Part shown: piece by piece, positions 1-64,000 of the stretch
How the letters are laid out: each line of letters opens with the position of its first letter
How positions within the stretch are numbered: position 1 is the first letter of the stretch
Source of the DNA: Heterobilharzia americana
Taxonomy: Eukaryota > Platyhelminthes > Trematoda > Strigeidida > Schistosomatidae
Assembly (NCBI GenBank): GCA_944470555.2
Contig: OX104127.1
Span: 142,060,786-142,124,785 of the forward strand
Length of the DNA stretch: 64,000 nucleotides
Direction of reading: 5' to 3'
Program-made: the position numbers and the translations under genes
The notes under the pieces: generated by a model
What the model saw: the letters and a program-made list of their open reading frames with translations, nothing else
Databases searched by the model: none
What the model was told of the DNA's origin: nothing

Positions 1-771
1 TCCTTTGAACCAACCGGTCTACCTCCTGTCAGTGGTTCTTGGGCGTTTCAACTGCCAAACTGCCTTAGCTCTCGGTTCTCCTCGGAGGTCATTCCCCAGG
101 AAATATCTTTCCTGGTTATACATACGCATCTGGAGCTTACGGTTAAACTCGTTGGTCAAGAGCAGAGGATCAAGTGACAAGTGTCTGAAGGTGAGCCAAC
201 ATAAATTATCTTCCCTTTTCTATTCTGTCCTTTTGCTGCATTCAGTCTTCAACCCTCTTATTGTTGTTAACTACTTGTTTTCCCAAGAAGTTTATATCAT
301 AGCGACATGTCTGCCCAAAACGCTAGGTCTGAAGCTTTGACACGGATAACGCGGTCGTGCACAAAAAGGGCAGTAACACCCTAAACAACACACTAGTCTG
401 TACTAGAAGACAAACAGAGGTAGGGCAGAACACCGAACTTCTAAAGAAGTGGCCAACCCATGTTTCTAGAATTCCAGTCGCCATCAGACAGGTGACACAG
501 AGTAGCACTAGCCCGTCACAAACTAGTCCTATCTTGAGCAAGGATCATACCATGCCTGAAATAGAAGACGACGTAAAAGGCTTCAGAACAAGGCAGCCAC
601 AAGCAGTTCGCCACAATCCGTAGCACCTTATTCATGGAAGGAAGGCTGTATTACGACACCCGATGGCTGCAGTGTTTGCACCAAAGTTGTTTCGGTAGTC
701 GATGAGGCATTTGTCAACGATGGGCGCATTGCCACTGCGATACCAAAGTCCCCCGACAATACTATAAGCTG

Positions 772-2010
772 ATGAAGAGACAACCATGCAAGTGGTTCTG
801 GTACATCTGTCCAGAGTGCAGGAAAATGCCCGCACTCCGCACAGAAAGCCTGAAGGAGATGCTCTCCGCCACGCAAAAGCTACCAGCATCCTCGAATAAA
901 GTAGGGTTAACACCAAAGGATAACACAGAGAGACCTGGAAACAGACCTAGAGCTCCAGCTGTGGGCACGCCACCTCGCGTGGGGACCATATTAGGTCAAG
1001 TCTCCATACCCCCTACCCGGCCCCAGGGGACGTCAAGCGCATGGCCAAAGACATCGACCGCCGAAGCCTCTACGAAACCCATTCCGAACACCCCACACAC
1101 CGTGACTGAGAAACAACCAGTGGAATTACTCAAACCCATTGGGAAGTCGGGCGTGCCACCCACAACGAACCCAGGTCACAGGAGGACCAACTCGATCATT
1201 TTGTTCAACGTCGATGTATCGACAGACTCATTGTTGGTCGAGAGGGAACAATTTGACAGCCGAATGTGGACCGACTACTGTCAGATGCTGGGACTCCCTC
1301 CCCTCCCTGCAACTTTGTGTCGCCTTTCTCGAGGAAGCCATGCACCCCGAGATAAGCCACCCCCTTTACGTGTGTCCCTAAATACCGCCAAAGAGGCTGA
1401 AGACACACTCCTCCTCTCGCGACAACCGGACGTTGTTAATGCCTGTAAAATTCGGGCCAGGCCTGACAAGCCATGGTCAATAAGAGAGGAGGAGAGAAAG
1501 TCAGCGGTTGGAAATCCCAACAGAAACAACACTATAGTTGTACATGGGATTCCAGAATTGCCAAGTGACAGCTCGGTCAAAGATCGGTACTTTCACGACG
1601 TCCAACAATGGCAATGGCTCTCAACCAAAGTTGGTCTCAACAGTATACCGGCCAACAGCGTCAGTAGACTGCCAAGGCCAGCGCACCTGAAGACCATACC
1701 CAATCCCAGACTACTTGCCGTCCAGTTCGACTCATATGCCTCCCTCACAGACGTTCTGCACGCATGGTATAATGCGAAGGATCGCATGGGTGGCTCAATA
1801 CGTATATGTGAAAGTAAGCCTAGACCCACAAGGCAAGAGGAGAGACGGCAACCACCAAGACCTCTGGAGTCAGTGGTCGTCACACAGGCGCTGACCAGTG
1901 AGTTAGATACATCAAGTAAAGAAGCCACCACTGCTACAGCCCCCACCCAAGTTAAGAACAAAACACAAAAAACGGAACAATGCCAGTCCTATGAGGACTG
2001 GCGAGGCTAA
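772..2010 (+). CDS. Retrotransposon ORF1 protein (PHD-like finger plus RRM-like repeats)
   Basis: Open frame of 412 codons from ATG 772 to TAA 2008-2010. The reading frame is open upstream too (HCHCDT from 727), and another CxxC pair lies in a different frame at about 668, so the real protein began earlier and a frameshift broke it. Early residues give CKWFWYICPEC, the last part of a PHD-type zinc finger. Two similar units follow: residues ~130-215 (IILFNV start, CRLSR, LRVSLN) and ~255-350 (TIVVHGIPE start, VSRLPR, LLAVQF). Each has the strand-helix-strand look of the RRM-like domains of CR1 and L1 ORF1 proteins. The basic tail (RPTRQEERRQ) suits RNA binding. The likely role was nucleic-acid chaperone for the retrotransposon RNP. 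It is not a host gene: the endonuclease start lies directly downstream and no introns are seen. Confidence 0.65.
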   Translation: MKRQPCKWFWYICPECRKMPALRTESLKEMLSATQKLPASSNKVGLTPKDNTERPGNRPRAPAVGTPPRVGTILGQVSIPPTRPQGTSSAWPKTSTAEASTKPIPNTPHTVTEKQPVELLKPIGKSGVPPTTNPGHRRTNSIILFNVDVSTDSLLVEREQFDSRMWTDYCQMLGLPPLPATLCRLSRGSHAPRDKPPPLRVSLNTAKEAEDTLLLSRQPDVVNACKIRARPDKPWSIREEERKSAVGNPNRNNTIVVHGIPELPSDSSVKDRYFHDVQQWQWLSTKVGLNSIPANSVSRLPRPAHLKTIPNPRLLAVQFDSYASLTDVLHAWYNAKDRMGGSIRICESKPRPTRQEERRQPPRPLESVVVTQALTSELDTSSKEATTATAPTQVKNKTQKTEQCQSYEDWRG

Positions 2011-2082
2011 ATCAACCACGTAAGCGCTCATCCCTCGAAAATACACATCCAGACCTCCCCTCTCATCAGGCACACTCTAATA

Positions 2083-2335
2083 TGTATGTACAGCAACGTT
2101 AGGGGGCTAAGAGGGAAGGTAGCAAAATGAGGACGCTGCGTGAACATCAGCACTCCGACATCATATTCATCACCGAATCCTGGCTCTCGCCAGACATGCG
2201 TGTTGCTGGCATGGAACTCTTCCGCAGGGACAGGGAACATAGAGCAGGAGGGGGAGTGGCTATCTACGTAAACTCCTGTTTAAAGGCAAGGATGGTTAGC
2301 GATACGGCCTTAACCCAGCTCCCAGAGTCTCTATG
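2083..2335 (+). pseudogene. CR1-type endonuclease N-terminus (fragment)
   Basis: The frame starting MYSNVRGLRGKV is broken by a stop and frameshift at about 2126. It continues from ATG 2127 with HSDIIFITESWLSPDM and GGGVAIYVNS, the first catalytic blocks of the apurinic-endonuclease-like domain (Glu in ITESWL). Coding similarity stops near 2335, so the remaining endonuclease and all of the reverse transcriptase are missing. Confidence 0.65.
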
Positions 2336-2439
2336 GTGCTACTTCACTCTCTTCTTTATTCTCTCTTCATTCCTTTACCACTACCTTACTATTCTCTTTC
2401 AGGTACCTACACAGACAGGAGTCATGGCAGTTCTCTAAA

Positions 2440-3690
2440 CTTCCCAGCAACCCGTAGCTCCCTAATCACTCTACAAATTACAACCTACTAACCCACAAAA
2501 CATCCACCTCACCGAAGCTAAAAGCAAGAAAGCAGAGGGGATTTCCTCGTCCACTGCAGGAGTAAACCGAACAACTGGAACCAAGCCCTAAGAACTAGAC
2601 GCGAGAGATCAAAAACTACCAGTTTTCTACGCTCGCACTATCAATATTGGATATTGGATATTGGAAACAGACAGTCACCACCTCAAAAGCTATAAAAACG
2701 TAAACTACAAAGACTTCTGCTGCAGTCGAAGACGTATGGTCAAACACAAAGAACTCAGCCTCAACACCTAGAAGTGAGAGCTCAAAAATCTCAATTTTTC
2801 CCTGATCACACTTGATGCTGGATGTTGGTCCAGGTGATTGGATGGATCTACTGCGTCACAATCCGGCAGAGATATAGAACCACTTCGCATAATCTTTAAG
2901 CAAGTGCGAAAAAATCAACTAGTCTACGATAGATCATGTAACCGGGATTGGATATTGGACTTTGGTTCCTGACCTAGAAAGGGCTACACACTTTACCGCA
3001 ACCGGTTTGAATACATATATTTTTTGCTGTATTTTGGGGTTTCATAAAGCTGGTAATAGACTAGAGGAAGTTTTTACTAAACTAGCAGTTCGTCTAATTG
3101 TAAGAAAAACTTAGATGAGAGAAAAGCACAATATTATCAGCAATACAGACTTCTTTTGACTGAACTCACGCTTATTTCTTAAGGAGACGTCAATTCAGTT
3201 TTCTTTTTTAGGGATAATAAGTTAGAAAGCCGGTATTAGTTCTTGCAGTAGATATATTTGTCGAAATGCAAGTTCTTAGCACATAAGTGTCCATCTGGGG
3301 GACTGCTATCATTGGCTTTGGTAACACGTGTTGGTTGTTCGAACAAGAGAATCTGAGTTCTATTCATTTCTATGTGATTTTGACCGACCAACCCAAACTA
3401 ATTCTGTAGGGAGGATATCCCAAAGCAAGCCATGTTTTTAAGCTAAAGGTATGCCTAACATTTAGTCTATTCTACCTAAGGTCTAAGTTTTGTATGTGCC
3501 CTCTATGATCGATGTTACAAGTAAGTTTGAACTAATCAGTAGGTTGGTATTCATAAATATTTAGGACATATTGTGTAGTAGTCTGACCTCATCCTACTTT
3601 TAGCATTCCAGAGGATATAAATATACTAGGCTAGTGTATAGCGTTTGATGTCAATCAAACTCTTAGGTGAGACCATACAGTCAAGAATTA
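2440..3690. other. Non-coding stretch, little recognisable
   Basis: No convincing gene is seen. Short repetitive wording occurs at 2640-2990 (ATATTGGAT repeats). A weak tRNA-like repeat lies at about 3285-3410, with a B-box-like GGTTGTTCGAACAAGAG near 3330. The rest is AT-rich and unassigned. Confidence 0.5.
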
Positions 3691-3699
3691 TATGCTGAT

Positions 3700-5095
3700 C
3701 AGATTTGTTCCCTGTGATCATAACACAAGGATCTTTATTCTTTTTGAAGACTTGATCGATCGATGGTCGAGGCTAGTTAGACGGGATAATATCTGGTTCC
3801 CATACGCTAACCAAAGCTGCAGTTGGTCCAACCAATAAGCCTCGACCACCAACCTTAAGTACCCCTCTGTTGCCAATCCGTCAGGGCTTTCTGTGCTCAC
3901 TGCTGCTTATAGTCGTTGCGTAAATCCTGTGCATATCTTCATTTGAGTTGCTGATGCTGCTTACATTGTCTTCGAACATCAGGAATGCGTTCACATGCTT
4001 GCAGTAATTCAGGAAAAGCTGTTGAGATCCACTGACCCTTTCTAATCTTTTTTGAACGTCAGTCAGGTCTTTAGTGCCAATTTTGCAGCAAACGAGATGG
4101 TGTCAGGGCTGTTTAGAATGAGTGACATTGTTCTGCTGTAAAAAATGTCTAGCCAGTTCCTGGCTGAAAGCAGCCTCAGCATTCTTATCGTCGATCTGCC
4201 CTCGAAATGGTCTCGTTGCTATAGTTTTTTAATCCCTATTAAGGTGCAGGCATGCGCGTTATCAATGTTCAGGCACTTGCTCGAGAAGGAGTGGCATTTT
4301 CCACCGGCCCCCTCCAGCGGTAACAGCAATAGGGTTCACCGATAGGTTAAAGTTAGTGGACACCATCATAGACTGTCTCTATGTTTGAATTTCATGTTGT
4401 TCGGAAATAAGCAGTTTTCTGAGCACATTTGTGGCAGCTGATCACATTCGTCTACTCGTTCGACTGAAATTCCGAAAGTACTACCTGTTTTTCTGTCTGA
4501 CAGCCTACCTAGTTGTGCATTGAGATCAACTGCTACGACATCTAAAAATTTGGCCTTCAGTAGGAGGCTAGACAATTTTCTGTAGAATTCATGCTTCACT
4601 TCTTCAAAACTCCAGTCGGTGGGTGAGCAGGCAGAGATTACAAAGAGACCGATCAATATGGCTGTTTTTTCTAATCCTTACTGCAGCATTCAGTGGAGCA
4701 GCGTGCAGGCGACTGTCATATGGTGTCCAGTCTAGCCGTACACTTTCTCGCAGGAGTTGATACTATGTTTACACCTGCACAACCTCTAAAACTAGCCGTC
4801 TAATCTCTAGAAAGTCGAAAGATGAGTTTCACAGGTTTACCATGTTGTTTTGATCAGGTTAAGTGAATAACCACTTAGGTCCTGTATGCATAGCTCACAA
4901 ACACAGCACACATCCATGGGACGAGATACCCGGGATTTTGCGATCAAAGCTTGTCTGATCTTATGGAGAATGCGAAAATTGAAAGCCTCGATATGTGGGC
5001 TGAAGCATGCTTCCAGGAGACCACGGATGCTAATCCGTGAACTGGAATCGTTATCAAGAGCTGGAAAGTTGGAAGAAATCAAGTGACGTAAGAAT
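3700..5095 (-). mobile_element. RTE-clade retrotransposon fragment, inverted and decayed
   Basis: On the - strand, 5082-4837 contains a broken MDVCCVCE block. The stretch 4656-4366 reads VISACSPTDWSFEEVKHEFYRKLSSLLLKAK, then DLNAQLGRLSDR and FGISVERVDECD. These are the endonuclease blocks of the RTE copy at 5.2-9.2 kb, at lower identity. Below 4366 the fragment continues weakly through the endonuclease-RT linker to roughly 3700. It carries many stops, is clearly older than its neighbours, and stands head-to-head with the next element. Confidence 0.65.
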
Positions 5096-5189
5096 GTAAG
5101 AACAGATTGGAAGGTACAGATGTAGAAGGTAGATAATGATCTGAGAAAACCTATGTGTTAATGAAGTTGTGAGGGCATATGACACTCTC

Positions 5190-8100
5190 CACCCTACCGA
5201 TAGCTGCTGTCTTGATGTGGTGGTCGGGCTTGCATATCAAAATGACCCAAGGAGCTATGCTAGTAGAACACTTGTCCCCTCGAGGTCCTACCATACCAGA
5301 AAGGCTTGTTGGATAGTGGTTAGACGAAAAGCAGTTACCGTTGTGGTGTAAATTACTACACTATGATGGGGGTCTGAGGGCGAAGTCGTACTGCTACTAG
5401 CTGATTGGGTTGTGACAGCAATAAGGTGTTTCCCTTGGATAACCAGCAGTGCCATGCTGATGCTGCCTTCTCAGTGGAAGGGTGGGGTGGGGTTATAAAA
5501 GGTTAGCCCCAAAAATAACATCATACCCCACGGTCCACCAGGTTGGCGGTGTTGGTTCATTTGTCGTTTCCTTTCGACCATCCGGCCCCAAAAATACAGA
5601 AGTTCAAGATAATCATACTCAAAAGGCTACGTGTGATAGGCCTCCAGCAGATGTCGTTGGGCTCTGTGGTCACACAAATTTCTTTCGGGTACCTTAAGAA
5701 GAAACAGCCTTCCACAGTGTGGGCAGCCGGGAAGTGTCAACCACCCTCACAACTCGATCAGCACTCAAGTTTCTTCAGACTGTTATCCACCTCCCCGATC
5801 ATTACCTAATCTTCCTTCACGTCTCTCAACTAACGATACTGCATCATCTTCAATTTCTCCTAGCTCTGCAGCCTTTGGTAACGATCTGAGTTCACAAAAC
5901 AGTATTCTTGGTCTCCTTAAACCACGCTCCAAAGTACATATTGGAGCCCTCAATGTCCGCACCCTCCGTCAAGTTGTTCAACAGACTTCGTTGGCAAAGA
6001 CTCTAGCAGCTCGGGGCATGGATGTGTGCTGTGTTTGTGAAACACACATACAGGACCCAAGTGCAGTTATTCACCTAATCTCTCGCGGCCAATCTGATGA
6101 ATCGGCAAAATTCACCCTTCGAGTTTCTGGAGATTCGATAGCTAGCTCTCGTGGTCTTGCAGGTGTAGGCACATCATTAAGCACTAGGTCAGAAAACTCA
6201 CTACTAGACTGGATCCCAGTTAATAGTCGCCTCTGCGCTATCCGACTGAACGGGACAGTGAGAACTAAAAGGAATAGTGAAAGTCGCCGATGTCTCTTTG
6301 TAATCTCTGCTTACGCACCCACTGACTGTAATTCGGATGAAGGGAAGGACGAGTTCTACCATAAACTGTCTAGCATCCTCTCGAAAGTCAAACGTTTGAA
6401 CCTGGTGGTTGTTGCAGGTGACTTCAATGCACAGGTGGGTAGACTGAGTGAGGCAGAAAGGCACTTAGGTGGAACTTTCGGAATCTCAGCTGAACGTACA
6501 GATAACGGTGATCGCCTATTACGACTATGCTCAGATAACTGTCTATTTTTAGCCAGCACAAATTTCAGACATAAAGAAATACACTGTCTGATGTGGCGTC
6601 CACCGAGCTCAACCCAGCAACGGACACATAGACCACATTGCTATCAGTCATCGCTAGAGAGGATCGTTGGAAGACTGCCGCTCCTACTGGAGTATGTGTT
6701 TGGATAGCGACCATGCGTTGGTCCGAGCCCTTATATGCCTGCTTCTCAATGGATGTAAGAAATATTTGGCAACAAAACTACTGTGAGTGCTGGTGGACAA
6801 GGAAAACACCAGAGCCGTGTTCAGTGAGAAGTTGGCTAAGCAGTTATCAGAACAGCAGACTATCACTCGTCTAGAAGAAGCTTGGTGCCATCTTGAGTCT
6901 GCTATAAAAGCAGCACTGAAGACCGTAGCCGACTCGTAAATAGTGGCTAAAAAGAGGTATTGGATATCAGTAGCTTCTTCCGAACTAATAGATGCACGTG
7001 AACGCACCCTTCATGCTCTGAGTACAATGAAGAGCGAGCGCAACTTAAGAGTAGATTGAGGAAAAGTTTGCGCCACGACCGCGAACAGTGGTGGTCAGCG
7101 AAGGCTAAAGAGGTGGGAAAGGCAGTGGCGATTGGTAATAGTTGAGAGTTATTTATACTTATTAGTGAGACTGGGTGGAAAAGGTCAACGACAGTTAGTG
7201 AGGCTGTTGCGGAGAAGGAAGGGTCTGTGATTCACACTCAGGGGAAACGACTGAAATAATGGGCAGAACACTTAAAGGAACAGTTTAACTGGCCTCCAGC
7301 GACGATTGCGTTGCGGGCTATCCAGTCGGATCCTGAATGGGACACTGAGATATGCCCGCCAACACTAGGAGAAGTGGAGGAAGCAGTAGGTAGCCTGAAA
7401 CGAGGAAGGGCAGCAGGAGGACGAGACGGCCTACCTGCTGAGGTATACAAGGATGGTGATAGAGTGCTGTTAGTCAGGTTGACGAAAGTGTTAATCGGTA
7501 TATGGGAATGAAATACGATCCCTTCTGACTGGTCTAAATCACTGATTATCCCAGTCTTCAAGAAAGGTGAGAAGTCGTTTTGTGATAACCACAGTGGAAT
7601 CAGCCTGACGAACATAGTGTCCAAGATTGTAGGTTGTGTAATCACTAGACACTTGATTGGAGCTCGGGAACAGCAAGTCCGAGAAAACCAGGGAGTCTGT
7701 AGACGTTGGCGCAGGTGTATTGACCAAATATTCAGACTGCTCTAGGTTTTGGAACACAGGTACGCTTGGCAAAGCTCGACACTAGGTGTATTTGTCGACC
7801 TGAAGGTGGCATTTGACTCCTTTGATCGAGAAGTTTTATGGCGATGTCTTTCAGTGAGAGGGGTGCCGAGTGAGTACATCACGTTAGTATTAAAGACTGT
7901 CTACTTGAACGCTTGTGGGCGTGTTAGAGCCTATGGTGAGATGTTTGGAGAGCTGTTCTCGTTGAGTGGTGTCCGTCGAGGGTGCTGACTGTCTCTATTC
8001 TGATTCAATTTTATCATAGATATTCTTACGGAGATCTCCCTCTCGTCACCTGATTACACAGACGTTGACCTAATCGGTGGATAATTTTCGTTCGATGTAG

Positions 8101-9175
8101 AATATACAGATGACGTAGTTTTGTTAGGTGGAGACATTGACAAGATGCAGAGTCTTCTGAAGACTTTGATTGGGAATTTGAGAATGTTTGGGATGCGTTT
8201 CTCACCACTCAAATGCAAATATTTGCTCGAGGATTGGTGTTCAACGGTGCCTCAGGTAACAATGGAGAGTTTAGTGGTTGAGTGTGTTGACGACCTCACT
8301 CACTTGAAAAGTAGGATCAGTCCTACTCTGGTGGGTCAGTGGCCAATGAAATCTCTGCACGGATACAGAAGGCTCTAGTGGCTTTCGCCAACTTACGCCA
8401 CCTGCGGCACCGCCGTCGTATCCGATTGTCTATTAGGAGTGGCGTGTACTGCACAGCAGTCTGGTCTGTCCTACTGTGTGGCTGTGAAACATGGCCATTG
8501 AAAGTGGAAGACATGAGAAGGCTCCAAGTGTTTGACTTCTGTTGCCTTCGTAGTGTAGGCCATATTCCGTAGTGTCACCACGTGAGTGAGTAATGCAGAC
8601 GTCAGGTGTAGAGTTTTAGGGAGTAGAGGTAAGTCAGTCGACGAGGTTATTAACCTTCATCTACTGGGATAGCTGGTTGGGAGGTGTTACGTATGCCTAG
8701 TCGCTGATTGGCTTGTCACACAATGTTTGCCGAAGTAGGTGGAGGCTGTAAAAAGGGCCGAGGTGGCCAGACTAAATGATGGCGTCAATGTATGAAGTGT
8801 TTGAGTGTTGGTTTGAGCGATGTTGGGCGATGCAGACTAGGTGTTTGGTGTCCGTGGGACAAGAGGAACCAGTGGTTGAAGACTGACTCTAGGTGATCAC
8901 ATGGCTGAGAACCGATGTGAGTGGTGCAGATGTATACGCACACGCACACACACATTATCCTCATGTTAATGACGCTGTGCGGAATCTCAGCATTTTCTCA
9001 TTCTCCCTTTCTCTCTTTTCGTACTTTATATTTCTTCTGAGTGAATTTTCTTATGTTCATCTTTCACCTCACCGGCTTTTTACTGGATGTACTGATGTGA
9101 GGTGTGTTACCTCGGTATGTTACGTAATGCTGCTTGGTCCTGTGTTGATATTGATAATGATAGTGATACTTCCCA
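5190..9175 (+). mobile_element. RTE-clade non-LTR retrotransposon, near full length, inactive (copy 1)
   Basis: 5' UTR from about 5190, endonuclease at 5940-6620 (DVCCVCETHIQDPS, VISAYAPTDCNSDE, VVVAGDFNAQVGRLSE), RT at 7311-8300 (RAAGGRDGLPAEVY, FVDLKVAFDSFDREVLW, SGVRRGC, then the palm motif read as YTDDVVLLGG near 8100), and a C-terminal block at 8339-8900 (LLCGCETWPLKVEDMRRLQVFD). A 3' UTR ends in GTTGATATTGATAATGATAG near 9170. The GCETWPLK block and overall order are typical of RTE elements (SR2/Perere relatives). Many stops, for instance near 6938, 7058, 7145 and 7511, leave it dead. No clear target-site duplication was found. The nearest relative in the window is the copy at 18833-22764. 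Confidence 0.85.
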
Positions 9176-9404
9176 GCTGCCCATATCGTGTTAATATACT
9201 TCGTGAAGTAACTGCAGGAGAAACTGTATCAGTAATAGTGATGTATGGACCAGGAATATCTGCTTAAGGTCCGTCACATGTAGCTTTTTTTTTAGAAGAC
9301 TGAGGTTTAGCTTTGATTGGTTTCATTCTAGTTAAAAAACATGTACCACTGGTACTGGGCAACTGCAAGGCAACAAAGTGTACTGTTTTCAGAGTTGACC
9401 TTTA
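9176..9404. other. Unassigned spacer
   Basis: Between the 3' end of RTE copy 1 and the next RTE piece, no gene or repeat was recognised apart from a T-rich run near 9290. Confidence 0.4.
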
Positions 9405-9700
9405 ATAACTCCGCTTCCTAAAAAGAAGACAGCTTGAGCACGGAATGCTGGTCATCCACGTGGAACACACCTATTCAGACAACCAGCAGTACAATTTTAC
9501 CCTAGAACCCCGATCATAGTGTAGCTATTCTCGCTATAATGACAACTGCTTTTCGTCTTCACACTATCCAATAGATTTTTCTGGCACGGTGCGATCTCAA
9601 GGAAAAAATGTTCTCATTAGCATAGCTCGTCAGGTCATTATGATATCCAAGCCCGACAACCACGTCAAAGTAGCAGATACCTATGGGAGAAAAAATAAAT
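9405..9700 (-). mobile_element. RTE 5' UTR fragment, inverted
   Basis: The reverse complement matches the 5' UTR of the RTE elements at 5197, 12690 and 18837: the CCTTGACGTGGTGGTCGGGC-type start, the GCCAGAAAAATCTATTGGAT block and the CGAAAAGCAGTTGTC block. It ends without coding sequence. Confidence 0.65.
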
Positions 9701-10027
9701 CAACTGTCTCAGCTACCACGTGCACGTTCGTGCGGTAGTATATTAGCCACATCTGTTGTGTGAAGGCCAATGAGACTACTTGGCTGCTTAGACAACTGTA
9801 GTAACTACAGCGTTCAAACCCGACCCACCAGCTGAAAGAAAATCTCCCAAATCAGTAAGCTACACTTCCACCATCTGAGGGACCAGCTTATTGTATTTAA
9901 CGATCAAATGTTGTGCTGACAGTTTTTTGACTGCTTCCTCTGATTGACTCCTTATAGTCACTTTGCATTGGTAGGAAGTCTAATAAAATCTTCGATAAGT
10001 TCCTCAAGATAGTCTGTGGAGTCTATG

Positions 10028-10260
10028 TAGAGTTGTGGCTCATTGGTTTAGGGATATGACTTCCAACCGGTGGGTCACGGGTTCAAAAACCACTCCACCT
10101 ACCAAGGTTTAGGCAGCCAGGTGGTTTCATAGCCTGCGCACAATATATGTGGTTCGTTGCCTGCTGCATAAATGTGTACAAGATAGCTGAATGGATTTCG
10201 ATTTTCTCCAAGATAGTCGAGTTCCTAAATAAGTTTTTTTGAGCTGTAGAAGAAGAATTA
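10028..10260 (+). repeat. tRNA-headed SINE-like repeat (no hammerhead seen)
   Basis: A tRNA-like head GTGGCTCATTGGTTTAGGGA (A-box-like) is followed by a B-box-like GGGTTCAAAAACC about 30 bases later. A body then repeats in part, inverted, near 27400-27590 (GCCTACC and ACAGGTGTGGTTGGTT-type wording). Related tRNA-like heads appear at 3300 and 39340. No CTGANGA...GAAA core is visible. The following 10260-11240 stretch holds no recognised feature. Confidence 0.45.
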
Positions 10261-11245
10261 AAATAAAATGCCACCCATACTCTTACCCATGCCGCTATCG
10301 TTCAGACATAGTAGATTGTTAGGCATAGCTAGTTCCGAGTTTAAAGGGAAACATATTTCTCAGCAAAACCAACACAATAATTACTAGATTCGTTAATTAA
10401 TTCCCTTAGCTAATCGGGTTTGTTAAGCAAACTTTGTGGGTTTGTAAGGATATAATTTATGCCTTTTACTCTGAATTTGCTTACCAAGACCCCACTATTG
10501 TCTCGCCTGTTGCATAAATCAAATCCTCAGGTGTGTGGGTTGGGAATCCACTTACTTGTAGTTTACCGATAAAAAAATTCTAAATTGCCTCTGGCGGATT
10601 CTGTTGGACTACTTTCATTGATAAAAATGGTGTGCTATCGCTACGTGACACTTCTGACTTATTCACAGTGTATGCATTTTTTGGCGCTGGCGTTCTGGAT
10701 TTCGTATATATAGTCATTACATTTCACAGAAGTAAATCCTTCTGCATAAAAATCCCAAATTTACTCGAATTTTTGTACATACTTTTGACCAATCTTAGCT
10801 CGCATCGTATTAGGGGCTGCAGCATGCATTTGCATCAAACATTAGGTACATGGTTATTTTTTTTTTGGTACGTATTCCTCAGTAGGAATGTTCTTCACTT
10901 AAGCGTATCGATATAGATATGAGAGGAATTTAAAACAGTTCTCGAAGTGGCTGAAGTAGGCATAAAGTGATTGTTAGCTGAAAATTGATTTGGACTTGGT
11001 TGGAACGGTGCTGATAGATTCTGTATTCATTTGAATCCTAAATGTTTTACTTCTCCAGAAGTTCTGTATCATTCCGTTTATGTATGTTTCCAATAACAAT
11101 TTCTTTGACATTTCCTTTTATTGTGGTATGACAAAATGCAACAAATCTTCACATTTTTGGTACGAAAAATGTTGTACCGAGAAATTTCTTTCTTTTTGAA
11201 ATTCTGCACTGTAAACAACCTTGAATCTCAGATAATGGGCTGAGA

Positions 11246-11527
11246 TTGCTTTTTTTTAGTGGTAAAAGCGATGACCGTAAGAAAGGAAATATATTCTACC
11301 TGACCAGACATCGAAGGATGCATCGATTTATATCATCCTCTTTAGTTCTTACTCCGCCATCCAGTCGAACAGCACACAGGCAACTGTCAGCCGGGATCCA
11401 GTTGAGAAATGGTCTTTTTACCCCGTGGCTGATTGTTATATTATCGCCTAAATGCCCATTAGGATTGGTTGTCATATTCTCAGTTATTCGAAGTGTGAAT
11501 CACGTAAACACAACCACGTCCATGTGA
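11246..11527 (-). mobile_element. RTE endonuclease fragment, inverted
   Basis: On the - strand the stretch around 11470-11330 translates to pieces like FLNWIPADSCLCAVRLDGGVRTK, matching the LLDWIPVDSRLCAMRLNGTVRTK block of the RTE copy at 18833-22764. Ends are imprecise. Confidence 0.6.
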
Positions 11528-11889
11528 GGTCAGGTGAATGACCACATATATCCCATTTATATTTTTAAGAAACGGGACTCCATATATCAGAATTCCAACT
11601 TGTTTAACTTGAAAAAATGTACAGACATTAATCACTCTCGTTTGCAGTTCGAAGTGCCATTTATAGAGACCAGCTGCGTTATTTCTTGAATTTGAATTGA
11701 TATCATGGGCTGCAGAGCTCAAAGGAGTTGATAATAGTCAAAGCTTATTAGAATGAAGAAAGTTTTAAAGACAACTTTTAAGGTGGGTATTGAACGAAAT
11801 CAGTGTTTCATCATTATTAAACGAGGTAATTGTGATATTGATTTTCCAGTCTCACGTATTGTCAGCTTTCAATTTATACAGTTTATTGA

Positions 11890-12290
11890 AAACCTGGAGC
11901 ACCATGGTAGAATACAATTCTGTTTTAGTTGATTTATTTGATGTATCACGCAGTTGAACAGCATCACTTACTGGATTACGTTTCAGACACAATACTGATC
12001 CACCGTGTGTGACATAATAAATCAGCTAAGATGAAATTATTGAAAACCCCTAAATAATGTCATGGACAGATGTAATCTCGTTCAAATATGAGTTACATGG
12101 GTTATATAAGAGTAAAACTTGGTAGAGTAGAGTATTATTCCGTATTAGATTGTTTATTTGATATGGCACACTGCTGCAGTATTACTTAATACTGCATAAT
12201 TTTACATCACTATGTGTCAGATCAAATAATCTAGGATGGGTTATGTCTTGACTTATGTTGGAAATCTGAAAATTGTAATACGTATGTTTT
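11890..12290. repeat. Diverged ~150-bp direct duplication
   Basis: The stretch at about 11890-12055 (TGGTAGAATACAATTCTGT, TTGATTTATTTGATGTATCA, AAATCAGCTAAGATG) recurs at about 12118-12260 (TGGTAGAGTAGAGTATTATT, TTGTTTATTTGATATGGCAC, AAATAATCTAGGATG). The copies are clearly diverged and the origin is unknown. Confidence 0.4.
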
Positions 12291-12314
12291 TTCGTTACTT
12301 TTTCTTATGGTTCT

Positions 12315-12660
12315 ACGAATAGTCCTATTAGGTGAAGACGCTGACAAAATGCAGTCTTCTGGACACATTGAGTGGCAATTTAAGGTTGTTTGGGATGCGT
12401 TCCTTGTTACTCAGATGAAAAGTGTTTTTGTAGGACTGGTCTGTGTTAGTATGTCGCCCACCACTCGGGTGTGAAGTGACTGATAGCATTGACTACTTCA
12501 CTTACTTGGGAAACCAGATCAGCCCTGATGAGTCGGTGACCGACGAAATCTCCTTACGGATACAAAGGGTTCGATTGGGTTTTTCCAGCTTACGCTATTT
12601 ATGGAACCACCGTAATAGCCGATTGCATTTTAAGGGAAAATTGTGCCATACCATATTTTC
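12315..12660 (+). mobile_element. RTE reverse-transcriptase C-terminal fragment
   Basis: It starts in the block after the YADD motif (LGEDADKMQ) and runs through FTYLGNQISPDESVTDEISLR and FSSLRYLWNHRNSRLHFKGK, the RTE thumb/C-terminal region. It breaks off at about 12660, where the 5' UTR of another RTE begins, so two truncated elements abut. Confidence 0.65.
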
Positions 12661-13900
12661 CCGACCGAAGGCTGCTATCTTAGCGTAGTGGTTGGGCTGA
12701 TGAGCTATGCTGGTGAGAACATTTTTTCCTTGAGGTCGCACCGTGCCAGAAAAATCTATTGGATAGTGTGAAGACGAAAAGCAGTTGTCGTTATAGCGTA
12801 AATAGCTACACTATGATGAGGGTCCTGGGTGTCTGAATAGGGGTGTGGCAACAATACGGTGTTCCACGTGGATGACCAGCATTTCGTACCGCTACTGCCT
12901 TCCCTTGGGAAGAGGGGAGTGAGGTAGAAAACGTTGGTCCTCAAAATAGCACACTCCTCCTTGCTCTGTATTCTTCCGATGTCGGCATTATGGGTTTTTC
13001 CTATCCGGCGTTAAAACAACCAATTGTCAAACCAAAAGTCCTCAAAACTGTGTGGCAGACCTCAGGTAGGTGTCACATGGCCTTTGTGGCCATATCTTTT
13101 TCTCTTTCAGGTACGCTGCTGAAATAAATTCTACTGTATGGGCATCCGAGAAGCATCGACCACTTGCACGTTTCCAGTAGTGTACAAATTCCAATCAAGC
13201 ATCACCTATCCAGGTTACCTCGGTCTCCTACTTTGACTTTATTTTCTGGTGCCAATATAAAGCCTCTTACAACTTCCTCAGCTTCCCACTCTGTGATCAT
13301 TGCGGATGATCCAAGATATCGAAACGTCATTCCTTGTCTCCTAAGACCCCACTACAGATTTCAAAATGATACTTTCAACGTTGTAACTGTATGTCAAATT
13401 GAAGAACAAGCATTGCTCACCGGAACTCTTGATCATAGAGTTATGGATGTATGTTGTATTTCTGGGACACGTATATAAGACTCAGGTGTGGTTATTAAGT
13501 TGACCTCACTTGGCCATTGTGGCTAATCTTTAAACTTCATCTTATGAGTATCCGGAGACCCGTTAGCTTTCATGGACTTACTGTGTAGGCATGACACTAA
13601 ATAGATCGAAAAGTGTTTCTCAGTTTGGTGTCAGTCAACAATCGTCCGTGTTTTCTCAGACTGAATGGAGCTGTAAGAACTGGTAAGGATCGTGACACTC
13701 GTACGCGCCTCTTCGTAATTTCCACCTACGCGCCAACCGACTGCAGTTTGGATGATGAGAAGGATGCATTCTATGAGAAGCAGTTAGCATTGAACCACAC
13801 CTATAGGTTGAAGGCTAATGGTATTACGTGTCTGCCTATATTTCGGCAGGTAGGGCTAAGTTTGAACCCACTATCCATCGGTCGGAAATCGAGTGGTTAG
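12661..13900 (+). mobile_element. RTE 5' part: 5' UTR and endonuclease (diverged subfamily)
   Basis: The 5' UTR at 12661-13130 matches that of the copies at 5.2 and 18.8 kb. Broken coding follows: VMDVCCISGTRI near 13440, then VSVNNRPCFLRLNGAVRTGKDRD and VISTYAPTDCSLDDEKDAFYEK to about 13800. It ends inside the endonuclease. Identity to the two long copies is clearly lower than they share with each other. Confidence 0.65.
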
Positions 13901-14265
13901 ACCGATGAGCTTCAACTCCACTGTAACTTATACATGTTGATGAAAGAGGCTTGCGATAATCGTCAGTTTCTGAGGTCAAGGTACATGAAGCGGAGTTAGG
14001 TGACTTGAAGGTGAGTGAACCGTATAGTTTATTAGATTTGAATACTTATACAATCTCGAAATATATCAGTGACATTTTCGTTTCAAAATCAGTGCTGTGA
14101 CCGATTTATTTTTCTTAAAGTATGCAAGGAAGTAATCTTACACACATTTTCCTTATGTCGTCATTAGTCTATGTGATTTTGTGTTTATTTTCAACATCAG
14201 GTTTTTTAAATACGCTTTCATTGGAAGTGTTCATACGAAACCTGTTGGATTTATGTCATGTCATC

Positions 14266-17200
14266 ATGCACGTGAATGACAATGAAGTGCTTGTAAATTT
14301 TAAACTGCTACTCATTGGCGATAGTGGAGTTGGGAAATCAAGGTTAGTACTGTTTTTATTCGATAATTATTTAATACTGTGTAGCTTGTTATTGCGTTAT
14401 ACTAACGATTGCTTCGAAAGCCAGTTGTCTGCAACCATTGGTAAGTTTATTAATCAATAATTTATCCATACATTTGGTACGAGGTGTGGATTTCAAAGTC
14501 AAACTTGTTACAGTTCCTGATGGGACGAAGATAAAGCTTTCTATCTGGGTGAGTATATATATATATTTCTAGACTTTTGTTTGTGACACAATTTGTACAT
14601 AATTCTTAGAACCCATTACATTAATCATATGTGTTTCGCAGCGTTGAAATGCAAAGCGCTGTTACAAAGTTATCAGCAGCGCGATGAATCTTTGGAATTA
14701 GTCGAAAAGTTTGTTTATTCGGGTAATTGTGTGTGGGGGCGTGACTAAGGAGGTTCCTAACCGTGTGTTGATCCAGATCCCCTAGTGTATGATCATGAGT
14801 TTAGCCTGTCTGTGAAAGGTTTGGTATGCAAGGCGTCAGTGTGAGCAATTTAGTTCTACGTCTGTGAATCCTGGCCTCTTTGAGTTTTCGACTACCATTG
14901 TCTCCATAAGATTGCTGGCATCTGGTGAAATTACCACGGAATTAATTCTCTGGTAAGGAAGCGTGTGTTTGACTGATGGAGATCGTCATTCACCGAGTGT
15001 TTTCATCTTAAAACTCCGGCTCCGGTGTCTTGAGCATGTGTTACGAATGTCGTCCCAGCGGCGCTCATACCACTCAGTGTTCACCTGCGCTGAGACTGGT
15101 TAGAAAAAGCGGAGAAGTGATCAGTGTGTGACATGGCACCGCGGGGTGAGAGTCTGTTCCGTTCAGTTAGCGTCTGTTGGTGTCTCAATACTCTGTGGGG
15201 AGGTGATCTGGGCAACCATGCAACTCAGAGGTTTAAGATAATTATAGATATCCATGAGAATTGAAACCAGTGGCTATTGTATAGCTTTCTTGTATTCTGT
15301 ATTGACGTAAATAGAACATAAATACAATAAATGCCTTTGAAAACGTATCCTATGGAAGTGATTGTCTGATCGCCTATTTCTTTTCGTCTACCTACTTTTG
15401 TTCTTGGCTGCATACTGCAGGTATATTACTTTATTTAGGGAGTTTATTGCTACCCATGTTGTACTGAGTTTGTACATGAAATAATAAATAATAGTAATGA
15501 CGGTTAATTCTGAGGGTTTGAGCCACTAATTAATCTTCTAAAGCAAAACTTCCAACCAACCGTATTAGTTGTATGGGACGTAATGACAAACAAGCAAATA
15601 AACCTAGAACTTGGTACAGAACTGCATCAGTTTAAGCTACCAGACTTCACAACAGCATGCAAAGAAGTGGACAAAAAAGAGTGATATTAGAGTAGACGAA
15701 GGAAGGTAAGAGTTGCAATAATAGATCAATGAAAGTTAAGGAAAATACTCAAGACTTCCAGGATGACAAAAGGTGTATACATACGCGATATTGCCACCAG
15801 TTTTCAGCCATATTATCAAGAGTCTGGAACCACGGATTCTTATTATACACCTTCCTTAGGGTCTCACACCAACAGTCAGATAATTCATAGACTGCTACTA
15901 CATCTTGACTTGGCTGTCTCCTACCTTCTTCCAACCTAATCCTGTTTTGGTTAACATTGGACGTTGATGTACACATTGGCTCGGCAGGTGCAACACATGT
16001 CTAAGTCATTTTCATTGGTGAAGGCTTACAACTTCATTGACTGACTTGCTTTCATTGCCTAGTGCCTTTACTTGGCCTCAATATTGCTCACACGATAATT
16101 CCATCACATGCGAAAAATGCTATAGAGAAACCTGTAGTCGATAAACTGTGACTTCTTCATACCTACTTTCAGTGGCCATGCCTCACAGTAGACTGTTGAA
16201 CAGTAACGAAGCACTAGCAGTTACTTTCCCTTAATCAGGAGTGACAACTCTTTAGTCTTATACTAAAAAACAGCGCACAACTACACTTTATGCATACCTA
16301 AGTCCCTGGTTACTCGTAACTATGTACATTGCCAACAAGTTCTTAAGTAACCGAATGAAAATAAGTTGCTCTATATTTTGATAAATTCTTATTAGAAGTA
16401 TTTAACTATTTTTATGAGGCTCTAGTATGATTTACAGACAGTCACTAAGTGATTGCATTTCAAATAGATGACAAATCGATAAGACTGTGATATATAGTGC
16501 TAGGATATGAACGATATTTATAGTGGGTTAGCATGTTTTCGTGGTTTACAACCCCTTGGATGGGCTCTTAAGGGATATATATAACAGTACAATGCTCCGA
16601 CGCGATGCGACTAACGATAGAACAATGACTTCTGAACTCGATACTCAGTTGCCACCAAAAGAAGACGATGGAATTCGAAGTATATTTACTTCAACCGAAA
16701 TATAATAGCTGAAAACTCATCTTAGATGACCTTGATCAGAGAAAACAAAATAGCGTATTCAAAGTGTAAATGAATCAATCAGCTTTTAGTATCCTAAACT
16801 GCAGTAACATAGCCTGGCGCAAAAAGGGAGCGAAAATAAGGTTTAAACTTTACAATGATAATGTAAAGATATTATAAGTTAGTTTTCTTAGGGATTAGGG
16901 ATCCCTAACAATGTACACTTTTAAATCAAAGCCAGTGACGACCGTATTGTAGACTCTCGTTTGTTTTCACGACATTATCAAATGTTTTGTATACTTTCTC
17001 GTTGGATTCTTCTCTTGTTCTTCTTTTAGAACTTCATCTTCAAAATTCCTATCGCATTATTTTATACACACACATTTCTTCTGTAACCAATAACATACGT
17101 ATTAATGATGGATCGTGGCTAGGAGTGGAATCCAGGATGCGCATTTTGTCCTATTTGGGACTCACTGGTCAGCTGGATTTACCTGCTTCCCAGTGAGTGA

Positions 17201-20200
17201 TGTTGTTCCCACCGGGATTCGGACTCGGGAGCGATTGCTTCAAACTCCAGGGCGTTATCCACTACACCACCGATCCACGATAGCCACTTCTTGTGCGACG
17301 GGTATAGTTTTAGTATAATTGTTTTTATATGACACCATCGTTGCTTGGACCGAATTGATCGGTCTCTAATGGCATATGGTCCAAGCAACGATGGTATCAT
17401 ATAAAAACAATTATACTAATTACATACGTATTTTTAGTTTCCATCTTTTATTAGTATTCGTTTTGGTGTTGAGAAGAAGGATAGCTGGGGCTGTTGAATT
17501 TTTTATGGTGTTCTAATTTGCTCCATTTATCTAAATTATTCCTTTGGCAAAGCATTGTGTACTCATTCAACTACCTGAAAAAAAAGGATTATTATGTTTA
17601 TCATTTTGCCTATCTGAGATAGCAGTGGTGTTTGGTAGACTGGTGTTGATACTGGGTGATGATGATTGAAGGTCAAATGAAAATTTGAACTGCGACCGAA
17701 TTCGAACCAGGGACCATGGGGTTTCCGACCCAGTGCTCTACCAACTGAGCTACGCATCACAAATTTACATGGTAGTCGGGTAAAACCCATCTTGGTGATG
17801 AAAGTGAAATAATCTGGTGAGGAGTTAGACCTCATAGCTCAGATGGTAGAGCATCAGCCCAGAAATCCGGTGGTCATTGATTCAAATCCGACCGTAGTCT
17901 AAATTACACTATTTAAGTGAACCATTATTTTGTCATAATTACCATATGGGTAAGCAAACACATAGAGTAACAAAGATAAGTGTTACTCATTGTGATGGCT
18001 ATAAGGTGTGTGTCTTAATGAAGATATAAAACAGGATGGATATAGAAAACGCAATATCAATGTTATTTTTTTCACCACAACGTACAAATACCACAGCCTG
18101 TTTGGTAACTTGAATATGTTAGTCTTCAGTAACTTGAAAGTATTAATTATTTTATATCTGAATTTAACACTAGCAACTATCCATCATCAGTAAATCATTT
18201 GAGAAATAAGAAATGCTAATAGTTATCATCTTTATTTCGTATTTCTTAGACGACACTATTTTTTTCTTTTTTTGTAAAAAGTTTGTCTTCTGAGACATTT
18301 TTCGAGATAAAAGAATATTGTGTTCATCTCTTCATTTCTATAATATTCAGTTAATTGACTGTAGTTATTACAATAGATGAATATATTCAAATTGACAAAG
18401 ATGGTGGCCAGTGTTATGGGGAACCGAAAAAAGTGAAAAATTTAGAAGATTTGTGTTACTTTTAAATGTATATTATCTGGTTTTTAACAAATTTTCTTTG
18501 TTCTTTTTTTCAATAGGATACTGCTGGTCAAGAACGATTTCGTACTTTAACGCCTAACGTTTATCGTGGTTCACATGCTGCTGTTTTTGGTGAGTTTCAA
18601 TTTTTCTAAGTTCATGTATTTTGTTTAAATTTTATTTTAACTTTATATTTTATACTTTCACAATTATTTATCAACTTCAAGTTGGTTTTCATTATAGACT
18701 GATATCAAATAAAAGAAAATTGAAAACATGGGAGCATTAGACAGTTGTTTCATCCTAGTATGGGACTCGTCAGCAGTGCGCACCCATTACCGCGTCTCAT
18801 TGGCTGTATGGCAACGTGCTGATCACGAGATCCCCAACCGATAGCTGCTACCTTGACGTGGTGGTCGGGCTTGCATATCACAATGACCCAACGAGCTATG
18901 CTGGTGGAACACTTGTCCCCTCGAGGTCCTACCATACCAGAAAGGCTTGTTGGATAGTGGTTAGACGAAAAGCAGTTACCGTTGTGGTGTAAATTACTAC
19001 ACTATGATGGGGGTCTGAGGGCGAAGTCGTACTGCTACTAGCTGATTGGGTTGTGACAGCAGTAAGGTGTTTCCCTTGGATAACCAGCAGTGCCATGCTG
19101 ATGCTGCCTTCTCAGTGGAAGGGTGGGGTGGGGTTATAAAAGGTTAGCCCCAAAAATAACATCATACCCCACGGTCCACCAGGTTGGCGGTGTTGGTTCA
19201 TTTGTCGTTTCCTTTCGACCATCCGGCCCCAAAAATACAGAAGTTCAAGATAATCATACTCAAAAGGCTACGTGTGATAGGCCTCCAGCAGATGTCCGTT
19301 GGGCTCTGTGGTCACACAAATTTCTTTCGGGTACCTTAAGAAGAAACAGCCTTCCACAGTGTGGGCAGCCGGGAAGTGTCAACCACCGTCACAACTCGAT
19401 CAGCACTCAAGTTTCTTCAGACTGTTATCCACCTCCCCGATCATTACCTAATCTTCCTTCACGTCTCTCAACTAACGATACTGCATCATCTTCAATTTCT
19501 CCTAGCTCTGCAGCCTTCGGTAACGATCTGAGTTCACAAAACAGTATTCTTGGTCTCCTTAAACCACGCTCCAAAGTACATATTGGAGCCTTCAATGTCC
19601 GCACCTTCCGTCAAATTGGTCAACAGACTTCGTTGGCAAAGACTCTAGCAACTCGGGCATGGATGTGTGCTGTGTTTGTGAAACACACATACAGGACCCA
19701 AGTGCAGTTATTCACCTAATCTCTCGCGACCAATCTGGTGAATCGGCAAAATTCACCCTTCGAGTTTCTGGAGATTCGATAGCTAGCTCTCGTGGTCTTG
19801 CAGGTGTAGGTATATCATTAAGCACCAGGGCAGAAAACTCACTACTAGACTGGATCCCAGTTGATAGTCGCCTCTGCGCTATGAGACTGAACGGCACAGT
19901 GAGAACTAAAAGGAATAGTGAGACTCGCCGTTGTCTCTTTGTAATCTCTGCTTACGCACCCACTGACTGTAGTTCGGATGAAGTGAAGGACGAGTTCTAC
20001 CATAAACTGTCTAACCTCCTCTCGAAAGCCAAACGTTCGAACCTGGTGGTTGTTGCAGGTGACCTCAACGCACAGGTGGGTAGACTGAGTGAGGCAGAAA
20101 GGCACTTAGGTGGCACTTTCGGAATCCCAGCTGAACGTACAGATAACGGTGATCGCCTATTACAACTATGCTCAGATAACCGCCTATTTTTAGCCAGCAC

Positions 20201-23200
20201 AAATTTCAGACATAAAGAAATACACTGTCTGATGTGGCGTCCACCGAGCTCAACCCAGCGATGGACACAGACCACATTGCTATTGGTCATCGCTGGAGAG
20301 GATCGTTGGAAGACTGCCGCTCCCTCTGGAGTATGTGTTTGAATAGCGACCATGCGTTGGTCCGAGCCCTTATATGCTTGCTTCTCAATGGATGTAAGAA
20401 ATATTTGGCAACGAAACCACTGTGAGTGCTGCTGGACAAGGAAAACACCAGAGCCGTGTTCAGTGAGAAGTTGGCTAAGCAGTTATCAGAACAGCAGACT
20501 ATCACTCGTCTAGAAGAAGGTTGGTGCCATCTTGAGTCTGCTGTAAAAGCAGCACTGAAGACCGTAGCCGACTCGTAAATAGTGGCTAAAAAGAGGTAGT
20601 GGATATCAGTAGCTTCTTCCGAACTAATAGATGCACGTGAGCGCACCCTTCATGCTCTGAGTACAATGAAGAGCGAGCGCAACTTAAGAGTAGATTGAGG
20701 AAAAGTTTGCGCCACGACCGCGAACAGTGGTGGTCAGCGAAGGCTAAATAGGTGGGAAGGGCAGTGGCGATTGGTAATAGTTGAGAGTTATTTATACTTA
20801 TTAGTGAGACTGGGGGGAAAAGGTCAACGACAGTTAGTGAGGCTGTGGCGGAGAAGGAAGGGTCTGTGATTCACACTCAGGGGAAACGACTGAAATAATG
20901 GGCAGAACACTTAAAGGAACAGTTTAACTGGCCTCCAGCGACGATTGCGTTGCGGGCTATCCAGTCGGATCCTGAATGGGACACTGAGATATGCCCGCCA
21001 ACACTAGGAGAAGTGGAGGAAGCAGTAGGTAGCCTGAAACGAGGAAGGGCAGCAGGAGGACGAGACGGCCTACCTGCTGAGGTATACAAGGATGGTGATA
21101 GAGTGCTGTTAGTCAGGTTGACGAAAGTGTTAATCGGTATATGGGAATGAAATACGATCCCTTCTGACTGGTCTAAATCACTGATTATCCCATTCTCCAA
21201 GAAAGGTGAGAAGTCGTTTTGTGATAACCACAGAGGAATCAGTCTGACGAACAATGTATCCAAAATCCTAGGTTCTATAATTCTCCGACGCCTGATTGGA
21301 GCTCGGGAACAGCAAGCCCGAGAAAACCAGGGAGTCTGTAGACCTTGGCACAGGTGTATTGACCAAATATTCACACTGCTCCAGGTCCTGGAACATAGGC
21401 ATGCTTACAGACGCCCGACAATAGCTGTATTTCTCGACCTGAAGGCGGCATTTGACTCCGTTGATCGAGAAGTCTTATGGCAATGTCTGTCACTGAAAGG
21501 CGTGCCTAGTAAGTACATCACCTTATTGAAAGCTCTCTACTCGAACACTTGTGGGCATGTTAGAGCCTATGGTGAGTTGTCCAGGGAGCTATACTCATCA
21601 AGTGGTGTCCGTCAAGGATGCCCACTATCCCCATTCTTATTTAATTTTATCATAGATATTCTTATGGAGGTTTCCCTCTCGTCACCTAATTACAAGACGT
21701 TGACCCAATCACAGGTGAATTTTTTTTAGATCTAGAATATGCAGATGACATAGTCCTGTTAGGTGAAGACGCTGACAAGATGCAGAGTCTTCTGAACACT
21801 TTGAGTGGGAATTTGAGAATGTTTGGGATGCGATTTTCACCACCCAAATGCAAATTTTTGCTCCAGGACTGGTCTTCAGCGGTACCGCGGTTAACAATAG
21901 AGAGTGAAGTGGTTGAGTGTGTTGACCACTTCACTTACCTGGGAAGTAGGATCAACCCGGTGGGTTAGTTGCCGATGAGATTTCTGCACGGATACAAAAG
22001 GCTCGATTGGCTTTTGCCAATTTGCGCCACCTATGGCGCCGCCGTGATATTCGTTTGTCTATTAAGGGTCGCGTGTACTGCACAGCAGTCCGCTCTGTTC
22101 TACTGTATGGCTGTGAAACATGGCCATTGAAAGTGGAAGATACAAAAAGGCTTCAGGTGTTTGACCACCGTTGCCTTCGTAGTATAGGACGTATTCCGTG
22201 GTGTCACCATGTGAGTAATGCAGAAGTTAGGTGTAGAGTTTTGGGGAGAAGAGGTAAGTCAGTCGACGAGGTTGTGAACCTTCATCGACTGAGATGGTTG
22301 GGACACGTACTACGTATGCCTAGTCACCGATTGCCTCGTCACACAATGTTGGCTGAGGTGGGTCCAGGCTGGAAAAAGGCCCGAGGTGGCCAGACTAAAA
22401 CATGGCACCAATGTATGAAGTCTCTGACTGTTGGTTTAAGCCATGTAGGACGATGCAGACTAGGTGGTTGGGGTTGGCGGGACAAGAGGAACCAGTGGTT
22501 GGAGACCCTAGGTGATATGGCTCAGAACCGAAGTCAGTGGCGCAGATGTATACACACATTATCCTCATCTTAACAACGCTATACCGAATCTCACTATTTT
22601 GTCACTCCTCTTTCCTTTCTTCTCGTACTTTATATTTCTTTTGACTGCATTCACTTATCTTCATCCTTCACCTCACTACCTTTCTACTTGGTGAACTGAC
22701 GTGAGGTGTGGCAACTCGGACCGTTACGCAGTAATGCCTGGTCCTATGTTGATAACGATGATGGTCACGAGATCTTAAGGTTCTGAGTTGGGGGGAGGCA
22801 CTATACAAAAACGGATTTTAAAACTTTTCCACTAAAGTTTCATGTTCACCACTTTTTTTATAATTGTTTTACAAAACTTTAACCAGCGACCGAAATCAGT
22901 GGATTGATAAATGCATAACATGATTGTTTTGTTATTTCTTTCATCGGTGACTGCTATCTCAAAGCGTTTGTCAAGCTTACCAAGATGTATATTCTCTGTT
23001 TTCTCATCACATCATTGGGAGTGATGATGAGAAAATAGTGAAGCTAAGCGAAGTAGACGTCACTGTTGTATTCAGCAGAAAGTTTAGTTACATTTTTGAT
23101 TGTTGTGTTGTTATTCCTGTTAACTAACATCTGTAGAAATTAGCTGGAAGAGGAAGTTAGTGGAGTTATGCCATAAAACATACTTAGCTTCTTTTATATT

Positions 23201-26200
23201 ACTGTTTCTGGTAATGTGATGGTTATTGTTTTTGAGAAATGAGAGGGAATCATTGAGAGAAATAGTTCTTAGTTCTTATAAATGAGTTGTGTGAGGTAGA
23301 TGGAACTTACAATCTTTGGTTGGACAATCAATCCACCAATAACCTGAAAACGATCATTCATTGTCCATTGCACACAAAAAGCCAGTCGATGTCACTTGTT
23401 TGTAGTGATAGTGGAGACATCGTCAAACTGTCTACCATTCAAACGTCTAGTCTATTTTGAAGATTGGATATATGTGATAGAAACAGTAGTCTCTTTAGTT
23501 TGATTATCTCTATCTAAAGATGAAAGTCAACATCCTCGGATTCTGATGCTTCATCCTCAAGTTCACTGTGACGAGTTTCCGCCATTGTATGCACAGTCAA
23601 CCGTCACTGATGTTAATCAGTAGAATCTTACAAGTCTTACCGAAACAAAGTGCTGAGATAAGTCCCCCACAAGGCGAACGGTTGTTTGACATTGTGATTC
23701 CGTTGGTGATGAGACCTTATGATCACTTTGTTTAGTATGTTAATAACTAGTGATATGCCTTGTTAACTGATAAACCCTGTCAGGCATAAAAACTGTTGAA
23801 ACTCTGTGTTAACCTGCAATCTGATTGTTGGTGAAATTGCAGGTTGGTAGTTATTCTTGGAAAACTATGATATAGCTATGTGATCGGTAGATACTCTGCA
23901 CACAGTTCATCCAAATCTGATATCTCAATTTTCTTAATGTTAACATTTTACTGTAATCTTTGTTCACGACTAGCTGTGTTATATAAAACTGTGGGAGAAA
24001 TACTACTGGCAGTGAGTGAGTGAGTGAGTGAGTGAGTTGAGTGGTAATGAGAAGATTGGGAACTTTTGAGGTGTTTTCATATGAGAGAGGCACCCATGTG
24101 TGAGGCGCTTCCTATAGGATTCTCAATATGGTTGAGATTAGATTGATGCTTAAATGCACACGCTGATCCAAAAGGAATATGTGTAGACTGAAATGTGTGA
24201 TCAGATTGTTCGAAATGTATAGCGCTAATACATCACATTTTTCAGTAATCTACGTCTTCTAATTACATTATCGAAATGACCCTGTTTAACCAATTCGACG
24301 AAATGATTTGGTGTACGAATGATGATTGTGAGGTTGAATACATCAGTAAGAGTAGTAGTTGATCAGTTAGTGTCATTGAGTATTGTGAGCATAGAAAGTG
24401 AGATGAATACGAATTGGTAAACCTTATTGAGATGAGAAATGTATAGACAATGTCGCCTAGATTTATTCACCCAGACGGACAGAGAGACGCACAATTACAC
24501 AATGAGATAGGGTGGAGTGTCAGTTGTGAAAAGTAACTTATACGTATGGAGAGAGGTAGGTTGGTGTCGGAATGTTTGTGTATCGAAGGCTCACTGTAAA
24601 GACACTGGGAAATTATGCTGTGTAAAGCATAAAAGAGGAGATGGAAGTAAAACTGTGTAAATCATGTTATGAGGTTATCTTGGCAAATTGTGTTATGTGT
24701 GTTATGCAGTGAGTAATGAACACTGTTTGACTATGTGATGAATGTGATTAGCAGACTATGTTGGAAGTGTTTTGCTCTACGATAGTGTCTAATTTCTGCC
24801 TGAGTCAATATTGATATGAATTATTGTGAAGTCGACTGACTGTGTTTTCATGTAGTTGTCAGTATGATGGAGACTGGGGCATCACAACAGATACAGACTT
24901 TACACTATGAAAATGCATACTTACTAAAAGCTCATATGACGATAAGTCTGAGTATTCTTAATGATAGATAGTGGCTAGCAGTGGAATGGAGATTGATGTG
25001 CGGTTCATCTTATTTGGGACTCACTAGTCAGCTGAATGTACCTGCCTCTCAATGAGTGATATTTTTCCCACTTGGACTCGAACTTGGGACTGTTTCCTCG
25101 AAACATCGGAGTGTTATCCACTAAACCATCGAGTCACGATAGCCACTTCTTTTGGAATGGTTGTAGTTTTAATGTTGTTGCTTGTGCACTCAACGACGGG
25201 ATAATGCAGACAACAACAACATTAACTCTGAGTATTGTAAAACTGTGAAAGCTTTAGAGATCTAAAGAGTATTGACAGTCGATAATAAAGAAGAGGTAAT
25301 TCAGCGAAGAAAATTTTCTTTTTCGACGATATCATTTTCCATAGCTGTACATTCGTATTTATATATATCATAAACATAACAGTCTATGATAAAACAATAG
25401 GGTATAATTACATCATTAATTTAGTGCTAAAAAACCGGAATCAAGAATATAAAGTAGTTGCATCAGGCAGTTAGAAAACACCTAATCACCCATAGCTTAT
25501 TGGATTCCTTCGAATTTGTCAACTCGATTATTAATGTCAATATATCCGGTATGCGAATGATTTCTCTGGACGCGTTCTCGCTCTTCACCAATATCCTACT
25601 CACGGAAACTATCTTTTTTCTATGTGAGTTCATTGAAGATAATAATTTTCAAGTGAGTATCTCAAATCACTATTTAAAGGAATTGCTTCTAAGATATACT
25701 TTCCATATGCAGTTCAAATTCAATAATAATCTATGTAGACAAAAGGATGGGGTTGCTATTGGATCGCCACTTGGACAGTTGCTGGCTGATTGCTTTATGG
25801 TGAGGCGAAGCTAGAGAATAGTGTTCTGCATTCAGCAATTGATAGTGTCTACGTATATAAAAGATATATGGATGATACATTCATCATAATTGATCAAAAT
25901 ACAGATATTGAGACTGTAGTTAAAACGTTGAATGATTTCCACCCGTCGATCAACTTCACATCAGAATTTGAAGAGAACTCAGAATTCCATTTTCTCGATA
26001 TTTTATTGAAACGGAGACCAGATGGTTCTCTTCAGCGATCAATTTATAGGAAGCCTACATGGAACGGATAATATTTGAATTTCCATAGCTGGAGGCCTCT
26101 CAGCAGAAAGTGGAATCTAATCCATTCTTCATCTTCAAGAATCAGAAGAATCTGCACGAGTGATGCTATCGACGAAGAATTAGATAAACTACGGAAGATC

Positions 26201-27085
26201 CTCATGCAAAATGGATATCCATCCAGATTTATCGATAAGAACTTGAAAGTAAGTCAGAATACGGAGCGAGTACTCACAGTTCCTAAGAAGACCTTGTTTA
26301 TGAGCGTTGTTTTCAGAGGCGATACGGCAGCAGAGATCCTGAAGAATCGGCTGTCCAGATCTCCGAAGAAGACATTATTCTCTGCGAAGCTGCAGATTAG
26401 CTTCTCCAGTCAACAACTCACTCCAGAGTGCGTTAAGGACAAGTTGCCACTTTGAGCCACCTCGATATGTGTCTACAAATTTACTTGCTCCTGTGGAGCT
26501 AGTTATATAGGCCGCACAAAGCGCACGCTTTCCAAACGTATCTCGGAGCACTATTCTGCATAGTTGTCGAGGGGAGAATGTAAATCAATTAACAGTTCAA
26601 TTCTTGAACATTTGGTCAACTCTGGATATAAAGCTAGACCAGAATCCTCCTTCAGTGTCATTTATCGTGTCAAATGGAATAGTTCGAAAGGAGTACACCT
26701 TCGACAGTTGTGCACAGTGGAGGCACTGGCAATTCATCAATTCAAGCCTGATCTCTGCGTGCAAAAGAAGTATGTTCAATCTCTCTTCTTACCATGGTCT
26801 TAACACTCACTTTTTTTTCTATTTCATTATAATTAATTGGTTTATTATTATCACTTTCATTATGATCCTTGTCTCATTCTTCACCTTCTTTACATCTGTC
26901 TATCAAGTGGAGACTCAATATTTGCGTTTCTTATCTACCAACAATTTTCATCTTGTCGAACTCCTTGCCTTCCTCGGTATTTCTACTGTCTTAGTTTATA
27001 AAACAACTACTTTGCATTCCTGATTCCGGTTCTTTAGCACTGTGTTAATGATGTAATTATACCCTATTGTTTTATAATAGACTTT

Positions 27086-27175
<90 letters not shown>

Positions 27176-30100
27176 GAATGTACAGCTATAGAAAATGATA
27201 TCGTCGAGAAAGAAAATTTTCTTCGCTGAATTATCTCTTCTCTATGACTCAATGGGCATGTTTCGTAGTCGATAATAAGCTTTATATACTCCAGTTAATT
27301 GTAGATATGCATGAAGATAAATCGATGGTTAAGGCAGTAACATTTCATTTATTGATGTGAAATATCGAATTGAAGTCGAAATCCACTCAACAACTTTGTA
27401 CACATTTGTCTAGTAGGTAACCAACCACACCTGTTGAGTGAAGGTTAATACTAATACTATTACTTGATTGTCCAAACTTTGGCAGGTGGAATATCGGGGC
27501 GATGGGAGGGGGGTGGGTGCTCAAACCCACGACCCATTGGTTGAAATTCATCTCGGTAAACCAAAGAGTCATAGATAGATTCCTGATTTCTATACTGTCA
27601 ACATTTGAATGATTTGTGAATAGTTGGTAACAGAATCTTCTTTTATTCTCTTTACAGATATCTAGATGTAGGGGAATCAAGAGAATATTCTTAGTTTAGT
27701 TTTATAATGTTTCAATTTATAGACCTATTTATTAGTGTCTTTTAGTAGAAAATTTAAAAATATTCTCCCTGTTATTGTAAAGATTTTCATTCAGTTTACT
27801 TTACCTTGTAATCAGTATACGATGTATCAAATCGTGAAAGTTTTGAGCATCTTTCTAGTTGGATGGAAGAGTTGAAAACTTATGCAGACAATCCAAATAT
27901 GGTAAAACTTCTAGTTGGCAATAAAATTGATAGTGTAAGTTGTTGTTATAGTGTATTCCATTGACAGTTAGTTATCTGGTCTCTTTTAATAATTTTATTA
28001 TTATTATTATTATCATTTATCCCTTGGGTTCCTAGTGGAACATAGGGCTTCAATGACACGTCACCATTTCACTCTCTTCTCTGCAATCTTTTGAACCTGG
28101 CTCCACAACTGACCACAAGCTTTCATTTCCTCCTCACACCATCTCCTCCATATCACCCTCACCTCGGATGCCCAACTCGTCGTTTCTCATACGAGTTCTA
28201 CTCAACGGCCTGGCCTGGCACGAAATGTTCCCAAACCGTCTTCCTTCTCAGTGTATGGCCAATCCAATCCATCTCCACTCTCTTCTTCTGCACATTTGTT
28301 AGGCGATAAGTTTTTGGTTGGTTCGTTGTCAACCAGTCAGAGTGAATTGCTTGTTGCTTATTCTTCAGTGTGGAGTGAGCGCAGGTGGCAGCTGTTGTTT
28401 CATGCATGTTTGTAGTTTGTTGGGAATACTTTTCGTAAGGTGCCAAGTCTGTGAACCGTCATATAGAAGCACTGACTTACTTGACTGACACTAGTGTTGA
28501 AAATCCGGATGTTGTTCACAATTTATGCTGAGTGGTGTGCAGTGCAGTACATCTCCAATTTGACACCGTCATGTGTGCCAGAACCGCCACGTGTAGTTGA
28601 GACGATGCTGGCTGTGTAGATGAGAGGGAGAACTTTGTTTAGATTTCCCCCGTTGATGGTAATTGTTACTTGTTGTAGGTGTTGTTGGTTGGGTATCTTC
28701 ATCACCTGTGTCTTCTGTATGTCCACCTGAAGTCAGTGCCATCTTCCTTCGCCGTCCCGCCTCTTCTTTCAACTTGTTAGTCTTCGTCTGTGAATAGATT
28801 TTCGAGTTTGTGAGAGAAGACATTAGACATAGATCATGATCGGTGGCGAAATCTAAATCTTCTAGGCTATTTTCATCTGTCCAGCCAGCGCATGCCCATC
28901 TTCTCGCTCCTCACGACTTGCTGCATCATCCAGTCCAGTCGACCACAATCAGGAAGATTATGGGTGATGGTAGGTGGCAGCTTTGTCTTACTCCGGTCTT
29001 CACTTCAATGGCGTCGCTGAGCTTTCCATTGTGAATCACTTGGCATGTAGGATCTTCATACAGCTGTTGAATGAGATTGATAAAGGTTTGTGGTATTCGG
29101 TAATGTTGAAGCAGCAGCTGCCAAATCACTTTGTCGGTCGACGTTGTCGATGGCCTTTTCAAAATCGATGGGGTTTTTGAGACGACTGCCATTCTGCGCT
29201 CTGTTCTGTGATGATGCGTAGTGTAGCGTTGTAATTTGGTTCGCACATGATTTGTACTTTCTAAAGCCAGCCTGTTCCTGTCGTAATTTTGAATGCAGCG
29301 TATCTTTTAGTCCGTCCAGGATGATGCTGCATAATATTTTCCTTGGGTCGGACAGGGGTGGAGCATGATTCTGCGCCAGTTCTTGCAAAGACTTATGTCC
29401 CTCTTCTTTGGAGGCTTGATGAGGTAACCCTTCTCCTAATCGGCAGTTGCCTTTCCTTTCTCCCTTCCTAATCTTCTGGAATAGTGGTGTGAGCATATCC
29501 GCTGTTGTCTCTGCGTCTGTTTTCAGTGCTTCTGGTGGAATTCCATCTGGTCCTGCTGCTTTCCTGGCTTTCAGAAGTATTTTTGCATAACTTGGAGAAA
29601 GCAGCATTAAAAAAAATATCAACGAAGATATAGGTTTCGCATTGTTTCACAAGTGTTTTAACCGGTTGTTTAAACATTTTGAATAAGAATAGGCTACTAT
29701 GGTTTTTTTAGAAAATTCAAAATACACAGTTTATCCACACAAAGTTAATCAGCCTACAGTTCTTGCAAATACTAAGTAGGAGAAGGAAAGTGGAGACATT
29801 TTCTCGGTTAATTTCATTGGTTCATGCGTGTGTTTAAGAGAATCTTGCAATTCAGGAGGGATTCCACTTTCATCTATCCAATTTAGAAAAGTTTATAGAA
29901 GGTTAGGATTGACACCACATCTTTATGATTCTTAGGTCCTTGAACATATTCATACATCAAGCATTATCTAACATCGAACTAAATATGAACTCCTTATATA
30001 TTACTTCTCAAGTGTGAACCAAACATGAAAGTTTCTTAAACACCTAGGTCGTTCTGTTGTCTTATGATTGACCATACCTGCGTATATTTCAATGAAAATT

Positions 30101-30460
30101 AGTCAAAGAAGCATCTTGTACACTGATGAAAGAAATCTTTAACAATTAATACGATGTATTTAAAGCAGATGAGAATAGAATTGTTATTGTTATCTTGATT
30201 ATTTTGAATTGTAGGAGCCTCGAGAAATTCCCCGTGAAGAAGGTCTTCGTTTTGCTCGTCTCTACAATATGCCTTATGCTGAAACAAGTGCTAAAACCAA
30301 TGAAGGTGTTCATCAATTATTTTGTGAAGTTGTAACAAATATATATAATCATTCTGAATTATGGAATCAAGGTAAAAAACGTGCAGTTTCTGGTGTTACA
30401 AGTCGTGCTAATTTAGGTCAATTTCAAGATGAACAATCACAAAGTGGTTGTTGTTCATAA
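14266..30460 (+). CDS. RAB18: Ras-related small GTPase Rab18
   Basis: Six exons: 14266-14342, 14385-14440, 14484-14548, 18517-18589, 27816-27934, 30215-30460 (636 nt, 211 aa, stop TAA). All introns begin GT and end AG and phases agree. G1 is GDSGVGKSS (exons 1-2), G2 includes SATIGVDF (2-3), G3 is DTAGQERFRTLTP (4), G4 is NKID (5) and G5 is ETSAK (6). The C-terminus CCS provides two cysteines for geranylgeranylation. Vertebrate Rab18 is ~206 aa and shares GKSSLLLR, ATIGVDFKVK and AGQERFRTLTP. Established roles of Rab18 are membrane traffic at the ER, lipid droplets and Golgi. ATG 14266 puts 12 residues before KLLLIG; an in-frame ATG at 14122 would add 48 residues with no Rab likeness, so it was not chosen. 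The large introns are packed with transposable elements, yet the coding sequence is undamaged. An AATAAA at 30661 fits the transcript end. Confidence 0.9.
14700..15235 (+). mobile_element. Decayed RTE-like 3' fragment in Rab18 intron 3
   Basis: Scattered frames give FDYHCLHKIAG, LRLRCLEHVLRMSSQRRSYH and WHRGVR. These match the VFDHRCLRSIGR, HRLRWLGHVLRMPSHRLPRH and TWHQCM blocks of RTE copy 2. Order and strand are preserved, but there are many frameshifts, and it is a more distant subfamily than the other RTE pieces. Confidence 0.5.
15749..15976 (-). mobile_element. RTE 3'-terminal coding fragment, inverted, in Rab18 intron 3
   Basis: The - strand end reads NPWFQTLDNMAENWWQYRVCIHLLSS, the counterpart of NQWLETLGDMAQNRSQWRRC of copy 2. 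Sequence from about 15976 to 16300 may be more of the same relic but is not clearly readable. Confidence 0.5.
17103..17305 (-). repeat. Smα-like tRNA-derived SINE (family A), core-disrupted
   Basis: Read on the - strand: A-box-like GGTGTAGTGGATAACGCCC, B-box-like GAGTCCGAATCCC, a spacer with CATCACTCACTGGG, then a hammerhead-like region ending TCCTGGATTCCACTCCTAGCC. The catalytic CTGATGA is interrupted by CCAG (CTGA-CCAG-TGA) and GAA reads CAA, so no active ribozyme is expected. It lies in Rab18 intron 3. Confidence 0.75.
17311..17418. repeat. Inverted repeat with 41-nt arms (hairpin)
   Basis: Arms 17311-17351 and 17378-17418 are reverse complements with one mismatch (ACACC against GGTAT) around a 26-nt loop. 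It sits directly beside the head of the SINE at 17103-17305. The GGACCGAATTGATCGGT-type centre recurs beside another family A SINE near 39796. Confidence 0.8.
17600..17910. repeat. Inverted pair of tRNA-headed SINEs (family D)
   Basis: The - strand unit 17765-17600 has TAGCTCAGTTGGTAGAGCAC and GGTTCGAATTCGG boxes followed by TTTCATTTGACCTTCAATCATC. The + strand unit starting at about 17828 has ATAGCTCAGATGGTAGAGCA and GATTCAAATCCGA. These are SINE heads resembling tRNA, not functional tRNA genes: the anticodon-arm pairing is poor and a shared non-tRNA tail follows. Confidence 0.7.
18675..18832 (-). repeat. Family B SINE with degenerate hammerhead, split by an RTE
   Basis: The reverse complement gives a hammerhead-like stretch: CTGACGA core, stem II GTCCCATACTAGGAT, GAA, stem III ACAA/CTGT (one mismatch), cleavage TGTC. 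Its tRNA-head side is interrupted at 18832 by RTE copy 2. The rest probably resumes at 22765 with AAGGTTCTG. Confidence 0.65.
18833..22764 (+). mobile_element. RTE-clade retrotransposon copy 2, complete ends, inactive
   Basis: It is flanked by the direct repeat TCACGAGATC (18823-18832 and 22765-22774), so both ends are defined (3932 bp). 5' UTR 18833-19120. N-terminal and endonuclease frames run 19123-20342, with a one-base loss near 19650 splitting them (DVCCVCETHIQDPS, VVVAGDLNAQVGRLSE). RT at 20950-21970 has LDLKAAFDSVDREVLW, SSGVRQGCPLSPFLFN and LEYADDIVLLGEDADKM. A good C-terminal frame at 22007-22573 has LLYGCETWPLKVEDTKRLQVFDHRCL. Stops such as those near 20578, 20697, 20896 and 21150 are shared with copy 1. 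It lies in Rab18 intron 4 in the sense direction. Confidence 0.9.
22799..25010 (+). repeat. Arm A of a ~2.2-kb inverted repeat
   Basis: The sequence from CTATACAAAAACGGATTTTA to the SINE near 25010 is present as a reverse complement at 36197-38767, at high identity by eye. It is non-coding, with a (GAGT)n tract at about 24010-24036. The arms enclose Rab18 exons 5 and 6 and the 3' exon of the - strand gene. Compared with arm B it lacks a 382-bp block at 24870/24871. Confidence 0.85.
24957..25217 (-). repeat. Family A (Smα-like) SINE with target-site duplication
   Basis: Flanked by TCTGAGTATT on both sides (about 24947 and 25218). The - strand shows A- and B-box-like heads (GAGTCCAAGTGGG at the B box) and a hammerhead region whose core reads CTGA-CTAG-TGA, a four-base insertion. 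Beside the head, a small hairpin pairs TTTTAATGTTGTTG with CAACAACAACATTAA (25170-25217). Confidence 0.7.
25289..27266 (+). mobile_element. Penelope-like retroelement with inverted terminal repeats
   Basis: RT frames 25458-26455 (SLDAFSLFTNILLTETI, DGVAIGSPLGQLLADCFM, YKRYMDDTFII, EFHFLDILLKRRPDGSL, IYRKPTWNG) are followed by a GIY-YIG endonuclease at 26460-26800 (CGASYIGRTKRTLSKRISEH, VEALAIHQFKPDLC). Frameshifts at ~25795 and ~26071 and stops break it, and the N-terminal RT is missing. About 75-nt inverted repeats close the element (25289-25365 and ~27165-27245), containing AATTCAGCGAAGAAAATTTT. Direct repeats AGTCGATAATAA at 25277-25288 and 27267-27278 mark the insertion. It lies in Rab18 intron 4. 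Terminal repeats in inverted arrangement are characteristic of Penelope-like elements. Confidence 0.85.
27091..27174. repeat. (TA)42 microsatellite
   Basis: 84 bases of uninterrupted TA next to the right terminal repeat of the Penelope-like element. The left terminal repeat carries only a short TATATATAT, so the tract expanded after insertion. Confidence 0.95.
27400..27590 (-). repeat. tRNA-headed SINE-like repeat in Rab18 intron 4
   Basis: The - strand reads TTTGGTTTACCGAGATGAAT, then GGGTCGTGGGTTTGAGCACCC about 20 bases on, the A- and B-box layout of a tRNA-derived head. A tail follows containing CCAAAGTTTGGACAATCAAG. No hammerhead core was found. Confidence 0.45.
27985..29640 (-). mobile_element. 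SR2-like RTE fragment, antisense in Rab18 intron 5
   Basis: The - strand starts near 29640 with ARKAAGPDGIPPEALKTDAE. It continues through ILCSIILDGLKDTLHSKLRQEQAGFRKYKSC in two pieces, DFEKAIDNVDRQSDL, KTGVRQSCHLPS, MKIPNQQHLQQVT and KKRVEMDWIGHTLRRKTVWE. It ends in a (TAA)n-type 3' tail at about 27995-28016. This is a second RTE subfamily (SR2/Perere-3-like by motif memory), distinct from the 5.2 and 18.8 kb copies. It is frameshifted and internally deleted near 28545; the same deletion occurs at 45.4 and 57.3 kb. Confidence 0.8.
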
Positions 30461-30660
30461 CACTACTTACTTGTGTATGTGTGTGTGTGTATACATTTTT
30501 TACTCAAATATTGGAAATCCATGACTTCTCTATGATATTACTGATATGTTAATTCCTGTCCTCTTTGAATGCGCATACCCTGTAACCTTATTTATTCCAT
30601 GTTTTTTTTTGGTATCATTTTATGTCACGGAACTGTACTTTCATATTCATTGCTTCTAGG

Positions 30661-30666
30661 AATAAA
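30661..30666 (+). terminator. Polyadenylation signal of the Rab18 gene
   Basis: AATAAA lies 200 bases after the stop codon, in an AT-rich 3' UTR holding a short TG run (30475-30492). It is the first canonical hexamer downstream of the stop. Confidence 0.55.
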
Positions 30667-31589
30667 GCGCTATACACCTTTTTGACTGTGGTATACTTGA
30701 CTACACTGTGATCATATTTTGCAGATATCAACTATTTACCATTGTTTCTTTCTGTTAGATATAAACCATTTTTATTATTCCTATTTTTGTTTCATTGGTT
30801 CCATTTTCCTTTTTTTGTTTTTCGAGGGTGTAGAAAGCGACTTTTTTGTTTTGTTTTTTATTTAGTCATTTTAAAAATTGGTTCTTTTTTTTGTATGCAT
30901 ATTCACTTCTGCGTATTCATTGAATTTTGTATCTTTCAATTTTCAATGGTTTGTTGTTTATTTTGATATTGATTACTTTGTGATTTTTTTTTCTAAAAAG
31001 AAAAACAAACAAACAAAGTAACATGTTGTTATGTGATCTCTTGTCATTATTGTGTATGGAATTTGTGCAGTCCTACTTATATTTTGTTGATGCTAACACA
31101 ATTTTACTCATATTTGTTCATCTTTCACTAGAAGAAAGTAAACGCATAATTCATAAAAGTTTCGTATAACTTTGTGTTTTCTAAAGTTGGAATTGTGTTT
31201 ACCACCGGGTATTGATAAATATCTTTTGACGATTAAAATTATAGTCATACTGTCCAGCAGAGCTTTAGATGGTATATATTAGAGCTGCTGTGTAAATCCG
31301 GCATGTTCATTTGAAAATATGCCTTACAACATTGGTAACCAATCAGAATAGTTATTACTCCCCCATCTTAGTATGTCATGTTGAATGATGCATTTTGTGC
31401 TGACTGTTTCCTTTATTGGTTTATTGATGTTCATATTCGATGAATTGTTCGTAATTATACTATGTTTTATCATATTGGGTTCTTATTGTCTTTCAATGTT
31501 TTGACACATAGATCAGTTACAATTAGCGGGATTTTACATTTATTCATTGGCTGAAATCTGTTTATTCATGCTATAGGATTGAGTGAATC

Positions 31590-32340
31590 TGATCAACCCT
31601 GGTTGTTGAGTGCCCAATGAAATCACTGAAAGGATACAAAGGACTCAATTGGCTTTCGCCAACTTACGCTATCTATTGCGCCACTGCGATATCCCGTTGT
31701 CGATTTTAAGGGTCAAGTGAACTGATCTACAGTTGTGAAACATGACCATTAATTGTAGACGGTATGAGAAGGTTTCAGGTGTTTGATCACCATTGCCTTC
31801 ATAGCATAGGCCATGTGTTGTGTTACCATGTGAGTAGCATAGAAATCAGGTGTAACGTTTTCAGGAGAAGAGGAAAGTCAGTTAATGTGGTTGTGAACCT
31901 TCACCGACTGAGATGTCTGGGACATGTGCTACACATGTCTAGTCACCGTTTGCCTCGTGGTATAGTGTTGTTCAGGCTGGAGCGACTAGAATGAAACATC
32001 AGATCATTTCATGAAATCTTTCACTGTTAATTTGAGAGAGGTAGGGAGATTCAGACTAGCCAGTTGGAGTCCACATAACAATAGAAACCAATGGTTGGAG
32101 ACTTTAGGTGATATTGTCTCAGAACCGATCTGAGTGGTTAAGATGTACCCACACCTTATCTTCATCATAACCGACATACTGAATTCAGCATCTCATTCCT
32201 GTTTCCTTTTGGATTTGACCGACTTTTGTTTCTTTCTTCATCTTTCATCCTACTACTCTGTTACATGTTGTATTGATATGAGGTGTAGCAACTTGGATAG
32301 TTACGTATTTATGCCTTATTGTATGTTGATATTGATTTAA
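31590..32340 (+). mobile_element. RTE C-terminal and 3' UTR fragment
   Basis: Blocks MRRFQVFDHHCLHSIGHVL, RRGKSVNVVVNLHRLRCLG and HVLHMSSHRLPRG (31764-31994) match the C-terminus of RTE copy 2. The 3' UTR follows to GTATGTTGATATTGATTTAA at 32340. It is 5' truncated, downstream of the Rab18 transcript end. Confidence 0.75.
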
Positions 32341-33135
32341 TCTGAGAAAACGATGCATGGCTATAGATTTCTCTTCAACTAATGTTTGAAAAATCTTATC
32401 GTCATGATTATTTTCTTTTTTAACTTTCAGTGTCTTTGATCCATTGTTGTTAGGGATTACTTCATTTCTCCCTCCGTCTTACCTTTTCTAAACTGTACAT
32501 CAATGTATTGATCTAAAGTTTTACATGTAATACCAGATCGTATTTTAATTTGATATGTTTGTCTATACAATAGTGCATAACACGTATATTTTCTTTCATA
32601 GATATCACTCTTCATTATGAAGGTATACATCGAGTTGTAAATAATTCAATTGTTCTAGGAATTTGTATGTTGGTTGTTATTATCAGAGTTATATAGTGCA
32701 TACAGTGGAATAAACTAATTTCATAAAAGAAGATATTGTTAATTATTTTATTATTTATAAAAATCTGAAAAATAGTTTCAATAGAATGAATGTAATCAGT
32801 ATGTGAAAATTAAAAAAAACAAAAACAAAACAAAGATAGCTCAGAAGAAGAAACAGAAATTGAAAAGATTACTTAATTTAGGTATACATTAATGTATGCC
32901 AGAGTTGTTTTTTTTAGTGTATTCACCTGGAGACATTTATCATTTAGTATGAAGTTTTATACTAGTGAACTGTCTACTGTTGAAAGCTGAAATTATAAAC
33001 ATTTAATGTATATTGTCAGCATGGAAGGGGTATGAAGTTGTATAGTCATGGTATTAGTAAAAATTGTAAAACATGAGTGAAGACATCAATATTAATGAGT
33101 AAAGTATTACACATTAGTATGTACACTGATTCCAG

Positions 33136-36100
33136 TTATAGTAATAAATAATCAGAATTATACTGTTCACTTGTCAATAATGGATCTTTAGTTGTTACAA
33201 TAATTGAAGCTTTTCGATTAGAATTCTCAGATGACAATAATGGATGTTTTTGGTCAGATTGATTTTGTTTTGTTATATAATTAGGTCCTTGATAAAAATG
33301 ACAGGAAACAGGTAACAATAAAATGTTGTGTTTAGTAAAATCAGTTGAAAATTGTATAACTAAATCCTCTCTTCTTCAATGTATTCAAGAGAAAATTTTT
33401 ACACAACAAAACTATTTAGTTTCCATATAGTAGGAGGGGGGAAGGAATATCCTATCCAAATTCTATATACCTTTATTATTTCAAAAATGACAACTATTTA
33501 TACCATGTAAGGATATTCTTGATACGGCTTTATCAATGTGTAATGATGATAGATAATGGCTAGCAGTGGAATCCAGATCAACGTAGGTTTCGTCCTGATC
33601 GGGACTCATTAGTTGAATGTATCTGCTTCTCAGTGACTGATGGTGTTCATATTAATACTGAAACGCAGAACTCATCGCTTTAAACACCAAAGTATTATCC
33701 GGTGAGTCCTGACGTAAGGGGTGGCCTAGTGGATAGCAGTCAGGCGTTTGAAGGGATTGGTTCTGGGTTCGAGTCTTAGTGGGAATAAAATTACTCATGG
33801 GAAGGCAGATGGATGCGGCTGACGAATCTCGCATAGGACGAGACGCGCGTCCTGGATTTCGCTGCTAGCCTCTATCTATCATCACTATCAGAAGACATAA
33901 AGCCGAGAATATCTAAGCATTCCCACAGCACCCCATATGCCAATAGTAGTCAATAAACAATAAAGATTTTATAAGCTATCCCATCAAAACTATATTGAAA
34001 GGGTTTTAGTTTAATCCATTTTAAGCTTATAGTAATGATTTTATTTCTGACTTGTCAGTTGATTATTGATACACATCATCTTTTTTCAGTGAATTTATAA
34101 GTTAACATTTTCACTTTTAGGTATTGTTATTAAACTTTGGTTCAATGATTCAGACATTCAATCATCAACATTCCACATATATATTATCAGCATAACAAGT
34201 GTATTACATTTACATTAGAAAGCCATTGATTATCGATTCATGGATTGGTATTAGAGTTCGATATACATTTATTTATAAATACGCTGTGTACATAATTTAT
34301 TCCATTGTATTTCCAAGTCATCAGTAGCATAATATTCAGTTTAAATAAACTGAAAAGTTGATAAAAAAAATTCGAAAACAAACATATAACTTAGTGATGA
34401 TGTTTCCAGCATAAATTATCCATCATAATCATATCAATGTAATCATACTACTTTTGATATCTGGTTTTTATAGTCCTGTCACATCTCATTTTCTTTGTTT
34501 GATTGAGAGTACAATTTTCCATATATCTGTTATAGGTGTTGCGTCATTTCTATTACATGTTTTGGGTGTTAGTTGATTCGATAAACAAAGATTCAGTAAT
34601 TAATCTCTCTCTCTCGCTCCACCTAGTTACATTGGACTTAATTAATTACAGTGGTTTTATTCCACTCTATTGTGTGGTTATGTGTTAATGCATGCATTGC
34701 AATAGCCGAGTGTTTTTGTAGACTATTAATCTTCCTGGAGTCTGTTATTTTATATTTAGGTAAATTCCTTTGCTCCGCTATTCTAACTGACCCCAAACGG
34801 CTAGTTTGGCCTATCTATTTGACCTCACAGTCATTGCATGGAATTCGGTAGATTAGATTATTTTGCTTGATTGGTTCTATCGGATCCTTAAGCCACCTGA
34901 CAAAGCTTCTTTCTGAGTGAGTTTGTTGGTAGGTTTAAATGCCGACCTAATTCCAGCTTTGTGGAGAATCCCACGTAAATTTTCCGACGTTCCTTCCTTA
35001 CAGGGTAACGCAATAGGGGCTGCCAACTGCTTTCTACTCCTGTTACTGTTATTATTTCGTTTCGTACATGTTTGTACGACTTTCTTAATAAACTTTAAAG
35101 GATATCAACGCTTCTTTTATGTGCGTCAGTTCCTTGTTCAGGACTTTGGATTGACTAGTCAGTTTTTCAGGTGTATCATTTAAACACTTGACTAAACAAA
35201 TGATATCAGCTGGAGAACCACAGGAAAGCAGGGAGCACTGGACAGCTGTTTTGTCCTAGTGTGGGACCCCTCAGGAGTACACATCCATGGCTCCGCCCTG
35301 GTAGGGTCGAACCTAGGAACCTCAGGTTCCGTAGTCAGCACGTTGCCATTGAGTTATTGAGTCCGAATCCAATAGTCCATCTTTTCTACTTCTCTTGGTT
35401 CATGATACAGTGCGACTTCCATCCAGTGGCGTTGTCGAGTAACTGTCCACAAGTCCAACTTAGTTGGACCCACCGGTCACGACATTTCATTATGACTTTG
35501 AGAATCTCATCTCGAAGCTAAAAGGTAGTCAGTTTATGAACTATAAGTAATGTAAATACCACTGAAAAACTGTACACATAAGAAAAACAATCATAGTTTT
35601 CTAAATGTGTTTAACTACTCTAGAATTCTGAAAGTAATAAATCTTGAAATAATTTCGGTGAACGTGCACGTCAAGAAAAACAAGCTGACATATCGATTCA
35701 AACGTCTACATGAAATTATGGTGATGTAGTTAGCTAGATAATTCAAGTGAATTGGACAACTTGAATGTGACCTATCAATTTGTAGTGAGATCATTAAAAT
35801 GCCCATTATTAAAAAATTATCTGGCTATTATATAAGAACCATTGAGAATAGCTTAAACATCTGAAATATGTACTGATGTTTTATTAAACAGATGAAAAAT
35901 GATACGGATAATGTATAGTTTTATACTGAAACTGGAAAATATACCTGTATTTGTAGGGTGAAATTGTACACCATTTAACTTTGAATGGTTATCAGTTGAC
36001 AAAGCGGTGTTGACACGTCCGAATGGTGTTACATCTTCTATATCACTTTCCCATGAAGTAGACTGAGATTGATCTACAAAATTATACCATTGAACATATT

Positions 36101-39100
36101 TAAAGGAAGAATGGAAAAATGAATAAAAAGAATTTATAAGAATTTTACTAGATTAGGTAATCTTAATGATATTAATTTAACAATATCGCTTGTTAGGAGG
36201 TAGGTACATTCAGCTGACTAGTGGGTCCCAAATAAGATGAAGCGCACATTAATCACCATTCCACTGCTAGCCACTATCTATCATTAAGAATACTCAGACT
36301 TATCGTCATATGAGCTTTTAGTAAGTATACATTTTCATAGTGTAAAGTCTCCATCTGTTGTGATGCCCCAGTCTTGTATAAAACATTGTTATTGATCTGA
36401 ACATTTTAACATGTCATTCCCACATTATTTTTACGGAATGACCAATAGTCTATTTCTGCCTCCATTGTAATGTAATTCGCTGATTGGTTAACTTTTACTC
36501 TTACTATGCGAATTTCTCCAATTGCGGACAAGGTCATTCTTCATGTGTGTACTTATTGACGTGTTTTGGATTGATTCATTGTTATTATATTCTCGGAGAA
36601 ACACACTCTCCGATCTGCCAGCTTCGCTGTTCTCTCTATTCGTCCCGGGGTTGCAGTCAGTGTCTCTTGCGAATCAAGTTAGCTGTCAGCTAAGCGTGCG
36701 TATTATATTCGTTCTGGAACACATACATATACCATTAACGCTTCGAAACCATAACACTATCATACTGAGAACTACATGAAAACACAGTCAGTCGACTTCA
36801 CAATAATTCATATCAATATTGACTCAGGCAGAAATTAGACACTATCGTAGAGCAAAACACTTCCAACATAGTCTGCTAATCACATTCATCACATAGTCAA
36901 ACAGTGTTCATTACTCACTGCATAACACACATAACACAATTTGCCAAGATAACCTCATAACATGATTTACACAGTTTTACTTCCATCTCCTCTTTTATGC
37001 TTTACACAGCATAATTTCCCAGTGTCTTTACAGTGAGCCTTCGATACACAAACATTCCGACACCAACCTACCTCTCTCCATACGTACAAATTACTTTTCA
37101 CAACTGACACTCCACCCTACCTCATTCTGTATTTGTGCGTCTCTCTGTCCGTCTGGGTGAATAAATCTAGGCGACATTGTCTATACATTTCTCATCTCAA
37201 TAAGGTCTACCAATTCGTATTCATCTCACTTTCTATGCTCACAATACTCAATGACACTAACTGATCAACTACTACTCTTACTGATGTATTCAACCTCACA
37301 ATCATCATTCGTACACTAAATCATTTCGTCGAATTGGTTAAACAGGTCATTTCAGTCCATACACATTCCTTTTGGATCAGCGTGTGCATTTAAGCATCAA
37401 TCTAATCTCAACCATATTGAGAATCCTATAGGAAGCGCCTCACACATGGATGTCTTTCTCATATGAAAACACCTCAAAAGTTCCCAATCTTCTCATTACC
37501 ACTCAACTCACTCACTCACTCACTCACTCACTCACTCACTCACTCACTCACTCACTCACTCACTGCCAGTAGTATTTCTCCCACAGTTTTATATAACACA
37601 GTTAGTCGTGAACAAAGATTACAGTAAAATGTCAACATTAAGAAAATTGAGATATCAGATTTGGACGAACTGTGTGCAGAGTATCTACCGATCACATAGC
37701 TATATCATAGTTTTCCAAGAATAACTACCAACCTGCAATTTCACCAACAATCAGATTGCAGGTTAACACAGAGTTTCAACAGTTTCTATGCCTGACAGGG
37801 TTTATCAGTTAACAAGGCATATCACCAGTTATTAACATACTAAACAAAGTGATCATAAGGTCTCATCACCAACGGAATCACAATGTCAAACAACCGTTCG
37901 CCTTGTGGGGGAGTTATCTCAGCACTTTGTTTCGGTAAGACTAGTAAGATTCTACTGATTAACATCAGTGGCGGTTGACTGTGCATACAATGGCGGAAAC
38001 TTGTCACAGTGAACTTGAGGATGAAGCATCAGAATCCGAGGATGATGACTTTCATCTTTAGATAGAGATAATCAAACTAAAGAGACTACTGTTTCTATCA
38101 CATATATCCAATCTTCAAAATAGACTAGATGTTTGAATGATAGACAGTTTTACGATGTCTCCACTATCACTGCAAACAAGTGACATCGACTGGCTTTTTG
38201 TGTGCGATGAATGATCGTTTTCAGGTTATTGGTGGATTGATTGTCCAACCAAAGATTGTAAGTTCCATCTACCTCACACAACTCATTTATAAGAACTAAG
38301 AACTATTTCTCTCAATGATTTCCTCTCATTTCTCAAAAACAATAACCATCACATTACCAGAAACAGTGATATAAAAGAAGCTAAGTATGTTTTATGGCAT
38401 AACTCCACTAACTTCCTCTTCCAGCTAATTTCTACAGATGTTAGTTAACAGGAATAACAACACAACAATCAAAAATGTAACTAAACTTCTTGCTGAATAC
38501 AACAGTGACGTCTACTTCACTTAGATTCACTATTTTCTCATCATCACTCCCAATGATGTGATGAGAAAACAGAGAATATACATCTTGGTAAGCTTGACAA
38601 ACGCTTTGAGATAGCAGTCACTGATGAAAGAAATCACAAAACAATCATGTTATGCATTTATCAATCCACTGATTTCGGTCGCTGGTTAAAGTTTTGTAAA
38701 ACAATTATAAAAAAAGTGGTGAACATGAAACTTTAATGGAAAAGTTTTAAAATCCGTTTTGTATAGGACATATATAAACTTTATTTTTCTATAAACGTAA
38801 GAAAAATTATCATTTCACCCATGAATTTCGCCGATAACTTGTGTCTGGTGTCACACAAGCTTGAAGATCTATAGGCGAAAACTAACAATTTTACAGAAGA
38901 TGCAGGGCAGCGAAGATGGGACTTCAAGTGAATACAGAGAAGGCAGAAGTGATGAAGATACCCAACCAAGAACACCACCACCACCAACAAAGTCTAATCA
39001 CGGTCAACGGAAGAAACGTAAGGGAAGTAGCCTCCTACACCTATGTAGGATGTACTGTCTCAACTACACGTGGCGGCACAGACGAGGATGTCAAAGTCAG

Positions 39101-39862
39101 AATCGGAAAAGCAAAACAGACGTACATTAGTCTGAAACCAGTGTGGAAGTCTTCTGTACTCAGCATGTGGAACAAGATCCGGACTTCCTTAACCAACGCT
39201 TAGTTTTTTCAAATAGTTGGACTTCATTGTTGACCAAATAACTATGGTTATTAATACTAAGGACTAAGCAAATATACACCAAGCTGTGATATAGAGGTAG
39301 AAATGCATGCAAGAACCACGTGCGCATGTATGATATGTAGGTTAATGGCACTATTTGGCTGTCCAAGCTTCGGTAGGCCAGGCAGTGTTCGAACCGATGG
39401 TCCATTTGGTTGAAAGTTAACGACAGCTCCAACTTTTGTTGATATGCATACTTTAGGGGTTTGAAGTGAACAAAAAACTCCAACATTTTACAGGAAATTT
39501 AGTTCAATCTTCTACGGGGGAATGATAATTGCAATTCACATTTCAAGGTCAAAAATGTGCAGTTAATCTTTTTGTTCAAACAGTGGTACATCTATGACCA
39601 CAAGACTGGGTGGCATGGTTCGAATCTCAGGGGGTAGAGGGCAGGACATTAATTCCTTTGCGGTTGCACATGTGCCTTTTTGACCAGTACCAACAAGCTT
39701 GGAACCTAGGTCAAGTACAGCTTCCTGTCGATTTCCACCCAACGGCCTAACAGTCATTTTAGCATTATTGCTTGTATTAAACCGGCGTTAATTGGACCGA
39801 ATTGATTGGTTTCTATTTGGCATATGGGCTCGTGCACGGGTGCCTCAATACTGCCTGTGTTA

Positions 39863-39937
<75 letters not shown>

Positions 39938-40676
39938 GTCTAATGGATAGTGCTCTGGCATTTGAAGCAATCGGTCCCGAGTCCGAATCCCGGTGGGAAC
40001 AACATCACTCACTTAAAAGCAGATACATTCATCTGATGAGTCCCAAATAAGACGAAATAGCATCCTGTATTCCACTGCTAGTCATTATCTGTCTTTAATA
40101 ACAGTCATTATTTGTAAAACGAGCGATTTCGTACCATCTAGTAAACATGTCTTGAAGATGATTACTCTGTAAATAAGATTTGGCAAACTGACTAACATTA
40201 AATATCTTTGATCCTATTTGTGTATATATCTTTGATATTTGGATTGTGATTATTTCTTTACAGAAATCTTGATGAAGATTATTATGTGAAACATTAGAAT
40301 TATTTGATTATAAACAAGTTGTACATATTGAATTTCTTCTTCCAAAAACAAAAGGTTTCCTCTACTCAACTTTTATTATTTTGCTATTTCTTCAATAACA
40401 AGAAAAAAACACAACGAGAAATGAAGAATAATAACATTTTGATAAAATAATAATGTGTATAAAGCTAATAGTATTTTCAATGGTAGATATGACTTTAATA
40501 ATCATTCATCAATACAATATTCAAGTAGTTCTTTTCAAAGCTGTTTAGACTAATCTCTATGTCAGTATAAATTGGAAAGTATATCTCAGTGTTTAAAGTT
40601 ATTCCATTCCCTTAAAATTCATCTGTCTATGCATTTTAAATCATTGGCCCAAAATATTACATTTATGACATAATGT

Positions 40677-40748
<72 letters not shown>

Positions 40749-42971
40749 GTAAAATGCTTGAAATGTAGCCCATATTGTAAAATGTAAGAATACTTACCAA
40801 AGTTATTTGTATTGTTGACGAAATGATTTATATTGTTTTGTGATTGACAAGATGAATGCATCTGAGAGTTGTTTTGTAAAGTTGAATTGTTCGATGTCTT
40901 TGAAGAACTATGAAGTGAAAATATAATAAAATCATTGACGGATATTAATCAATATTGAGAAATATTATATAATTTACTTTTTGACGGAGTTGTGGAGATT
41001 TTGGAATTATTTCAAGTTGTTATTCATCGTAGACTGACATCAGTTGGAGGAATAAAGGAAAATTTAATTGAACTGGTGCTCATTGGTGACTAGCTTCGAG
41101 AAGTATTCCCGAAGTTCCAATGAGAAGTCGTGACCGGTGGAGTCAAAGCCTGATGGCCATGAGGACAGATACTAAGCGTTGACATTGGGTGGCGGTTGCG
41201 CTATATATCGTGAGCTAACAGAAGTTGGAAATTTGGAGCATTGGATTCTGACCCAGTGGCTCAATGGTAACGCCCTGGCCGCGGGTTCGATCCCTGTCGG
41301 TGGGGTCGTGGATGCGCACTGCTGAGGAGTCCCATACTAGGACGGAACAGCTGTCCAGTGCTCCCAGGTTTCCTTTGTTCCTCCAACTGATGTCAGTCTA
41401 CGATGAATAACAACTTGAAATATAATTTACTACAAGGCAATACTTGTTCAAGAATGATTATCAATGAATAGAGTAGATCACTTGTGAATATATTGGTTAT
41501 GTTAAATAAGGCTGAAACTTTAATTTATTTACCGGATAACAAGGCCATGATAAACATGAATCTTATCGTGTGAGTTGATCGGTTCAGTTCGATTTTTTAC
41601 ACCAGTGGATAAACCGATGTGGCTATGTAGTCTCGAAGTTTATCCACTAAGTTTTTCAATATAGCCATTAAGCACATTGAAATGAAACTTTAGTGCACTA
41701 TATTTCGCTACGGGTAAACTGATTTTCAACATGAGATACAGAAATAAAGTGTATTGTAGTATCAAATCACTTTGTTTACTACACAAATTGCAAACTTAGT
41801 CAATAGACTTCAGTCACTGCTGGGCATTAAGGAATAGATAATGTCATCGGTTACGTACTGGGGACTAATTCGTTTGTTCAGTACAGTCCTTGAAGGAGTC
41901 AGCTGTTGCCTGAGTAGCCTAATGGCATTATCTCTGACCTTAGCACTCACAGATACACTTTGCTGATGAGTGCCAACAGGCATGAAACCTAAGTCTAGAG
42001 CTTTCTAGTCATTCATTCTCAACATCTAACAATTTTGACTTCTAATATCAAATCAGATCAACTGGAAAGTGATGAGACCAGTAACCGACTGAACTAATTA
42101 TCACTTATATAGGCAGTAGTTACTTGTGGAATATCAACTTGTAAGCATTATCTTAGTTGGATTTTCTATAGACGGTTATCAGAACCATAAGAGATTCAAA
42201 TATTTCCATTGAGTTATAAAAAAAATAAAGACTTCAGAGAAGGAATTTGTTTTCGGTGACATCATCCTCTGCAACTGTACAATCGCATTTAAATGTCACT
42301 ATTTACTAGTCAATAATATTGTTAGTAGTTTGTGACCATTAAAAATAATATAGGAATAGAAATTACATAAGATATCTGAAGTAGACATTTACAGGTTAAT
42401 GAAGTGAATGAAGACAGTGAACGGTGTAGTTGCTTCTAGTTTCCATTGTTGCATTATCACAGCTTCAGGAATGCAAACTAAGATAACCATTTCCTCACAC
42501 CATTTGGATGATTACGTTGTACTTTGTAGACTAGTACAGACGAATCTTTTCGAACAATGTATCCATTGTCAACAAAATGTTGCAATATGAAGTTGTTGAT
42601 TAATCTGCAATGACTTTTACTGAGTCATGTTGGAAGGTGCTGGTGTCGACGTTGGACAGTCTGTCTTTGCGTACAGCCGATGTATCAAGCTTCGTGGAAG
42701 CAGGTGATTTGATATGCACACATTGAAGTGGTTAGCAGTGACAGTTTATCCTTTGCATACGTGTTCCTCATTGAATAATTAGTATAGGACTCATCAGTCT
42801 GTGCTTTAGTACAAACTTTTACAGCTAGACTCCCATTATCCGAAAAAGAAATTTAGGCCATTCTAAACAAAGTGATGCCATTCGGAATTATACTACTTTA
42901 CTGTACTCAGCCAAAGGAATCGCTGATTTTAAGTTTCCTTAAGTAGTTTGGAGATGATTAGAAGAGATCTG

Positions 42972-43023
<52 letters not shown>

Positions 43024-46000
43024 AATGTTAGATTCTTTACATGTCAATTAGCCATAATTTTATAGTAATTAGCAGTTATTGAACATAAAACATGAACTTC
43101 ATGTTATATTCAAGCAAAAACGAAAAAAACAGATGATCAGCTTCAGAAGTTTTCTCATCCATAGATACACCTACTGAAATGTACATTGTTTAGTAAACAC
43201 ATACCACTTAACAAATTTGTTGTCAACAGTTGTAATTTGCCGTAATGATACTTGTAGTTTCCTGTTGCTATACAGGGCCAGATTGCTCAGCCTTTGCTGT
43301 TAGTAGATGGGCTCCTATGCGGATGACTCGGTACTGTCGGATATTCATGGTGTTATATTGATCCTGGTGACGCGTTTCGTGGATTCCTTTGTTATTTACA
43401 GAGATTAATCTAACATCATGAATATCCGACAGTATCGAAGCATCCCTATAGAAGCCGATCTGCCAACAGATATCGAGCAATTCGACCATGTATAGCAACG
43501 GGAAATAACAAGTTTCATTAAAACAGCTGATACTCATTGCATAAGATGTGGTTATTGTGCTTCGGTGGCTTAGTGGATAACGCTCTGGCGTTTGAATCAA
43601 AGGGTATTGGGTTCGAGTCTCAGTCGAGAGGTCACTCTGCACTGAGGTGCAGATACGTCCGGCTCACGAGTCCCGAATAGGACAAGACGCGTGTCCTGGA
43701 TTCCTCTATTCCTCACCAAGCTCAATATAGTTATAATTTGTCTTAAAGCAGTATTCTTATCAGATATTGTTTGTTAAGATCTCTCGTTTCTCACCCTATA
43801 ACTAACTGTTTATTAGTTGTACGAATACACTTATTTATACAACTACTAATTCCAACAACTCTATAATCTGTAGTGACGTAATTTCCTGAGACAAACACCT
43901 ATAGAACATCATGGAATCCTTAGCCTTGTTAACTCACTTTATTCCAAAATTGGTCTATCAATGCCATCACTATACATGATAATGATTTTATTTCTATAAC
44001 AGGTGAACTTTTAATATGATGGACTAAATGATTAACAATGAACAGTTTGAGTAAAGAACACTTTATAGAAATGTTTCATTATATAAGTTTCATGCTAGGA
44101 GAGGTTGGATTAGGATGGAAGACGATTCATAGTGGTCAGATAAAAACGTGGCAATGAGTCAATGAAGTCTCTTACTGTTGGTCTTAGCCGTGCGGAAAGA
44201 TGTAGACTGTTTGGTTGGTTGGCTGCCTTGAGACGAAAGGAATCAATGGGTGAGGGGATTGATTCTTGCTGAAATGGCTGAAAATTGGTCACAATTGGGC
44301 AGATGTATTCACTCTTTGACATCTTCTAAGGCTTAAATATTCACACTAACATTTATCTTCAAATTATTTACTGTGTTACACTACTTTATCTGCTTTGACA
44401 TTACTCCTTTTCTATCCATCTGTTATTTGTGTAATTCTGTGGTGAAGCGTGGCAACTTGAGTCAATGTACTTGTGTGCGAGGTTCTAAGTTGATTTAGTA
44501 GGTCAGTCAGTCAGTCAGTCAGTCAGTCAGTCAGTCAGTCAGTCAGTCAGTCAGTCAGTCAGTCAGTCAGTCAGTCAATCAATCAATCAACCGATCAGTC
44601 CGACTGTTATCAGTTCGTGATGAAGTTACTCGTAAATTCATAAATCGAAACGAATAAGCAACTGAATTCTTAAAAATAGAATGGTCAGTTTGATAATGAT
44701 TTACAAATTGCACGCTCCACTTTAACATTTCTCACAGTTGAGTAGTTTTTCAACTGATCAACTGTGGTGTCAATAAGGTTTCTATTAAAAACTGCCTTAC
44801 AACAATATTCACCATATATTAAGTAATTCAACTGTATGAGAGGTACACCTCTGATGCATTGAGTAGCATGCAGACGATGAATACTAAAAAGAAACACTAT
44901 TCCATTGCTCTCAGTTTTACAATAGTTCTCCAATTGACTTCACTTTGTTATGAAAGATATTTTGTTTACTTTTGATATATTAAGGAAGAAAAATGTCAAT
45001 ATGAAACAAAAATTTAAAAGATCAACTATTTGATTAGTTTATTTACTCTACATATTTACAGAAGAAAAACATTTTTGTAAAAACAATTCAAACATAACTC
45101 TTCATTTTGAGTACTGAACGCTTATCTGGTGGTAATTAGGTTTAAGGAGTAATGAGTACTGACCTCGATTACTACCTTCAAATGTTAATAAAAACTATCA
45201 TAGTAATGATAACTAGTGATAGTAATCAGGCTATACCATAGATTAATTTAACGTGAAAAACAATGATGATAGGATTTCAGATAAGAGTTAAAAAAGAGAT
45301 GACTTAGCCTCAAAATCTGTATATCTAAGGATTGGCTGTATATGACAGTCATGAAAACTTTAATTACTTGAGCATCAGAAAGTCAGACAAAACAGATGCT
45401 CAATTCTTTTTGGGTTTAAGTTGTCCTTTAGGCATTCGTTAGACCGATAAAAATATCTAAGAAGACTTGGATTTCGCCACCGATCATGATCTATGTCTAA
45501 TGTCTTCTCTCACAAACTCGAAAATCTATTCACAGACGAAGACTAACAAGTTGAAAGAAGAGGCGGGGCAGCGAAGGAAGATGGCACTGACTTCAGGTGG
45601 ACGTACAGAAGACACAGGTGGTGAAGATACCCAACCAACAACACCTACAACAAGCAACAATTACCATCAACGGGGAAGTCTAAACAAAGTTCTCCCTCTC
45701 ATCTACACAGGCACCATCGTCTCAACTACACGTGGCGGTTCTGGCACACATGACGGTGTCAAATTGGAGATATACTGCACTGCACACCACTCAGCATAAA
45801 TTGTGAACAACATCCGGATTTTCAACACTAGTATCAGTCAAGTAAGTCAGTGCTTCTATATGACGGTTCACAGACTTGGCACCTTACGAAAAGTATTCAC
45901 AACAAACTACAAACATACATCAAACAACAGCTGCCACCTGCGTTCACTCCATACTGAAGAATAAGCAACAAGGAATTCACTCTGACTGGTTGACAACGAA

Positions 46001-49000
46001 CCAACCAAGAACCTATTGCCTAACAAATGTGCAGAAGAAGAGAGTGGAGATGGATTGGATTGGCCATACACTGAGAAGGAAGACGGTTTGGGAACATTTC
46101 GTGCCAGGCCAGGCCGTTGAGTAGAACTCGTATGAGAAACGACGAGTTGGGCATCCGAGGTGAGGGTGATATGGAGGAGATGATGTGAGGAGGAAATGAA
46201 AGCTTGTGGTCAGTTGTGGAGCCAGGTTCAAAAGATTGCAGAGAAGAGAGTGAAATGGTGACGTGTCACTGAAGCCCTATGTTCCACTAGGAACCCAAGG
46301 GATAAATGATAATAATAATAATAATAATAATAATATATTTTTGAGATGAATGGGGATTTTTAATTTAGAAGTAGTATTCATCATAGACTGACACCAGTTG
46401 GGGAACCATTGAAAATCTGTGAGCACTGGACAGCTGTTTCGTCCTAGTATGGGACTGCTCAGCAGTACGCACCCACGACCCGGCTGGGGATCGAACCCAG
46501 TACCTTCAGGTTTCACGGCGAACGCGTCAACCATTCAGTCACTGGTTCGGTTTCCAGTGGTTCACAATTTCCAACTTCTGTCAACCAGCCGGAAGTGAAG
46601 TGAATGCTAACTGAAGACCTTGGGTGACAGTTGCGCTATGTCGTGATTTGACAGAAGTTGGAAATTGTGAACCACTAGAAACCGACCCAGTGACTGAATG
46701 GTTAACGCGTTCGCCGTGAAACCTGAAGGTACTGGGCTCGACCCCTAGCTGGGTCGTGGGTGCGTACTACTGAGGAGTCCCATACTAGGACGAAACAGCT
46801 GTCCAGTGCTCCCAGGTTTTCAATGGTTCCCCAACTGATGTCAGTCCATGATGAATACTACTTCTAAATAATGATAATAATAATAATAAGTCATGATTTA
46901 ATTCAAAAAACAATTGCGAAATTTCTAACAAAAGACACTATTCTTCAGATTGTGCAGTTCAGAATATAAAATACCTACCAAGTGTTACGATTCGTAGAAT
47001 TTGGATCAGAATTACGATTTGTCTTATTCTCTGTAAATAATTTGATCAATTCATTCCAATTGTATTTGTATCAAGGTGAAATAGAAGAACAAGAACACAG
47101 AATTATTTGATAAATTGGTAAACAGATAAAAGATAATCATTTTCTAACCAAGTTATAAAAATAGTTATATGAACAGTCAAAACAGAGATAGACAATAGTA
47201 AAACAATTTATTGATAACGAGTAATCTGTCTGCTTCAATGAATAAGAAAAATGTATTAAAAGAAAAGTGGGAAATTTTTATAGTAAGTCGATTAACTCGA
47301 GGAAATCCTTCTGAACAAGTAACTCAGTGGTGGGAACAACATCATTCACTGGGAGGCAGGTACATCCAGCTGATGAGTCGCAAATAGGACGAAATGCGCC
47401 TCCTGGATTCCACTGCTAGCCACCGCCCATCATTACTATATATGATTAATTAAACAGATATCTGTTTTCAAGTTAAGAATTTGACAATAACTGTTTTACA
47501 ACTGTTTACTTGTTTTAATAGCATTTATTGTACAAGTTTTCTGTTCATATGATTCAAGCCATGGTTACTATCAAACAGACTGCATCCTATGACCAATATA
47601 CTCCAGTTTCTGAAGGAAAGGATTGTGGAATTTTTAAGTTTGGTCACTGCTATTCTCATATCATTCTTTTTCTTTCAGACAGTAAACTTTGTAAAAACCC
47701 TACTTGATAACTATGGATAATTGTTTGGCACAACTGATTCTTGCAGACCCGAATGAAAACTGGTACCTTGACTTGGTAGTTGGACTAGCATATCACAATA
47801 ACTGCTTGTTCGCTCGATATCCCAACATGCCAGAAAGGTCTGTTGGATAGTGGTAAGACGAAAGTAGTTACCGTTGTAGTGTAAATTACTAAAACTCACG
47901 CTAATTCTGCCTTTCCGACAGAAAGAGAGAATTAGAAAAGATTGGCTCAAAAAATAGTACACTCCTTTCTGCCATATAACCCTCCGGTGCCAGAGGTATG
48001 GGTTTCTCCTATCCGTCATTGGAAAAACCAAACCTCAAAACAACATCCCGCGAAAGGCAACATGTGACGGGCATCAAGGAGATATCGGATGGGATCTGTG
48101 GTCAGAAAAACCATTTTCTCTTTCAGGTACCCTTAACAAGAACTAGACTTCCACGGTGTTGGCAGCCGGGAAGTGTCAATTGTCCACATGCTTCCAGTAG
48201 TACACAGGACACAATCAAACATAACCTATTCTCTTCAACTCCGTCTATTCCTTTGCTTTCACCTACTCATACCAATGGTAAGCGTCTTACACCTTCCTCA
48301 ACCTCTCACTTTGCAACCACTGTCAAAGATCAAAGCCATCGAAACCTCATTCCTAGTCTCCTAAGACACCACCCGCTATCGATTTCATGTAGGAGCTTTC
48401 AACGTCTACACTCCATACCAAATCGGATAGCGTACATCACTCGCCGAAACTCTGGAATCTCTAGCCATGGATATATGCTGTTTTTGTGAAACACAAATAC
48501 AAGGCCTGAGTGTAGTTATTAAATTGACGTCACCTAAACGTAGTTATGAATCTTCAAAATTCACCTTAAGAGTATCCGGGATCCAGTGGCTTGCTCTCGT
48601 GGTCGTGCTAGTGTGGGCATAGCATTGGGCTGTAGAGCAGAAAGTGCGCTTCTCGACTGGATACCAGTCAACAGCCATCTATTCGCTGTTCGACTGAATG
48701 GAACTGTAGTAACTAGGAAGAATCGTGACATTAAGCGATGTCTATTCGTCATCTCCCCTTACCCACCCACCAACTGCAGTTATGATGATGCGAAGGATGA
48801 ATTCCATGAGAAGCTGTCAATTTTGCTACAGAAAGCAAAACGCTCATCTGTAGTCATAATAGCAGGTGACTGACCAACGCTCAAGTAGGGAAGCTGAGCC
48901 GATCGGAAAGGTATCTTGGTGGCATATACGGAATCCCAGGCAAACGAACTGACAACAGTGGTCGTATGTTGCAATTTTGTTCTGACAATCACTTGTTTCT

Positions 49001-52000
49001 GGCTGGCATAAGAAGAGACACTGTGTCACATAGCGTCCGCCGAGATCAAACTAAAGACGGACACAGACCACATTGCTATAAGCCATCATTGGAGACGACT
49101 GGCGAAGGATTGTCGCTCTTCCTGGAGTACCAGTTTGAACTCCGGTGACGCGCTAGTACGATCTCTTGTGTGCCTGCACCTTACTGGCAGCAAGCAAAAG
49201 AAGGCAATAAAACGTGTACGTGCTCGATGGGAAGACGAGAACACCAAATACCTCAAACGCCACAGAGCAGCAGGACCTGACAGTTTGTTACGTGAAGTTT
49301 TCAAGGATAGAGGTAGGGGATTGCTGATAAGAGCGACAGAAGTACTAGGTAGTGTATGGTAATCACAGGTAGTGCCGTCAGATTGGTCTAGTTCACTGAT
49401 CAACCGAGTTTATAGGTAGGGGAAGAAATTTTCTCCTGATATCCGTAAGGAAATCAGTTTGACCAATATTGTGTCAAAGATCCAAGATCCAAACGTCTAA
49501 CTGGAGCCAGAGAAAGGACTGCAAACTTGAGAAAACCAGACCAGTTTTCAGACACTGATGAAGATACGTCAATCAGATTTTTACCCTATGACAGGTTCTG
49601 GAACACACACATACCTATCGACCAGTGGCCGACACTTGCCATATTTCTAGACTTGGAGGCGACATTCTCTCTTGTCGACCGTAAGGTGTTGTGGCACTGT
49701 CTGACTGTGAAAGGAGCTCTGAGCAAGTATATAACGCCAATCATAGTTCTCTACTTGAACTCAGGAAGCCATTTAATGTCTTATGCAGAGTTGTCATATT
49801 TATTGGCGACAACTAGTGGTGTCCGCCAGGGATACCCACTATGTGTTCGACGTTTTACGTTGATTTAGTCAGTCAGTCAGTCAGTCAGTCAGTCAGTCAG
49901 TCAGTCAGTCAGTCAGTCAGTCAGTCAGTCAGTCAGTCAGTCAGTCAGTCAGTCAGTCTTATCAGTAGTGATCGAACCAGTTGATATATCAAAAATCAAC
50001 AAGGTTCGCTTAGTGTTTGGAGATAATTTAAACTTATACACCTTATTGACATTTAGCCTACTTTGTAGAAACGGATGCGATAGTCATCCTAACTGCTCGC
50101 TTTATGAATTTCATTTGACTCCTTCACCAGTAACAGTCAGCTTTATAACAATCATATGGGAGGTAAATTACAATCCATTATATTTGCGTTACTGAAACTC
50201 CATAGGCTGAAGTGTCAAGGTGAAAGAAGCATGATAATAGTGAAGATAGTTTTTTTCTAAAGTGTCAACTATTTTAGTTATCTTAATCGAAAAAAAATCC
50301 AACTTTCATGCTTTTAAACTTTTTCAACAACTTTAATCTCAAGTAAGACATAAGATTCTGGTGAAATAGGTAAAAACTCTGTTCAGTTTATTTTAGATTG
50401 GTAAAACATTCAGTTATATCAACTTCTCGGCTAGAATACCCCAACAATAATTGCAGACAGCTGATTTCATGTCATCTTTGATTCTACTATAGTGCTGTTG
50501 TAAACCAGTCAGTCACAAAGTACAAGACAATAAAGTTGAGGTTGAAGATAAAATACACTACCAAATTGCTACTCAAGATGTTCGACTTAAAGTTCTTGAG
50601 TCTTTAAATATTTTTGATCGGTAAACTATAAGTTTTACAGACTATTTCATTGATGAAAGGCTCTTTGCTGTTGATAACTGTATTAGGATGCGGTAGATTA
50701 CGGTAGTTACTAAAAGTAACCATTATTCTCATCTTATTGAGATGTTATGATCAGTGAGTCTTTAAGGGTTGGATATGTTTTTTACACTTTTTCCGCTTGA
50801 AAAACTTGTGAACATTGTCTGTCAATAAGCGAATGGAATAATGGGTTTCAAGATATTACAAGGTAATCATAGAAATTCAACTTTGTTCGGTAAAGATGAT
50901 CTTCAGAGCTATAAACTGATTTTCTGACCATTTTCATCATATCCTTTACGTACAACTCATCCTTGTCTACACTTTTGATCATGAATTCAGTCACTTTTGA
51001 AAGCATATTGTTTCGGTACTCAGTTAAAAAAACTAGGTCCAACTTTCGAAATATACTACTGAGTAATATGAGTAGTTTGAGACCATTCACGCTGATCTGT
51101 AGAATTTGCTAGCCAGATCAGAATGGTTTAAACACCAGATGTCCATTTCTCTCTGGCCATTGGCATTCCCGGAAAAAAAAGTCAGCTATTAGAGCTGAAC
51201 TGTTCAATCAAACTGAATCTGACTAGCTGACTTGGCTGGGACCAGTATCCCCTAAAAAAAAAACTGCAAACGATATACAAACTGGACGGTTCATGGAAAT
51301 CCTGTTGAAATCACGGTTTGACAGATGAAAAATAACTCAGCTACTCATGACACTTTTATATCGGTGATCACATATAGTGATCCTGGCTGCGGGATGATTA
51401 CCAACGGACACCTTGTTGACACTATAGTTAGGAAGTTGAAAAGCCACTCAACTTAGAAATATCAACGTGAACCATGTAATTAGTTAATTATTTGCAGCAA
51501 ATCGATAATCTTATTTTATGTTCAACTAGTTTTGTCTAGTTAGTCATGTTGGCTACGACATTTCGAAATAAGTCCATCGTACACAATTTCATGAAACAGT
51601 TCATATGGCCATAACAGAAACTGTCATAGTTGTGTGTACTTCTGTACTGTGGGTAGCTGGCTATAATACGATATATTTGATTCCTTATTTTTGAGATGGA
51701 TGTAGGGTGATAAGCGGCACATTTTATATATTCTGTTCTAGGAAGATTCTACCACAACCCATATAAATCTAGAGTAGATGGTACCTGCTATGCGACCGAT
51801 AGGTTTCAGTTGGTCGCCTAAATGTCTCTATCTTATACTACGATATATATAATCTGTTTATTCATGTCCCCAGTTAGCACAACTATGTTTAACATCATGT
51901 TTTCATAGGATACTGTTTTGGTGAGAGAAATAATTTTTGTTGACAAGTGGATTGTAACCCATAACAGTGTACCTAGAAATGACAAAAGAATGTCGTTATA

Positions 52001-55000
52001 ATTCAATGTTATTGATTGGTGTAACAGTATTCATCATCCTGATATCATATTCATGATTATTAGTGGGAAGCGATTTCAGCTTCAGTACCTAAGAAACAGA
52101 CCTCAACAAGTATAGACGTCAATGTCATGGAGTTCTGGGGTAAATTCACATTGAACATAAGCTTTGAGCTGGTAATTAGGGGAATTACTCATAGCTCTTC
52201 ATGGGGCTTTTGAGTGTGGTTCTTTGACCTATAAGACAGATAACAGGTGAAAATTCTTCTATGCCTTTAGTCAAGTCTTTCTGTTCTCAGATTTACTGTA
52301 AGGCGAAAATACCTAGAGACAAGTAGATGAAACAAAACACAATTGGTTTCAAAATATCGAAACAATGGAGAAACATTTACACGACACAGGTAACGTATGA
52401 TTCAGAGTGATATCCCAGAAGTCCAAACCTTCAATAGTGATGAGGAGCTAAGTAAGGAGGGTTAATGTTCAAAGTAAGAAGCAGTTTAAACCAGGACGCA
52501 ATAAAGAAGTAAAGTAAATAATTAAGTAGGGTTCTTTTGATAAATAAAGCTTAATGTACAATAATAGTAATAATAGTAATAATAATAATAATAATCATAA
52601 AAAACTTGTGTGAAATCTGTTTTGTAGAATAGCATGCCATAAAATAAATGGATTTCGCGCTGTTGTTCAAAAAGCCCAGGAGGAAGCAGGTGATAATGTT
52701 AGAGGAAAATTCTCGAACTTTTGATTTGAAGTTTAACTGATAAGTTGGGCTTGGAGAGAGACGAAATTTCATAGAGCTGCATCTCAGTGACTATCAGTTA
52801 CTTAAATAAGCTCATTTTTACAATAATTGGTCACTGGAGAGAACAACTAATTACCTGTTGTCTAGTTCTGATGTGCTGACTGAATACTATAGATCATTAT
52901 GCAGTTCTATAGCTCAGCGGTAACGTCGCTGACTGCAACGTTGAGTCACACGCGTTCATATCTCAGAGGGGATATTAGTTTATTTGAGGTTTCAGATACT
53001 CATTGCTGATAAGCTCAAACAAACATGAAATTTAGGACTAGCAGAACTTCCTATCGACTGCTTCCAACCAACTGACAAGCTCAACTATACTCATTCATTT
53101 GGGACACTTTTACTCATATGCAATGCTAACTTATTATTGAGATTTCTCAACTCACCTACATAGTGTATCTTATATAACCTGATGTTGTCAATTCGGAATC
53201 CTATAGCTCTAAATTATTATGGTGTGGTATGATATAAACGTATTTTTAATGAGATAATTTTGAGAGCTTTTATTTAAGGTTACACATGCAGACAAAGAAA
53301 AATATAACACTGTAAGCAGTGAATATGACTGTACTTTAAGATATAACTAGTCTACTGTGCCAAGTCAGAAATCTGACTACGTTTTTCAGGTTAAGTGTTC
53401 AAGTGACTGTAATGATCACTCTTGAAATCACTAATTAAACAAATTAAACAGTTACCTTCATAAAATTAAGTCGAATCTTAAGACATAATCCAGAAATCTA
53501 ACTGGTTAGTTCAGTGAATACTGGGTAATGATCAAAGGTGAAATGAAAATTTAAATCGCAGCCGGATTCGAACGAACGACTACCAGATTTTCGGCCCGAT
53601 GATCTACCATGGCTATCTCAAACAGTCAAAATGATAATCAATACGATGCTCTCCCTCCCTAATTTAAGGAGATTTTGATTGGGATGAGAAGTTCTGACTG
53701 GTCAGGCAGTGTGAGTATCATCAAGTGATAGTAAGACGTCACAAATTTACATGATAGCCTAGTAAGATCCTTAGTGACTGAAGTGAAATTAAGACGTGAT
53801 CGGTGGTTAGATTTCGCAGTTCAGTTGATAGAGGACTGGACCGAACAACATGATGGTCGCTAGTTCGAACCCGGACGATAGTCAAAGTGATAATTTCAGT
53901 GGATGTTAAACTGACCTTTGAAGTTACTCAATTGTTCTCAAATTCAATCAAGATATCATACTATACTTTTAGAAACTATACTGGCTAGAAAGACTTTTTT
54001 GATTTTCCACTCTATCTCATTAGCAAAGAGAAAAAAACTAGTTTTAAAAAATTACACTTGAACTCGATACTTTATAAAGAGTTCATTTATTATTAGTGAG
54101 ATAGCTCAACCATCAAAAATAGACACTTCCAAATGTGAATTATGTCTATACAACAAAAGTAATTATCATCTGTATAATCGAGTTGATAGATAGCTAAGAG
54201 TATGATCATATTGTTAACATTGTAATCATTTGGAACTGCTTTCGAGATAAATTAAACCACCTATTCAACGATAAACACTATCACTTCCATAAAATAAGAT
54301 AATGAATACACAGATAGACATGGAATGAGTTTTATTTTTCAAATACTTTATGTTCTAATGATTGATATTATCACAGATATCGATTCCTTTCCTAATATTA
54401 TAATTCGTAAGTTATTATTGCTTTTTATGAAGATATATACTTCAGTGTGAATTTTATCAAGTGGTAATAGCCCGTAACGAATTCACATGGTAGTCGGATA
54501 AAACCCTTGGTGATTGAAGTGAAATAAAATTCTGGTCAGCAATTAGATCTCGTAGCTCAGTTGGTAGAGCACTGAGCCTGTAACCTGGTGGTCGCTGGTT
54601 CAAATCTCGCCGCGGTTCAAATTCTCATCTCACCTTCAATCATCACTCAGTATATATACTTAAGTACTTTTATTTTAAGCTAACTATTCACGCAAAGTAA
54701 TATTGGTCAATTTAATAAAAAACAACATTTCCGTTTACCAATAATTATAAAACTTTGTACCTTAAAATGAATGATTTTTTAAATGCTAAAAAATTATTTC
54801 AAACTACTACTAAGCTAAAAAAAAAGTTTACATGGAAGTTAATTGAAGTATGTAGATACGTTTATGTTTTTTTTTTATCGGACTAAACTTTAGTGATGAC
54901 CAGTCACTTTCAAGTGTGCGTTGACCAATCAGAATCAGGTATACATAAGACAGTGTAATGGTATTTTATTAACAATTTAAAAATCTGTTTTACATGAGAT

Positions 55001-56723
55001 TTAAAGATATCTAGATTTTCAATTGGGCTTGTCATATTTTAAACCGTACCATTGTCAGTATTCCCACTTATCTATTTGGAACCGACTATATTATATCCAG
55101 TCAGGATTTCGCCAATGGTCTTAAGTACCTTCTATAACAACTTCATGTATTTCCAATTCCTCAATTCCTCAACTGTCAAACCAACGAGGTACTTTCTGTG
55201 AACAAGAACTTAATGGGGTTAACCCATTCCAGACAACGATATGTACGACTTCGAAACATCTGTGTATATTGCAGTACCTAATTCTAAAACTGGTAGCACA
55301 GATTCTTCTGATCTATCCTTTAGCCACTTGAATTGTCTTTTCCTCTTATTTCGGTTGAATATGACAGGAATCTGTGATTTGTCAAGACATATGTGTATAA
55401 CTTACTCAGTGCTGTTTAATTCGTCTTCTTCGGTTGTATTTGCGTTTCCGAACAAAACATTCACCTATTTCAACTGTATTACTTACTCCACCAAACTTCA
55501 CACCCAAAGTGCATATTGTTTTGGGACAAATACTTGTACAGTGCTAACAATGCTGCCGCATTGAAGGAACTTCACTGGCATCTGTCACAGTTCCTGCTGA
55601 TATTGCAAGTTTTCTAACAACTCAGTGTAGCACTAAAATGATTACTTGTTGGAAAGTTAAATGAGATCCTTTGAAAAAGGATCCTATTCTCAAAGATTTC
55701 TTGTACTAGGTGGGACAGGGGAAGAAAAACCATCTGTTTTCTCATTATCACGTATACAATCCATTACAAAACCACGTTCCTCGTTTAGATTTACCGTAAG
55801 CATCTAGTTGTCTTTATATAACATCCACAACGTAATCTTCGTCAACATCCATCAAAAGCTTACGTAAACGGACGTAACGAATGACCTTCAATATAGCATT
55901 TGCAACCTGGTTGATCTTCCTCAAGGTTTCCTGTCACCAAAGTCTAGTTCATGTTGAAAACATAGTTTACTTCGATTGAAGTAAGCAGTTTTAGGTACCC
56001 TTTGTTTCCTATCACTATGGACTATTTTCTAGATATTCTTTTTGTTTTGATGGGTGATAAATGTTTCTACTCCAGGTTGAGCAAATTCCGTTTACTTTAA
56101 ACTTCATATAGCATTCGTCATTACACTTACAATTACCGACAAGCTCGGTCAAGGTGGGAGTTACGGCCAGGATGACAACCTTTACCATCCCGACATTTTA
56201 ACATGATTAAGCCGTTCAGGTCACAGAAGATAACACCATCAAAATTATCCTTCTGAGCTACAAATATTCTCCATCATTTCAAAAGTTTATGTTTCATGTT
56301 TACACTATTAGCCATACACTACAATGATATCAAGTTAATAGTCAGGAGGTGGGGGGGGGAGACACCGTACTGCACCGAAAACCAACTTCGTGCTTATTAC
56401 AGAGTAAAATCTTGTCGAATCAAAATATTTCATTGAGAAAACTAGCTAAATAGTTGAACACAATGTGACGAGAAGAAAAATAACAGTGAATAAATCTCAT
56501 GATTCATTACCTGTCTCATCATTTATCATTCTTACTCTTAAAGCAGCCATTTCAAAGCTGGCTGGTATTGCTCGACTATCAGGTCGTTTTGATTTCGATT
56601 TGGTTTGTTGGGTTGTATAACCAAGGCCTGATGATTGTTCTTTCTGTTGGTAAGTTTCAATTACATGGCTTCCATTAGCTTGCTTATTATTCGGATCCAC
56701 ATTTTTTGTATCCTGGTATAAAT
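33136..56723 (-). CDS. Multi-exon gene of unknown function, 3' part
   Basis: Exons in transcript order: 56511-56723, 46979-47030, 40798-40907, 35945-36073, 33136-33287. Every exon has AG before it and GT after it. Phases join exactly (1, 2, 1, 1) and the final frame ends in TAA at 33136-33138. The 218 codons seen are preceded by unseen exons that must end in phase 1. The protein is hydrophilic and rich in Ser, Asn and Gln. The first exon contains RPDSRAIPASFEMAALRVRM, the second NKTNRNSDPNS, the fourth SWESDIEDVTPFGRVNTAL; the last ends SEQYNSDYLLL. No membrane segment or known catalytic motif is visible; it could be a cytoplasmic tail or a regulatory protein. I do not recognise the family. 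Introns of ~2.7-9.5 kb are full of SINEs and retroelements. It converges on Rab18. Confidence 0.7.
33541..33885. repeat. Inverted pair of family A SINEs
   Basis: The - strand unit 33700-33541 has a core read as CTAATGA with GAAA retained. The + strand unit 33715-33885 has GGCCTAGTGGATAGCAG, B box GGGTTCGAGTCTTAG, then CTGACGA, a weakened stem II, GAG in place of GAA, palindromic ACGCGCGT, C and CTGGAT. Stem III is perfect in the + copy, but A14 is lost, so cleavage is doubtful. Confidence 0.65.
34640..35160 (-). mobile_element. Penelope-like element fragment (GIY-YIG end)
   Basis: The - strand reads SENLRGILHKAGIRSAFKPT near 34980, then NLIYRIPCNDCEVK, a stop, and IGQTSRLG, followed by KHSAIAMHALTHNHTIEW near 34670. 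This is the linker and GIY-YIG endonuclease of Penelope-like elements (Y-IGQT-R ... AIA-HA-TH-H-I-W). The RT is absent. It lies in the last intron of the - strand gene, in the sense direction of that gene. Confidence 0.7.
35195..35520 (-). repeat. Family B SINE with dead hammerhead
   Basis: The - strand tRNA-like head contains CAATGGCAACGTGCTGAC, followed after the anticodon-like region by GGTTCGACCCTACC. The hammerhead region then reads CTGAGGG (A9 changed), stem II GTCCCACACTAGGAC, AAA for GAA, palindrome ACAGCTGT, C, CAGTGC. Two core changes make it inactive. The upstream 5' segment (GAAGTCGTGACC-type wording, 35420-35520) is shared with the copies near 41.1, 60.9 and 63.5 kb. Confidence 0.7.
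36197..38767 (-). repeat. Arm B of the ~2.2-kb inverted repeat
   Basis: Reverse complement of 22799-25010, from the family A SINE piece at 36197-36290 through TGTATAAG-type wording to AAAATCCGTTTTGTATAGG at about 38767. It has a longer (CACT)n tract (37507-37564) than arm A and a 382-bp extra block at 36375-36756. No open frames. Confidence 0.85.
36375..36756. mobile_element. 382-bp insertion with TG...CA ends (possible solo LTR)
   Basis: Present in arm B and absent from arm A. It begins TGTATAAAAC and ends CCATAACA, a TG/CA boundary and length like a retroviral-type LTR, with a promoter-like ATTATATTCTCGG inside. No target-site duplication is visible (AGTCT left, CTATC right), so a deletion in arm A is a fair alternative. 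Confidence 0.35.
38818..39205 (+). mobile_element. RTE reverse-transcriptase fragment (SR2-like subfamily)
   Basis: It opens with MNFADNLCLVSHKLEDL (the YADD region, altered), then a frame change, then GLQVNTEKAEVMKIPNQEH and YTYVGCTVSTTRGGTDEDVK, ending KQTYISLKPVWKSS near 39170. It lacks the deletion shared by the copies at 28.5, 45.7 and 57.9 kb. Confidence 0.7.
39335..39440 (-). repeat. tRNA-like SINE head fragment
   Basis: The - strand has a CAAATGGACCATCGGTTCGAACACTGCCTGG-type layout (written here as a description; B box GGTTCGAACACTG). It is related to the heads at 10.0 and 27.5 kb. Weak. Confidence 0.35.
39576..39755 (+). repeat. Family C SINE with decayed hammerhead
   Basis: B box TGGTTCGAATCTCAG at 39618. 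The hammerhead-equivalent region at 39678-39716 reads TTGACCA (core lost), GTACCAACAAGCTT, GGA, palindrome ACCTAGGT, C. The core is dead, but stem III is a perfect palindrome. Compare the copy at 41905-42020. Confidence 0.6.
39866..39934. repeat. (TA)n microsatellite
   Basis: 69 bases of TA immediately upstream of the family A SINE head at 39935. Confidence 0.9.
39935..40095 (+). repeat. Family A (Smα-like) SINE
   Basis: A-box-like AGTGGTCTAATGGATAGTGC, B box CGAGTCCGAATCCCGG, a CATCACTCACTT spacer, the hammerhead region at 40027-40070, and the tail TCCACTGCTAGTCATTATCT. Confidence 0.75.
40027..40070 (+). ncRNA. Hammerhead ribozyme motif, family A, weakened
   Basis: Core CTGATGA at 40033-40039 and GAA at 40054-40056 are intact. 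Stem II GTCCCAAATAAGAC has a C-A mismatch; stem III is only AT/AT with a three-base loop; the cleavage triplet is ATC; stem I has two mismatches. Low activity is expected. Confidence 0.45.
40679..40747. repeat. (AT)n microsatellite
   Basis: 69 bases of AT, 50 bases downstream (in transcript sense) of the exon at 40798-40907 of the - strand gene. Confidence 0.9.
41009..41421 (+). repeat. Family B SINE enclosed by ~53-nt terminal inverted repeats
   Basis: Arms 41009-41061 and 41369-41421 are near-perfect reverse complements (GTTATTCATCGTAGACTGAC and its complement). Inside are the family B 5' segment, a tRNA-like head (GACCCAGTGGCTCAATGGTA, then GGTTCGATCCC) and a hammerhead region at about 41318-41363 with CTGAGGA, perfect GTCC/GGAC and palindrome ACAGCTGT. 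A13 is changed (GGA for GAA), so inactivity is likely. Confidence 0.75.
41905..42020 (+). repeat. Family C SINE
   Basis: tRNA-like head GCCTGAGTAGCCTAATGGCA, the B-box region apparently shortened, then the hammerhead at 41958-42000 and the tail CTTTCTAGTCATTC. It matches the copies at 39576 and 52907 in order and tail. Confidence 0.6.
41958..42000 (+). ncRNA. Hammerhead ribozyme motif, family C
   Basis: Core CTGATGA at 41963-41969. Stem II GTGCC/GGCAT with loop AACA: five pairs including one G-U. GAA at 41984-41986. Stem III ACCT/AAGT, no loop, one mismatch. Predicted cleavage after C 41995 (triplet GTC). Stem I CTTTG with TAGAG, wobble pairs included. All core residues are present. Confidence 0.6.
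42235..42300. mobile_element. Possible Penelope terminal-repeat remnant
   Basis: TTTCGGTGACATCATCCTC and TGTACAATCGCATTTAAATG resemble the left terminal repeat of the 25.3-kb element (TTCGACGATATCATTTTCC, TGTACATTCGTATTTATAT). There is no coding sequence next to it. Confidence 0.35.
42974..43020. repeat. (GT)n microsatellite
   Basis: 47 bases of GT dinucleotide. Flanking sequence is otherwise unassigned. Confidence 0.9.
43321..43445. repeat. Inverted repeat, ~35-nt arms
   Basis: 43321-43355 and 43411-43445 pair as reverse complements with about five mismatches (TACTGTCGGATATTCATG against CATGAATATCCGACAGTA). The 55-nt spacer contains the palindromic ACGCGT. Origin unknown. Confidence 0.65.
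43558..43735 (+). repeat. Family A SINE, dead hammerhead
   Basis: Head GGTGGCTTAGTGGATAACGC, B box GGGTTCGAGTCTCAG. Hammerhead region CTCACGA (G5 changed), GTCCCGAATAGGAC, AAG for GAA, ACGCGTGT, C, CTGGAT. Two core changes. Confidence 0.65.
44100..44500 (+). mobile_element. RTE 3' fragment ending in a tandem repeat
   Basis: Remnants of the C-terminal coding (WHNESMKSLTVGLSRAERC-like, EMAENWSQLGRCIHSLTSS) and the 3' UTR lead into AAGTTGATTTAG and then the (GTCA)n tract. Confidence 0.65.
44502..44577. repeat. (GTCA)n microsatellite
   Basis: About 19 units, grading into (AATC)n to 44590. It directly follows an RTE 3' terminus. Confidence 0.95.
45437..46335 (+). mobile_element. SR2-like RTE 3' fragment
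   Basis: LDFATDHDLCLMSSLTNSK opens the RT palm remnant. NKVLPLIYTGTIVSTTRGG is joined to HDGVKLEIYCTAHHSA and a stop, the deletion also seen at 28.5 and 57.9 kb. KKRVEMDWIGHTLRRKTVWE follows, and the tail is (ATA)n at 46310-46335. Confidence 0.8.
46364..46867. repeat. 504-bp foldback: two family B SINEs head to head
   Basis: 46364-46584 and 46649-46867 are near-perfect reverse complements around a 64-nt loop. Each arm holds a tRNA-like head (CAGTGACTGAATGGTTAACG and GGGCTCGACCCC in the + arm) and a hammerhead region. The - arm ribozyme has CTGAGCA (G8 lost); the + arm has an intact core. Similar (TAA)n-rich sequence borders both sides. Confidence 0.9.
46764..46809 (+). ncRNA. Hammerhead ribozyme motif, family B, intact core
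   Basis: Stem I GTACTA/CAGTGC (five of six pair, including one wobble), core CTGAGGA at 46770-46776, stem II GTCC/GGAC with a CATACTA loop, GAA at 46792-46794, stem III ACAG/CTGT perfect but loop-less, C 46803 as the nucleotide before the predicted cut (GTC). Every invariant residue is in place. A loop-less stem III implies pairing between two copies. Confidence 0.75.
47325..47440 (+). repeat. Family A SINE, 5' truncated
   Basis: It starts inside the B-box region (GGTGGGAACAACATCATTCA) and runs through the hammerhead to TCCACTGCTAGCCACC. Confidence 0.7.
47364..47408 (+). ncRNA. Hammerhead ribozyme motif, family A
   Basis: Stem I ATCCAG/CTGGAT perfect. Core CTGATGA at 47370-47376, stem II GTCGCAAATAGGAC with one G-G mismatch, GAA at 47391-47393, stem III ATGC/GCCT with one mismatch, cleavage triplet CTC ending at 47402. 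The core is intact; stem III is the weak point. Confidence 0.6.
47740..49866 (+). mobile_element. RTE element, internally deleted and decayed
   Basis: 5' UTR 47760-47960. Endonuclease 48590-48870 (LLDWIPVNSHLFAVRLNGTV, VISPYPPTNCSYDDAKDEF, SVVIIAGD). RT pieces 49260-49850 (HRAAGPDSLLREVFKDRG, IFLDLEATFSLVDRKVLWH, TTSGVRQGYPL). Right after the GVRQG motif the sequence jumps to GTTGATTTAGTC, the 3' terminus, so the RT palm, thumb and C-terminus are deleted. It belongs to the diverged subfamily also seen at 12.7 kb. Confidence 0.75.
49867..49958. repeat. (AGTC)n microsatellite
   Basis: About 23 units appended to the RTE 3' terminus, the same unit as at 44502. Confidence 0.95.
49959..52900. other. 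Intronic/intergenic stretch without recognised elements
   Basis: No motif-bearing gene was found. An 80-codon open frame on the - strand (50848-51090) has a Lys-rich, helical-looking composition but no recognisable family. A short (AAT)n tract is near 52560-52595. The stretch lies in the intron between exons 56511-56723 and 46979-47030 of the - strand gene. Confidence 0.5.
52907..53100 (+). repeat. Family C SINE, dead hammerhead
   Basis: Head TATAGCTCAGCGGTAACGTC, a degenerate B box, then CTGATAA (G8 lost), GCTCAAACAAACAT, GAAA, TTTAGGAC, TAGCAG and the shared tail CTTCCTATCGACTGCTTCCA. Confidence 0.55.
53515..53900. repeat. Family D SINEs, inverted pair
   Basis: A - strand unit (GGATTCGAACGAACGACTAC region) and a + strand unit (TTTCGCAGTTCAGTTGATAG, then TAGTTCGAACCCGGACG near 53860) flank a ~190-bp middle. 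That middle (TTTGATTGGGATGAGAAGTT) is also found at 59960 and 62870. Confidence 0.6.
54470..54660 (+). repeat. Family D SINE, well preserved tRNA head
   Basis: CTCGTAGCTCAGTTGGTAGAG, then GGTGGTCGCTGGTTCAAATC, resembles a tRNA from A to B box. It is followed by the family tail CTCACCTTCAATCATCACTC. The tail and the lack of clean acceptor pairing argue for SINE over tRNA gene. Between 54660 and 55030 nothing else was recognised. Confidence 0.65.
55030..55940 (-). pseudogene. Merlin-type (IS1016-like) transposase, decayed
   Basis: On the - strand in scattered frames: RIGSFFKGSHLTFQQVI near 55660, then FGGVSNTVEIGECFVRKRKY with NRRRR near 55470, then SQIPVIFNRNKRKRQFKWL and KDRSEESVLPVLELGTAIYT near 55300, with VSKSYISLSGMG and VHRKYLVGLTVEELRN following. 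The VEI-E...RKYNRG block, the D-RS--S-LPV...I-TD block and an RxGSFF N-terminal block follow the order of Merlin DDE transposases, a family known in schistosomes. Stops and frameshifts abound. No terminal inverted repeats were identified. Confidence 0.6.
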
Positions 56724-56736
56724 CTATAGAGGTAGG

Positions 56737-57050
56737 ATGAAGAGAAGTAAAATAAAGCTTTGTGAAGTATGTGGGTACGGTTATAAAACCATCAAACATC
56801 GACAAGCACTGAACAGCTGTTTCGTTTTAGAATATAACTCCTCAGCAGTACGAACCGACAACGCCACCCCACCAGGAATCAAAATCAAAATATTCAGATA
56901 TCACAGTGAACGTGTTAATCATTCAGCCACTGGTTTACAGTTTCCTACTTCTGTCAATTTGCGACATAGCTTCAAGATGAGACAGTTCTCCAGTGCTTCC
57001 AGGCTTTCATTGGTTCTTTAAATGATGTCTGTTCGTGATGAATACTACCA
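56737..57050 (-). repeat. Family B SINE, foldback remnant
   Basis: The - strand unit has a hammerhead at 56806-56851 and a degenerate tRNA head (B box lost, about 56870-56930). On its far side a + strand partial copy without head (ACAGTTCTCCAGTGCTTCC to CGTGATGAATAC, 56980-57045) makes a truncated head-to-head arrangement. Confidence 0.65.
56806..56851 (-). ncRNA. Hammerhead ribozyme motif, family B
   Basis: Stem I GTACTG/CAGTGC fully paired (one G-U). Core CTGAGGA intact. Stem II GTT/AAC, where both strands changed relative to GTC/GAC so the third pair is T-A for C-G. GAA intact, stem III ACAG/CTGT perfect, cleavage triplet GTT (permitted but usually slower). Confidence 0.6.
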
Positions 57051-57329
57051 TAAAACTTTTCATTTTAAGAATAGTCTTTTGAAACGAAGATTATTACGAG
57101 AGTTGAAGACTATCAACGCATTTTAGCATAGAAAAGTCATTTATATGATAATAATTATGGATCAGCAATTTATACATCAATGAGGCTTTCGAAAGGCAGT
57201 GATAAAAGTTATGATTATCGGTATAATCTTTAATTCGTGTATTCGATCACCTCGATCAGTTGGTATTGAAAGGTGTAATAATTTATTTCCAGGTATTGAT
57301 ATAAGTCTATTAGTGGCAGTCAAATCTCT

Positions 57330-58500
57330 ACCTGGACTTCATCAATTTCGAAAAGGTCTTCGACAGCGTCGACCAACAAAGTGATTTGGCAGCTGCTGCT
57401 TCAACATTACCGAATACCACAAAACTTTATCAATCTCATTCAATAGCTGTATGAGGATGCCATATGCCAAGTGATTCACAATGGAAAGCTCAGCGACGCC
57501 ATTGAAGTGAAGACAAGAGTAAGACAAAGCTGCCACCTACTATCACCCATAATCTTCCTGATTGTGGTCGACTGGACGGGATGATGCAGCAAACCGTGAG
57601 GAGCGAGAAGATGGGCATGCGCTAACTGGACCGATGAAAATAGCCTAGAAGACTTGGATTTCGTCACCGATCATGATCTATGTCTAATGTCTTCTCTCAC
57701 AAACTCAAAAATCTATTCACAGACGAAGACTAACAAGTTGAAAGAAGAGGCGGGGCAGCGAAGGAAGATGGCACTGACTTCAGGTGGACGTACAGAAGAC
57801 ACAGGTGGTGAAGATACCCAACCAACAACACCTACAACAAGCAACAATTACCATCAACGGGGAAATCTAAACAAAGTTCTCCCTCTCATCTACACAGCCA
57901 GCATCGTCTCAACTACACGTGGCGGTTCTGGCACACATGACGGTGTCAAATTGGAGATATACTGCACTGCACACCACTCAGCATAAATTGTGAACAACAT
58001 CCGGATTTTCAGCACTAGTATCAGTCAAGTAAGTCAGTGCTTCTATATGACGGTTCACAGACTTGACACCTTACGAAAAGTATTCCCAACAAACTACAAA
58101 CATGCATGAAACAACAGCTGCCACCTGCGCTCACTCCACACTGAAGAATAAGCAACAAGCAATTCACTCTGACTGGTTGACAACGAACTAACCAAGAACC
58201 TATCGCCTAACAAATGTGCACAAGAAGAGAATGGAGATGGATGGGATTGGCCATACACTGAGAAGGAAGACGGTTTGGGAACATTTCGTGCCAGGCCAGG
58301 CCGTTGAGTAGAACTCGTATGAGAAACGACGAGTTGGGCATCCGAGGTGAGGGTGATATGGAGGAGATGGTGTGAGGAAGAAATGAAAGCTTTTGGTCAG
58401 TTGTGGAACCAGGTTCAAAAGATTGCAGAGAAGAGAGTGAAATGGTGACGTGCTTCTGAAGCCTTATATTCCACTAGGAACCCAAGGGACAACTAAAAAT
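57330..58500 (+). mobile_element. SR2-like RTE 3' fragment
   Basis: It opens with DFIKFRKGLRQRRPTK-like and AAAASTLPNTTKLYQSHS pieces. LDFVTDHDLCLMSSLTN and NKVLPLIYTASIVSTTRGG are joined to HDGVKLEIYCTAHHSA and a stop. The 3' coding and UTR are as at 45437-46335. It ends near GGAACCCAAGGGACAACTAA without the long (ATA)n tail. Confidence 0.8.
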
Positions 58501-59689
58501 ATAGTATGATAATATAAGGTTATTAGCTATGGGATACAGTGTGGTCGATAGTTTTGCCCAATATGATACGTCACGATGATATAACCTTCGAAAGGTGAGG
58601 TATCTCAGATGTAGGCGATATATAGAATAAACACTTAACAATATTCACGTGGCCATGGAGTGATAAGAGTGAGAAACTTATACATACAATTCAACAGTGA
58701 ATAGCTATAAATATGTATCTCAAAAGAGCCAATAAGAATGAATGAATATATTCCACAGATTACCTTTTATTGTTTATTCAAACACCTAAACATTGGCATT
58801 AGCTTATTTCTCTTTCAATTATACAGTGAAATTAGAGAAGCTGACAACAAACAATATGTCAAGTAACTGGTAAAAACTATACAAACTTAAAGTTTTTTTC
58901 ATTCAGAATTAGGTTATTTTGAACGCATTGATAGATAAAATAATGATTCTCAGATGAACAAAATATCCAACTAATTAACGAGTTTTACAGATTGATGTAA
59001 GCGGTTTCTAATTATTCACATAATTTAATGAGTTCCACAGAGGTCATATCTTGTATCCTAAAAATGTCATTTTCCAAAGGAACTCACAGGAGAATAGAAT
59101 ATCTATTTTTTTTGTGAAGGGTGTGTGTGTGTGGCACAGTTTCACCATCTTACCCTTTCTTGAACAGTAAACTGTTAAACATATGCTTTCATTTATTCAT
59201 TTAGATATAACTTCTTAAAAATTTAGAAGCTGATAAATTTTTTATCCTTTAATGGATAGAATAATCGAATTAAAATATGATGATTTATAGAAATTGTGCT
59301 GATTAGTTAAAGTGATATCTAGTAAAACTGGAGTCAAAGCAACTAAAGGTAACTAGTAAAACATTTTCATACACTTGTTAGATGCAGAGTGCACATCAAA
59401 ACTTAATTTATATGACAGAATTAAAGGAAAAACATAATTATTTCTGAAGACCTCTCTGAATGCAAACCAAAACAGAAGGCTAATAAATCATGCTAAATAA
59501 ATGGATGGTATATAAATAGGAATGAAAGAAGACTATGGTCAGTGTCTAGTTATTTTAACATTAGCTTCCTATTTCTCCTCGGCCATTCTTGTTATCCTAG
59601 CTTCTTAAAACTTTATCTCTGAATATTCCTTATGAGCAAATAAATTTAGGCATCTATAAATAATCATTTTAACCATCTGAGATAGTCGT
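58501..59689. other. Unassigned AT-rich stretch
   Basis: No coding or repeat content was recognised, apart from a short GTGTGTGTG run near 59125. Confidence 0.4.
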
Positions 59690-60210
59690 AGTTTGGTAGA
59701 CTTGTATTGATACTGGGTGATGATTGTACGTGAAATATGAATTCAGATCACCGCGGGATTCGAACCAGTGACTTCCAGCTTACTGACCAGGTGCCTTAAT
59801 GAATGAGGTATGATAGCCAACTGCTGACTAAATCATAATTTCTCTTCGATCACCAAGACTTCCATCTTCAATCATTAACCAGTATCAATACAAGTCTAAC
59901 AAACCGCAGCTATCTCATATAGTCAAAATCAATACGATGCTCTCCCTCCCTAATTTAAGGAGATTTTGATTGGGATGAGAAGTTCTGACTGGTCAGGCGG
60001 TGTGAGTATCATCAAGTGATAGTAAGACGTCACAAATTTATATGATAGTCGAGTAAGATCCTTGGTGATTGAAGTGAAATTAAGACGTGATCGGTGGTTA
60101 GATTTCGCAGTTCAGTTGGTAGAGGACTGGGTGGGACAATATGGTGGTCGCTGGTTCGGATCTGGCCACAATCTAAATTTTCATTTCATCTTCAAACATC
60201 ACCCAGTATC
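59690..60210. repeat. Family D SINEs, inverted pair
   Basis: The - strand unit near 59700-59810 (GGGATTCGAACCAGTGACTT region) and the + strand unit near 60105-60210 (TTTCGCAGTTCAGTTGGTAG, GCTGGTTCGGATCTGG) enclose the same middle segment as at 53640-53800. Confidence 0.65.
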
Positions 60211-60640
60211 TATAGGCAATGTTTTCTGGCAGGAAGTGTTCGTAATCGAAATCATGATTTCAGGTCACTGTGTAATGAGATCGATGCTTTCTAGTTAGCT
60301 TCATTGTGTCATTAGAACATTCTTGCTATTAGCACAGTTTATTGAACCAATCAAAAGGGGTCAGTCCTTTTCCTGCTCAATTTTACCAAATGAGAAAACA
60401 CATTTTTACTGTGAAACATTAAACGCCCATTAATATTCAAGGTCAGCGTTAAAAATTACAATACTATAATAAAGGATAAAATATCAATTGAGACAGAATT
60501 CGTTTCAATCACTGTGGCCATATAGGGTGATACTTTGTGATAGTATAAAAGAGAAACAACTACCTTCTATGAATATTTCCAAAATAAACAACAGTTTTCT
60601 TAAAGTTTGACGTTTACAGGAATTTCAACTATTTCAGAGT

Positions 60641-61200
60641 AGTATTCATCACAGACTGACATCAGTTGGAGAACCATTTTAAAACCTAAAAGCACTTCAC
60701 AGCTGTTTCGTTCTAGTACATGACTCTTCAGCAGTACGTACCTACGACCAGACTACCGATCGAACTCAGGACCTTCGGGTTTCATAGAGAATGGATTAAC
60801 CATTCAGCTACTGGGTCGGGTTCAGTTCAGTAGTTCACAGTTTCCAAGTTATGTCAATTCGCGATGTAGCACAGCTACCACCTATAGTCTTCATTTGATA
60901 TCTGCTTTCCTACCGACTGGTTGACCCCACAAGTCACGGCTTCTCATTGGAACTTCGGGATATCCATATGGAATCATTTCACTAATGAGCAGTATACAGT
61001 TATGTATTTTTGAGGTAAATTGAGATTTTAATTTTGATTCAGTATTTATCACTGACTGACATCAGTTGGAGAATCGGTGAAATCTGGGAGCACTGGACAG
61101 AGGTTTCATCCTACTATGGTACTCCTTAGCAGTACGCACCCACAACCTCACCTTGCCAGAAGTCAAACTCTGCGCCTCCAGGTCTTGCGGCGACTGCGTA
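60641..61200 (-). repeat. Two family B SINEs in tandem, dead hammerheads
   Basis: Unit 60975-60641 has CTGAAGA, GAA and palindrome ACAGCTGT, but G at the cleavage position. Unit 61200-61030 has CTAAGGA (G5 changed). Both keep the tail ACTGATGTCAGTC. Confidence 0.65.
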
Positions 61201-61489
61201 ATGTGTAATGGAAGCATAAAAGTAGCTGTTCACTTGTTCGCATTTACCTTGGCTGCCTAGTCAGAACTTCTCATCCCAATCAAAATCAACCTGAATTTAC
61301 TCAAATCAATAATTATAAACATTCTGACCGAAGTGGTTATGAATGTCTAGGAAGAAGTTGAGCGCTGAGTCTAATTTCATCATTATAAAAATATATTTTA
61401 ATATAATCTCAGCGTGTTTACAAAGATATTTCTGAAAGTTTTGTTGTGTAAACCATAGCTTCATCAGCAGGACGTACAGATTTTTTTTA

Positions 61490-62100
61490 TCAACACCAAA
61501 CTATACAGTCAAACGATATATCGAATATTTAGTGAATGTAGGAGTTGAAACGGGTTCACCAATATTTCTAATTGTTGTGAATCTCTATCTGAAGGCTTTG
61601 GAAGAGATTATTTTCCTTAAGAAGTGTCCAATGCCAACCCAGAATTTGGTACATATAAATATGAATGATACACTTTGTTATTCTTAATAAGGTAGGCCAC
61701 AAGATATTTTTCGAACATATAAAGTCTATTTCATATTCAGTTAAATCTAAGGACGGTACTCTAAACTTTTTAGATTGTTTTATCCAAAGAATGATTGTAG
61801 GTAAATTCAGTATAAAATATGCAGTAAAAGAAACATATTCCGATAATTATTTTGAATTCCAGTCGGATCATCCAACCAACATAAAAGCTAATGTCTCATT
61901 GAACTTACTAAACAGAGAGGAAAACATCATAACCGATCCTACTGATTAAGAAAATGAAATCTTCATAATAAAACATATTTTAATGGAAAATGGATACCCC
62001 TAAAAGGTTTCTGAACAATATTGTTGATCAAATGAATAAAACTGGTAGTACTACAGTAGTGGAAGTTGCTGATACGAATGGATATAAGTAGTATTTGTTG
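61490..62100 (+). mobile_element. Penelope-like RT fragment, second family, decayed
   Basis: GVETGSPIFLIVVNLYLKAL, then HINMNDTLCYS (YVDDT region, altered), then a frame at 61665-61949 with KSKDGTLNFLDCFIQR and YSDNYFEFQSDHPTNIKANV, the typical block after the palm in Penelope RTs. Stops are near 61690 and 61950. It is distinct from the 25.3-kb element. The 62100-62760 stretch holds no clear feature. Confidence 0.65.
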
Positions 62101-62759
62101 AGAGGGTGGAAGAAATTATAGGAAATTACCAGCAATGGGTAAAGATTCTGCCCAGAGAAACGCAAAACACAAGGCAGGTGTATGAAGAGCAAATCGAGAA
62201 AGAAGCAGAAGAGGAAATGAAGCATATTTGCAAGTCCAAAGTCCTAAGATGACATAGAACAACTATGTCTACAAAATTCAATGTGTGGAACTGAATTGGA
62301 GAAAGTTGTAGACCCTTAAAAGTTAGGATGAATGAACATGAGTTATGTATGAAACATCCATTGAGGAATCAAAATGAATTAAAATACTTAGAAAAGAGAT
62401 CAGTAGTAACTATGTATGCAATCAATAGTCAACATTTAATTGACTTTGAGAATATAGACATAATGGGAAAAGGTTATCATTCAAATAAAGATTAACTTCT
62501 GAAGTCATACATCTGTTTAAAAAAATAAAAGGCTACATAAACAGAAAAGAAGCAACTGACTTGTCACCTACTTGGCAAACAATCTGACAAAACTACTAAT
62601 GATGACCTTTTCTAATTGAAGCTACAATAACATTAACAATGACAGTTATAGACGGTTCATGAATAAAAGAAACAACAAGTATTCTACAACGTACATAAAC
62701 ACACACAGTTGGATTATCCTACATTTTTGTAAACAAATAATAATAAATAGTGTCCAAAT

Positions 62760-63130
62760 TTTCATTTCACCTTTAGTTATCATCTAATGGTTATCTCATA
62801 CAGTCAAAATGATAATCAATATGATGCTCCCCCCTTCCTCCCTAATTCACTTACATTTGGATTGGAATGAGAAGTCCTGACTAGGCAGATAGTATGAATG
62901 AATTCAAGTAGTAGTAATGTGTCACAAATTCACATGGTATTCAGGCAAAACCCTTGGTGATTGAAGTGGAATAAAAATATGGTGGGTAGCTAGACCACGT
63001 AGTTCAGGTGGTAGAGCATCGGGCCGGTAGTTTCTGGTTGAGATCCGGCTGCGGTCAAATTTTCATTTCACCTTCAATCATCACCCAGTATGAATACCAG
63101 TCTGCCGAACCACAGCCATGTCAGATAGTT
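62760..63130 (+). repeat. Family D SINE with upstream middle segment
   Basis: The middle segment is at 62800-62950. The tRNA-like head CACGTAGTTCAGGTGGTAGA near 62996 has a weakened B box (GGTTGAGATCCGG), followed by the tail TCACCTTCAATCATCACCC. Confidence 0.6.
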
Positions 63131-63299
63131 AAAATGATATTCTTAATTATTCAGGCTGGACAGAAAACCACCTAACCGAAGACCTATATTCTCGGAAATT
63201 TTGTTACATTATTTAAATACATATATTGATGTTAATAAAAATTTGTATATTCTGCTGAAGCAGCTGTGGCTTGGCGAAACATTTAGAAATATTAAGTCA

Positions 63300-63835
63300 G
63301 CATTCGTCATAGACTGACATTAGTTGAAGAAATATTGGAAACCTAGGAGCACTGAACAGCCAGGTGTTTCGTCCTAGTATGGGACTCCTCACCTCTGCGC
63401 ACCCATCACCCCACCACTCCAGGGATCGAAAGCAGGAACCCCAGGTTCCGTAGCCAGCACGTAACTATTGAAGCCGTAGGTCGGAGTCAGCTCACGACAT
63501 TGTCCGACCATCATCCAATGTCATCATTAAGTATTTATCCTCACGGCCACCAGGTTAGACCCACCAGTCACGACTTCTTATTGGAACTTCAGGAATCACC
63601 TCTTAAAGCTAGTGACGAATGAACACTAGAAGTTGGAAATATGGACCATTAGATTCCGACCCGGTGGCTCAATGGTAACGTACTGGCCACGGAACCTGAA
63701 GGTCCAAAGTTTAAGCCCTGACGGGGTGGGGTCATGGTTGCGCACTGCCGAGGAGTTCCACACTAGGACAAAACAGCTATCTAGTGCTCTCAGGTTTCCA
63801 ATTTTCTGTGATGAATACCAACATGAAATCAATAA
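63300..63835. repeat. Family B SINEs, head-to-head pair, dead hammerheads
   Basis: The - strand unit is at 63300-63520 and the + strand unit at 63630-63835 (CGGTGGCTCAATGGTAACG). The - ribozyme has lost C3 and stem I; the + one reads CCGAGGA with AAA for GAA. Tails point outward as in the 46.4-kb foldback. Confidence 0.7.
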
Positions 63836-63904
63836 ATCCTCACTAACCCCAAAATCGAGTTTAGAAATATGTTATTTTGATTTTCCAAACACACTGGCAC
63901 TATA

Positions 63905-64000
63905 GTAATGATGGATAGTGGTTAACAGTGGAATCCAGGATGCGCGTTTCGCCCTATTTGGGACTCGTCAGCTCGATGTACCTGCCTCCCAATGATGTTG
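63905..64000 (-). repeat. Family A SINE, cut by the window end
   Basis: On the - strand: the spacer CAACATCATTGGGAGG, the hammerhead at 63933-63977, and the tail TTCCACTGTTAACCAC. The tRNA head would lie beyond 64000. Confidence 0.7.
63933..63977 (-). ncRNA. Hammerhead ribozyme motif, family A
   Basis: Core CTGACGA intact. Stem II GTCC with GGGC (G-U allowed), GAA intact, stem III ACGC/GCAT with one mismatch, cleavage triplet ATC, stem I ATCGAG/CTGGAT with one G-G mismatch. Confidence 0.6.

Follow-up and report, generated by a model that had tools for sequence, protein, structure and literature searches.

Three hammerhead-bearing repeat families of Heterobilharzia americana, most likely inserted by a Penelope-type reverse transcriptase

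Which enzyme spreads hammerhead repeats in animals is a standing question, and Penelope-like elements have been proposed as the mobiliser because they co-occur with such repeats (available text of PMC7229834 and PMC7761336). The 64,000-nt window of Heterobilharzia americana DNA analysed here (contig OX104127.1) raises this question for three repeat families, A, B and C. We read them as tRNA-derived repeats with hammerhead motifs that were most likely, at odds of roughly three in four, inserted by a Penelope-type reverse transcriptase (RT) that would have copied RNA from each of the two cut target strands, beginning at one of two sites, S or L.

The first-pass annotation had described three families of SINE-like repeats that combine A and B boxes with hammerhead motifs, and this description is borne out genome-wide. 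Exact hammerhead patterns number 654 (A), 7,179 (B) and 858 (C) in the 665-Mb genome, whereas reversed-pattern controls in the same genome gave 0, 0 and 1, so that chance is excluded; hammerhead-bearing families A, B and C are real. The type I core, CUGANGA plus GAAA, is present in both the Rfam matches and the exact genome-wide patterns. In sequences chosen by core and 8-mer and not by stems I and II (32 A, 54 B, 28 C), stem I pairs at 72-97% in A, 65-93% in B and 57-86% in C, and the first four pairs of stem II at 81-97%, 83-100% and 75-93%, respectively. tRNA-like A- and B-box sequences, judged by eye, occur in all three families and represent a putative promoter. Two of the ribozyme patterns gave no match in viral contigs, and a literature search with the ribozyme sequence letters listed two papers, both unrelated by title.

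Within the window, Rfam gives 10 Hammerhead_1 matches at the gathering score (best E 7.8e-12) and, below it, three further B copies at 35235 (-), 60692 (-) and 63742 (+) and one A copy at 33553-33630 (-), the latter as Hammerhead_HH9; family C has no Rfam match in the window, even at E 10. Family B, whose unit is 401 nt long, has one exact hammerhead pattern, at 46770-46803, and near-exact copies at 41316, 46423 and 56806. The exact A pattern has no match in the window, and the palindromic 8-mer previously ascribed to this family stands only in part: an intact ACGCGCGT exists, but after GAG and outside the range then annotated (Table 1). Family C, proposed from decayed copies, is confirmed by its genome-wide patterns and by a 331-nt reference built from the genome, since the 8-mers ACCTAGGT (39703-39710) and ACCTAAGT (41987-41994) lie within matches to this reference at 39581-39752 (72%, E 1e-22) and 41950-42031 (74%, E 2e-11). 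A third decayed C copy is found at 52909-53077. Several repeats in the window are head-to-head pairs, a feature overlooked in the earlier annotation.

Table 1. Ribozyme-bearing repeats of families A, B and C in the 64,000-nt window
Feature	Position	Strand	Details
A (Sm-alpha-like) head-to-head pair	33557..33951		hammerhead 33813-33857 (+), intact ACGCGCGT preceded by GAG, not GAA
A head-to-head pair, split by TA microsatellite	39792..40084		hammerhead 40027-40070 (+)
A head-to-head and partial tandem	43248..43754		hammerhead 43657-43701 (+)
A copy	47330..47449	+	hammerhead 47364-47408 reads ATGCGCCT; Rfam 55.6 bits
A copy, clipped by window end	63909..64000	-	hammerhead 63933-63977 reads ACGCGCAT; Rfam 51.2 bits
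A copy	17106..17379	-	hammerhead 17130-17178, core with 4-nt insertion
B head-to-head insertion	40974..41423		left arm (-) ends u401 (L), right arm (+) ends u370 (S); BLAST of 401-nt B unit
B hammerhead, stem III ACAGCTGT	41316..41361	+	core GGA in place of GAA; Rfam RF00163 43.3 bits
B head-to-head insertion beside AAT microsatellite	46332..46906		hammerhead in each arm; arms of 222 nt inverted with 94% complementarity and a 63-nt gap between them; right end unscored, two alignments disagree
B hammerhead, left arm of 46332..46906	46423..46468	-	Rfam RF00163 40.7 bits
B hammerhead, right arm of 46332..46906	46764..46809	+	intact core and ACAGCTGT; Rfam RF00163 43.0 bits; exact pattern
B head-to-head insertion	56805..57061		hammerhead on - at 56806-56851
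B head-to-tail tandem, ~1.5 units	60593..61198	-	hammerhead remnants 60692-60737 and ~61090-61135
B head-to-head insertion	63281..63855		hammerhead remnants 63349-63398 (-), 63742-63787 (+); left arm end near S (u378), right near L (u397)
B fragment	18676..18791	-	hammerhead 18734-18779
B copy	35201..35520	-	hammerhead remnant 35235-35280
C copy, ends at S	39581..39752	+	B-box-like GGTTCGAATC, decayed hammerhead core, intact ACCTAGGT at 39703-39710
C partial tandem	41784..42031	+	hammerhead 41957-42001 with ACCTAAGT
C head-to-head insertion	52818..53077		decayed hammerhead; - arm ends L (+169 from cleavage site), + arm ends S (+36)

The stem III of these ribozymes had been regarded as a loop-less palindrome in which pairing, not sequence, is conserved. 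Between families the latter part agrees with our data: A and C are clear homologues (70.7% identity over 140 nt), so the differences between their stems are true compensatory changes, and stems I, II and III differ among the families and still pair. Within families, however, copies decay. In a sample of 99 of 100 rows (one AGCT row omitted), 46 stem III 4-mers depart from all three founder sequences, and pairing persists in only 17 of them, in two by Watson-Crick pairs alone; neutral transitions could give these 17, and selection for stem III pairing within families is not supported. Within a single molecule the loop-less form itself fails, since no hairpin can close without a loop, and stem III would there have 2 bp and a loop of 4 nt. 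An 8-bp stem III requires two molecules. Structure prediction gives a double hammerhead with such a stem for the B-B and C-C duplexes; for the single A, B and C consensus RNAs it gives folds other than the hammerhead. The palindromic stem III and the dimer idea are already in print, in the legend to Fig. S8 of PMC3088659.

The arrangement of the insertions was scored in the ribozyme repeats A, B and C only. Among 132 insertions classed, 60 are head to head (B 34/62, A 14/36, C 12/34) and none is tail to tail, a head-to-head share that is raised by six loci picked for holding pairs (L031, L032, L103, L104, L123 and L124), all other loci being consecutive listed rows. Left out of the counts were L008, L022 and L113, which are the same insertion or copy as L007, L021 and L112, and L034-L037, which are the same places as L009, L010, L012 and L013; both members of the near-identical L004/L005 and L039/L040 were retained. 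Close opposite-strand ribozyme pairs are divergent in 15 cases and convergent in none among the 300 rows listed. The arms of B abut, arms overlap by a few nucleotides in many pairs, and partial head-to-tail tandems longer than one unit are found.

Each unit displays two 3' end zones, S and L, which are tight in B and looser in A and C. Across 64 B loci, seven of them without a match at 75% identity, 5' starts are scattered; 29 of the 75 match ends (at least 80% identity) fall at unit positions 366-372 and 32 at 394-401/1-5. Counted from the cleavage site, 19 of 45 ends in family A fall at +30..49 and 16 at +150..156, where the reference ends; in C, the corresponding figures are 19 of 36 at +33..45 and 15 at +159..185. 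S and L lie about 31 nt apart in B and about 120-150 nt apart in C; in A the distance is about 115 nt or more, with L not pinned down because the reference stops at +156. Of the 51 head-to-head insertions that could be scored, 47 combine an S end on one arm with an L end on its partner (B 31/31, A 8/11, C 8/9); three per family were unscorable. Among single and tandem insertions the two end points are used with similar frequency (S:L 13:11 in B, 10:8 in A and 9:8 in C; 13 unscored), which makes 50% S/L the null for pairs, and the excess over it is strong for all families together (p 1e-10). For family A alone it is not significant (p 0.11), and L004 and L005 seem to derive from a single insertion, which leaves A with seven independent S/L cases. 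The four exceptions, all in A or C, are L/L, and in three of the 31 B pairs (L046, L049 and L066) the L end lies at 381-383, between the zones.

Target-site duplications (TSDs) enclose many of these pairs. An exact TSD of at least 7 nt flanks 27 of 47 S/L head-to-head insertions, compared with 2.1% in re-paired flanks; in B, 14 of 33 head-to-head insertions have a duplication of at least 9 nt (0.16% by chance), and one of at least 7 nt flanks 7 of 14 in A and 3 of 12 in C (1.6% by chance). Their length is about 7-15 nt. Ribozyme subtypes are mixed in 9 of 21 typed B pairs, with 8.3 expected at random, which fits two RNA templates or two units of one multimeric RNA, and the right arm of L057 alone holds both subtypes.

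These structures are reminiscent of Penelope-like elements. In Anolis, the Penelope protein cleaves both strands and extends them, and its starts at two adjacent internal sites are the basis of a 30-40-bp tail (PMC11167929). No difference in start site was seen there between top and bottom strand in vitro (PMC11167929), and the one-per-arm rule described here therefore goes beyond that work. A rotifer Penelope has inverted pLTRs, a 31-bp tail on one pLTR and a 9-bp TSD (PMC3846280). Families A, B and C share with Penelope-like elements the presence of a hammerhead in the repeat, partial tandems, inverted arms set head to head (60/132) and enrichment of TSDs, which lie near 10 nt in AT-rich DNA. 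The 30-40-nt tail on one end is found in B, in all 31 scorable pairs, and is absent in A and C, whose more widely spaced zones give a longer tail. Unlike Penelope-like elements, A, B and C have putative tRNA-like promoters, and with lengths such as 401 nt for the B unit and 331 nt for the C reference they are too short to encode an RT and a GIY-YIG endonuclease.

Relatives of Penelope are abundant in this genome (150 matches scored of 2,540 candidates, three of them in open frames of 808-809 aa), and a search for the GIY-YIG family gave two matches among 150 scored of 882 candidates. A single Penelope copy, L129-L131, was examined closely. L129 contains an RT domain (E 9e-12) together with direct repeats and an inverted 5' arm, and the two arm ends of the copy map 265 nt apart; the copy has no sequence in common with A, B or C and no evident TSD. 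Rfam found no hammerhead in the Penelope loci L126, L127 and L129, nor did a pattern scan in L129, and the same kind of scan in L128 gave one weak candidate with one mismatch. The best reading is that A, B and C work with Penelope-type machinery but are not members of the Penelope-like elements.

In the mechanism we propose, RNA would be transcribed from the tRNA-like internal promoter and multimeric transcripts would be processed by the hammerhead, which might act as a dimer through an 8-bp stem III. An RT, presumably that of a Penelope-like element, would then copy RNA at both cut strands of the target, beginning at one of the two fixed sites and often using two templates per insertion. It is reasonably probable that the families constitute a Penelope-dependent class of SINEs, in which two RNAs are copied, from S on one cut strand and from L on the other, and the cDNAs are joined head to head to give two diverging ribozymes per insertion.

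The origin of the two arms may be viewed differently. In PMC3846280, head-to-head structures are attributed to self-priming, and Penelope-type insertion with both arms derived from one molecule would accommodate the few-nucleotide overlaps between arms and the sharing of derived differences, which is 17% between partner arms and 6% between insertions. We nevertheless consider it doubtful, as the arms start from different sites and subtypes are mixed as often as random pairing gives. With this degree of sharing, and with the partner as the nearest arm in 5 of 26 cases, an origin of every pair from one RNA is not supported in general. A tentative case can be made for the published model of animal retrozymes, in which ribozyme-cut monomers circularise and the circular RNA is the template (available text of PMC7229834 and PMC7761336), since type I hammerheads and partial tandems longer than one unit are present. 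It is also compatible with Penelope mobilisation, Penelope being named there as a likely candidate mobiliser. Arm starts, however, show no excess at the ribozyme cut site (1/75 against 1.3 expected, in a sample biased because loci were chosen for an intact ribozyme), and ribozyme cutting is dispensable for insertion in vitro (PMC11167929). For the mixed-subtype pairs and the right arm of L057, a single monomer circle is insufficient.

Ordinary SINEs mobilised by LINEs would explain the A and B boxes, and TSDs of 7-15 nt suit LINEs too. Their inverted structures would have to come from twin priming, which inverts the 5' part of one copy, or from later rearrangement; here the 3' region is common to both arms, each of which uses a different one of the two end zones, and one TSD encloses the whole pair in 27 of 47, making later rearrangement unlikely for those. 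This end structure argues against LINE-type mobilisation via a common 3' end, and we regard the explanation as unlikely even though Sm-alpha is classed as a SINE (available text of PMC8293314). A plain SINE as the whole story was rejected after the 222-nt palindrome had been found. Non-autonomous DNA transposons or foldback elements are highly improbable: many B copies have terminal inverted repeats and TSDs, and W26 and W27 are labelled 'DNA transposon' in the accessible part of PMC3701142, but the arms have scattered 5' truncation points, an inverted repeat is missing from many copies (among the B insertions, 28 of 62 are single) and the ends are asymmetric, one at S and the opposite one at L. 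Long reads are known to show foldback artefacts. Chimeric reads or assembly errors of this kind would yield identical arms and no TSD, and given differing subtypes in 9 of 21, different end zones in 47 of 51 and TSDs in 27 of 47, their probability is negligible.

The earlier statement that no description of families B and C was known proved too strong, since hammerheads in schistosome repeats beyond Sm-alpha have been published: the available text of PMC8490949 places them in four W-element families, W25.2, W26.2, W27.2 and W36.2 (= Sm-alpha), and reports that, of five candidates taken from W25.2 and W36.2, three cleaved in vitro, leaving unstated which family gave the three. Self-cleavage of Sm-alpha is likewise on record in the literature available. 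Family A resembles Sm-alpha of Schistosoma mansoni and Sj-alpha in its Rfam Hammerhead_1, tRNA-like promoter region and short repeat, and its stem III ACGCGCGT is the Rfam consensus, as in these SINEs; B and C differ from them in both stems and tRNA-like parts. W25.2, W26.2 and W27.2 are described as hammerhead repeats with autosomal copies, a minimal type I motif and an extremely short stem III; their lengths are 415-428, 399-402 and 403 bp (PMC8490949), compared with 401 nt for the B unit. The accessible accounts describe neither the paired S/L structure for Sm-alpha and Sj-alpha nor a two-end insertion rule for W elements (PMC8490949). Animal (non-LTR) retrozymes, as presented in the available text of PMC7229834, are likewise small non-coding repeats with type I hammerheads and tandem copies. 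The model there involves circular RNA and the mobilising enzyme is only proposed, whereas for A, B and C the genomic DNA provides an insertion footprint.

The two-site, one-per-arm end rule with TSDs represents a genomic footprint of the insertion reaction itself and can be checked in any animal genome with hammerhead repeats. A Penelope footprint, which is likely but not certain, would explain the spread of ribozyme repeats and would tie ribozyme SINEs to a third retroelement class besides the LTR and LINE machineries. It would also provide thousands of natural insertions from which Penelope integration, with its two strands, two start sites and two templates, could be read.

Insertions of the three hammerhead-bearing SINE families, A (Sm-alpha-like), B and C, mostly end at their 3' side in one of two zones per repeat unit, here termed S and L. 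A tandem family B locus (L033) provided a 401-nt unit onto which 75 B match ends from 64 loci were mapped, and S, at 366-372, accounts for 29 of these and L, at 394-401 and on to 1-5, for another 32, while the 5' starts of the matches are scattered. Families A and C were mapped likewise (27 and 26 loci) on references that stop at +156 and +185 from the cleavage site, respectively, and the number of rows covering the reference drops within +150 to +165 in A (18 to 5) and within +165 to +180 in C (16 to 6). Matches were chained into insertions whose ends were classed by fixed windows: 353-378 for S and 379-401 or 1-15 for L in B, +28 to +50 for S and from +108 for L in A, and +30 to +50 for S and from +155 for L in C. 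The family references are rough and the loci were chosen for an intact ribozyme; six (L031, L032, L103, L104, L123 and L124) were picked because of their pairs, the rest being consecutive list rows.

Head-to-head insertions, consisting of two inverted arms, made up 34 of 62 insertions in B, 14 of 36 in A and 12 of 34 in C, and none of the 132 classed insertions was tail-to-tail. One arm ended at S and the other at L in all 31 scorable head-to-head insertions of B (three with the L end at 381-383), in 8 of 11 of A and in 8 of 9 of C, the remaining scorable A and C pairs being L/L. Since S and L are used about equally by single and tandem insertions, half of the pairs would be expected to be S/L by chance; the overall figure is 47 of 51 (p = 1e-10), and tested singly A gives p = 0.11 and C p = 0.02. 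Families A and C share the tendency of B towards one site per arm, with a longer spacing between S and L.

The outer borders of the S/L pairs carry an exact direct repeat of at least 7 nt in 27 of 47 cases, compared to 2.1% in randomly re-paired flanks, which points to a single insertion event for each pair. Among head-to-head insertions, repeats of at least 9 nt were found in 14 of 33 in B (0.16% by re-pairing), and those of at least 7 nt in 7 of 14 in A and 3 of 12 in C (versus 1.6%). The 15 target-site duplications (TSDs) of at least 9 nt, 14 from B and one from A, are 9-15 nt long and 81% A+T. The B arms adjoin each other with gaps of -34 to +31 nt (29 pairs). Both ribozymes were typed in 21 B pairs, and in 9 of these a B1 arm is combined with an arm of B2, the subtype with 3 nt extra in stem-loop II, where random draw predicts 8.3. 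The two arms thus often derive from separate templates, or else from separate units of one mixed multimer; a multimer of this kind is seen in the tandem B arm at L057, where the ribozyme subtype changes between B1 and B2 from one unit to the next. Derived differences are common to both arms in 17% within pairs versus 6% between pairs, and this higher sharing suggests that a single template may have served both arms of some pairs.

Ten Hammerhead_1 matches reach the Rfam gathering score in the window and three further B copies and one A copy lie below it, with no Rfam match for family C in the window. Genome-wide (665 Mb, 337 contigs), the exact pattern CTGANGA-N(6-30)-GAA-8-mer-C, in which the 8-mer is the palindromic stem III sequence, occurs at 654 places for A, 7,179 for B and 858 for C, while its reversal gives 0, 0 and 1; with stem III left open the numbers are 11,475 and, reversed, 3. 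Among the B rows listed, B2 ribozymes (CATACTAGTGTGAC type) are many at 2.29-6.6 Mb of contig G000:C1 and absent from the first 22 rows, at 0.3-2.29 Mb. The 8-mers quoted by the first-pass annotation for B and C are correct; that of A is intact, but only at one place, which lies outside the range it had assigned and follows an altered core. It had known of no description of additional ribozyme-bearing families, yet four W-element families of schistosomes, all but one of them distinct from Sm-alpha, have published hammerheads, and of five candidates taken from W25.2 and W36.2 three cleaved in vitro (PMC8490949). A fourth tRNA-SINE-like repeat, with no hammerhead seen in its window copies, includes an Rfam tRNA match and has some inverted neighbours. 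The two window copies of a 300-nt repeat are 97% identical, and two 8-nt tandem-repeat arrays are alike (17 overlapping registers, one 117-nt family).

Coordinates of features in the window (plain positions) and elsewhere in the genome (with contig)
Feature	Position	Basis or remark
Family A with intact 8-mer	33813-33857	
Family C matches	39581-39752, 41784-42031, 52818-53077	C reference built from genome
Fourth tRNA-SINE-like repeat	53636-53874, 54444-54658, 59927-60214, 62819-63096	
tRNA match in fourth repeat	54546-54618	Rfam
Inverted neighbours of fourth repeat	59661-59735, 59860-59934	
300-nt repeat	45442-45741, 57629-57928	
8-nt tandem-repeat arrays	44448-44620, 49814-49998	
Divergent Penelope RT pairs	G000:C2:38216239-38217091, G000:C1:127965921-127966430	RT piece matches
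L129 with L130, L131	G000:C2:27418000-27424000	Penelope-like element, open 808-aa frame

Consensus stem I is ATCCAG/CTGGAT in A, GCACTG/CAGTGC in B and GCCTTG/CAGGGC in C, stem II is GTCC/GGAC in A and B and GTGC/GCAC in C, and stem III is a different palindrome in each family; copies were chosen by the core and an 8-mer with at most 2 mismatches from a founder, the open test being that of stems I and II only. A and C are homologous (70.7% identity over 140 nt), so that the stem differences between them are compensatory changes. Covariation of the stems, as first proposed, thus holds between families, where stems differ and still pair, but is not supported within them: 46 non-founder stem III 4-mers were found in 99 typed rows, pairing is retained in 17 of these, and the copies mostly decay in stem III. 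A loop-less stem III is untenable in cis, where an 8-nt palindrome can give only 2 bp and a 4-nt loop. Folding predicts B-B and C-C duplexes to be double hammerheads in which stem III spans 8 bp; their energies are -33.1 (B) and -33.4 (C) kcal/mol, compared to -29.0 (B) and -26.0 (C) for two monomers, whose predicted folds are other than hammerhead. The idea of a hammerhead dimer has already been published (PMC3088659, Fig. S8 legend). Any role of the ribozyme for the element is putative.

The genome holds at least 150 matches to a Penelope-like RT piece (150 scored of 2,540 candidates), three of the 150 having open frames of 808-809 aa. The putative assignment of these pieces rests on a GIY-YIG match next to them and on motifs recognised by eye, which we take to be Penelope-like. 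At least two close divergent pairs, head-to-head as in the SINEs, were seen among the scored matches. The L129 element contains an RT domain and a C-terminal stretch that by eye is presumably a Penelope endonuclease, with no Pfam report of it. It also has direct repeats of 302 nt, and an inverted 5' arm of 1.7 kb whose 99.6% identity indicates that the element is probably recent. No sequence common to L129 and families A, B or C was found, a ribozyme was looked for in it and not found, and no TSD is evident.

Penelope elements have been named likely movers of animal retrozymes, by co-occurrence (PMC7229834, PMC7761336). The purified protein of an Anolis Penelope-like element cuts and extends both target strands in vitro, without need of ribozyme cutting. 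It has two start sites, internal and next to each other, and these were equated by the authors with the 30-40-bp 'tail' of genomic copies (PMC11167929). In a rotifer, a Penelope insertion was described with an inverted pLTR and a 9-bp TSD, and one of the inverted pLTRs may bear a 31-bp tail; for head-to-head arms the authors favoured self-priming (PMC3846280). Family B resembles such elements in its 31-nt tail once per pair, head-to-head arms, TSDs, partial tandems and ribozyme within the unit, whereas S and L in A and C are spaced differently from the classic 30-40 nt. The strict one-site-per-arm rule and the mixed subtypes extend further than the findings given in the consulted parts of PMC11167929 and PMC3846280, and no report of a two-end footprint in hammerhead SINEs was found in the literature searched, which is not proof of absence. 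Confidence in a Penelope origin of the insertions is slightly lowered since the end of the A reference sets the limit of L in that family and since the Anolis start sites showed no apparent difference between strands in vitro (PMC11167929). The structural match of B, together with the one-per-arm tendency of A and C, leads to our reading that these SINEs were probably inserted by Penelope-type machinery.
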